This document shows positions 1-64,000 of a stretch of DNA of 64,000 bases, in pieces. Numbering within the stretch: position 1 is the stretch's first letter; each line of letters begins with the position of its first letter. The notes under the pieces are model-generated. The model was not told the origin of the DNA, searched no databases, and worked only from the letters and a program-made list of their open reading frames with translations. A program made the translations under genes and the position numbers. This stretch comes from Periplaneta americana (taxonomy: Eukaryota; Arthropoda; Insecta; Blattodea; Blattidae). The stretch spans positions 62,001 to 126,000 of the forward strand of contig NW_027185529.1 in the NCBI RefSeq assembly GCF_040183065.1, in the 5' to 3' direction.

Positions 1-345
1 TTGCGAGATTTTAACTATATAAATATCAATAAAATCTACAAATTCCGGGGGATTTGTCTAATTTCTTAAAAAAATGTTAAATTCATGTGGAGTCACCTAT
101 ATATAACAACAATTTTACATTCGCATGCAGAGGAATATGGGTTTGTTTGAGAAAATCGTCAAATGGTACAAATCGTCGTTTCTTGCGGTAAAAACACGAT
201 TTTGCTATAAACGTTAATAAAATCTCTATATTCCAACCGATTGTGCTAATTCTTTCACAGAGTGTTTAGTATACATGATTGAACTGTATTATGTCACTGG
301 TTTCGATTTTCCCCACAAAAAAAAAACCTTCAAAAAATTTCGTTT

Positions 346-691
346 TTGCGAGATTTTAACTATATAAATATCAATAAAATCTACAAATTCCGGGGGATTT
401 GTCTAATTTCTTAAGAAAATGTTAAATTCATGTGGATTCACCTATATATAACAACAATTTTACGTTCGCATGCAGAGGAATATGGGTTTGTTTGTGTAAA
501 TCGTCCAATTGTTAAAATCGTCGTTTCTTGCGGTAAAAACACGATTTTGCTATAAACGTTAATAAAATCTCTATATTCCAACCGATTGTGCTAATACTGT
601 GACAGATTGTATAGTATACATGATTGAACTGTATTATATCACTGGTTTCGATTTTCCCCACAAAAAAAAAATCCTCAAAAAAATTTCGTTT
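346..691 (+). repeat. Representative satellite monomer (dimeric)
   Basis: One 346-bp monomer, described as the type unit. It runs TTGCGAG, a TATA-like stretch, CAATAAAATCT, an ATTCC/GATTTGTCTAATTTC segment, CATGTGGATTCACC, CGCATGCAGAGG, then TTGCGGTAAAAACACGATTTT, TATAAACGTTAATAAAATCT, a second ATTCC/GATTGTGCTAAT segment, GTATACATGATTGAACTG, CCCCACA and a variable A-tract. The parts 346-527 and 528-691 start with TTGCG and resemble each other. Comparing 361-410 with 549-598 without gaps gives 32 of 50 identical bases, so the monomer looks like an old dimer. Confidence 0.8.
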
Positions 692-3174
692 TTGCGAGAT
701 TTTAACTATATAAATATCAATAAAATCTACAAATTCCATGGGATTTGTCTAATTTCTTAAAAATAGGTTAAATTCATGTGGATTCACCTATATATAACAA
801 CAATTTCACGTTCGCATGCAGAGAAATATGGGTTTGTTTGTGTAAATCGTCCAATTGTAAAAATCGTCGTTTCTTGCGGTAAAAACACGATTTTGCTATA
901 ATCGTTAATAAAATATCTATATTCCAACCGATTGTGCTAATTCTTTGATAGAGTGTTTAGTATACATGATTGAACTGTATTATGTCATTGGTTTCGATTT
1001 TCCCCACAAAAAAAATCCTTCAAAAAATTTCGTTTTTGCGAGATTTTTAACTATATAAATATCAATAAAATCTACAAATTCAGTGGGATTTGTCTAATTT
1101 CTTAAGAAAATGTTAAATTCATGTGGATTCACCTATATATATCAACAATTTCACGTTCTCATGCAGAGGAATATGGGTTTGTTTGTGTAAATCGTCCAAT
1201 TGTAAAAATCGTCGTTTCTTGCGGTAAAAACACGATTTTGCTATAAACGTTAATAAAATCTCTATATTCCAACCGATTGTGCTAATTCTTTGACAGAGTG
1301 TTTAGTATACATGATTGAACTGTATTATATCACTGGTTTCGATTTTCCCCACAAAAAAAAATCCTTCAAAAAATTTCGTTTTTGCGAGATTTTAACTATA
1401 TAAATATCAATAAAATCTACAAATTCCGTGGGATTTGTCTAATTTCTTAAAAATAAGTTAAATTCATGTGGAGTCACCTGTATATCACAACAATTTCACG
1501 TTCGCATGCAGAGGAATATGGGTTTGTTTGTGTAAATCGTCCAATTGTAAAAATCGTCGATTCTTGCGGTAAAAACACGATTTTGTTATAAACGTTAATA
1601 AAATCTCTATATTCCGACCGATTGTGCTAATTCTTTCACAGAGTGTTCAGTATACATGATTGAACTGTATTATGTCACTGGTTTCGATTTTCCCCACAAA
1701 AAAAAAATCCTTCAAAAAATTTCGTTTTTGCGAGTTTTTTAACTATATAAATATCAATAAAATCTACAAATTCCGTGGGATTTGTCAAATTTCTTAAAAA
1801 AATGTTAAATTCATGTGGATTCACCTATATATCAGAACAATTTCACGTTCGCATGGAGAGGAATATGGGTTTGTTTGTGTAAATCGTCCAATTGTAAAAA
1901 TCGTCGTTTCTTGCGGTAAAAACACGATTTTGCTATAAACGTTAATAAAACCTCTATATTAAAACCGATTGTGCTAATTCTTTCACAGAGTGTTTAGTAT
2001 ACATAATTGAACTGTATTATATCACTGGTTTCGATTTTCCCCACAAAAAAAATCCTTCAAAAAATTTCGTTTTTGCGAGATTTTTAACTATATAAATATC
2101 AATAAAATCTACAAATTCCTTGGGATTTTTCTAATTTCTTAAAAATATGTTAAATTCATGTGGATTCACCTATATATAACAAAAATTTCACGTTCGCATG
2201 CAGAGGAATATGGGTTTGATTGTGTAAATCGTCCAATTGTAAAAATCGTCTTTTCTTGTGGTAAAAACACGATTTTGCTATAATCGTTAATAAAATCTCT
2301 ATATTCCAACCGATTGTGCTAATTCTTTGACAGAGTGTTTAGTATACATGATTGAACTGTATTATATCACTGGTTTCGATTTTCCCCACAAAAAAAAATC
2401 CTTCAAAAAATTTCGTTTTTGCGAGATTTTTAACTATAAAATATCAATAAAATCTACAAATTCCTTGGGATTTGTCTAATTTCTTAAAAATATGTTAAAT
2501 TCATGTGGATTCACCTATATATAACAACAATTTCACGTTCGCATGCAGAGGAATATGGGTTTGTTTGTGTAAATCGTCCAATTGTAAAAATCGTCTTTTC
2601 TTGCGGTAAAAACACGATTTTGCTATAATCGTTAATAAAATCTCTATATTCCAACCGATTGTGCTAATTCTTTGAAAGAGTGTTTAGTATACATGACTGA
2701 ACTGTATTATATCACTGGTTCCGATTTTAACCACAAAAAAAAATCCTTCAAAAAATTTCGTTTTTGCGAGATTTTAACTATATAAATATCAATAAAATCT
2801 ACAAATTCCGGGGGATTTGTCTAATTTCTTAAAAAAATGTTAAATTCATGTGGAGTCACCTATATATAACAACAATTTTACATTCGCATGCAGAGGAATA
2901 TGGGTTTGTTTGAGAAAATCGTCAAATGGTAAAAATCGTCGTTTCTTGCGGTAAAAACACGATTTTGCTATAAACGTTAATAAAATCTCTATATTCCAAC
3001 CGATTGTGCTAATTCTTTCACAGAGTGTTTAGTATACATGATTGAACTGTATTATGTCACTGGTTTCGATTTTCCCCACAAAAAAAAATCCTTCAAAAAA
3101 TTTCGTTTTTGCGAGTTTTTTAACTATATAAATATCAATATAATCTACAAATTCTGTGGGATTTGTCTAATTTC

Positions 3175-3178
3175 TTAA
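3175..3178. other. TTAA target-site duplication, left
   Basis: TTAA directly abuts the left terminal repeat of the transposon and is repeated at its right end. The piggyBac family inserts at TTAA and duplicates it. Removing the element and one TTAA restores a normal satellite monomer. Confidence 0.95.
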
Positions 3179-3190
3179 CCTCCTCTGTCC
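3179..3190 (+). repeat. Left terminal inverted repeat
   Basis: CCTCCTCTGTCC immediately follows the TTAA. It matches the reverse complement of the right end at 10 of 12 positions. A CC start is usual for the piggyBac family. Confidence 0.9.
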
Positions 3191-3191
3191 T

Positions 3192-3215
3192 TAGGTATCA
3201 TATATGATACCTCAG
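3192..3215 (+). repeat. Left subterminal inverted repeat with palindrome
   Basis: A 24-bp sequence whose exact reverse complement lies at 5960-5983. Its core at 3193-3212, AGGTATCATATATGATACCT, is a perfect 20-bp palindrome. It begins only 13 bp from the transposon end. By analogy with the internal repeats of classical piggyBac it is a candidate transposase-binding or synapsis site. That role is inferred. Confidence 0.85.
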
Positions 3216-3246
3216 CTCTTTATTCATTTGTCATTCGTTATGCGCG

Positions 3247-3253
3247 TATATAG
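3247..3253 (+). promoter_or_regulatory. Possible TATA element of the transposase gene
   Basis: TATATAG lies about 127 bp upstream of the proposed start codon, inside the left end of the transposon. The position is plausible for a short 5' untranslated region, but no transcription start can be read from the sequence, and such motifs are common in AT-rich DNA. Confidence 0.25.
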
Positions 3254-3265
3254 ATCCGTGACCTG

Positions 3266-3285
3266 AGGTATCATATTCTATACCA
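3266..3285 (+). repeat. Degenerate copy of the subterminal palindrome
   Basis: AGGTATCATATTCTATACCA resembles the perfect palindrome at 3193-3212, with changes in the right half. It keeps the GGTATCA half-site and an imperfect opposing TATACC. Confidence 0.55.
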
Positions 3286-3335
3286 TCTGCGCTCTCTGCC
3301 TATCATTTGTTTTTGTTAATTTTTCTTGCCACTAG

Positions 3336-3353
3336 ATGTCACCAGCTGATTGA
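3336..3353 (+). other. Possible short upstream ORF
   Basis: ATG followed by four codons and TGA, ending 26 bp before the proposed transposase start. It matters only if the transcript starts upstream of it, which is unknown. Confidence 0.2.
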
Positions 3354-3379
3354 ATTTATCATTTCGTCTAGTCAGCAGC

Positions 3380-3398
3380 ATGGCGGAGAAAAGCAAAG
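3380..3398 (+). CDS. Transposase exon 1 (MAEKSK)
   Basis: The ATG has A at -3 and G at +4, a good animal initiation context. Six codons plus one base precede the donor GGTAATTG. The leftover G joins CC at 3731-3732 to make an alanine codon, which keeps the reading frame of exon 2. I chose this start because the open frame at 3733 has no ATG of its own near its beginning and is preceded by a splice-acceptor sequence. RNA reads would settle it. Confidence 0.65.
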
Positions 3399-3730
3399 GT
3401 AATTGTTGATTTGTTACATGTTAAATGAAAGAACTTTATTTGTTGATACATTCTTACATATTAACAATTCACCTAATAATAATAGAAACATTGTTAGTCT
3501 TTTCAGATAGGCGTACAACACTGTTTTTTATGAGGTATCATTGGTGATACCTTCGGTCACTAGCATGACTTTTTATAAATCCCATTACTATAATTTTGTG
3601 TAGTAGATATGCGTGATATCTGCTATTCCATGCTTGTATAATTCAAAATATCATTCTTTACAATACAGTAATCTTCACTATGTGCTCTATATCATTATGA
3701 GAATGTGAGGTTATGTTTGATTTATTTTAG
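3399..3730 (+). other. Transposase intron 1 (332 bp)
   Basis: It starts with GTAATTG and ends with TTGATTTATTTTAG. It contains another copy of the palindrome (3533-3552). The phase agreement between the flanking exons is the main support. Confidence 0.65.
3533..3552 (+). repeat. Internal copy of the transposon palindrome
   Basis: AGGTATCATTGGTGATACCT has perfect 8-bp arms (AGGTATCA and TGATACCT) around a TTGG centre, so it shares the half-sites of the subterminal palindromes but has a different middle. It lies in intron 1, about 355 bp from the left end. Confidence 0.7.
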
Positions 3731-3944
3731 CCTTGACTACGAACGAAATAACTGAACTTGTCAACAACATCAATCCCAATGATTCTGACTTTGAGATTGA
3801 GGACGAAGAAGACAATGATGAAGATATCATAGTTCCTAGACCTCCAACTCCTGTGATCGATGAAAGTTCATCTGATTCTGAAGATGAGTCGCTAACTCTT
3901 GCGGAGATACAACGAAGGGCCGTTATTTGGAGGCACAAAAATGT
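3731..3944 (+). CDS. Transposase exon 2, acidic N-terminal region
   Basis: Encodes residues 7 (part) to 78 (part). The sequence is rich in Asp, Glu and Ser (EIEDEEDNDED, then DESSSDSEDES), which is typical of the disordered acidic N-terminus of piggyBac-family transposases. It ends at a consensus donor GTAAGT (3945-3950) with two bases of a valine codon left over. Reading on past the donor gives a stop after one codon, which supports splicing there. Confidence 0.85.
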
Positions 3945-4061
3945 GTAAGTTGTTAGAAATTGTGACTAAACATATCTACAGCTACAAATAGAGGGAAATG
4001 GAAATAAGTATTATATTCTTATAAAATTTTGTTTTTTGTTTTTTTTTTTTTTTTTTTTTAG
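3945..4061 (+). other. Transposase intron 2 (117 bp)
   Basis: It begins with the consensus donor GTAAGT and ends in a long T-tract followed by AG at 4060-4061. Joining GT to the A at 4062 gives a valine codon and keeps the frame. An in-frame ATG in the T-tract would start with a run of phenylalanines and is a splice-site artefact rather than a true start. Confidence 0.88.
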
Positions 4062-4884
4062 ATTCCAGTCGCCATTGACTTTTGAGAATGTTTCATCACC
4101 TGAGCTATCAGAAGTAAAGGATCCTTTCGAGTACTTCAGTAAGCACCTGCGACCTTCATTTTTTGATGAAATGGCGCATTTCACAAATTTGAAGCATGTA
4201 TCTCTAACCGGGAAATCTCTAAACTGCACTGGACGAGACATTAGAAAGTTTTGGGGCGTTAGTATTGTAGCTGTGCTCTTGGGGTTCCCAAGACTAAGGA
4301 TGTGTTGGGAGAGCAGAACCCGCTACCCGCTGGTAGCAGAAAATATGGCCAGAGATAGATTTTATTTGCTTCGCAGAAGTATTAAGGTTGTTGATGACAA
4401 CGCTGTTCCTCAGGATCAAAAGCAGGACAGTTTTTGGAAGGTGAGACCAATGTTAAACAGTATTAGAGATGCATGTCTACAACATCGCAGAAATAAAAAT
4501 GTTTCAATTGATGAACAGATGATTCCATTTCACGGACATGTGCGCATGCGCCAATATATCAAAGGAAAGCCACATCCTGTGGGATTGAAGAATTTTGTTT
4601 TGTCAACCCCTTCTGGCCTACCTCTTGACTTCATGATGTATGAAGGAAAAGGAAAGGAAATATATTCAGAGAAAAGCACTGTTCCAGAAAAGCTTGATGT
4701 GGGTGGGCGAGTTGTTCTGAAACTTGCAGATTCTTTGCCACCTGGGTCGTCTATTTTCATAGATAGTTATTTTACGTCTGTTGAGATACTTGATTGCTTG
4801 ATCCTAAGAAACATTTCGGCAACTGGAACTATAATGGTTAGTCGTGTACCAAAAAAGGTTCAATTAAAAATGACACTAATATGA
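4062..4884 (+). CDS. Transposase exon 3, catalytic core before the frameshift
   Basis: Encodes residue 78 onwards. After a short linker come the family's N-terminal fold (FWGVSIVAVLLGFPRLRMCW region) and the catalytic core, with D228 in SIDEQMIPFHGH (codon 4510-4512) and D312 in IFIDSYFTS (codon 4762-4764). The conserved GTIMVSRVPKK stretch follows. The frame then fails: five A's at 4866-4870 lead to TGA at 4882-4884, where one more A would continue into the next conserved segment. This is either a genuine inactivating deletion or a homopolymer error. Confidence 0.93.
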
Positions 4885-5519
4885 AGAAAGAAGGTAGGGG
4901 TAGCTACGATCAAGTGGTGAGAAATGATGACAAACTAGCTCTCCTCAAGTGGTTTGACAATAGGGCCATTTTTCTGGCATCAACAGAATTCGGCGTGGAA
5001 CCAGTAGAAGACTGTAAGCGCTGGTCAAAAAAGGATAAGGCTTACATTCAAATTCCTCACCCTGCAACAGTGAAGATGTACAATTCATACATGGGGGGAG
5101 TTGATCTCTTGGATAGGGTGTTGGGAAAGTATGCCATGAGAGGGAGGACAAAAAAATGGACAATTCGTGTCATTCATCATTTCTTTGATTTTGCTATTGC
5201 AGCAGCCTGGCTTGAATACAGGCAGGCTGCTATGGAATCTGGTTGGGCGAAAAAAGATATTTTATCCTATTTCCTATTTCGGTTTGAGGTGGCAGAAAAA
5301 CTGATATATTTTGATGGAAAGAACGTTGCCATTCATGATGAATTAGACGAACAGGAAGATGAAGAGGAAAAGGAGGATGAAGAAGACAGTGATGGATCTT
5401 CCAGAAGGAAGCGTCCTAGAACACCAAAAGCTTTACCACCCAGGGCTGCTAGATTGGACCAGGCCTTACATTTACCACAGATGACGAATAAAGAGCAAAC
5501 AAATAAGTCGAAATGTTGA
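4872..5519 (+). CDS. Transposase exon 3 after the frameshift
   Basis: Continues the transposase in the other frame. It begins with the conserved MKKEGRGSYDQVVR segment, then KWFDNR, DCKRWSKKDK and YMGGVDLLDR, which holds D426 (5103-5105) and D429 (5112-5114). TKKWTIRVIHHFFDFAI follows, with W444. Then comes an acidic region at about 5337-5396, a basic RRKRPR at 5403-5420 and a linker. The frame stops at TGA 5517-5519, one residue after the first cysteine of the zinc-binding C-terminal domain. The ATG at 4881 lies in frame, but a protein starting there would lack two of the catalytic aspartates. Confidence 0.92.
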   Translation, partial: DTNMKKEGRGSYDQVVRNDDKLALLKWFDNRAIFLASTEFGVEPVEDCKRWSKKDKAYIQIPHPATVKMYNSYMGGVDLLDRVLGKYAMRGRTKKWTIRVIHHFFDFAIAAAWLEYRQAAMESGWAKKDILSYFLFRFEVAEKLIYFDGKNVAIHDELDEQEDEEEKEDEEDSDGSSRRKRPRTPKALPPRAARLDQALHLPQMTNKEQTNKSKC

Positions 5520-5624
5520 GCTCCTGGTTGTAAGTCTTTGACATTTGTCAGATGCACAGAATGCAAAATGTTTTTGTGTTTTACAACAGAACGGAACTGT
5601 TTCTTGGAATTTCATAAAAAATGA
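5520..5624 (+). pseudogene. Remnant of the transposase cysteine-rich domain
   Basis: In the same frame, directly after the TGA, 34 codons read APGCKSLTFVRCTECKMFLC and then end near NCFLEFHKK at TGA 5622-5624. The Cys and His pattern (C, CxxC, C, C, H) is that of the C-terminal cysteine-rich domain that binds the terminal DNA in piggyBac transposases. The stop TGA could derive from CGA (Arg) by one C-to-T change. The clean frame after it suggests a recent mutation. Confidence 0.88.
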
Positions 5625-5794
5625 TTTCTAACATTTCGTTTTTTGTATGTATGGGACATGCAACCACTTATGCATATATACTAAACTATTTTTGGACTAC
5701 TTATAAATTTATATCATCATGAATATTGAGAATTTGACTATATTGTATTTTGTAACACATATTTTGTTTATTTTTATATATAATTAATTATGAT

Positions 5795-5800
5795 AATAAA
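5795..5800 (+). terminator. Candidate polyadenylation signal 1
   Basis: AATAAA about 170 bp after the original end of the transposase reading frame, in AT-rich 3' sequence inside the transposon. Confidence 0.5.
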
Positions 5801-5894
5801 TATATCTAAATGTTCAATTGTATTAAAGTCTGCAATAATGTATTCTACATTTTTTTTTTCAGTATTTGTAAGCAATTTGTATGCATTTTTGTAA

Positions 5895-5900
5895 AATAAA
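5895..5900 (+). terminator. Candidate polyadenylation signal 2
   Basis: AATAAATAAA, about 270 bp after the original reading-frame end and still inside the transposon. Either this or the upstream AATAAA could serve the transcript. Confidence 0.45.
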
Positions 5901-5959
5901 TAAAAGTAAATGGATTCAAAATAGTGTCCTGTAGTTAACCAAAAAGTCCTCATAAAATC

Positions 5960-5983
5960 CTGAGGTATCATATATGATACCTA
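5960..5983 (-). repeat. Right subterminal inverted repeat with palindrome
   Basis: Exact reverse complement of 3192-3215. Its palindromic core lies at 5963-5982, and it ends 129 bp from the right end of the transposon, compared with a 13-bp distance on the left. Confidence 0.85.
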
Positions 5984-6100
5984 GCATAAAACAAGATCAG
6001 AGATCGTGACAAAAATTCTGACTGGTAAAAGTTTGTATTTGTATCACCAAAAACCCAATAAATGATATTTAAACACTTTTATAATTGTAAACTTGTCTCG

Positions 6101-6112
6101 GGACTGAAGAGG
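6101..6112 (-). repeat. Right terminal inverted repeat
   Basis: GGACTGAAGAGG, which reads CCTCTTCAGTCC on the minus strand and pairs with the left end at 10 of 12 positions. It directly abuts TTAA. Confidence 0.9.
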
Positions 6113-6116
6113 TTAA
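6113..6116. other. TTAA target-site duplication, right
   Basis: Second copy of the TTAA. Satellite resumes straight after it with GAAAATGTTAAATTC, in register with the sequence left of the element. Confidence 0.95.
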
Positions 6117-9100
6117 GAAAATGTTAAATTCATGTCGATTCACCTATATATAACAACAATTTTACGTTCGCATGCAGAGGAATATGGGTTTGTTTGTGTA
6201 AATCGTCCAATTGTTAAAATCGTCGTTTCTTGCGGTAAAAACACGATTTTGCTATAAACGTTAATAAAATCTCTATATTCCAACCGATTGTGCTAATACT
6301 GTGACAGATTGTATAGTATACATGATTGAACTGTATTATATCACTGGTTTCGATTTTCCCCACAAAAAAAAAAATCCTCAAAAAAATTTCGTTTTTGCGA
6401 GATTTTAACTATATAAATATCAATAAAATCTACAAATTCCGTGGGATTTGTCTAATTTCTTAAAAATAGGTTAAATTCATGTGGATTCACCTATATATAA
6501 CAACAATTTCACGTTCGCATGCAGAGGAATATGGGTTTGTTTGTGTAAATCGTCCAATTGTAAAAATCGTCGTTTCTTGCGGTAAAAACACGATTTTGCT
6601 ATAATCGTTAATAAAATATCTATATTCCAACCGATTGTGCTAATTCTTTGATAGAGTGTTTAGTATACATGATTGAACTGTATTATGTCATTGGTTTCGA
6701 TTTTCCCCACAAAAAAAATCCTTCAAAAAATTTCGTTTTTGCGAGATTTTTAACTATATAAATATCAATAAAATCTACAAATTCTGTGGGATTTGTCTAA
6801 TTTCTTAAGAAAATGTTAAATTCATGTGGATTCACCTATATATATCAACAATTTCACGTTCGCATGCAGAGGAATATGGGTTTGTTTGTGTAAATCGTCC
6901 AATTGTAAAAATCGTCGTTTCTTGCGGTAAAAACACGATTTTGCTATAAACGTTAATAAAATCTCTATATTCCAACCGATTGTGCTAATTCTTTGACAGA
7001 GTGTTTAGTATACATGATTGAACTGTATTATATCACTGGTTTCGATTTTCCCCACAAAAAAAAATCCTTCAAAAAATTTCGTTTTTGCGAGATTTTAACT
7101 ATATAAATATCAATAAAATCTACAAATTCCGTGGGATTTGTCTAATTTCTTAAAAATAAGTTAAATTCATGTGGAGTCACCTGTATATAACAACAATTTC
7201 ACGTTCGCATGCAGAGGAATATGGGTTTGTTTGTGTAAATCGTCCAATTGTAAAAATCGTCATTTCTTGCGGTAAAACCACGATTTTGCTATAAACGTTA
7301 ATAAAACCTCTATATTCCAACCGATTGTGCTAATTCTGTGACAGATTGTTTAGTATACATGATTGAACTGTATTATATCACTGGTTTCGATTTTCCCCAC
7401 AAAAAAAAATCCTCAAAAAAATTTCGTTTTTGCGAGATTTTAACTATATAAATATCAATATAATCTACAAATTCCATGGGATTTGTGTAATTTCTTAAGA
7501 AAATGTTAAATTGATGTGGATTCACCTATATATATCAACAATTTCACGTTCGCATGCAGAGGAATATGGGTTTGTTTGTGTAAATCGTCCAATTGTTAAA
7601 ATCGTCGTTTCTTGCGGTAAAAACACGATTTTGCTATAAATGTTAATAAAATCTCTATATTCCAACCGATTGTGCTAATTCTTTGACAGAGTGTTTAGTA
7701 TATATGATTGAACTGTATTATATCACTGGTTTCGATTTTCCCCACAAAAAAAAAATCCTTCAAAAAATTTCGTTTTTGCGAGATTTTAACTATATAAATA
7801 TCAATAAAATCTACAAATTCCGTGGGATTTGTCTAATTTCTTAAAAATATGTTAAATTCATGTGGAGTCACCTGTATATCACAACAATTTCACGTTCGCA
7901 TGCAGAGGAATATGGGTTTGTTTGTGTAAATCGTCCAATTGTAAAAATCGTCGATTCTTGCGGTAAAAACACGATTTTGTTATAAACGTTAATAAAATCT
8001 CTATATTCCAACCGATTGTGCTAATTCTTTCACAGAGTGTTTAGTATACATGATTGAACTGTATTATGTCACTGGTTTCGATTTTCCCCACAAAAAAAAT
8101 CCTTCAAAAAATTTCGTTTTTGCGAGTTTTTTAACTATATAAATATCAATAAAATCTACAAATTCCGTGGGATTTGTCAAATTTCTTAAAAAAATGTTAA
8201 ATTCATGTGGATTCACCTATAAATCAGAACAATTTCACGTTTGCATGGAGAGGAATATGGGTTTGTTTGTGTAAATCGTCCAATTGTAAAAATCGTCGTT
8301 TCTTGCGGTAAAAACACGATTTTGCTATAAACGTTAAGAAAACCTCTATATTCCAACCGATTGTGCTAATTCTTTCACAGAGTGTTTAGTATACATAATT
8401 GAACTGTATTATATCACTGGTTTCGATTTTCCCCACAAAAAAAATCCTTCAAAAAATTTCGTTTTTGCGAGATTTTTAACTATATAAATATATATAAAAT
8501 CTACAAATTCCTTGGGATTTGTCTAATTTCTTAAAAATACGTTAAATTCATGTGGATTCACCTGTATATAACAACAATTTCACGTTCGCATGCAGAGGAA
8601 TATGGGTTTGATTGTGTAAATCGTCCAATTGTAAAAATCGTCTTTTCTTGCGGTAAAAACATGATTTTGCTATAATCGTTAATAAAATCTCTATATTCCA
8701 ACCGATTGTGCTAATTCTTTGACAGAGTGTTTAGTATACATGATTGAACTGTATTATATCACTGGTTTCGATTTTCCCCTCAAAAAAAATCCTTCAAAAA
8801 ATTTCGTTTTTGCGAGATTTTTAACTATATAAATATCAATAAAATTTACAAATTCCTTGGGATTTGTCTAATTTCTTAAAAATATGTTAAATTCATGTGG
8901 ATTCACCTATATATAACAACAATTTCACGTTCGCATGCAGAGGAATATGGGTTTGTTTGTGTAAATCGTCCAATTGTAAAAATCGTCTTTTCTTGCGGTA
9001 AAAACACGGTTTTCCTATAATCGTTAATAAAATCTCTATATTCCAAGCGATTGTGCTAATTCTTTGACAGAGTGTTTAGTATACATGACTGAACTGTATT

Positions 9101-9847
9101 ATATCACAGGTTTCGATTTTCCCCACAAAAAAAAATCCTTCAAAAAATTTCGTTTTTGCGAGATTTTAACTATATAAATATCAATAAAATCTACAAACTC
9201 CGTGGGATTTGTCTAATTTCTTTAAAAAATGTTAAATTCATGTGGAGTCACCTATATATAACAACAATTTCACATTCGCATGCAGAGGAATATGGGTTTG
9301 TTTGAGAAAATCGTCAAATGGTAAAAATCGTCGTTTCTTGCGGTAAAAACACGATTTTGCTATAAACGTTAATAAAATCTCTATATTCCAACCGATTGTG
9401 CTAATTCTTTCACAGAGTGTTTAGTATACATGATTGAACTGTATTATGTCACTGGTTACGATTTTCCGATCAAAAAAAAATCCTTCAAAAAATTTCGTTT
9501 TTGCGAGTTTTTTAACTATATAAATATCAATATAATCTACAAATTCCGTGGGATTTGTCTAATTTCTTAAGAAAATGTTAAATTCATGTGGATTCACCTA
9601 TATATAACAACAATTTTACGTTCGCATGCAGAGGAATATGGGTTTGTTTGTGTAAATCGTCCAATTGTTAAAATCGTCGTTTCTTGCGGTAAAAACACGA
9701 TTTTGCTATAAACGTTAATAAAATCTCTATATTCCAACCGATTGTGCTAATTCTGTGACAGATTGTTTAGTATACATGATTGAACTGTATTATATCACTG
9801 GTTTCGATTTTCCCCACAAAAAAAAAATCCTTCAAAAAATTTCGTTT
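6117..9847 (+). repeat. 345-bp satellite, HOR1 copy 1, right part
   Basis: The rest of monomer 10 and monomers 11-20 of the first HOR1 copy. Without the transposon and one TTAA the copy is 6,909 bp, which agrees with the 6,910-bp copy that follows. Landmarks are a GTCATTT monomer with AAACCAC, a monomer with TATATATGATTG, a pair of TCAGAAC and GTCTTTT monomers, and CCAAGCG at about 9044. No genes are seen. Confidence 0.95.
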
Positions 9848-12800
9848 TTGCGAGATTTTAACTATATAAATATCAATAAAATCTACAAATTCCGGGGGAT
9901 TTGTCTAATTTCTTAAAAAAATGTTAAATTCATGTGGAGTCACCTATATATAACAACAATTTTACATTCGCATGCAGAGGAATATGGGTTTGTTTGAGAA
10001 AATCGTCAAATGGTAAAAATCGTCGTTTCTTGCGGTAAAAACACGATTTTGCTATAAACGTTAATAAAATCTCTATATTCCAACCGATTGTGCTAATTCT
10101 TTCACAGAGTGTTTAGTATACATGATTGAACTGTATTATGTCACTGGTTTCGATTTTCCCCACAAAAAAAAATCCTTCAAAAAATTTCGTTTTTGCGAGA
10201 TTTTAACTATATAAATATCAATAAAATCTACAAATTCCGGGGGATTTGTCTAATTTCTTAAGAAAATGTTAAATTCATGTGGATTCACCTATATATAACA
10301 ACAATTTTACGTTCGCATGCAGAGGAATATGGGTTTGTTTGTGTAAATCGTCCAATTGTTAAAATCGTCGTTTCTTGCGGTAAAAACACGATTTTGCTAT
10401 AAACGTTAATAAAATCTCTATATTCCAACCGATTGTGCTAATACTGTGACAGATTGTATAGTATACATGATTGAACTGTATTATATCACTGGTTTCGATT
10501 TTCCCCACAAAAAAAAAAATCCTCAAAAAAATTTCGTTTTTGCGAGATTTTAACTATATAAATATCAATAAAATCTACAAATTCCATGGGATTTGTCTAA
10601 TTTCTTAAAAATAGGTTAAATTCATGTGGATTCACCTATATATAACAACAATTTCACGTTCGCATGCAGAGAAATATGGGTTTGTTTGTGTAAATCGTCC
10701 AATTGTAAAAATCGTCGTTTCTTGCGGTAAAAACACGATTTTGCTATAATCGTTAATAAAATATCTATATTCCAACCGATTGTGCTAATTCTTTGATAGA
10801 GTGTTTAGTATACATGAATGAACTGTATTATGTCATTGGTTTCGATTTTCCCCACAAAAAAAATCCTTCAAAAAATTTCGTTTTTGCGAGATTTTTAACT
10901 ATATAAATATCAATAAAATCTACAAATTCAGTGGGATTTGTCTAATTTCTTAAGAAAATGTTAAATTCATGTGGATTCACCTATATATATCAACAATTTC
11001 ACGTTCTCATGCAGAGGAATATGGGTTTGTTTGTGTAAATCGTCCAATTGTAAAAATCGTCGTTTCTTGCGGTAAAAACACGATTTTGCTATAAACGTTA
11101 ATAAAATCTCTATATTCCAACCGATTGTGCTAATTCTTTGACAGAGTGTTTAGTATACATGATTGAACTGTATTATATCACTGGTTTCGATTTTCCCCAC
11201 AAAAAAAAATCCTTCAAAAAATTTCGTTTTTGCGAGATTTTAACTATATAAATATCAATAAAATCTACAAATTCCGTGGAATTTGTCTAATTTCTTAAAA
11301 ATAAGTTAAATTCATGTGGAGTCACCTGTATATCACAACAATTTCACGTTCGCATGCAGAGGAATATGGGTTTGTTTGTGTAAATCGTCCAATTGTAAAA
11401 ATCGTCGATTCTTGCGGTAAAAACACGATTTTGTTATAAACGTTAATAAAATCTCTATATTCCGACCGATTGTGCTAATTCTTTCACAGAGTGTTCAGTA
11501 TACATGATTGAACTGTATTATGTCACTGGTTTCGATTTTTCCCACAAAAAAAAAATCCTTCAAAAAATTTCGTTTTTGCGAGTTTTTTAACTATATAAAT
11601 ATCAATAAAATCTACAAATTCCGTGGGATTTGTCAAATTTCTTAAAAAAATGTTAAATTCATGTGGATTCAACTATATATCAGAACAATTTCACGTTCGC
11701 ATGGAGAGGAATATGGGTTTGTTTGTGTAAATCGTCCAATTGTAAAAATCGTCGTTTCTTGCGGTAAAAACACGATTTTGCTATAAACGTTAATAAAACC
11801 TCTATATTAAAACCGATTGTGCTAATTCTTTCACAGAGTGTTTAGTATACATAATTGAACTGTATTATATCACTGGTTTCGATTTTCCCCACAAAAAAAA
11901 TCCTTCAAAAAATTTCGTTTTTGCGAGATTTTTAACTATATAAATATCAATAAAATCTACAAATTCCTTGGGATTTTTCTAATTTCTTAAAAATATGTTA
12001 AATTCATGTGGATTCACCTATATATAACAAAAATTTCACGTTCGCATGCAGAGGAATATGGGTTTGATTGTGTAAATCGTCCAATTGTAAAAATCGTCTT
12101 TTCTTGCGGTAAAAACACGATTTTGCTATAATCGTTAATAAAATCTCTATATTCCAACCGATTGTGCTAATTCTTTGACAGAGTGTTTAGTATACATGAT
12201 TGAACTGTATTATATCACTGGTTTCGATTTTCCCCACAAAAAAAAATCCTTCAAAAAATTTCGTTTTTGCGAGATTTTTAACTATAAAATATCAATAAAA
12301 TCTACAAATTCCTTGGGATTTGTCTAATTTCTTAAAAATATGTTAAATTCATGTGGATTCACCTATATATAACAACAATTTCACGTTCGCATGCAGAGGA
12401 ATATGGGTTTGTTTGTGTAAATCGTCCAATTGTAAAAATCGTCTTTTCTTGCGGTAAAAACACGATTTTGCTATAATCGTTAATAAAATCTCTATATTCC
12501 AACCGATTGTGCTAATTCTTTGAAAGAGTGTTTAGTATACATGACTGAACTGTATTATATCACTGGTTCCGATTTTAACCACAAAAAAAAATCCTTCAAA
12601 AAATTTCGTTTTTGCGAGATTTTAACTATATAAATATCAATAAAATCTACAAATTCCGGGGGATTTGTCTAATTTCTTAAAAAAATGTTAAATTCATGTG
12701 GAGTCACCTATATATAACAACAATTTTACATTCGCATGCAGAGGAATATGGGTTTGTTTGAGAAAATCGTCAAATGGTAAAAATCGTCGTTTCTTGCGGT

Positions 12801-15800
12801 AAAAACACGATTTTGCTATAAACGTTAATAAAATCTCTATATTCCAACCGATTGTGCTAATTCTTTCACAGAGTGTTTAGTATACATGATTGAACTGTAT
12901 TATGTCACTGGTTTCGATTTTCCCCACAAAAAAAAATCCTTCAAAAAATTTCGTTTTTGCGAGTTTTTTAACTATATAAATATCAATATAATCTACAAAT
13001 TCTGTGGGATTTGTCTAATTTCTTAAGAAAATGTTAAATTCATGTCGATTCACCTATATATAACAACAATTTTACGTTCGCATGCAGAGGAATATGGGTT
13101 TGTTTGTGTAAATCGTCCAATTGTTAAAATCGTCGTTTCTTGCGGTAAAAACACGATTTTGCTATAAACGTTAATAAAATCTCTATATTCCAACCGATTG
13201 TGCTAATACTGTGACAGATTGTATAGTATACATGATTGAACTGTATTATATCACTGGTTTCGATTTTCCCCACAAAAAAAAAAATCCTCAAAAAATTTCG
13301 TTTTTGCGAGATTTTAACTATATAAATATCAATAAAATCTACAAATTCCGTGGGATTTGTCTAATTTCTTAAAAATAGGTTAAATTCATGTGGATTCACC
13401 TATATATAACAACAATTTCACGTTCGCATGCAGAGGAATATGGGTTTGTTTGTGTAAATCGTCCAATTGTAAAAATCGTTGTTTCTTGCGGTAAAAACAC
13501 GATTTTGCTATAATCGTTAATAAAATATCTATATTCCAACCGATTGTGCTAATTCTTTGATAGAGTGTTTAGTATACATGATTGAACTGTATTATGTCAT
13601 TGGTTTCGATTTTCCCCACAAAAAAAATCCTTCAAAAAATTTCGTTTTTGCGAGATTTTTAACTATATAAATATCAATAAAATCTACAAATTCTGTGGGA
13701 TTTGTCTAATTTCTTAAGAAAATGTTAAATTCATGTGGATTCACCTATATATATCAACAATTTCACGTTCGCATGCAGAGGAATATGGGTTTGTTTGTGT
13801 AAATCGTCCAATTGTAAAAATCGTCGTTTCTTGCGGTAAAAACACGATTTTGCTATAAACGTTAATAAAATCTCTATATTCCAACCGATTGTGCTAATTC
13901 TTTGACAGAGTGTTTAGTATACATGATTGAACTGTATTATATCACTGGTTTCGATTTTCCCCACAAAAAAAAATCCTTCAAAAAATTTCGTTTTTGCGAG
14001 ATTTTAACTATATAAATATCAATAAAATCTACAAATTCCGTGGGATTTGTCTAATTTCTTAAAAATAAGTTAAATTCATGTGGAGTCAATTGTATATAAC
14101 AACAATTTCACGTTCGCATGCAGAGGAATATGGGTTTGTTTGTGTAAATCGTCCAATTGTAAAAATCGTCATTTCTTGCGGTAAAACCACGATTTTGCTA
14201 TAAACGTTAATAAAACCTCTATATTCCAACCGATTGTGCTAATTCTGTGACAGATTGTTTAGTATACATGATTGAACTGTATTATATCACTGGTTTCGAT
14301 TTTCCCCACAAAAAAAAATCCTCAAAAAAATTTCGTTTTTGCGAGATTTTAACTATATAAATATCAATATAATCTACAAATTCCATGGGATTTGTGTAAT
14401 TTCTTAAGAAAATGTTAAATTGATGTGGATTCACCTATATATATCAACAATTTCACGTTCGCATGCAGAGGAATATGGGTTTGTTTGTGTAAATCGTCCA
14501 ATTGTTAAAATCGTCGTTTCTTGCGGTAAAAACACGATTTTGCTATAAATGTTAATAAAATCTCTATATTCCAACCGATTGTGCTAATTCTTTGACAGAG
14601 TGTTTAGTATATATGATTGAACTGTATTATATCACTGGTTTCGATTTTCCCCACAAAAAAAAAATCCTTCAAAAAATTTCGTTTTTGCGAGATTTTAACT
14701 ATATAAATATCAATAAAATCTACAAATTCCGTGGGATTTGTCTAATTTCTTAAAAATATGTTAAATTCATGTGGAGTCACCTGTATATCACAACAATTTC
14801 ACGTTCGCATGCAGAGGAATATGGGTTTGTTTGTGTAAATCGTCCAATTGTAAAAATCGTCGATTCTTGCGGTAAAAACACGATTTTGTTATAAACGTTA
14901 ATAAAATCTCTATATTCCAACCGATTGTGCTAATTCTTTCACAGAGTGTTTAGTATACATGATTGAACTGTATTATGTCACTGGTTTCGATTTTCCCCAC
15001 AAAAAAAATCCTTCAAAAAATTTCGTTTTTGCGAGTTTTTTAACTATATAAATATCAATAAAATCTACAAATTCCGTGGGATTTGTCAAATTTCTTAAAA
15101 AAATGTTAAATTCATGTGGATTCACCTATAAATCAGAACAATTTCACGTTTGCATGGAGAGGAATATGGGTTTGTTTGTGTAAATCGTCCAATTGTAAAA
15201 ATCGTCGTTTCTTGCGGTAAAAACACGATTTTGCTATAAACGTTAAGAAAACCTCTATATTCCAACCGATTGTGCTAATTCTTTCACAGAGTTTTTAGTA
15301 TACATAATTGAACTGTATTATATCACTGGTTTCGATTTTCCCCACAAAAAAAATCCTTCAAAAAATTTCGTTTTTGCGAGATTTTTAACTATATAAATAT
15401 ATATAAAATCTACAAATTCCTTGGGATTTGTCTAATTTCTTAAAAATACGTTAAATTCATGTGGATTCACCTGTATATAACAACAATTTCACGTTCGCAT
15501 GCAGAGGAATATGGGTTTGATTGTGTAAATCGTCCAATTGTAAAAATCGTCTTTTCTTGCGGTAAAAACATGATTTTGCTATAATCGTTAATAAAATCTC
15601 TATATTCCAACCGATTGTGCTAATTCTTTGACAGAGTGTTTAGTATACATGATTGAACTGTATTATATCACTGGTTTCGATTTTCCCCACAAAAAAAATC
15701 CTTCAAAAAATTTCGTTTTTGCGAGATTTTTAACTATATAAATATCAATAAAATTTACAAATTCCTTGGGATTTGTCTAATTTCTTAAAAATATGTTAAA

Positions 15801-16757
15801 TTCATGTGGATTCACCTATATATAACAACAATTTCACGTTCGCATGCAGAGGAATATGGGTTTGTTTGTGTAAATCGTCCAATTGTAAAAATCGTCTTTT
15901 CTTGCGGTAAAAACACGGTTTTCCTATAATCGTTAATAAAATCTCTATATTCCAAGCGATTGTGCTAATTCTTTGACAGAGTGTTTAGTATACATGACTG
16001 AACTGTATTATATCACAGGTTTCGATTTTCCCCACAAAAAAAAATCCTTCAAAAAATTTCGTTTTTGCGAGATTTTAACTATATAAATATCAATAAAATC
16101 TACAAACTCCGTGGGATTTGTCTAATTTCTTTAAAAAATGTTAAATTCATGTGGAGTCACCTATATATAACAACAATTTCACATTCGCATGCAGAGGAAT
16201 ATGGGTTTGTTTGAGAAAATCGTCAAATGGTAAAAATCGTCGTTTCTTGCGGTAAAAACACGATTTTGCTATAAACGTTAATAAAATCTCTATATTCCAA
16301 CCGATTGTGCTAATTCTTTCACAGAGTGTTTAGTATACATGATTGAACTGTATTATGTCACTGGTTACGATTTTCCGATCAAAAAAAAATCCTTCAAAAA
16401 ATTTCGTTTTTGCGAGTTTTTTAACTATATAAATATCAATATAATCTACAAATTCCGTGGGATTTGTCTAATTTCTTAAGAAAATGTTAAATTCATGTGG
16501 ATTCACCTATATATAACAACAATTTTACGTTCGCATGCAGAGGAATATGGGTTTGTTTGTGTAAATCGTCCAATTGTTAAAATCGTCGTTTCTTGCGGTA
16601 AAAACACGATTTTGCTATAAACGTTAATAAAATCTCTATATTCCAACCGATTGTGCTAATTCTGTGACAGATTGTTTAGTATACATGATTGAACTGTATT
16701 ATATCACTGGTTTCGATTTTCCCCACAAAAAAAAAAATCCTTCAAAAAATTTCGTTT
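9848..16757 (+). repeat. 345-bp satellite, HOR1 copy 2 (20 monomers, 6,910 bp)
   Basis: Complete second copy of the 20-monomer unit. Variant order matches copy 1 throughout. Monomer 10 carries the empty transposon target: TCTGTGGG, then TTAA at 13023-13026, then CATGTCGATT, the same private variants that flank the insertion in copy 1. Inside the unit, monomers 2-4 resemble 10-12 and monomers 5-9 resemble 15-19, so the 20-mer itself arose by an older block duplication with monomers 13-14 extra. No genes are seen. Confidence 0.95.
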
Positions 16758-19700
16758 TTGCGAGATTTTAACTATATAAATATCAATAAAATCTACAAAT
16801 TCCGGGGGATTTGTCTAATTTCTTAAAAAAATGTTAAATTCATGTGGAGTCACCTATATATAACAACAATTTTACATTCGCATGCAGAGGAATATGGGTT
16901 TGTTTGAGAAAATCGTCAAATGGTAAAAATCGTCGTTTCTTGCGGTAAAAACACGATTTTGCTATAAACGTTAATAAAATCTCTATATTCCAACCGATTG
17001 TGCTAATTCTTTCACAGAGTGTTTAGTATACATGATTGAACTGTATTATGTCACTGGTTTCGATTTTCCCCACAAAAAAAAATCCTTCAAAAAATTTCGT
17101 TTTTGCGAGATTTTAACTATATAAATATCAATAAAATCTACAAATTCCGGGGGATTTGTCTAATTTCTTAAGAAAATGTTAAATTCATGTGGATTCACCT
17201 ATATATAACAACAATTTTACGTTCGCATGCAGAGGAATATGGGTTTGTTTGTGTAAATCGTCCAATTGTTAAAATCGTCGTTTCTTGCGGTAAAAACACG
17301 ATTTTGTATAAACGTTAATAAAATCTCTATATTCCAACCGATTGTGCTAATACTGTGACAGATTGTATAGTATACATGATTGAACTGTATTATATCACTG
17401 GTTTCGATTTTCCCCACAAAAAAAAAAATCCTCAAAAAAATTTCGTTTTTGCGAGATTTTAACTATATAAATATCAATAAAATCTACAAATTCCGTGGGA
17501 TTTGTCTAATTTCTTAAAAATAGGTTAAATTCATGTGGATTCACCTATATATAACAACAATTTCACGTTCGCATGCAGAGGAATATGGGTTTGTTTGTGT
17601 AAATCGTCCAATTGTAAAAATCGTCGTTTCTTGCGGTAAAAACACGATTTTGCTATAATCGTTAATAAAATATCTATATTCCAACCGATTGTGCTAGTTC
17701 TTTGATAGAGTGTTTAGTATCCATGATTGAACTGTATTATGTCATTGGTTTCGATTTTCCCCACAAAAAAAATCCTTCAAAAAATTTCGTTTTTGCGAGA
17801 TTTTTAACTATATAAATATCAATAAAATCTACAAATTCAGTGGGATTTGTCTAATTTCTTAAGAAAATGTTAAATTCATGTGGATTCACCTATATATATC
17901 AACAATTTCACGTTCGCATGCAGAGGAATATGGGTTTGTTTGTGTAAATCGTCCAATTGTAAAAATCGTCGTTTCTTGCGGTAAAAACACGATTTTGCTA
18001 TAAACGTTAATAAAATCTCTATATTACAACCGATTGTGCTAATTCTTTGACAGAGTGTTTAGTATACATGATTGAACTGTATTATATCACTGGTTTCGAT
18101 TTTCCCCACAAAAAAAAATCCTTCAAAAAATTTCGTTTTTGCGAGATTTTAACTATATAAATATCAATAAAATCTACAAATTCCGTGGGATTTGTCTAAT
18201 TTCCTAAAAATAAGTTAAATTCATGTGGAGTCACCTGTATATCACAACAATTTCACGTTCGCATGCAGAGGAATATGGGTTTGTTTGTGTAAATCGTCCA
18301 ATTGTAAAAATCGTCGATTCTTGCGGTAAAAACACGATTTTGTTATAAACGTTAATAAAATCTCTATATTCCGACCGATTGTGCTAATTCTTTCACAGAG
18401 TGTTTAGTATACATGATTGAACTGTATTATGTCACTGGTTTCGATTTTCCCCACAAAAAAAAATCCTTCAAAAAATTTCGTTTTTGCGAGTTTTTTAACT
18501 ATATAAATATCAATAAAATCTACAAATTCCGTGGGATTTGTCAAATTTCTTAAAAAAATGTTAAATTCATGTGGATTCACCTATATATCAGAACAATTTC
18601 ACGTTCGCATGGAGAGGAATATGGGTTTGTTTGTGTAAATCGTCCAATTGTAAAAATCGTCGTTTTTTGCGGTAAAAACACGATTTTGCTATAAACGTTA
18701 ATAAAACCTCTATATTAAAACCGATTGTGCTAATTCTTTCACAGAGTGTTTAGTATACATAATTGAACTGTATTATATCACTGGTTTCGATTTTCCCCAC
18801 AAAAATAATCCTTCAAAAAATTTCGTTTTTGCGAGATTTTTAACTATATAAATATCAATAAAATCTACAAATTCCTTGGGATTTGTCTAATTTCTTAAAA
18901 ATATGTTAAATTCATGTGGATTCACCTATATATAACAAAAATTTCACGTTCGCATGCAGAGGAATATGGGTTTGATTGTGTAAATCGTCCAATTGTAAAA
19001 ATCGTCTTTTCTTGCGGTAAAAACACGATTTTGCTATAATCGTTAATAAAATCTCTATATTCCAACCGATTGTGCTAATTCTTTGACAGAGTGTTTAGTA
19101 TACATGATTGAACTGTATTATATCACTGGTTTCGATTTTCCCCACAAAAAAAAATCCTTCAAAAAATTTCGTTTTTGCGAGATTTTTAACTATAAAATAT
19201 CAATAAAATCTACAAATTCCTTAGGATTTGTCTAATTTCTTAAAAATATGTTAAATTCATGTGGATTCACCTATATATAACAACAATTTCACGTTCGCAT
19301 GCAGAGGAATATGGGTTTGTTTGTGTAAATCGTCCAATTGTAAAAATCGTCTTTTCTTGCGGTAAAAACACGATTTTGCTATAATCGTTAATAAAATCTC
19401 TATATTCCAACCGATTGTGCTAATTCTTTGACAGAGTGTTTAGTATACATGACTGAACTGTATTATATCACTGGTTTCGATTTTCCCCACAAAAAAAAAT
19501 CCTTCAAAAAATTTCGTTTTTGCGAGATTTTAACTATATAAATATCAATAAAATCTACAAATTCCGGGGGATTTGTCTAATTTCTTAAAAAAATGTTAAA
19601 TTCATGTGGAGTCACCTATATATAACAACAATTTTACATTCGCATGCAGAGGAATATGGGTTTGTTTGAGAAAATCGTCAAATGGTAAAAATCGTCGTTT

Positions 19701-21934
19701 CTTGCGGTAAAAACACGATTTTGCTATAAACGTTAATAAAATCTCTATATTCCAACCGATTGTGCTAATTCTTTCACAGAGTGTTTAGTATACATGATTG
19801 AACTGTATTATGTCACTGGTTTCGATTTTCCCCACAAAAAAAAATCCTTCAAAAAATTTCGTTTTTGCGAGTTTTTTAACTATATAAATATCAATATAAT
19901 CTACAAATTCTGTGGGATTTGTCTAATTTCTTAAGAAAATGTTAAATTCATGTGGATTCACCTATATATAACAACAATTTCACGTTCGCATGCAGAGGAA
20001 TATGGGTTTGTTTGTGTAAATCGTCCAATTGTAAAAATCGTCGTTTCTTGCGGTAAAAACACGATTTTGCTATAATCGTTAATAAAATATCTATATTCCA
20101 ACCGATTGTGCTAATTCTTTGATATAGTGTTTAGTATACATGATTGAACTGTATTATGTCATTGGTTTCGATTTTCCCCACAAAAAAAATCCTTAAAAAA
20201 ATTTCGTTTTTGCGAGATTTTTAACTATATAAATATCAATAAAATCTACAAATTCAGTGGGATTTGTCTAATTTCTTAAGAAAATGTTAAATTCATGTGG
20301 ATTCACCTATATATATCAACAATTTCACGTTCGCATGCAGAGGAATATGGGTTTGTTTGTGTAAATCGTCCAATTGTAAAAATCGTCGATTCTTGCGGTA
20401 AAAACACGATTTTGCTATAAACGTTAATAAAATCTCTATATTCCGACCGATTGTGCTAATACTTTCACAGAGTGTTTAGTATACATGATTGAACTGTATT
20501 ATGTCACAGGTTTCGATTTTCCCCACAAAAAAAAATCCTTCAAAAAATTTCGTTTTTGCGAGTTTTTTAACTGTATAAATATCAATAAAATCTACAAATT
20601 CCGTGGGATTTGTCAAATTTCTTAAAAAAATGTTAAATTCATGTGGATTCACCTATATATCAGAACAATTTCACGTTCGCATGGAGAGGAATATGGGTTT
20701 GTTTGTGTAAATCGTCCAATTGTAAAAATCGTCGTTTCTTGCGGTCAAAACACGATTTTGCTATAAACGTTAATAAAACCTCTATATTAAAACCGATTGT
20801 GCTAATTCTTTCACAGAGTGTTTAGTATACATAATTGAACTGTATTATATCACTGGTTTCGATTTTCCCCACAAAAAAAATCCTTAAAAAAATTTCGTTT
20901 TTGCGAGATTTTTAACTATATAAATATCAATAAAATCTACAAATTCCTTGGGATTTGTCTAATTTCTTAAAAATATGTTAAATTCATGTGGATTCACCTA
21001 TATATAACAAAAATTTCACGTTCGCATGCAGAGGAATATGGGTTTGATTGTGTAAATCGTCCAATTGTAAAAATCGTCTTTTCTTGCGGTAAAAACACGA
21101 TTTTGCTATAATCGTTAATAAAATCTCTATATTCCAACCGATTGTGCTAATTCTTTGACAGAGTGTTTAGTATACATGATTGAACTGTATTATATCACTG
21201 GTTTCGATTTTCCCCACAAAAAAAATCCTTCAAAAAATTTCGTTTTTGCGAGATTTTTAACTATAAAATATCAATAAAATCTACAAATTCCTTGGGATTT
21301 GTCTAATTTCTTAAAAATATGTTAAATTCATGTGGATTCACCTATATATAACAACAATTTCACGTTCGCATGCAGAGGAATATGGGTTTGTTTGTGTAAA
21401 TCGTCCAATTGTAAAAATCGTCTTTTCCTGCGGTAAAAACACGATTTTGCTATAATCGTTAATAAAATCTCTATATTCCAACCGATTGTGCTAATTCTTT
21501 GACAGAGTGTTTAGTATACATGACTGAACTGTATTATATCACTGGTTTCGATTTTCCCCACAAAAAAAAATCCTTCAAAAAATTTCGTTTTTGCGAGATT
21601 TTAACTATATAAATGTCAATAAAATCTACAAATTCCGGGGGATTTGTCTAATTTCTTAAAAAAATGTTAAATTCATGTGGAGTCACCTATATATAACAAC
21701 AATTTCACATTCGCATGCAGAGGAATATGGGTTTGTTTGAGAAAATCGTCAAATGGTAAAAATCGTCGTTTCTTGCGGTAAAAACACGATTTTGCTATAA
21801 ACGTTAATAAAATCTCTATATTCCAACCGATTGTGCTAATTCTTTCACAGAGTGTTTAGTATACATGATTGAACTGTATTATGTCACTGGTTTCGATTTT
21901 CCCCACAAAAAAAATCCTTCAAAAAATTTCGTTT
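16758..21934 (+). repeat. 345-bp satellite, HOR1 copy 3, rearranged (15 monomers)
   Basis: Monomers 1-9 match copies 1 and 2. Next comes a hybrid monomer from 19865 (left part like monomer 10, right part like monomer 11), then a second hybrid from 20210 (left part like monomer 4 or 12, right part like monomer 5), then monomers 6-9 again. The 5,177 bp equal 15 monomers, five fewer than a full copy. No genes are seen. Confidence 0.88.
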
Positions 21935-24900
21935 TTGCGAGTTTTTTAACTATATAAATATCAATATAATCTACAAAATCCGTGGGATTTGTCTAATTTC
22001 TTAAGAAAATGTTAAATTCATGTGGATTCACCTATATATAACAAGAATTTCACTTTCGCATGCGGAGGAATAAAAGGTTTGTTTGTGTAAAGCGTCAAAT
22101 TGTAAAAATCGTCGTTTCTTGCGGTAAAAACACGATTTTGCTATAAACGTTAATAAAATCTCTATATTCCAACCGCTTGTGCTAATTCTTTGACAGAGTG
22201 TTTAGTATACATGATTGAACTGTATTATGTCACTGGTTTCGATTTTCCCCACAAAAAAAAATCCTTCAAAAAATTACGTTTTTGCGAGATTTTAACTATA
22301 TAAATATCAATAAAATCTACAAATTCCGTGGGATTTGTCTAATTTCTTAAAAAAATGTTAAATTCATGTGGAGTCACCTGTATATAACAACAATTTCACG
22401 TTCGCATGCAGAGGAATATGGGTTTGTTTGTGTAAATCGTCCAATTGTAAAAATCGTCGTTTCTTGCGGTAAAAACGCGATTTTGTTATAAACGTTAATA
22501 AAATCTCTATATTCAAACCGATTGTGCTAATTCTTTCACAGAGTGTTTAGTATACATAATTGAACTTTATTATATCACTGGTTTCGATTTTCCCCACAAA
22601 AAAAAATCCTTCAAAAAATTTCGTTTTTGCGAGATTTTAACTATATAAATATCAATAAAATCTACAAATTCCGTGGGATTTGTCTAATTTCTTAAAAAAA
22701 TGTTAAATTCATGAGGATTCACCTATATATAACAACAATTTCACGTCGCATGCAGAGGAATATGGGTTTGTTTGTGTAAATCGTCCAATTGTAAAAATCG
22801 TCATTTCTTGCGGTAAAAACACGATTTTGCTATAAACGTTAATAAAATCTCTATATTCCAACCGATTGTGCTAATTCTGTGACAGATTGTTTAGTATACA
22901 TGATTGAACTGTATTATATCACTGGTTTCGATTTTCCCCACAAAAAAAAATCCTCAAAAAAATTTCGTTTTTGCGAGATTTTAACTATATAAATATCAAT
23001 AAAATCTACAAATTCCGTGGGATTTGTCTAATTTCTTAAGAAAATGATAAATTCATGTGGATTCACCTATATATATCAACAATTTCACGTTCGCATGCAG
23101 AGGAATATGGGTTTGTTTGTGTAAATCGTCCAATTGTAAAAATCGTCGTTTCTTGCGGTAAAAACACGATTTTGCTATAAATGTTAATAAAATCTCTATA
23201 TTCCAACCGATTGTGCTAATTCCTTGACAGAGTGTTTAGTATATATGATTGAACTGTATTATATCACTGGTTTCGATTTTCCCCAAAAAAAAAAATCCTT
23301 CAAAAAATTTCGTTTTTGCGAGATTTTAACTATATAAATATCAATAAAATCTACAAATTCCGTGGGATTTGTCTAATTTCTTAAAAATATGTTAAATTCA
23401 TGTGGATTCACCTATAAATCAGAACAATTTCACGTTTGCATGGAGAGGAATATGGGTTTGTTTGTGTAAATCGTCCAATTGTAAAAATCGTCGTTTCTTG
23501 CGGTAAAAACAGGATTTTGCTATAAACGTTAAGAAAACCTCTATATTCCAACCGATTGTGCTAATTCTTTCACAGAGTGTTTAATATACATAATTGAACT
23601 GTATTATATCACTGGTTTGGATTTTCCCCACAAAAAAAATCCTTCAAAAAATTTCGTTTTTGCGAGATTTTTAACTATATAAATATATATAAAATCTACA
23701 AATTCCTTGGGATTTGTCTAATTTCTTAAAAATATGTTAAATTCATGTGGATTCACCTATATATGACAACAATTTCACGTTCGCATGCAGAGGAATATGG
23801 GTTTGTTTGTGTAAATCGTCCAATTGTAAAAATCGTCTTTTCTTGCGGTAAAAACACGATTTTCCTATAATCGTTAATAAAATCTCTATATTCCAACCGA
23901 TTGTGCTAATTCTTTGACAGAGTGTTTAGTATACATGATTGAACTGTATTATATCACTGGTCTCGATTTTCTCCACAAAAAAAAAAATCCTTCAAAAAAT
24001 TTCGTTTTTGCGAGATTTTAACTATATAAATATCAATAAAATTTACAAATTCCGTGGGATTTGTCTAATTTCTTAAAAAAATGTTAAATTCATGTGGAGT
24101 CACCTGTATATAACAACAATTTCACGTTCGCATGCAGAGGAATATGGGTTTGTTTGTGTAAATCGTCCAATTGTAAAAATCGTCGTTTCTTGCGGTAAAA
24201 ACGCGATTTTGTTATAAACGTTAATAAAATCTCTATATTCAAACCGATTGTGCTAATTCTTTCACAGAGTGTTTAGTATACATAATTGAACTTTATTATA
24301 TCACTGGTTTCGATTTTCCCCACAAAAAAAAATCCTTCAAAAAATTTCGTTTTTGCGAGATTTTAACTATATAAATATCAATAAAATCTACAAATTCCGT
24401 GGGATTTGTCTAATTTCTTAAAAAAATGTTAAATTCATGTGGATTCACCTATATATAACAACAATTTCACGTTCGCATGCAGAGGAATATGGGTTTGTTT
24501 GTGTAAATCGTCCAATTGTAAAAATCGTCATTTCTTGCGGTAAAAACACGATTTTGCTATAAACGTTAATAAAATCTCTATATTCTAACCGATTGGTCTA
24601 ATTCTGTGACAGATTGTTTAGTATACATGATTGAACTGTATTATATCACTGGTTTCGATTTTCCCCACAAAAAAAAATCCTCAAAGAAATTTCGTTTTTG
24701 CGAGATTTATTTATATAAATATCAATAAAATCTACAAATTCCGTGGGATTTGTCTAATTTCTTAAGAAAATGTTAAATTCATGTGGATTCACCTATATAT
24801 ATCAACAATTTCACGTTCGCATGCAGAGGAATATGGGTTTGTTTGTGTAAATCGTCCAATTGTAAAAATCGTCGTTTCTTGCGGTAAAAACACGATTTTG

Positions 24901-25041
24901 CTATAAATGTTAATAAAATCTCTATATTCCAACCGATTGTGCTAATTCTTTGACAGAGTGTTTAGTATATATGATTGAACTGTATTATATCACTGGTTTC
25001 GATTTTCCCCACAAAAAAAAATCCTTCAAAAAATTTCGTTT
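21935..25041 (+). repeat. 345-bp satellite, transition between HOR1 and HOR2
   Basis: Nine monomers. A new subtype appears here with CACTTTCGCATGCGGAGGAATAA and GTAAAGCG (from about 22051), followed by subtypes with AACGCGATTTT and TTCAAACC that characterise the following HOR2. AACGCG monomers at 22471 and 24197 are 1,726 bp (five monomers) apart. TTTAATATAC at 23580 recurs at 25651, six monomers on. The block looks like rearranged pieces of HOR2. No genes are seen. Confidence 0.85.
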
Positions 25042-28000
25042 TTGCGAGATTTTAACTATATAAATATCAATAAAATCTACAAATTCCGTGGGATTTGTCT
25101 AATTTCTTAAAAATATTTTAAATTCATGTGGAGTCACCTGTATATCACAACAATTTCACGTTCGCATGCAGAGGAATATGGGTTTGTTTGTGTAAATCGT
25201 CCAATTGTAAAAATCGTCGATTCTTGCGGTAAAAACACGATTTTGTTATAAACGTTAATAAAATCTCTATATTCCAACCGATTGTGCTAATTCTTTCACA
25301 GAGTGTTTAGTATACATGATTGAACTGTATTATGTCACTGGTTTCGATTTTCCCCACAAAAAAAATCCTTCAAAAAATTTCGTTTTTGCGAGTTTTTTAA
25401 CTATATAAATATCAATAAAACCTACAAATTCCGTGGGATTTGTCAAATTTCTTAAAAAAATGTTAAATTCATGTGGATTCACCTATAAATCAGAACAATT
25501 TCACGTTTGCATGGAGAGGAATATGGGTTTGTTTGTGTAAATCGTCCAATTGTAAAAATCGTCGTTTCTTGCGGTAAAAACACGATTTTGCTATAAACGT
25601 TAAGAAAACCTCTATATTCCAACCGATTGTGCTAATTCTTTCACAGAGTGTTTAATATACATAATTGAACTGTATTATATCACTGGTTTGGATTTTCCCC
25701 ACAAAAAAAATCCTTCAAAAAATTTCGTTTTTGCGAGATTTTTAACTATATAAATATTTATAAAATCTACAAATTCCTTGGGATTTGTCTAATTTCTTAA
25801 AAATATGTTAAATTCATGTGCATTCACCTATATATAACAACAATTTCACGTTCGCATGCAGAGGAATATGGGTTTGTTTGTGTAAATCGTCCAATTGTAA
25901 AAATCGTCTTTTCTTGCGGTAAAAACACGATTTTCCTATAATCGTTAATAAAATCTCTATATTCCAACCGATTGTGCTAATTCTTTGACAGAGTGTTTAG
26001 TATACATGATTGAACTGTATTATATCACTGGTCTCGATTTTCCCCACAAAAAAAAAATCCTTCAAAAAATTTCGTTTTTGCGACATTTTTAACTATATAA
26101 ATATCAATAAAATCTACAAATTCCTTGGGATTTGTCTAATTTCTTAAAAATATGTTAAATTCATGTGGATTCACCTATATATAACACCAATTTCACGTTC
26201 GCATGCAGAGGAATATGGGTTTGATTGTGTAAATCGTCCAATTGTAAAAATCGTCTTTTCTTGCGGTAAAAACATGATTTTGCTATAATCGTTAATAAAA
26301 TCTCTATATTCCAACCGATTGTGCTAATTCTTTGACAGAGTGTTTAGTATACATGATTGAACTGTATTATATCACTGGTTTCGATTTTCCCCACAAAAAA
26401 AAATCCTTCAAAAAATTTCGTTTTTGCGAGATTTTAACTATATAAATATCAATAAAATCTGCAAATTCCGGGGGATTTGTCTAATTTCTTAAAAAAATGT
26501 TAAATTCATGTGGAGTCACCTATATATAACAACAATTTCACATTCGCATGCAGAGGAATATGGGTTTGTTTGAGAAAATCGTCAAATGGTAAAAATCGTC
26601 GTTTCTTGCGGTAAAAACACGATTTTGCTATAAACGTTAATAAAATCTCTTTATTCAACCGATTGTGCTAATTCTTTCACAGAGTGTTTAGTATACATGA
26701 TTGAACTGTATTATGTCACTGGTTTCGATTTTCCCTACAAAAAAAAAATCCTTCAAAAAATTTCGTTTTTGCAATTTTTTAACTATATAAATATCAATAT
26801 AATCTACAAATTCCGTGGGATTTGTCTAATTTCTTAAGAAAATGTTAAATTCATGTGGATTCACCTATATATAACAACAATTTCACTTTCGCATGCGGAG
26901 GAATAAGGGTTTGTTTGTGTAAAGCGTCCAATTGTAAAAATCGTCGTTTCTTGCGGTAAAAACACGATTTTGCTATAAACGTTAATAAAATCTCTATATT
27001 CCAACCGATTGTGCTAATTCTTTGACAGAGTGTTTAGTATACATGATTGAACTGTATTATATCACTGGTTTCGATTTTCCCCACAAAAAAAAATCCTTCA
27101 AAAAATTTCGTTTTTGCGATTTTTTAACTATATAAATATCAATAAAATCTACAAATTCCGTGGGATTTGTCTAATTTCTTAAAAAAATGTTAAATTCATG
27201 TGGAGTCACCTATATATAACAACAATTTCACATTCGCATGCAGAGGAATATGGGTTTGTTTGAGAAAATCGTCAAATGGTAAAAATCGTCGTTTCTTGCG
27301 GTAAAAACACGATTTTGCTATAAACGTTAATAAAATCTCTTTATTCCAACCGATTGTGCTAATTCTTTCACAGAGTGTTTAGTATACATGATTGAACTGT
27401 ATTATGTCACTGGTTTCGATTTTCCCCACAAAAAAAAAATCCTTCAAAAAATTTCGTTTTTGCGAGATATTAACTATATAAATATCAATAAAATCTACAA
27501 ATTCCGTGGGATTTGTCTATTTTCTTAAAAAAATGTTAAATTCATGTGGAGTCACCTGTATATAACAACAATTTCACGTTCGCATGCAGAGGAATATGGG
27601 TTTGTTTGTGTAAATCGTCCAATTGTAAAAATCGTCGTTACTTGCGGTAAAAACGCGATTTTGTTATAAACGTTAATAAAATCTCTATATTCAAACCGAT
27701 TGTGCTAATTCTTTCACAGAGTGTTTAGTATACATAATTGAACTTTATTATATCACTGGTTTCGATTTTCCCCACAAAAAAAAATCCTTCAAAAAATTTC
27801 GTTTTTGCGAGATTTTAACTATATAAATATCAATAAAATCTACAAATTCCGTGGGATTTGTCTAATTTCTTAAAAAAATGTTAAATTCATGTGGATTCAC
27901 CTATATATAACAACAATTTCACGTTCGCATGCAGAGGAATATGGGTTTGTTTGTGTAAATCGTCCAATTGTAAAAATCGTCATTTCTTGCGGTAAAAACA

Positions 28001-31000
28001 CGATTTTGCTATAAACGTTAATAAAATCTCTATATTCCAACCGATTGGTATAATTCTGTGACAGATTGTTTAGTATACATGATTGAACTGTATTATATCA
28101 CTGGTTTCGATTTTCCCCACAAAAAAAAAATCCTCAAAGAAATTTCGTTTTTGCGAGATTTATTTATATAAATATCAATAAAATCTACAAATTCCGTGGG
28201 ATTTGTCTAATTTCTTAAAAAAATGTTAAATTCATGTGGATTCACCTATATATAACAACAATTTCACTTTCGCATGCGGAGGAATAAGGGTTTGTTTGTG
28301 TAAAGCGTCCAATTGTAAAAATCGTCGTTTCTTGCGGTAAAAACACGATTTTGCTATAAACGTTAATAAAATCTCTATATTCCAACCGATTGTGCTAATT
28401 CTTTGACAGAGTGTTTAGTATACATGATTGAACTGTATTATATCACTGGTTTCGATTTTCCCCACAAAAAAAAAATCCTTCAAAAAATTTCGTTTTTGCG
28501 ATTTTTTAACTATATAAATATCAATAAAATCTACAAATTCCGTGGGATTTGTCTAATTTCTTGAAAAAATGTTAAATTCATGTGGAGTCACCTGTATATA
28601 ACAACAATTTCACGTTCGCATGCAGAGGAATATGGGTTTGTTTGTGTAAATCGTCCAATTGTAAAAATCGTCGTTTCTTGCGGTAAAAACACGATTTTGT
28701 TATAAACGTTAATAAAATCTCTATATTCCAACCGATTGTGCTAATTCTTTCACAGAGTGTTTAGTATACATAATTGAACTTTATTATATCACTGGTTTCG
28801 ATTTTCCCCACAAAAAAAAAATCCTTCAAAAAATTTCGTTTTTGCGAGATTTTAACTATATAAATATCAATAAAATCTACAAATTCCGTGGAATTTGTCT
28901 AATTTCTTAAAAAAATATTAAATTCATGTGGATTCACCTATATATAACAACAATTTCACGTTCGCATGCAGAGGAATATGGGTTTGTTTGTGTAAATCGT
29001 CCAATTGTAAAAATCGTCATTTCTTGCGGTAAAAACACGATTTTGCTATAAACGTTAATAAAATCTCTATATTCCAACCGATTGTGCTAATTCTGTGACA
29101 GATTGTTTAGTATACATGATTAAACTGTATTATATCACTGGTTTCGATTTTCCCCACAAAAAAAAAATCCTCAAAAAAATTTCGTTTTTGCGAGATTTTA
29201 ACTATATAAATATCAATAAAATCTACAAATTCCGTGGGATTTGTCTAATTTCTTAAGAAAATGTTAAATTCATGTGGATTCTCCTATATATATCAACAAT
29301 TTCACGTTCGCATGCAGAGGAATATGGGTTTGTTTGTGTAAATCGTCCAATTGTAAAAATCGTCGTTTCTTGCGGTAAAAACACGATTTTGCTATAAATG
29401 TTAATAAAATCTCTATATTCCAACCGATTGTGCTAATTCTTTGACAGAGTGTTTAGTATATATGATTGAACTGTATTATATCACTGGTTTCGATTTTCCC
29501 CACAAAAAAAAATCCTTAAAAAAATTTCGTTTTTGCGAGATTTTAACTATATAAATATCAATAAAATCTACAAATTCCGTGGGATTTGTCTAATTTTTTA
29601 AAAATATGTTAAATTCATGTGGAGTCACCTGTATATAACAACAATTTCACGTTCGCATGCAGAGGAATATGGGTTTGTTTGTGTAAATCGTCCAATTGTA
29701 AAAATCGTCGATTCTTGCGATAAAAACACGATTTTGTTATAAACGTTAATAAAATCTCTATATTCCAACCGATTGTACTAATTCTTTCACAGAGTGTTTA
29801 GTATACATGATTGAACTGTACTATGTCACTGGTTTCGATTTTCCCCACAAAAAAAATCCTTCAAAAAATTTCGTTTTTGCGAGTTTTTTAACTATATAAA
29901 TATCAATAAAATCTACAAATTCCGTGGGATTTGTCAAATTTCTTAAAAAAATGTTAAATTCATGTGGATTCACCTATAAATCAGAACAATTTCACGTTTG
30001 CATGGAGATGAATATGGGTTTGATTGTGTAAATCGTCCAATTGTAAAAATCGTCGTTTCTTGCGGTAAAAACACGATTTTGCTATAAACGTTAAGAAAAC
30101 TTCTATATTCCAACCGATTGTGCTAATTCTTTCACAGAGTGTTTAGTATACATGACTGAACTGTATTATATCACTGGTTTCGATTTTCCCCACAAAAAAA
30201 AATCCTTCAAAAAATTTCGTTTTTGCGAGATTTTAACTATATAAATATCAATAAAATCTACAAATTCCGGGGGATTTGTCTAATTTCTTAAAAAAATGTT
30301 AAATTCATGTGGAGTCACCTATATATAACAACAATTTCACATTCGCATGCAGAGGAATATGGGTTTGTTTGAGAAAATCGTCAAATGGTAAAAATCGTCG
30401 TTTCTTGCGGTAAAAACACGATTTTGCTATAAACGTTAATAAAATCTCTATATTCCAACCGATTGTGCTAATTCTTTCACAGAGTGTCTAGTATACATGA
30501 TTGAACTGTATTATGTCACTGGTATCGATTTTCCCCACAAAAAAAAATCCTTCAAAAAATTTCGTTTTTGCGAGTTTTTTAACTATATAAATACCAATAT
30601 AATCTACAAATTCCGTGGGATTTGTCTAATTTCTTAAGAAAATGTTAAATTCATGTGGATTCACCTATATATAACAACAATTTCACGTTCGCATGCGGAG
30701 GAATAAGGGTTTGTTTGTGTAAAGCGTCCAATTGTAAAAATCGTCGTTTCTTACGGTAAAAACACGATTTTGCTATAAACGTTAATAAAATCTCTATATT
30801 CCAACCGATTGTGCTAATTCTTTGACAGAGTGTTTAGTATACATGATTGAACTGTATTATATCACTGGTTTCGATTTTCCCCACAAAAAAAAATCCTTCA
30901 AAAAATTTCGTTTTTGCGAGATTTTAACTATATAAATATCAATAAAATCTACAAATTCCGTGGGATTTGTCTAATTTCTTAAAAAAATGTTAAATTCATG

Positions 31001-31603
31001 TGGAGTCACCTGTATATAACAACAATTTCACGTTCGCATGCAGAGGAATATGGGTTTGTTTGTGTAAATCGTCCAATTGTAAAAATCGTCGTTTCTTGCG
31101 GTAAAAACGCGATTTTGTTATAAACGTTAATAAAATCTCTATATTCAAACCGATTGTGCTAATTCTTTCACAGAGTGTTTAGTATACATAATTGAACTTT
31201 ATTATATCAATGGTTTCGATTTTCCCCACAAAAAAAAATCCTTCAAAAAATTTCGTTTTTGCGAGATTTTAACTATATAAATATCAATAAAATCTACAAA
31301 TTCCGTGGGATTTGTCTAATTTCTTAAAAAAATGTTAAATTCATGTGGATTCACCTATATATAACAACAATTTCACGTTCGCATGCAGAGGAATATGGGT
31401 TTGTTTGTGTAAATCGTCCAATTGTAAAAATCGTCATTTCTTGCGGTAAAGACACGATTTTGCTATAAACGTTAATAAAATCTCTATATTCCAACCGATT
31501 GTGCTAATTCTGTGACAGATTGTTTAGTATACATGATTGAACTGTATTATATCACTGGTTTCGATTTTCCCCACAAAAAAAAATCCTTCAAAAAATTTCG
31601 TTT
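25042..31603 (+). repeat. 345-bp satellite, HOR2 copy A (19 monomers)
   Basis: A 6,562-bp unit that repeats directly after. Paired landmarks are AAATATTTTAAATTC (25111 and 31673), TTTAATATAC (25651 and 32212), CACTTTCGCATGCGG (26882 and 33446, 28262 and 34827), AACGCG (27649 and 34213) and GATTGGTA (28041 and 34605). All offsets are 6,561-6,565 bp. No genes are seen. Confidence 0.93.
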
Positions 31604-34600
31604 TTGCGAGATTTTAACTATATAAATATCAATAAAATCTACAAATTCCGTGGGATTTGTCTAATTTCTTAAAAATATTTTAAATTCATGTGGAGTCACC
31701 TGTATATCACAACAATTTCACGTTCGCATGCAGAGGAATATGGGTTTGTTTGTGTAAATCGTCCAATTGTAAAAATCGTCGATTCTTGCGGTAAAAACAC
31801 GATTTTGTTATAAACGTTAATAAAATCTCTATATTCCAACCGATTGTGCTAATTCTTTCACAGAGTGTTTAGTATACATGATTGAACTGTATTATGTCAC
31901 TGGTTTCGATTTTCCCCACAAAAAAATCCTTCAAAAAATTTCGTTTTTGCGAGTTTTTTAACTATATAAATATCAATAAAACCTACAAATTCCGTGGGAT
32001 TTGTCAAATTTCTTAAAAAAATGTTAAATTCATGTGGATTCACCTATAAATCAGAACAATTTCACGTTTGCATGGAGAGGAATATGGGTTTGTTTGTGTA
32101 AATCGTCCAATTGTAAAAATCGTCGTTTCTTGCGGTAAAAACACGATTTTGCTATAAACGTTAAGAAAACCTCTATATTCCAACCGATTGTGCTAATTCT
32201 TTCACAGAGTGTTTAATATACATAATTGAACTGTATTATATCACTGGTTTGGATTTTCCCCACAAAAAAAATCCTTCAAAAAATTTCGTTTTTGCGAGAT
32301 TTTTAACTATATAAATATATATAAAATCTACAAATTCCTTGGGATTTGTCTAATTTCTTAAAAATATGTTAAATTCATGTGGATTCACCTATATATAACA
32401 ACAATTTCACGTTCGCATGCAGAGGAATATGGGTTTGTTTGTGTAAATCGTCCAATTGTAAAAATCGTCTTTTCTTGCGGTAAAAACACGATTTTCCTAT
32501 AATCGTTAATAAAATCTCTATATTCCAACCGATTGTGCTAATTCTTTGACAGAGTGTTTAGTATACATGATTGAACTGTATTATATCACTGGTCTCGATT
32601 TTCCCCACAAAAAAAAAATCCTTCAAAAAATTTCTTTTTTGCGAGATTTTTAACTATATAAATATCAATAAAATCTACAAATTCCTTGGGATTTGTCTAA
32701 TTTCTTAAAAATATGTTAAATTCATGTGGATTCACCTATATATAACACCAATTTCACGTTCGCATGCAGAGGAATATGGGTTTGATTGTGTAAATCGTCC
32801 AATTGTAAAAATCGTCTTTTCTTGCGGTAAAAACATGATTTTGCTATAATCGTTAATAAAATCTCTATATTCCAACCGATTGTGCTAATTCTTTGACAGA
32901 GTGTTTAGTATACATGATTGAACTGTATTATATCACTGGTTTCGATTTTCCCCACAAAAAAAAATCCTTCAAAAAATTTCGTTTTTGCGAGATTTTAACT
33001 ATATAAATATCAATAAAATCTGCAAATTCCGGGGGATTTGTCTAATTTCTTAAAAAAATGTTAAATTCATGTGGAGTCACCTATATATAACAACAATTTC
33101 ACATTCGCATGCAGAGGAATATGGGTTTGTTTGAGAAAATCGTCAAATGGTAAAAATCGTCGTTTCTTGCGGTAAAAACACGATTTTGCTATAAACGTTA
33201 ATAAAATCTCTTTATTCCAACCGATTGTGCTAATTCTTTCACAGAGTGTTTAGTATACATGATTGAACTGTATTATGTCACTGGTTTCGATTTTCCCCAC
33301 AAAAAAAAAAATCCTTCAAAAAATTTCGTTTTTGCGAGTTTTTTAACTATATAAATATCAATATAATCTACAAATTCCGTGGGATTTGTCTAATTTCTTA
33401 AGAAAATGTTAAATTCATGTGGATTCACCTATATATAACAACAATTTCACTTTCGCATGCGGAGGAATAAGGGTTTGTTTGTGTAAAGCGTCCAATTGTA
33501 AAAATCGTCGTTTCTTGCGGTAAAAACACGATTTTGCTATAAACGTTAATAAAATCTCTATATTCCAACCGATTGTGCTAATTCTTTGACAGAGTGTTTA
33601 GTATACATGATTGAACTGTATTATATCACTGGTTTCGATTTTCCCCACAAAAAAAAATCCTTCAAAAAATTTCGTTTTTGCGATTTTTTAACTATATAAA
33701 TATCAATAAAATCTACAAATTCCGTGGGATTTGTCTAATTTCTTAAAAAAATGTTAAATTCATGTGGAGTCACCTATATATAACAACAATTTCACATTCG
33801 CATGCAGAGGAATATGGGTTTGTTTGAGAAAATCGTCAAATGGTAAAAATCGTCGTTTCTTGCGGTAAAAACACGATTTTGCTATAAACGTTAATAAAAT
33901 CTCTTTATTCCAACCGATTGTGCTAATTCTATCACAGAGTGTTTAGTATACATGATTGAACTGTATTATGTCACTGGTTTCGATTTTCCCCACAAAAAAA
34001 AAATCCTTCAAAAAATTTCGTTTTTGCGAGATTTTAACTATATAAATATCAATAAAATCTACAAATTCCGTGGGATTTGTCTATTTTCTTAAAAAAATGT
34101 TAAATTCATGTGGAGTCACCTGTATATAACAACAATTTCACGTTCGCATGCAGAGGAATATGGGTTTGTTTGTGTAAATCGTCCAATTGTAAAAATCGTC
34201 GTTTCTTGCGGTAAAAACGCGATTTTGTTATAAACGTTAATAAAATCTCTATATTCAAACCGATTGTGCTAATTCTTTCACAGAGTGTTTAGTATACATA
34301 ATTGAACTTTATTATATCACTGGTTTCGATTTTCCCCACAAAAAAAAATCCTTCAAAAAATTTCGTTTTTGCGAGATTTTAACTATATAAATATCAATAA
34401 AATCTACAAATTCCGTGGGATTTGTCTAATTTCTTAAAAAAATGTTAAATTCATGTGGATTCACCTATATATAACAACAATTTCACGTTCGCATGCAGAG
34501 GAATATGGGTTTGTTTGTGTAAATCGTCCAATTGTAAAAATCGTCATTTCTTGCGGTAAAAACACGATTTTGCTATAAACGTTAATAAAATCTCTATATT

Positions 34601-37600
34601 CCAACCGATTGGTATAATTCTGTGACAGATTGTTTAGTATACATGATTGAACTGTATTATATCACTGGTTTCGATTTTCCCCACAAAAAAAAAATCCTCA
34701 AAGAAATTTCGTTTTTGCGAGATTTATTTATATAAATATCAATAAAATCTACAAATTCCGTGGGATTTGTCTAATTTCTTAAAAAAATGTTAAATTCATG
34801 TGGATTCACCTATATATAACAACAATTTCACTTTCGCATGCGGAGGAATAAGGGTTTGTTTGTGTAAAGCGTCCAATTGTAAAAATCGTCGTTTCTTGCG
34901 GTAAAAACACGATTTTGCTATAAACGTTAATAAAATCTCTATATTCCAACCGATTGTGCTAATTCTTTGACAGAGTGTTTAGTATACATGATTGAACTGT
35001 ATTATATCACTGGTTTCGATTTTCCCCACAAAAAAAAATCCTTCAAAAAATTTCGTTTTTGCGATTTTTTAACTATATAAATATCAATAAAATCTACAAA
35101 TTCCGTGGGATTTGTCTAATTTCTTGAAAAAATGCTAAATTCATGTGGAGTCACCTGTATATAACAACAATTTCACGTTCGCATGCAGAGGAATATGGGT
35201 TTGTTTGTGTAAATCGTCCAATTGTAAAAATCGTCGTTTCTTCCGGTAAAAACACGATTTTGTTATAAACGTTAATAAAATCTCTATATTCCAACCGATT
35301 GTGCTAATTCTTTCACAGAGTGTTTAGTATACATAATTGAACTTTATTATATCACTGGTTCCGATTTTCCCCACAAAAAAAAAAATCCTTCAAAAAATTT
35401 CGTTTTTGCGAGATTTTAACTATATAAATATCAATAAAATCTACAAATTCCGTGGGATTTGTCTAATTTCTTAAAAAAATATTAAATTCATGTGGATTCA
35501 CGTATATATAACAACAATTTCACGTTCGCATGCAGAGGAATATGGGTTTGTTTGTGTAAATCGTCCAATTGTAAAAATCGTCATTTCTTGCGGTAAAAAC
35601 ACGATTTTGCTATAAACGTTAATAAAATCTCTATATTCCAACCGATTGTGCTAATTCTGTGACAGATTGTTTAGTATACATGATTAAACTGTATTATATC
35701 ACTGGTTTCGATTTTCCCCACAAAAAAAAAATCCTCAAAAAAATTTCGTTTTTGCGAGATTTTAACTATATAAATATCAATAAAATCTACAAATTCCGTG
35801 GGATTTGTCTAATTTCTTAAGAAAATGTTAAATTCACGTGGATTCTCCTATATATATCAACAATTTCACGTTCGCATGCAGAGGAATATGGATTTGTTTG
35901 TGTAAATCGTCCAATTGTAAAAATCGTCGTTTCTTGCGGTAAAAACACGATTTTGCTATAAATGTTAATAAAATCTCTATATTCCAACCGATTGTGCTAA
36001 TTCTTTGACAGAGTGTTTAGTATATATGATTGAACTGTATTATATCACTGGTTTCGATTTTCCCCACAAAAAAAATCCTTAAAAAAATTTCGTTTTTGCG
36101 AGATTTTAACTATATAAATATCAATAAAATCTACAAATTCCGTGGGATTTGTCTAATTTTTTAAAAATATGTTAAATTCATGTGGAGTCACCTGTATATC
36201 ACAACAATTTCACGTTCGCATGCAGAGGAATATGGGTTTGTTTGTGTAAATCGTCCAATTGTAAAAATCGTCGATTCTTGCGATAAAAACACGATTTTGT
36301 TATAAACGTTAATAAAATCTCTATATTCCAACCGATTGTACTAATTCTTTCACAGAGTGTTTAGTATACATGATTGAACTGTACTATGTCACTGGTTTCG
36401 ATTTTCCCCACAAAAAAAATCCTTCAAAAAATTTCGTTTTTGCGAGTTTTTTAACTATATAAATATCAATAAAATCTACAAATTCCGTGGGATTTGTCAA
36501 ATTTCTTAAAAAAATGTTAAATTCATGTGGATTCACCTATAAATCAGAACAATTTCACGTTTGCATGGAGATGAATATGGGTTTGATTGTGTAAATCGTC
36601 CAATTGTAAAAATCGTCGTTTCTTGCGGTAAAAACACGATTTTGCTATAAACGTTAAGAAAACTTCTATATTCCAACCGATTGTGCTAATTCTTTCACAG
36701 AGTGTTTAGTATACATGACTGAACTGTATTATATCACTGGTTTCGATTTTCCCCACAAAAAAAAATCCTTCAAAAAATTTCGTTTTTGCGAGATTTTAAC
36801 TATATAAATATCAATAAAATCTACAAATTCCGGGGGATTTGTCTAATTTCTTAAAAAAATGTTAAATTCATGTGGAGTCACCTATATATAACAACAATTT
36901 CACATTCGCATGCAGAGGAATATGGGTTTGTTTGAGAAAATCGTCAAATGGTAAAAATCGTCGTTTCTTGCGGTAAAAACACGATTTTGCTATAAACGTT
37001 AATAAAATCTCTATATTCCAACCGATTGTGCTAATTCTTTCACAGAGTGTCTAGTATACATGATTGAACTGTATTATGTCACTGGTATCGATTTTCCCCA
37101 CAAAAAAAAATCCTTCAAAAAATTTCGGTTTTGCGAGTTTTTTAACTATATAAATATCAATATAATCTACAAACTCCGTGGGATTTGTCTAATTTCTTAA
37201 GGAAATGTTAAATTCATGTGGATTCACCTATATATAACAACAATTTCACGTTCGCATGCGGAGGAATAAGGGTTTGTTTGTGTAAAGCGTCCAATTGTAA
37301 AAATCGTCGTTTCTTACGCTAAAAACACGATTTTGCTATAAACGTTAATAAAATCTCTATATTCCAACCGATTGTGCTAATTCTTTGACAGAGTGTTTAG
37401 TATACATGATTGAACTGTATTATATCACTGGTTTCGATTTTCCCCACAAAAAAAAATCCTTCAAAAAATTTCGTTTTTGCGAGATTTTAACTATACAAAT
37501 ATCAATAAAATCTACAAATTCCGTGGGATTTGTCTAATTTCTTAAAAAAATGTTAAATTCATGTGGAGTCACCTGTATATAACAACAATTTCACGTTCGC

Positions 37601-38166
37601 ATGCAGAGGAATATGGGTTTGTTTGTGTAAATCGTCCAATTGTAAAAATCGTCGTTTCTTGCGGTAAAAACGCGATTTTGTTATAAACGTTAATAAAATC
37701 TCTATATTCAAACCGATTGTGCTAATTCTTTCACAGAGTGTTTAGTATACATAATTGAACTTTATTATATCAATGGTTTCGATTTTCCCCACAAAAAAAA
37801 ATCCTTCAAAAAATTTCGTTTTTGCGAGATTTTAACTATATAAATATCAATAAAATCTACAAATTCCGTGGGATTTGTCTAATTTCTTAAAAAAATGTTA
37901 AATTCATGTGGATTCACATATATATAACAACAATTTCACGTTCGCATGCAGAGGAATATGGGTTTGTTTGTGTAAATCGTCCAATTGTAAAAATCGTCAT
38001 TTCTTGCGGTAAAAACACGATTTTGCTATAAACGTTAATAAAATCTCTATATTCCAACCGATTGTGCTAATTCTGTGACAGATTGTTTAGTATACATGAT
38101 TGAACTGTATTATATCACTGGTTTCGATTTTCCCCACAAAAAATAATACCCAAAAAAATTTCGTTT
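31604..38166 (+). repeat. 345-bp satellite, HOR2 copy B (19 monomers)
   Basis: A 6,563-bp second copy of HOR2 with the same variant order as copy A. Its last monomer differs by an ATAATACCC stretch at about 38144 in place of the usual A-tract and ATCC. This mark also ends the next unit (44356), so the HOR3 junction lies here. No genes are seen. Confidence 0.93.
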
Positions 38167-41100
38167 TTGCGAGATTTTAACTATATAAATATCAATAAAA
38201 TCTACAAATTCCGTGGGATTTGTCTAATTTCTTAAAAATATGTTAAATTCATGTGGAGTCACCTGTATATCACAACAATTTCACGTTCGCATGCAGAGGA
38301 ATATGGGTTTGTTTGTGTAAATCGTCCAATTGTAAAAATCGTCGATTCTTGCGGTAAAAACACGATTTTGTTATAAACGTTAATAAAATCTCTATATTCC
38401 AACCGATTGTGCTAATTCTTTCACAGAGTGTTTAGTATACATGATTGAACTGTATTATGTCACTGGTTTCGATATTCCCCACAAAAAAAATCCTTCAAAA
38501 AATTTCGTTTTTGCGAGTTTTTTAACTATATAAATATCAATAAAACCTACAAAATCCGTGGGATTTGTCAAATTTCTTAAAAAAATGTTAAATTCATGTG
38601 GATTCACCTATAAATCAGAACAATTTCACGTTTGCATGGAGAGGAATATGGGTTTGTTTGTGTAAATCGTCCAATTGTAAAAATCGTCGTTTCTTGCGGT
38701 AAAAACACGATTTTGCTATAAACGTTAAGAAAACCTCTATATTCCAACCGATTGTGCTAATTCTTTCACAGAGTGTTTAGTATACATAATTGAACTGTAT
38801 TATATCACTGGTTTCGATTTTCCCCACAAAAAAAAATCCTTCAAAAAATTTCGTTTTTGCGAGATTTTTAACTATATAAATATATATAAAATCAACAAAT
38901 TCCTTGGGATTTGTCTAATTTCTTAAAAATATGTTAAATTCATGTGGATTCACCTATATATAACAACAATTTCACGTTCGCATGCAGAGGAATATGGGTT
39001 TGTTTGTGTAAATCGTCCAATTGTAAAAATCGTCTTTTCTTGCGGTAAAAACACGATTTTGCTATAATCGTTAATAAAATCTCTATATTCCAACCGATTG
39101 TGCTAATTCTTTGACAGAGTGTTTAGTATACATGATTGAACTGTATTATATCACTGGTTTCGATTTTCCCCACAAAAAAAATATCCTTCAAAAAATTTCG
39201 TTTTTGCGAGATTTTTAACTATATAAATATCAATAAAATTTACAAATTCCTTGGGATTTGTCTAATTTCTTAAAAATATGTTAAATTCATGTGGATTCAC
39301 CTATATATAACACCAATTTCACGTTCGCATGGAGAGGAATATGGGTTTGATTGTGTAAATCGTCCAATTGTAAAAATCGTCTTTTCTTGCGGTAAAAACA
39401 TGATTTTGCTATAATCGTTAATAAAATCTCTATATTCCAACCGATTGTGCTAATTCTTTGACAGAGTGTTTAGTATACATGATTGAACTGTATTATATCA
39501 CTGGTTTCGATTTTCCCCACAAAAAAAAATCCTTCAAAAAATTTCGTTTTTGCGAGATTTTTAACTATATAAATATCAATAAAATCTACAAATTCCTTGG
39601 GATTTGTCTAATTTCTTAAAAATATGTTAAATTCATGTGGATTCACCTATATATAACAACAATTTCACGTTCGCATGCAGAGGAATATGGGTTTGTTTGT
39701 GTAAATCGTCCAATTGTAAAAATCGTCTTTTCTTGCGGTAAAAACACGATTTTGCTATAATCGTTAATAAAATCTCTATATTCCAACCGATTGAGCTAAT
39801 TCTTTGACAGAGTGTTTAGTATACATGACTGAACTGTATTATATCACTGGTTTCGATTTTCCCCACAAAAAAAAATCCTTCAAAAAATTTCGTTTTTGTG
39901 AGATTTTAACTACATAAATATCAATAAAATCTGCAAATTCCGGGGGATTTGTCTAATTTCTTAAAAAAATGTTAAATTCATGTGGAGTCACCTATATATA
40001 ACAACAATTTCACATTCGCATGCAGAGGAATATGGGTTTGTTTGAGAAAATCGTCAAATGGTAAAAATCGTCGTTTCTTGCGGTAAAAACACGATTTTGC
40101 TATAAACGTTAATAAAATCTCTATATTCCAACCGATTGTGCTAATTATTTGACAGAGTGTTTAGTATACATGATTGAACTGTATTATATCACTTATTTCG
40201 ATTTTCCCCACAAAAAAAAATCCTTCAAAAAATTTGGTTTTTCGATTTTTTAACTATATAAATATCAATAAAATCTACAAATTCCGTGGGATTTGTCTAA
40301 TTTCTTAAAAAAATGTTAAATTCATGTGGAGTCACCTGTATATAACAACAATTTCACGTTCGCATGCAGAGGAATATGGGTTTGTTTGTGTAAATCGTCC
40401 AATTGTAAAAATCGTCGTTTCTTGCGGTAAAAACACGATTTTGTTATAAACGTTAATAAAATCTCTATATTCCAACCGATTGTGCTAATTCTTTCACAGA
40501 GTGTTTAGTATACATAATTGAACTTTATTATATCACTGGTTTCGATTTTCCCCACAAAAAAAAATCCTTCAAAAAATTTCGTTTTTGCGAGATTTTAACT
40601 ATATAAATATCAATAAAATCTACAAATTCCGTGGGATTTGTCTAATTTCTTAAAAAAATGTTAAATTCATGTGGATTCACCTATATATAACAACAATTTC
40701 ACGTTCGCATGCAGAGGAATATGGGTTTGTTTGTGTAAATCGTCCAATTGTAAAAATCGTCATTTCTTGCGGTAAAAACACGATTTTGCTATAAACGTTA
40801 ATAAAATCTCTATATTCCAACCGATTGTGCTAATTCTGTGACAGATTGTTTAGTATACATGATTAAACTGTATTATGTCACTGGTTTCGATTTTCCCCAC
40901 AAAAAAAAATCCTTCAAAAAATTTCGTTTTTGCGAGATTTTTAACTATATAAATATCAATAAAATCTACAAATTCCTTGGGATTTGTCTAATTTCTTAAA
41001 AATATGTTAAATTCATGTGGATTCACCTATATATAACAACAATTTCACGTTCGCATGCAGAGGAATATGGGTTTGTTTGTGTAAATCGTCCAATTGTAAA

Positions 41101-44100
41101 AATCGTCTTTTCTTGCGGTAAAAACACGATTTTGCTATAATCGTTAATAAAATCTCTATATTCCAACCGATTGAGCTAATTCTTTGACAGAGTGTTTAGT
41201 ATACATGACTGAACTGTATTATATCACTGGTTTCGATTTTCCCCACAAAAAAAAATCCTTCAAAAAATTTCGTTTTTGTGAGATTTTAACTACATAAATA
41301 TCAATAAAATCTGCAAATTCCGGGGGATTTGTCTAATTTCTTAAAAAAATGTTAAATTCATGTGGAGTCACCTATATATAACAACAATTTCACATTCGCA
41401 TGCAGAGGAATATGGGTTTGTTTGAGAAAATCGTCAAATGGTAAAAATCGTCGTTTCTTGCGGTAAAAACACGATTTTGCTATAAACGTTAATAAAATCT
41501 CTTTATTCCAACCGATTGTGCTAATTCTTTCACAGAGTGTTTAGTATACATGATTGAACTGTATTATGTCACTGGTTTCGATTTTCCCCACAAAAAAAAA
41601 TCCTTCAAAAAATTTCGTTTTTGCGAGTTTTTTAACTATATAAATATCAATATAATCTACAAATTCCGTGGGATTTGTCTAATTTCTTAAGAAAATGTTA
41701 AATTCATGTGGATTCACCTATATATAACAACAATTTCACTTTCGCATGCGGAGGAATAAGGGTTTGTTTGTGTAAAGCGTCCAATTGTAAAAATCGTCGT
41801 TTCTTGCGGTAAAAACACGATTTTGCTATAAACGTTAATAAAATCTCTATATTCCAACCGATTGTGCTAATTATTTGACAGAGTGTTTAGTATACATGAT
41901 TGAACTGTATTATATCACTTATTTCGATTTTCCCCACAAAAAAAAATCCTTCAAAAAATTTGGTTTTTCGATTTTTTAACTATATAAATATCAATAAAAT
42001 CTACAAATTCCGTGGGATTTGTCTAATTTCTTAAAAAAATGTTAAATTCATGTGGAGTCACCTGTATATAACAACAATTTCACGTTCGCATGCAGAGGAA
42101 TATGGGTTTGTTTGTGTAAATCGTCCAATTGTAAAAATCGTCGTTTCTTGCGGTAAAAACACGATTTTGTTATAAACGTTAATAAAATCTCTATATTCCA
42201 ACCGATTGTGCTAATTCTTTCACAGAGTGTTTAGTATACATAATTGAACTTTATTATATCACTGGTTTCGATTTTCCCCACAAAAAAAAATCCTTCAAAA
42301 AATTTCGTTTTTGCGAGATTTTAACTATATAAATATCAATAAAATCTACAAATTCCGTGGGATTTGTCTAATTTCTTAAAAAAATGTTAAATTCATGTGG
42401 ATTCACCTATATATAACAACAATTTCACGTTCGCATGCAGAGGAATATGGGTTTGTTTGTGTAAATCGTCCAATTGTAAAAATCGTCATTTCTTGCGGTA
42501 AAAACACGATTTTGCTATAAACGTTAATAAAATCTCTATATTCCAACCGATTGTGCTAATTCTGTGAGAGATTGTTTAGTATACATGATTAAACTGTATT
42601 ATGTCACTGGTTTCGATTTTCCCCACAAAAAAAAATCCTCAAAAAAATTTCGTTTTTGCGAGATTTTAACTATATAAATATCAATAAAATCTACAAATTC
42701 CGTGGGATTTGTCTAATTTCTTAAGAAAATGTTAAATTCATGTGGATTCTCCTATATATATAAACAATTTCACGTTCGCATGCAGAGGAATATGGGTTTG
42801 TTTGTGTAAATCGTCCAATTGTAAAAATCGTCGTTTCTTGCGGTAAAAACACGATTTTGCTATAAATGTTAATAAAATCTCTATATTCCAACCGATTGTG
42901 CTAATTCTTTGACAGAGTGTTTAGTATATATGATTGAACTGTATTATATCACTGGTTTCGATTTTCCCCACAAAAAAAAATCCTTCAAAAAATTTCGTTT
43001 TTGCGAGATTTTAACTATATAAATATCAATAAAATTTACAAATTCCGTGGGATTTGTCTAATTTCTTAAAAATATGTTAAATTCATGTGGATTCTCCTAT
43101 ATATATAAACAATTTCACGTTCGCATGCTGAGGAATATGGGTTTGTTTGTGTAAAACGTCCAATTGTAAAAATCGTCGTTTCTTGCGGTAAAAACACGAT
43201 TTTGCTATAAACGTTAAGAAAACCTCTATATTCCAACCGGTTGTGCTAATTCTTTGACAGAGTGTTTAGTATATATGATTGAACTGTATTATATCACTGG
43301 TTTCGATTTTCCCCACAAAAAAAATCCTTCAAAAAATTTCGTTTTTGCGAGATTTTAACTATATAAATATCAATAAAATCTTCAAATTCCGTGGGATTTG
43401 TCTAATTTCTTAAAAATATGTTAAGTTCATGTGGAGTCACCTGTATATCACAACAATTTCACGTTCGCATGCAGAGGAATATGGGTTTGTTTGTGTAAAT
43501 CGTCCAATTGTAAAAATCGTCGATTCTTGCGGTAAAAACACGATTTTGTTATAAACGTTAATAAAATCTCTATATTCCAACCGATTGTGCTAATTCTTTC
43601 ACAGAGTGTTTAGTATACATGATTGAACTGTATTATATCACTGGTTTCGATTTTCCCCACAAAAAAAAAAATCCTTCAAAAAATTTCGTTTTTGCGAGAT
43701 TTTAACTATATAAATATCAATAAAATCTACAAATTCCGTGGGATTTGTCTAATTTCTTAAAAAAATGTTAAATTCATGTGGAGTCACCTGTATATAACAA
43801 CAATTTCACGTTCGCATGCAGAGGAATATGGGTTTGTTTGTGTAAATCGTCCAATTGTAAAAATCGTCGTTTCTTGCGGTAAAAACGCGATTTTGTTATA
43901 AACGTTAATAAAATCTCTATATTCAAACCGATTGTGCTAATTCTTTCACAGAGTGTTTAGTATACATAATTGAACTTTATTATATCAATGGTTTCGATTT
44001 TCCCCACAAAAAAAAATCCTTCAAAAAATTTCGTTTTTGCGAGATTTTAACTATATAAATATCAATAAAATCTACAAATTCCGTGGGATTTGTCTAATTT

Positions 44101-44381
44101 CTTAAAAAAATGTTAAATTCATGTGGATTCACCTATATATAACAACAATTTCACGTTCGCATGCAGAGGAATATGGGTTTGTTTGTGTAAATCGTCCAAT
44201 TGTAAAAATCGTCATTTCTTGCGGTAAAAACACGATTTTGCTATAAACGTTAATAAAATCTCTATATTCCAACCGATTGTGCTAATTCTGTGACAGATTG
44301 TTTAGTATACATGATTGAACTGTATTATATCACTGGTTTCGATTTTCCCCACAAAAAATAATACCCAAAAAAATTTCGTTT
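38167..44381 (+). repeat. 345-bp satellite, HOR3 copy A (18 monomers, 6,215 bp)
   Basis: Opens with the same monomer types as HOR2 but then gains GATTGAGC monomers (39791 and 41171) and a variant with CACTTATTTCG followed by TTTGGTTTTTCGATTTTTT. Its end mark ATAATACCC lies 6,215 bp after the one that closes HOR2 copy B. Within it, monomers from 39550 and from 40930 start duplicated blocks of four and five monomers. No genes are seen. Confidence 0.88.
39550..42652 (+). repeat. Local tandem duplication with one hybrid monomer
   Basis: A block of four monomers from 39550 is followed by a related block of five from 40930. The first block has a hybrid in its second monomer (from 39896): its left part is a CCGGGGG/GAGAAAATCG type and its right part is the ATTATTTGACAG/CACTTATTTCG type. 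In the second block these are two separate neighbouring monomers. Confidence 0.8.
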
Positions 44382-47300
44382 TTGCGAGATTTTAACTATA
44401 TAAATATCAATAAAATCTACAAATTCCGTGGGATTTGTCTGATTTCTTAAAAATTTGTTAAATTCATGTGGAGTCACCTGTATATCACAACAATTTCACG
44501 TTCGCATGCAGAGGAATATGGGTTTGTTTGTGTAAATCGTCCAATTGTAAAAATCGTCGATTCTTGCGGTAAAAACACGATTTTGTTATAAACGTTAATA
44601 AAACCTCTATATTCCAACCGATTGTGCTAATTCTTTCACAGAGTGTTTAGTATACATGATTGACCTGTATTATGTCACTGGTTTCGATTTTCCCCACAAA
44701 AAAAATCCTTCAAAAAATTTCGTTTTTGCGAGTTTTTTAACTATATAAATATCAATAAAGCCTACAAAATCCGTGGGATTTGTCAAATTTCTTAAAAAAA
44801 TGTTAAAATCATGTGGATTCACCTATAAATCAGAACAATTTCACGTTTGCATGGAGAGGAATATGGGTTTGTTTGTGTAAATCGTCCAATTGTAAAAATC
44901 GTCGTTTCTTGCGGTAAAAACACGATTTTGCTATAAACGTTAAGAAAACCTCTATATTCCAACCGATTGTGCTAATTCTTTCACAGAGTGTTTAGTATAC
45001 ATAATTGAACTGTATTATATCACTGGTTTCGATTTTCCGCACAAAAAAAAATCCTTCAAAAAATTTCGTTTTTGCGAGATTTTTAACTATATAAATATAT
45101 ATAAAATCAACAAATTCCTTGGGATTTGTCTAATTTCTTAAAAATATGTTAAATTCATGTGGATTCACCTATATATAACAACAATTTCACGTTCGCATGC
45201 AGAGGAATATGGGTTTGTTTGTGTAAATCGTCCAATTGTAAAAATCGTCTTTTCTTGCGGTAAAAACACGATTTTGCTATAATCGTTAATAAAATCTCTA
45301 TATTCCAACCGATTGTGCTAATTCTTTGACAGAGTGTTTAGTATACATGATTGAACTGTATTATATCACTGGTTTCGATTTTCCCCACAAAAAAAAAATC
45401 CTTCAAAAAATTTCGTTTTTGCGAGATTTTTAGCTATATAAATATCAATAAAATCTACAAATTCCTTGGGATTTGTCTAATTTCTTAAAAATATGTTAAA
45501 TTCATGTGGATTCACCTATATATAACACCAATTTCACGTTCGCATGCAGAGGAATATGGGTTTGATTGTGTAAATCGTCCAATTGTAAAAATCGTCTTTT
45601 CTTGCGGTAAAAACATGATTTTGCTATAATCGTTAATAAAATCTCTATATTCCAACCGATTGTGCTAATTCTTTGACAGAGTGTTTAGTATACATGATTG
45701 AACTGTATTATATCACTGGTTTCGATTTTCCCCACAAAAAAAAATCCTTCAAAAAATTTCGTTTTTGCGAGATTTTTAACTATATAAATATCAATAAAAT
45801 CTACAAATTCCTTGGGATTTGTCTAATTTCTTAAAAATATGTTAAATTCATGTGGATTCACCTATATATAACAACAATTTCACGTTCGCATGCAGAGGAA
45901 TATGGGTTTGTTTGTGTAAATCGTCCAATTGTAAAAATCGTCTTTTCTTGCGGTAAAAACACGATTTTGCTATAATCGTTAATAAAATCTCTATATTCCA
46001 ACCGATTGAGCTAATTCTTTGACAGAGTGTTTAGTATACATGACTGAACTGTATTATATCACTGGTTTCGATTTTCCCCACAAAAAAAAAATCCTTCAAA
46101 AAATTTCGTTTTTGTGAGATTTTAACTATATAAATATCAATAAAATCTGCAAATTCCGGGGGATTTGTCTAATTTCTTAAAAAAATGTTAAATTCATGTG
46201 GAGTCACCTATATATAACAACAATTTCACATTCGCATCAGAGGAATATGGGTTTGTTTGAGAAAATCGTCAAATGGTAAAAATCGTCGTTTCTTGCGGTA
46301 AAAAACACGATTTTGCTATAAACGTTAATAAAATCTCTTTATCCCAACCGATTGTGCTAATTCTTTCACAGAGTGATTAGTATACATGATTGAACTGTAT
46401 TATGTCACTGGTTTCGATTTTCCCCACAAAAAAAAATCCTTCAAAAAATTTCGTTTTTGCGAGTTTTTTAACTATATAAATATCAATATAATCTACAAAT
46501 TCCGTGGGATTTGTCTAATTTCTTAAGAAAATGTTAAATTCATGTAGATTCACCTATATATAACAACAATTTCACTTTCGCATGCGGAGGAATAAGGGTT
46601 TGTTTGTGTAAAGCGTCCAATTGTAAAAATCGTCGTTTCTTGCGGTAAAAACACGATTTTGCTATAAACGTTAATAAAATCTCTATATTCCAACCGATTG
46701 TGCTAATTATTTGACAGAGTGTTTAGTATACATGATTGAACTGTATTATATCACTTATTTCGATTTTCCCCACAAAAAAAAAATCCTTCAAAAAATTTGG
46801 TTTTTTCGATTTTTTAACTATATAAATATCAATAAAATCTACAAATTCCGTGGGATTTGTCTAATTTCTTAAAAAAATGTTAAATTCATGTGGAGTCACC
46901 TGTATATAACAACAATTTCACGTTCGCATGCAGAGGAATATGGGTTTGTTTGTGTAAATCGTCCAATTGTAAAAATCGTCGTTTCTTGCGGTAAAAACAC
47001 GATTTTGTTATAAACGTTAATAAAATCTCTATATTAGAACCGATTGTGCTAATTCTTTCTCAGAGTGTTTAGTACACATGATTGAACTGTACTTTGTCAC
47101 TGGTTTCGATTTTCCCCACAAAAAAAATCCTTCAAAAAATTTCGTTTTTGCGAGTTTTTTAACTATATAAATATCAATAAAATCTACAAATTCCGTGGGA
47201 TTTGTCAAATTTCTTAAAAAAATGTTAAATTCATGTGGATTCACCTATAAATCAGAACAATGTCACGTTTGCATGGAGATGAATATGGGTTTGTTTGTGT

Positions 47301-50300
47301 AAATCGTCCAATTGTAAAAATCGTCGTTTCTTGCGGTAAAAACACGATTTTGCTATAAACGTTAATAAAATCTCTATATTCCAACCGATTGTGCTAATTA
47401 TTTGACAGAGTGTTTAGTATACATGATTGAACTGTATTATATCACTTATTTCGATTTTCCCCACAAAAAAAAATCCTTCAAAAAATTTGGTTTTTCGATT
47501 TTTTAACTATATAAATATCAATAAAATCTACAAATTCCGTTGGATTTGTCAAATTTCTTAAAAAAATGTTAAATTCATGTGGATTCACCTATAAATCAGA
47601 ACAATTTCACGTTTGCATGGAGATGAATATGGGTTTGTTTGTGTAAATCGTCCAATTGTAAAAATCGTCGTTTCTTGCGGTAAAAAGACGATTTTGCTAT
47701 AAACGTTAAGAAAACCTCTATATTCCAACCGATTGTGCTAGTTCTTTCGCAGAGTGTTTAGTATACATAATTGAACTGTATTATATCACTGGTTTCGATT
47801 TTCCCAACAAAAAATATCCTTCAAAAAATTTCGTTTTTGCGAGATTTTTAAGTATATAAATATATATAAAATCTACAAATTCCTTGGGATTTGTCTAATT
47901 TCTTAAAAATATGTTAAATTCATGTGGATTCACCTATATATAACAACAATTTCACGTTCGCATGCAGAGGAATATGGGTTTGTTTGTGTAAATCGTCCAA
48001 TTGTAAAAATTGTCTTTTCTTGCGGTAAAAACACGATTTTGTTATAATCGTTAATAAAATCTCTATATTCCAACCGATTGTGCTAATTCTTTGACAGAGT
48101 GTTTAGTAGACATGATTGAACTGTATTATATCACTGGTTTCGATTTTCCCCACAAAAAAAATAATCCTTCAAAAAATTACGTTTTTGCGAGATTTTTAGC
48201 TATATAAATATCAATAAAATCTACAAATTCCTTGGGATTTGTCTAATTTCTTAAAAATATGTTAAATTCATGTGGATTCACCTATATATAACACCAATTT
48301 CACGTTCGCATGCAGAGGAATATGGGTTTGATTGTGTAAATCGTCCAATTGTAAAAATCGTCTTTTCTTGCGGTAAAAACATGATTTTGCTATAATCGTT
48401 AATAAAATCTCTATATTCCAACCGATTGTGCTAATTCTTTGACAGAGTGTTTATTATACATGATTGAACTGTATTATATCACTGGTTTCGATTTTCCCCA
48501 CAAAAAAAAATCCTTCAAAAAATTTCGTTTTTGCGAGATTTTTAACTATATAAATATCAATAAAATCTACAAATTCCTTGGGATTTGTCTAATTTCTTAA
48601 AAATATGTTAAATTCATGTGGATTCACCTATATATAACAACAATTTCACGTTCGCATGCAGAGGAATATGGGTTTGTTTGTGTAAATCGTCCAATTGTAA
48701 AAATCGTCTTTTCTTGCGGTAAAAACACGATTTTGCTATAATCGTTAATAAAATCTCTATATTCCAACCGATTGAGCTAATTCTTTGACAGAGTGTTTAG
48801 TATACATAACTGAACTGTATTATATCACTGGTTTCGATTTTCCCCACAAAAAAAAAATCCTTCAAAAAATTTCGTTTTTGTGAGATTTTAACTATATAAA
48901 TATCAATAAAATATGCAAATTCCGGGGGATTTGTCTAATTTCTTAAAAAAATGTTAAATTCATGTGGAGTCACCTATATATAACAACAATTTCACATTCG
49001 CATGCAGAGGAATATGGGTTTGTTTGAGAAAATCGTCAAATGGTAAAAATCGTCGTTTCTTGCGGTAAAAACACGATTTTGCTATAAACGTTAATAAAAT
49101 CTCTTTATTCCAACCGATTGTGCTAATTCTTTCACAGAGTGTTTAGTATACATGATTGAACTGTATTATGTCACTGGTTTCGATTTTCCCCACAAAAAAA
49201 AATCCTTCAAAAAATTTCGTTTTTGCGAGATTTTAACTATATAAATATCAATATAATCTACAAATTCCGTGGGATTTGTCTAATTTCTTAAGAAAATGTT
49301 AAATTCATGTGGATTCACCTATATATAACAACAATTTCACTTTCGCATGCGGAGGAATAAGGGTTTGTTTGTGTAAAGCGTCCAATTGTAAAAATCGTCG
49401 TTTCTTGCGGTAAAAACACGATTTTGCTATAAACGTTAATAAAATCTCTATATTCCAACCGATTGTGCTAATTATTTGACAGAGTGTTTAGTATACATGA
49501 TTGAACTGTATTATATCACTTATTTCGATTTTCCCCACAAAAAAAAATCCTTCAAAAAATTTGGTTTTTCGATTTTTTAACTATATAAATATCAATAAAA
49601 TCTACAAATTCCGTGGGATTTGTCTAATTTCTTAAAAAAATGTTAAATTCATGTGGAGTCACCTGTATATAACAACAATTTCACGTTCGCATGCAGAGGA
49701 ATATGGGTTTGTTTGTGTAAATCGTCCAATTGTAAAAATCGTCGTTTCTTGCGGTAAAAACACGATTTTGTTATAAACGTTAATAAAATCTCTATATTCC
49801 AACCGATTGTGCTAATTCTTTCACAGAGTGTTTAGTATACATAATTGAACTTTATTATATCACTGGTTTCGATTTTCCCCACAAAAAAAAATCCTTCAAA
49901 AAATTTCGTTTTTGCGAGATTTTAACTATATAAATATCAATAAAATCTACAAATTCCGTGGGATTTGTCTAATTTCTTAAAAAATGTTAAATTCATGTGG
50001 ATTCACCTATATATAACAACAATTTCACGTTCGCATGCAGAGGAATATGGGTTTGTTTGTGTAAATCGTCCAATTGTAAAAATCGTCATTTCTTGCGGTA
50101 AAAACACGATTTTGCTATAAACGTTAATAAAACCTCTATATTCCAACCGATTGTGCTAATTCTGTGACAGATTGTTTAGTATACATGATTAAACTGTATT
50201 ATATCACTGGTTTCGATTTTCCCCACAAAAAAAAAATCCTCAAAAAAATTTCGTTTTTGCGAGATTTTAACTATATAAATATGAATAAAATCTACAAATT

Positions 50301-50947
50301 CCGTGGGATTTGTCTAATTTCTTAAGAAAATGTTAAATTCATGGGGATTCTCCTATATATATAAACAATTTCACGTTCGCATGCAGAGGAATATGGGTTT
50401 GTTTGTGTAAATCGTCCAATTGTAAAAATCGTCGTTTCTTGCGGTAAAAACACGATTTTGCTATAAATGTTAATAAAATCTCTATATTCCAATCGATTGT
50501 GCTAATTCTGTGATAGATTGTTTAGTATACATGATTGAACTGTATTATATCACTGGTTTCGATTTTCCCCACAAAAAAAAAATCCTCAAAAAAATTTCGT
50601 TTTTGCGAGATTTTAACTATATAAATATGAATAAAATCTACAAATTCCGTGGGATTTGTCTAATTTCTTAAGAAAATGTTAAATTCATGGGGATTCTCCT
50701 ATATATATAAACAATTTCACGTTCGCATGCAGAGGAATATGGGTTTGTTTGTGTAAATCGTCCAATTGTAAAAATCGTCGTTTCTTGCGGTAAAAACACG
50801 ATTTTGCTATAAATGTTAATAAAATCTCTATATTCCAACCGATTGTGCTAATTCTTTGACAGAGTGTTTAGTATATATGATTGAACTGTATTATATCACT
50901 GGTTTCGATTTTCCCCACAAAAAAAAAACCTTCAAAAAATTTCGTTT
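44382..50947 (+). repeat. 345-bp satellite, HOR3 copy B, rearranged (19 monomers)
   Basis: Starts like HOR3 copy A (GATTGAGC at 39791 and 46006, offset 6,215). It then repeats about seven of its own monomers: those from about 44726 recur from about 47494, offset about 2,766 bp. Examples are TTTTTAGCTATATAA near 45427 and 48193 and GATTGAGC at 46006 and 48772. It ends with a single-monomer tandem pair. No genes are seen. Confidence 0.85.
50257..50947 (+). repeat. Tandem pair of nearly identical monomers
   Basis: Monomers 50257-50602 and 50603-50947 share rare variants that neighbours lack: ATATGAATAAAATC and CATGGGGATTCTCC. They differ mainly in the CTGTGATAGATTG and CTTTGACAGAGTG segment. 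This looks like a very recent single-monomer duplication. Confidence 0.85.
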
Positions 50948-53900
50948 TTGCGAGATTTTAACTATATAAATATCAATAAAATCTACAAATTCCGTGGGAT
51001 TTGTCTAATTTCTTAAAAATATGTTAAATTCATGTGGAGTCACCTGTATATCACAACAATTTCACGTTCGCATGCAGAGGAATATGGGTTTGTTTGTGTA
51101 AATCGTCCAATTGTAAAAATCGTCGATTCTTGCGGTAAAAACACGATTTTGTTATAAACGTTAATAAAATCTCTATATTAGAACCGATTGTGCTAATTCT
51201 TTCACAGAGTGTTTAGTATACATGATTGAACTGTACTTTGTCACTGGTTTCGATTTTCCCCACAAAAAAAATCCTTCAAAAAATTTCGTTTTTGCGAGTT
51301 TTTTAACTATATAAATATCAATAAAATCTACAAATTCCGTGGGATTTGTCAAATTTCTTAAAAAAATGTTAAATTCATGTGGATTCACCTATAAATCAGA
51401 ACAATGTCACGTTTGCATGGAGATGAATATGGGTTTGTTTGTGTAAATCGTCCAATTGTAAAAATCGTCGTTTCTTGCGGTAAAAACACGATTTTGCTAT
51501 AAACGTTAATAAAATCTCTATATTCCAACCGATTGTGCTAATTCTTTGACAGAGTGTTTAGTATACATGATTGATCTGTATTATATCACTGGTTTCGATT
51601 TTCCCCACAAAAAAAAATCCTTCAAAAAATTTCGTTTTTGCGAGATTTTTAACTATATAAATATCAATAAAATCTACAAATTCCTTGGGATTTGTCTAAT
51701 TTCTTAAAAATATGTTAAATTCATGTGGAGTCACCTGTATATCACAACAATTTCACGTTCGCATGCAGAGGAATATGGGTTTGTTTGTGTAAATCGTCCA
51801 ATTGTAAAAATCGTCGATTCTTGCGGTAAAAACACGATTTTGTTATAAACGTTAATAAAATCTCTATATTCCAACCGATTGTGCTAATTCTTTCACAGAG
51901 TGTTTAGTATACATGATTGAACTGTATTATGTCACTGGTTTCGATTTTCCCCACTAAAAAAATCCTTCAAAAAATTTCGTTTTTGCGAGTTTTTTAACTA
52001 TATAAATATCAATAAAATCTACAAATTCCGTGGGATTTGTCTAATTTCTTAAAAAAATGTTAAATTCATGTGGAGTCACCTGTATATCAGAACAATTTAA
52101 CGTTCGCATGGAGAGGAATATGGGTTTGTTTGTGTAAATCGTCCAATTGTAAAAATCGCCGTTTCTTGCGGTAAAAACACGATTTTGCTATAAACGTTAA
52201 TAAAACCTCTATATTAAAACCGATTGTGCTAAATATTTCACAGAGTGTTTAGTATATATAATTGAACTGTATTATATCACTGGTTTCGATTTTCCCCACA
52301 AAAAAAATCCTTCAAAAAATTTCATTTTTGCGAGATTTTTAACTATATAAATTTCAATAAAATCTACAAATTCCTTGGGATTTGTCTAATTTCTTAAAAA
52401 TATGTTAAATTCATGTGGATTCACCTATATATAACAACAATTTCACATTCGCATGCAGAGGAATATGGGTTTGATTGAGAAAATCGTCCAATTGTAAAAA
52501 TCGTCGTTTCTTGCGGTAAAAACACGATTTTGCTATAAACGTTAATAAAATCTCTATATTCCAATCGATTGTGCTAATTCTGTGACAGATTGTTTAGTAT
52601 ACATGATTGAACTGTATTATATCACTGGTTTCGATTTTCCCCACAAAAAAAAATCCTCAAAAAAATTTCGTTTTTGCGAGATTTTAACTATATATATATC
52701 AATAAAATCTACAAATTCCGTGGGATTTGTCTAATTTCTTAAAAATATGTTAAATTCATGTGGATTCACCTATATATAACAACAATTTCACGTTCGCATG
52801 CAGAGGAATATGGGTTTGTTTGTGTAAATCGTCCAATTGTAAAAATCGTCGTTTCTTGCGGTAAAAACACGATTTTGCTATAAACGTTAATAAAATATCT
52901 ATATTCCAACCGATTGTGCTAATTCTTTGACAGAGTGTTTAGTATACATGATTGAACTGTATTATGTCACTGGTTTCGATTTTCCCCACAAAAAAAATCC
53001 TTCAAAAAATTTCATTTTTGCGAGATTTTTAACTATATAAATATCATTAAAATCTACAAATTCAGAGGGATTTGTCTAATTTCTTAAAAATATGTTAAAT
53101 TCATGTGGAGTCACCTGTATATCACAACAATTTCACGTTCGCATGCAGAGGAATATGGGTTTGTTTGTGTAAATCGTCCAATTGTAAAAATCATCGATTC
53201 TTGCGGTAAAAACACGATTTTGTTATAAACGTTTATAAAATCTCTATATTCCAACCGATTGTGCTAATTCTTTCACAGAGTGTTTAGTATACATGATTGA
53301 ACTGTATTATGTCACTGGTTTCGATTTTCCCCACTAAAAAAATCCTTCAAAAAATTTCGTTTTTGCGAGTTTTTTAACTATATAAATATCAATAAAATCT
53401 ACAAATTCCGTGGGATTTGTGAAATTTCTTAAAAAAATGTTAAATTCATGTGGATTCACCTATATATCAGAACAATTTAACGTTCGCATGGAGAGGAATA
53501 TGGGTTTGTTTGTGTAAATCGTCCAATTGTAAAAATCGTCGTTTCTTGCGGTAAAAACACGATTTTGCTATAAACGTTAAGAAAACCTCTATATTCCAAC
53601 CGATTGTGCTAATTCTTTCACAGAGTGTTTAGTATACATAACTGAACTGTATTATATCACTGGTTTCGATTTTCCCCACAAAAAAAATACTTCAAAAAAT
53701 TTCGTTTTTGCGAGATTTTTAACTATATAAATATATATAAAATCTACAAATTCCTTGGGATTTGTCTAATTTCTTAAAAATATGTTAAATTCATGTGGAT
53801 TCACCTATATATAACAACAATTTCACGTTCGCATGCAGAGGAATATGGGTTTGTTTGTGTAAATCGTCCAATTGTAAAAATCGTCTTTTCTTGCGGTAAA

Positions 53901-56468
53901 AACACAATTTTGCTATAATCGTTAATAAAATCTCTATATTCCAACCGATTGTGCTAATTTTTTGACAGAGTGTTTAGTATACATGATTGAACTGTATTAT
54001 ATCACTGGTTTCGATTTTCCACACAAAAAAAAAAACCTTCAAAAAATTTCGTTTTTGCGAGATTTTTAACTATATAAATATCAATAAAATCTACAAATTC
54101 CTTGGGATTTGTCTAATTTCTTAAAAATATGTTAAATTCATGTGGATTCACCTATATATAACAACAATTTCACGTTCGCATGCAGAGGAATATGGGTTTG
54201 TTTGTGTAAATCGTCCATTTGTAAAAATCGTCTTTTCTTGCGGTAAAAACACGATTTTGCTATAATCGTTAATAAAATCTCTATATTCCAACCGATTGTG
54301 CTAATTCTTTGACAGAGTGTTTAGTATACATGATTGAACTGTATTATATCACTGGTTTCGATTTTCCCCACAAAAAAAATCCTTCAAAAATTTCGTTTTT
54401 GCGAGATTTTAACTATATAAATATCAATAAAATCTACAAATTCCGGGGGATTTGTCTAATTTCTTAAAAAAATGTTAAGTTCATGTGGAGTCACCTATAT
54501 ATAACAACAATTTCACATTCGCATGCAGAGGAATATGGGTTTGTTTGAGAAAATCGTCAAATGGTAAAAATCGTCGTTTCTTGCGTTAAAAACACGATTT
54601 TGTTATAAACGTTAATAAATTCTCTTTATTCCAACCGATTGTGCTAATTCTTTCACAGAGTGTTTAGTATACATAATTGAACTTTATTATATCACTGGTT
54701 TCGATTTTCCCCACAAAAAAAAAATCCTTCAAAAAATTTCGTTTTTGCGAGATTTTAACTATATAAATATCAATAAAATCTACAAATTCCGTGGGATTTG
54801 TCTAATTCCTTAAGAAAATGTTAAATTCATGTGGATTCACCTATATATAACAACAATTTCACGTTCGCATGCAGAGGAATATGGGTTTGTTTGTGTAAAT
54901 CGTCCAACTGTAAAAATCGTCATTTCTTGCGGTAAAAACACGATTTTGCTATAAACGTTAATAAAATCTCTATATTCCAACCGATTGTGCTAATTCTGTG
55001 ACAGATTGTTTAGTATACATGATTGAACTGTATTATATCACTGGTTTCGATTTTCCCCACAAAAAAAAATCCTCAAAAATATTTCGTTTTTGCGAGATTT
55101 TAACTATATAAATATCAATAAAATCTACAAATTCCGTGGGATTTGTCTAATTTCTTAAGAAAATGTTAAATTCATGTGGATTCTCCTATATATATCAACA
55201 ATTTCACGTTCGCATGCAGAGAATATGGGTTTGTTTGTGTAAATCGTCCAATTGTAAAAATCGTCGTTTCTTGCGGTAAAAACACGATTTTGCTATAAAT
55301 GTTAATAAAATCTCTATATTCCAACCGATTGTGCTAATTCTTTGACAGAGTGTTTAGTATATATGATTGAACTGTATTATATCACTGGTTTCGATTTTCC
55401 CCACAAAAAAAAATCCTTCAAAAAATTTCGTTTTTGCGAGATTTTAACTATATAAATATCAATAAAATCTACAAATTCCGTGGGATTTGTCTAATTTCTT
55501 AAAAATATGTAAAAAATTCATGTGGAGTCACCTGTATATCACAACAATTTCACGTTCGCATGCAGAGGAATATGGGTTTGTTTGTGTAAATCGTCCAATT
55601 GTAAAAATCGTCGATTCTTGCGGTAAAAACACGATTTTGTTATAAACGTTAATAAAATCTCTATATTCCAACCGATTGTGCTAATTCTTTCACAGAGTGT
55701 TTAGTATTCATGATTGAACTGTATTATGTCACTGGTTTCGATTTTCCCCACAAAAAAATCCTTCAAAAAAATTCGTTTTTGCGAGTTTTTTAACTATATA
55801 AATATCAATAAAATCTACAAATTCCGTGGGATTTGTCAAATTTCTTAAAAAAATGTTAAATTCATGTGGATTCACCTATAAATCAGAACAATTTCACGTT
55901 TGCATGGAGAGGAATATGGGTTTGTTTGTGTAAATCGTCCAATTGTAAAAATCGTCGTTTCTTGCGGTAAAAACACGATTTTGCTATAAACGTTAAGAAA
56001 ACCTCTATATTCCAACCGATTGTGCTAATTCTTTCACAGAGTGTTTAGTATACATAATTGAACTGTATTATATCACTGGTTTCGATTTTCCCCACAAAAA
56101 AAATCCTTCAAAAAATTTCGTTTTTGCGAGATTTTTAACTATATAAATATCAATAAAATCTACAAATTCCTTGGGATTTGTCTAATTTCTTAAAAATATG
56201 TTAAATTCATGTGGATTCACCTATATATAACAACAATTTCACGTTCGCATGCAGAGGAATATGGGTTTGTTTGTGTAAATCGTCCAATTGTAAAAATCGT
56301 AGTTTCTTGCGGTAAAAACACGATTTTGCTATAAACGTTAAGAAAACCTCTATATTCCAACCGATTGTGCTAATTCTTTCACAGAGTATTTAGTATACAT
56401 AATTGAACTGTATTATATCACTGGTTTCGATTTTCCCCACAAAAAAAATCCTTCAAAAAATTTCGTTT
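50948..56468 (+). repeat. 345-bp satellite, mosaic stretch (16 monomers)
   Basis: Monomers of HOR1-, HOR2- and HOR3-like types in an order without one clear period. The rare CCACTAAAAAAATCC occurs at 51951 and 53331, exactly 1,380 bp apart, marking a four-monomer duplication. The GTTAAGTTC variant at 54475 recurs six monomers later. ATTAAAACCG and AATATCT subtypes, absent from HOR2 and HOR3, return here. One copy has an extra insertion (ATGTAAAAAATTC, about 55507). No genes are seen. Confidence 0.82.
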
Positions 56469-59400
56469 TTGCGAGATTTTAACTATATAAATATCAATAA
56501 AATCTACAAATTCCGGGGGATTTGTCTAATTTCTTAAAAAAATGTTAAGTTCATGTGGAGTCACCTATATATAACAACAATTTCACATTCGCATGCAGAG
56601 GAATATGGGTTTGTTTGAGAAAATCGTCAAATGGTAAAAATCGTCGTTTCTTGCGGTAAAAACACGATTTTGCTATAAACGTTAATAAAATCTCTATATT
56701 CCAACCGATTGTGCTAATTCTTTCACAGAGTGTTTAGTATACATGATTGAACTGTATTATGTCACTGGTTTCGATTTTCCCCACAAAAAAAAATCCTTCA
56801 AAAAATTTCGTTTTTGCGAGTTTTTTAACTATATAAATATCCATATAATCTACAAATTCCGTGGGATTTGTCTAATTTCTTAAAAAAATGTTAAATTCAT
56901 GTGGATTCACCTATATATAACAACAATTTCACGTTCGCATGCAGAGGAATATGGGTTTGTTTGTGTAAATCGTCCAATTGTAAAAATCGTCATTTCTTGC
57001 GGTAAAAACACGATTTTGATATAAACGTTAATAAAATCTCTATATTCCAACCGATTGTGCTAATTCTGTGACAGATTGTTTAGTATACATGATTGAACTG
57101 TATTATATCACTGGTTTCGATTTTCCCCACAAAAAAAAATCCTCAAAAAAATTTCGTTTTTGCGAGATTTTAACTATATAAATATCAATAAAATCTACAA
57201 ATTACGTGGGATTTGTCTAATTTCTTAAAAATATGTTAAATTCATGTGGAGTCACCTGTATATCACAACAATTTCACGTTCGCATGCAGAGGAATATGGG
57301 TTTGTTTGTGTAAATCGTCCAATTGTAAAAATCGTCGATTCTTGCGGTAAAAACACGATTTTGTTATAAACGTTAATAAAATCTCTATATTCCAACCGAT
57401 TGTGCTAATTCTTTCACAGAGTGTTTAGTATACATATTTGAACTTTATTATATCACTGGTTTCGATTTTCCCCACAAAAAAAAATCCTTCAAGAAATTTC
57501 GTTTTTGCGAGATTTTAACTATATAAATATCAATAAAATCTACAAATTACGTGGGATTTGTCTAATTTCTTAAAAATATGTTAAATTCATGTGGATTCAC
57601 CTACATATAACAACAATTTTACGTTCGCATGCAGAGGAATATGGGTTTGTTTGGGTAAATCGTCCAATTGTAAAAATCGTCGTTTCTTGCGGTAAAAACA
57701 CGATTTTGCTATAAACGTTAATAAAATCTCTATATTCCAACCGATTGTGCTAATTCTGTGACAGATTGTTTAGTATACATGATTGAACTGTATTATATCA
57801 CTGGTTTCGATTTTCCCCACAAAAAAAAAATCCTCAAAAAAATTTCGTTTTTGCGAGATTTTAACTATATAAATATCAATAAAATCTACAAATTCCTTGG
57901 GATTTGTCTAATTTCTTAAAAATATGTTAAATTCATGTGGATTCACCTATATATAACAACAATTTCACGTTCGCATGCAGAGGAATATGGGTTTGTTTGT
58001 GTAAATCGTCCAATTGTAAAAATCGTCGTTTCTTGCGGTAAAAACACGATTTTGCTATAAACGTTAATAAAATATCTATATTCCAACCGATTGTGCTAAT
58101 TCTTTGATAGAGTGTTTAGTATACATGATTGAACTGTATTATGTCACAGGTTTCGATTTTCCCCACAAAAAAAATCCTTCAAAAAATTTCGTTTTTGCGA
58201 GATTTTTAACTATATAAATATCAATAAAATCTACAAATTCAGTGGGATTTGTCTAATTTCTTAAGAAAATGTTAAATTCATGTGGATTCACCTATATATA
58301 TATCAACAATTTCACGTTCGCATGCAGAGGAATATGGGTTTGTTTGTGTAAATCGTCCAATTGTAAAAATCGTCGTTTCTTGCGGTAAAAACACGATTTT
58401 GCTATAAACGTTAATAAAATCTCTATATTCCAACCGATTGTGCTAATTCTTTGACAGAGTGTTTAGTATACATGATTGAACTGTATTATATCACTGGTTT
58501 CGATTTTCCCCACAAAAAAAAATCCTTCAAAAAATTTCGTTTTTGCGAGATTTTAACTATATAAATATCAATAAAATCTACAAATTACGTGGGATTTGTC
58601 TAATTTCTTAAAAATATGTTAAATTCATGTGGAGTCACCTGTATATCACAACAATTTCACGTTCGCATGCAGAGGAATATGGGTTTGTTTGTGTAAATCG
58701 TCCAATTGTAAAAATCGTCGATTCTTGCGGTAAAAACACGATTTTGTTATAAACGTTAATAAAATCTCTATATTCCAACCGATTGTGCTAATTCTTTCAC
58801 AGAGTGTTTAGTATACATGATTGAACTGTATTATGTCACTGGTTTCGATTTTCCCCACAAAAAAAATCCTTCAAAAAATTTCGTTTTTGCGAGTTTTTTA
58901 ACTATATAAATATCAATAAAATCTACAAATTCCGTGGGATTTGTCAAATTTCTTAAAAAAATGTTAAATTCATGTGGATTCACCTATATATCAGAACAAT
59001 TTCACGTTCGCATGGAGAGGAATATGGGTTTGTTTGTGTAAATCGTCCAATTGTAAAAATCGTCGTTTCTTGCGGATAAACACGATTTTGCTATAAACGT
59101 TAATAAAACCTCTATATTAAAACCGATTGTGCTAATTCTTTCACAGAGTGTTTAGTATACATAATTGAACTGTATTATATCACTGGTTTCGATTTTCCCC
59201 ACAAAAAAAATCCTTCAAAAATTTTCGTTTTTGCGAGATTTTTAACTATATAAATATCAATAAAATCTAGAAATTCCTTGGGATTTGTCTAATTTCTTAA
59301 AAATATGTTAAATTCATGTGGATTCACCTATATATAACAACAATTTCACGTTCGCATGCAGAGGAATATGGGTTTGTTTGTGTAAATCGTCCAATTGTAA

Positions 59401-60613
59401 AAATCGTCTTTTCTTGCGGTAAAAACACGATTTTGCTATAATCGTTAATAAAATCTCTATATTCCAACCGATTGTGCTAATTCTTTGACAGAGTGTTTAG
59501 TATACATGACTGAACTGTATTATATCACTGGTTTCGATTTTCCCCACAAAAAAAAATCCTTCAAAAAATTTCGTTTTTGCGAGATTTTAACTATATAAAT
59601 ATCAATAAAATCTACAAATTCCATGGGATTTGTCTAATTTCTTAAAAAAATGTTAAATTCATGTGGAGTCACCTATATATAACAACAATTTCACATTCGC
59701 ATGCAGAGGAATATGGGTTTGTTTGAGAAAATCGTCAAATGGTAAAAATCGTCATTTCTTGCGGTAAAAACACGATTTTGCTATAAACGTTAATAAAATC
59801 TCTATATTCCAACCGATTGTGCTAATTCTTTCACAGAGTGTTTAGTATACATGATTGAACTGTATTATGTCACTGGTTTCGATTTTCCCCACAAAAAAAA
59901 ATCCTTCAAAAAATTTCGTTTTTGCGAGTTTTTTAACTATATAAATATCAATATAATCTACAAATTCCGTGGGATTTGTCTAATTTCTTAAGAAAATGTT
60001 AAATTCATGTGGATTCACCTATATATAACAACAATTTCACGTTCGCATGCAGAGGAATATGGGTTTGTTTGTGTAAATCGTCCAATTGTAAAAATCGTCT
60101 TTTCTTGCGGTAAAAACACGATTTTGCTATAATCGTTAATAAAATCTCTATATTCCAACCGATTGTGCTAATTCTTTGACAGATTGTTTAGTATACATGA
60201 TTGAACTGTATTATATCACTGGTTTCGATTTTCCCCACAAAAAAAAAATCCTTCAAAAAATTTCGTTTTTGCGAGATTTTTAACTATATAAATATCAATA
60301 AAATCTACAAATTCCTTGGGATTTGTCTAATTTCTTAAAAATACGTTAAATTCATGTGGATTCACCTATATATAACTACAATTTCACGTTCGCATGCAGA
60401 GGAATATGGGTTTGTTTGTGTAAATCGTCCATTTGTAAAAATCGTCTTTTCTTGCGGTAAAAACACGATTTTGCTATAATCGTTAATAAAATCTCTATAT
60501 TCCAACCGATTGTGCTAATTCTTTCACAGAGTGTTTAGTATACATGATTGAACTGTATTATATCACTGGTTTCGATTTTCCCCACAAAAAAAATCCTTCA
60601 AAAAATTTCGTTT
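56469..60613 (+). repeat. 345-bp satellite, HOR4 copy A (12 monomers, 4,145 bp)
   Basis: Begins with a CCGGGGG monomer carrying GTTAAGTTC and repeats from 60614. Landmarks repeated at 4,144-4,145 bp are ATATTTGAACTTT (57431 and 61576), CTACATATAAC (about 57602 and 61746) and TCAAGAAATTTCG. Several monomers recall HOR1 types, for example GATAGAGTG with CAGTGGG. No genes are seen. Confidence 0.92.
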
Positions 60614-63600
60614 TTGCGAGATTTTAACTATATAAATATCAATAAAATCTACAAATTCCGGGGGATTTGTCTAATTTCTTAAAAAAATGTTAAGTTCATG
60701 TGGAGTCACCTATATATAACAACAATTTCACATTCGCATGCAGAGGAATATGGGTTTGTTTGAGAAAATCGTCAAATGGTAAAAATCGTCGTTTCTTGCG
60801 GTAAAAACACGATTTTGCTATAAACGTTAATAAAATCTCTATATTCCAACCGATTGTGCTAATTCTTTCACAGAGTGTTTAGTATACATGATTGAACTGT
60901 ATTATGTCACTGGTTTCGATTTTCCCCACAAAAAAAAATCCTTCAAAAAATTTCGTTTTTGCGAGTTTTTTAACTATATAAATATCAATATAATCTACAA
61001 ATTCCGTGGGATTTGTCTAATTTCTTAAAAAAATGTTAAATTCATGTGGATTCACCTATATATAACAACAATTTCACGTTCGCATGCAGAGGAATATGGG
61101 TTTGTTTGTGTAAATCGTCCAATTGTAAAAATCGTCATTTCTTGCGGTAAAAACACGATTTTGCTATAAACGTTAATCAAATCTCTATATTCCAATCGAT
61201 TGTGCTAATTCTGTGACAGATTGTTTAGTATACATGATTGAACTGTATTATATCACTGGTTTCGATTTTCCCCACAAAAAAAAATCCTCAAAAAAATTTC
61301 GTTTTTGCGAGATTTTAACTATATAAATATCAATAAAATCTACAAATTACGTGGGATTTGTCTAATTTCTTAAAAATATGTTAAATTCATGTGGAGTCAC
61401 CTGTATATCACAACAATTTCACGTTCGCATGCAGAGGAATATGGGTTTGTTTGTGTAAATCGTCCAATTGTAAAAATCGTCGATTCTTGCGGTAAAAACA
61501 CGATTTTGTTATAAACGTTAATAAAATCTCTATATTCCAACCGATTGTGCTAATTCTTTCACAGAGTGTTTAGTATACATATTTGAACTTTATTATATCA
61601 CTGGTTTCGATTTTCCCCACAAAAAAAAATCCTTCAAGAAATTTCGTTTTTGCGAGATTTTAACTATATAAATATCAATAAAATCTACAAATTCCTTGGG
61701 ATTTGTCTAATTTCTTAAAAAAATGTTAAATTCATGTGGATTCACCTACATATAACAACAATTTTACGTTCGCATGCAGAGGAATATGGGTTTGTTTGTG
61801 TAAATCGTCCAATTGTAAAAATCGTCGTTTCTTGCGGTAAAAACACGATTTTGCTATAAACGTTAATAAAATCTCTATATTCCAACCGATTGTGCTAATT
61901 CTGTGACAGATTGTTTAGTATACATGATTGAACTGTATTATATCACTGGTTTCGATTTTCCCCACAAAAAAAAATCCTCAAATAAAATTTCGTTTTTGCG
62001 AGATTTTAACTATATAAATATCAATAAAATCTACAAATTCCTTGGGATTTGTCTAATTTATTAAAAATATGTTAAATTCATGTGGATTCACCTATATATA
62101 ACAACAATTTCACGTTCGCATGCAGAGGAATATGGGTTTGTTTGTGTAAATCGTCCAATTGTAAAAATCGTCGTTTCTTGCGGTAAAAACACGATTTTGC
62201 TATAAACGTTAATAAAATATCTATATTCCAACCGATTGTGCTAATTCTTTGATAGAGTGTTTAGTATACATGATTGAACTGTATTATGTCACAGGTTTCG
62301 ATTTTCCCCACAAAAAAAATCCTTCAAAAAATTTCGTATTTGCGAGATTTTTAACTATATAAATATCAATAAAATCTACAAATTCAGTGGGATTTGTCTA
62401 ATTTCTTAAGAAAATGTTAAATTCATGTGGATTCACCTATATATATCAACAATTTCACGCTCGCATGCAGAGGAATATGGGTTTGTTTGTGTAAATCGTC
62501 CAATTGTAAAAATCGTCGTTTCTTGCGGTAAAAACACGATTTTGCTATAAACGTTAATAAAATCTCTATATTCCAACCGATTGTGCTAATTCTTTGACAG
62601 AGTGTTTAGTATACATGATTGAACTCTATTATATCACTGGTTTCGATTTTCCCCACAAAAAAAAATCCTTCAAAAAATTTCGTTTTTGCGAGATTTTAAC
62701 TATATAAATATCAATAAAATCTACAAATTACGTGGGATTTGTCTAATTTCTTAAAAATATGTTAAATACATGTGGAGTCACCTGTATATCACAACAATTT
62801 CACGTTCGCATGCAGAGGAATATGGGTTTGTTTGTGTAAATCGTCCAATTGTAAAAATCGTCGATTCTTGCGGTAAAAACACGATTTTGTTATAAACGTT
62901 AATAAAATCTCTATATTCCAACCGATTGTGCTAATTCTTTCACAGAGTGTTTAGTATACATGATTGAACTGTATTATGTCACTGGTTTCGATTTTCCCCA
63001 CAAAAAAAATCCTTCAAAAAATTTCATTTTTGCGAGTTTTTTAACTATATAAATATCAATAAAATCTACAAATTCCGTGGGATTTGTCAAATTTCTTAAA
63101 AAAATGTTAAATTCATGTGGATTCACCTATATATAACAACAATTTCACGTTCGCATGCAGAGGAATATGGGTTTGTTTGTGTAAATCGTCCAATTGTAAA
63201 AATCGTCTTTTCTTGCGGTAAAAACACGATTTTGCTATAATCGTTAATAAAATCTCTATATTGCAACCGATTGTGCTAATTCTTTGACAGAGTGTTTAGT
63301 ATACATGACTGAACTGTATTATATCACTGGTTTCGATTTTCCCCACAAAAAAAAATCCTTCAAAAAATTTCGTTTTTGCGAGATTTTAACTATATAAATA
63401 TCAATAAAATCTACAAATTCCATGGGATTTGTCTAATTTCTTAAAAAAATGTTAAATTCATGTGGAGTCACCTATATATAACAACAATTTCACATTAGCA
63501 TGCAGAGGAATATGGGTTTGTTTGAGAAAATCGTCAAATGGTAAAAATCGTCATTTCTTGCGGTAAAAACACGATTTTGCTATAAACGTTAATAAAATCT

Positions 63601-64000
63601 CTATATTCCAACCGATTGTGCTAATTCTTTCACAGAGTGTTTAGTATACATGATTGAACTGTATTATGTCACTGGTTTCGATTTTCCCCACAAAAAAAAA
63701 TCCTTCAAAAAATTTCGTTTTTGCGAGTTTTTTAACTATATAAATATCAATATAATCTACAAATTCCGTGGGATTTGTCTAATTTCTTAAGAAAATGTTA
63801 AATTCATGTGGATTCACCTATATATAACAACAATTTCACGTTCGCATGCAGAGGAATATGGGTTTGTTTGTGTAAATCGTCCAATTGTAAAAATCGTCTT
63901 TTCTTGCGGTAAAAACACGATTTTGCTATAATCGTTAATAAAATCTCTATATTCCAACCGATTGTGCTAATTCTTTGACAGATTGTTTAGTATACATGAT
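60614..64000 (+). repeat. 345-bp satellite, HOR4 copy B, one monomer deleted, cut by window end
   Basis: Monomers 1-7 match HOR4 copy A. The next monomer (about 63030-63374) is a hybrid whose left part (GTCAAATTTC) is monomer 8 and whose right part (GTCTTTT, GACTGAAC) is monomer 9. After it, landmarks are one monomer early: CCATGGG is at 59621 and 63420, 3,799 bp apart instead of 4,145. The array runs off the window. Confidence 0.9.

What the first reader, a model, noticed from the sequence alone, without database searches (positions are those of the whole stretch)
1..64000. Four HOR regimes in one array: 20, 19, 18 and 12 monomers
Landmark spacing gives repeat units of 6,910, about 6,563, 6,215 and 4,145 bp along the window. 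The first three differ by one monomer each, and HOR2 and HOR3 open with the same monomer types. This fits stepwise gain or loss of single monomers by unequal exchange, followed by local spread of each new unit. Such layered HORs are well known in primate alpha satellite; their presence in another satellite is worth documenting.
Basis: seen in the sequence. Interest (0 to 1): 0.7.

Follow-up and report, generated by a model that had tools for sequence, protein, structure and literature searches.

The report
Scrambled nine-type satellite repeat array
This stretch of animal DNA is one 345-base sequence repeated head to tail; two of the four reported long repeat lengths hold up, as recent local copies, and they lie over an older cycle of about nine repeat types that two other sampled arrays of the same genome share.

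Summary
The window is one head-to-tail array of 177 near-345-bp monomers, broken only by a piggyBac-like transposon at a TTAA site (3175-6116). Two of the four claimed regimes are real tandem higher-order repeats (HORs): a 20-mer (2.45 copies, 9-19873) and a 19-mer (2.2 copies, 25050-39558). The 18 and 12 "periods" are not tandem units: each rests on one pair of contiguous 7-monomer blocks spaced by 18 or 12. The rest of the contig (140.8 kb) and samples of two other arrays show many other spacings (7, 11, 23, 24, 43, 44 and more). The 20-mer and 19-mer are not one-monomer variants of each other. The order lies deeper: about nine monomer types follow a cycle. Types and order fixed on this contig alone predict two other contigs: 48 of 84 and 56 of 85 steps go forward by one (shuffles average 10-12%), and of 40,320 possible orders this one ranks 6th and 1st there. 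Best reading: an old HOR of about 9-10 monomers, shared by several arrays, scrambled by in-register unequal exchange, with young local duplications on top. This resembles "cascading" alpha-satellite HORs; HORs in insect satellites are already in print. Centromere function is untested.

The parts
1..64000 (+). 345-bp satellite array, 177 monomers head to tail; none of ten anchor words of the monomer occurs on the minus strand
9..19873 (+). 20-mer HOR region, 2.45 copies: copy 1 9-9855 (holds the transposon), copy 2 9856-16765, partial copy 3 16766-19873 (9 monomers)
   Evidence: one search runs at lag 20 and 40; copy 1 v 2 has 12 mismatches in about 6.9 kb
25050..39558 (+). 19-mer HOR region, 2.2 copies: copies start at 25050, 31612 and 38175 (the third has 4 monomers)
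   Evidence: lag-19 run of 23 monomers; copy 1 v 2 99.54% by substitutions
37485..39903 (+). 7-monomer block copied once at a spacing of 18 monomers (first copy); overlaps the third, partial 19-mer copy
   Evidence: the rest of the spacing does not match in register
43700..46119 (+). second copy of the 7-monomer block at lag 18
56477..58895 (+). 7-monomer block copied once at a spacing of 12 monomers (first copy)
60622..63038 (+). second copy of the 7-monomer block at lag 12
40939..42663 (+).
   Evidence: 99.5% alike; its length is within the shuffle range
3175..6116 (+). piggyBac-like transposon with TTAA at both ends (one TTAA belongs to the target); present in 20-mer copy 1 (m10) only, site empty in copy 2 (m30)
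   Evidence: sequence; junctions; PF13843 2.8e-41 and 7.6e-9 in two frames; m10 v m30 98.6% after the join
4060..5519 (+). transposase reading frame, broken by a change of frame near 4882

Best explanation
A 345-bp satellite of an animal genome. Shown here: about nine monomer types, whose consensuses differ from the common one at 4-10 positions each, follow a preferred cyclic order, written A(A)-B-F-G-C-I-D-E-H, in this contig and in samples of two other arrays; on top lie young copies of blocks of varied length (tandem units of 20, 19, 11 and 7 monomers in this contig; other lags elsewhere) that the sampled arrays do not share. Inferred: an ancestral HOR of about 9-10 monomers (about 3.1-3.5 kb) spread among arrays, then in-register unequal exchange repeatedly duplicated and deleted blocks of whole monomers, blurring the cycle and now and then making a block tandem. 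The 20-mer and 19-mer are two such recent products, each containing about two blurred turns of the cycle. The 18 and 12 spacings are chance distances between copies of short blocks.
For: Monomer spacing stays 343-348 bp throughout the window, so exchange keeps register. Strict test: types clustered on C48 alone, order chosen on C48 alone by trying all 40,320 cyclic orders, then every monomer assigned: +1 steps 234 of 396 in C48 (fitted), 48 of 84 in C5 and 56 of 85 in C62; 2000 shuffles each average 0.10-0.12 and reach at most 0.20 (C5) and 0.25 (C62); the C48 order is 6th best of 40,320 on C5 and the single best on C62. Counting each 5-type context once (joint clustering) still gives 0.53-0.60. 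The C5 string fits the C48 transition matrix better than any of 2000 shuffles (-159.8 v best -288.8 log2 units). Longest run shared at >=98.5% is 6 monomers for C48-C5 and 3 for C48-C62 and C5-C62, while runs within C48 reach 29. Lags differ by array: C48 20, 19, 44, 18, 11, 23, 7; C5 43, 24, 19; C62 18, 38, 56, 30, 8. A simulation from a perfect 10-mer array gives 0.71-0.72 +1 steps after 100 and 0.58-0.60 after 200 random block duplications or deletions per 397 monomers, against 0.61 observed in C48.
Against: Types differ by only 4-10 of 345 positions and the median margin of an assignment is about 2%, so labels are noisy. Near-complete cycles are rare: 2 in C48, none in the window, C5 or C62 under a strict pattern, so an intact ancestral HOR is inferred, not seen. 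In my first tests clustering was joint and I had seen all three strings before writing the order down; one search mends this, but the alignment columns are still common. C5 and C62 were sampled for 30 kb each and the fourth contig, C31, not at all. None of the three C5 runs is as long as its lag, so C5 shows block copies rather than complete tandem units. Gene conversion or reinsertion of circles could also move blocks. The simulation was matched afterwards in its number of events, and at 200 events its share of steps 0-2 (0.75-0.76) is below the observed 0.81. Shuffle runs in C48 reach 8, so C48 runs of 8 or fewer monomers are weak by length alone.
Confidence: 0.75

Rival explanations
1. Stepwise ladder: a 20-mer lost one monomer to give a 19-mer, then an 18-mer, and each unit spread locally.
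For: 20, 19 and 18 follow each other along the window; the 19-mer and the 18-block share an opening block of 6-7 monomers; with gaps, 11 of 18 monomers of the two 18-blocks match in order.
Against: Only 4-5 of 19 monomers match colinearly at >=98.5% between 20-mer and 19-mer copies; the 18-block is not tandem; divergences do not order by size; with the further lags of the contig counted, three consecutive values occur in 34% (8 lags) to 53% (10 lags) of draws, 16% for 6.
Confidence: 0.07
2. No ancestral HOR: the cyclic order comes from a small founder block that was copied among arrays, and random local duplication made the rest.
For: Only two near-complete cycles in 397 monomers; monomers of the three arrays are on average 95-96% alike.
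Against: No run over 6 monomers is shared between the sampled arrays at >=98.5%, so the common order is older than the arrays' private units.
Confidence: 0.15
3. Assembly artefact: the tandem copies are mis-joined or duplicated sequence in an unplaced satellite contig.
For: C48 is a small contig of 140.8 kb filled by satellite; no reads could be inspected.
Against: Copies 1 and 2 differ by 12 (20-mer) and 30 (19-mer) substitutions and, in the 20-mer, by a whole transposon insertion; similar local block copies occur in an array inside C5, a 197.6-Mb contig.
Confidence: 0.08

Closest known systems
Cascading HORs of primate alpha satellite (PMC11050224: abstract and passages; PMC11630843: passages)
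   Same: Units contain the same monomer type more than once and are built of a few ordered types: the human chromosome 15 15-mer uses 9 types, with 4-, 7- and 11-monomer subfragments
   Different: There 429 and 164 copies of a unit; here about two. Alpha monomers within a unit differ by about 20-40%, here by about 5%. 345-bp monomer instead of 171 bp
HOR-forming satellites of the Drosophila ananassae subgroup (PMC11917152, passages incl. part of the abstract)
   Same: Complex insect satellites in long arrays with HOR structure, monomers 99-411 bp
   Different: Sequences were not compared here, and the internal order of types there was not looked up
Ancestral pentamer of human alpha satellite (title seen in a reference list; content recalled)
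   Same: A short ancestral cycle of types shared among longer chromosome-specific units
   Different: Five types there (recalled), about nine here with about 60% of steps in order
PMsat of Peromyscus (PMC6733818, passages)
   Same: Also a 344-346 bp satellite
   Different: Rodent satellite; its two published primers match the window at best at 12 of 18 and 14 of 21 bases, and this genome has an invertebrate mitochondrial code

Membership tests
Higher-order repeat (20-mer and 19-mer) | Multi-monomer unit repeated in tandem with copies far more alike than monomers within the unit | tested here: met
   Copies 99.83% (20-mer) and 99.54% (19-mer) by substitutions; monomers within a unit 95.2% and 95.1%
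Higher-order repeat (18 and 12) | Whole unit repeated at least twice in tandem | tested here: not met
   7 of 18 and 7 of 12 monomers match in register; whole 18 v next 18 is 96.7%
Cascading HOR | Monomer types recur inside one unit | tested here: met
   20-mer BCIDEHAABCIDCDEHAABF and 19-mer EHAABFBGCFGCDEHBFGC as type strings
Cascading HOR | Canonical unit present in many copies (as in the published arrays) | tested here: not met
   2.45 and 2.2 copies
Primate alpha satellite | 171-bp monomer, CENP-B box in a subset | tested here: not met
   345-bp monomer; CENP-B core (motif recalled) 0 matches on both strands of the window
Centromeric satellite | Binds the centromeric histone | not testable with these tools
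   Only indirect: one array lies inside a 197.6-Mb contig at about 122.3 Mb
piggyBac transposon (insert) | TTAA target, terminal inverted repeats, DDE_Tnp_1_7 transposase | tested here: met
   TTAA at both ends; imperfect inverted ends read by eye; PF13843; transposase broken by a change of frame

The most novel reading that the evidence does not exclude
One ancestral nine-type cycle underlies the arrays of this satellite throughout a 3.2-Gb invertebrate genome, and the degree of blurring plus young private units makes it a natural clock for in-register unequal exchange, with the transposon and its empty site as an independent time mark.
Probability: 0.5. Interest if true: 0.5.

Novelty: new member of a known kind. 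Interest (0 to 1): 0.35.

Why it matters
It shows that repeat lengths read off landmark spacing can turn random block copies into apparent "regimes", and that a better description, types in cyclic order, carries over between arrays. If it holds genome-wide, the rate of scrambling and the size distribution of exchanges could be measured in a satellite outside primates.

Tried and rejected
Fuzzy-regex cutting of monomers found only 76 and 80 of 177 and was replaced by a vote of ten anchors. A dimeric (odd/even) structure was considered because even lags score slightly higher in the window (0.9516 v 0.9500); the difference is small and I dropped it. PMsat of Peromyscus was considered because of its length and dropped. 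The search for other copies of the transposon did not complete, so its activity and age are open. A genome-wide count of monomers by pattern did not complete either. Paper searches, listings only: 345-bp satellite with HORs (1 paper), 345-bp satellite in insects (3 papers), cockroach satellites (2 papers, 12 of 541 shown) gave no title or abstract describing this satellite; some searches were for HORs in general. Rows dropped before counts: the last partial monomer of the window (177 to 176); in C48, 405 anchor positions became 398 starts after removing one negative start and merging six short gaps, hence 397 monomers, a few of which keep extra bases; C5 86 to 85 and C62 87 to 86. In one search, steps touching types outside the nine were dropped (360 of 396 kept in C48, 160 of 175 in the window, 82 of 84 in C5, 73 of 85 in C62); drop none, but there 19 of 397 C48 monomers outside the nine clusters are assigned to the nearest type. 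C31, the fourth contig with matches, was not analysed; one search scored 40 of 1,143 candidates.

Full report
What was checked. The window is bases 62001-126000 of contig C48 (140,825 bp) of a 3.23-Gb genome in 91 contigs. The genome is an invertebrate's: a mitochondrial COX1 reads openly with TGA as Trp and AGA as Ser (table 5) but has five stops in the vertebrate code; two copies of it are 15,580 bp apart on C78. From memory a large-genome insect such as a cockroach would fit; no call tests this.

The array. After cutting out a transposon in silico, 177 monomer starts were found, all spacings 343-348 bp. The array fills C48 apart from that transposon and a few irregular monomers outside the window, and none of the ten anchor words occurs on the minus strand. 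Monomers of the window average 95.1% identity.

The four regimes. A monomer-by-monomer identity matrix was searched for diagonal runs at >=98.5%, single dips allowed. Lag 20: m1-29 match m21-49, and m1-9 match m41-49, hence 49 monomers or 2.45 copies of a 20-mer. Lag 19: m65-87 match m84-106, hence 42 monomers or 2.2 copies of a 19-mer. The longest run in 30 shuffles of monomer order was 7. Lag 18 and lag 12 hold for 7 contiguous monomers each, flanked on both sides by lower identity (0.948 and 0.962 at lag 18, 0.971 and 0.957 at lag 12). Their length alone does not exceed the shuffles; their identity (99.4%) says that they are real copies, but of a block, not of an 18-mer or 12-mer unit. Against this, a gapped comparison of the two 18-blocks finds 11 of 18 monomers in order at >=98.5%, so more than the 7 is shared, out of register. 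Other blocks, at lags 8, 22, 25 and 57, also lie in the window; each is 7 monomers or shorter, within the shuffle range by length.

Beyond the window. Over 397 C48 monomers further runs appear: lag 44 (16 monomers), 18 (13), 11 (11, a complete tandem), 23 (10), and 45, 34, 33, 30 and 7 (7 each) (shuffles reach 8). In 30 kb of the C5 array the longest runs are at lags 43, 24 and 19 (26, 19 and 17 monomers; 43 = 24 + 19). In 30 kb of C62 they are at 18, 38, 56, 30 and 8; the lag-18 run there is 19 monomers long, a complete tandem 18-mer, though not the one of the window. So unit lengths are local and varied.

Stepwise loss tested. If the 19-mer were the 20-mer less one monomer, about 19 monomers should match in order. 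Over the four pairs of copies the best cyclic alignment gives 4-5 at >=98.5% and 7-9 at >=97.5% (100 shuffles each: means 5.6-6.7, maxima 7-9), while two 20-mer copies give 20 of 20. The small excess fits the common cycle below; several other pairs of blocks show the like. The first 19-mer copy and the 18-block give 9 and 11 (shuffle maximum 10), from the shared opening block plus recurrent types. Copy divergence: 20-mer copies 1 and 2, 12 mismatches in about 6.9 kb (0.17%), copy 3 0.6% (9 monomers); 19-mer copies 1 and 2 0.46%, copy 3 0.9-1.0% (4 monomers); the 18- and 12-blocks 0.58%; the 11-mer and 7-mer elsewhere in C48 0.08%. No ordering by size.

The deeper order. Joint clustering of the monomers of C48, C5 and C62 at 3.3% gives nine common types, which read as strings follow A(A)-B-F-G-C-I-D-E-H. 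That order was written down after seeing all three strings, so I repeated the test strictly: types clustered on C48 alone, the best of all 40,320 cyclic orders chosen on C48 alone, every monomer then assigned. The same cycle came out. Steps of +1: 234 of 396 in C48, 48 of 84 in C5, 56 of 85 in C62; 2000 shuffles average 10-12% and reach at most 20% and 25% in the two test arrays. Of the 40,320 orders, 5 do better on C5 (best possible 51 of 84) and none on C62. Counting each 5-type context once leaves 53-60% (joint types), so copying within arrays does not explain it. Yet no run longer than 6 monomers is shared between these arrays at >=98.5%. So the cycle is common and older; the long units are private and younger. 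Against this: type differences are small (4-10 positions), and near-complete cycles are rare (2 in C48, none in the window).

Mechanism. Shown: register is kept in the window, blocks of whole monomers are copied, the cycle is common to three contigs. Inferred: unequal exchange within arrays as the cause, and an intact ancestral HOR. A simulation starting from a perfect 10-mer array passes the observed order (0.61) between 100 and 200 random block duplications or deletions per 397 monomers (0.71-0.72 and 0.58-0.60); this shows sufficiency only, the number of events having been matched afterwards.

The transposon. TTAA at 3175 and 6113 bounds a 2.9-kb element with a piggyBac-type transposase (PF13843) broken by a change of frame near 4882. 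It lies in monomer 10, in copy 1 of the 20-mer; copy 2 has an uninterrupted monomer 30, and the partial copy 3 does not reach that monomer. Most simply it landed after the duplication that made copies 1 and 2.

Comparison. HORs with repeated types inside the unit are known as cascading HORs in primates (PMC11050224; PMC11630843), and HORs in insect satellites are in print (PMC11917152; Tribolium madens in PMC13081366; Chrysolina dimers and trimers in PMC8122249; passages read in each). The finding is a further case of a known kind. No description of this 345-bp satellite turned up in the listings; that is a limited search.

Noticed in passing
3175-6116: piggyBac-like element in a satellite monomer with the empty site kept in the neighbouring 20-mer copy; palindromic GGTATCATATATGATACC motifs lie near both ends (read).
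   Followed up: partly
G000:C48, about 11905, 36565, 39072 and 42957 (outside the window): Monomers lengthened by 146 bp (once) and 88 bp (three times, copied along with a 7-monomer block): the rare cases where register is lost. Spacing is also irregular at about 52029-52706 and 55122-55795.
   Followed up: no
G000:C74 and C75 (COX1, copies 8,322 bp apart): A second, quite different COX1 that reads without stops in the standard code, in tandem copies: possibly the mitochondrial genome of another organism such as a parasite, or a contaminant. The kind of organism is a guess.
   Followed up: partly
G000:C1-C17: Many nuclear fragments of COX1, a number of them with TAA or TAG stops besides TGA, as expected of mitochondrial DNA copied into the nucleus.
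   Followed up: no
G000:C62:29001-59000: A complete tandem 18-mer (19 monomers at lag 18), different from the 18-spaced block of the window.
   Followed up: no
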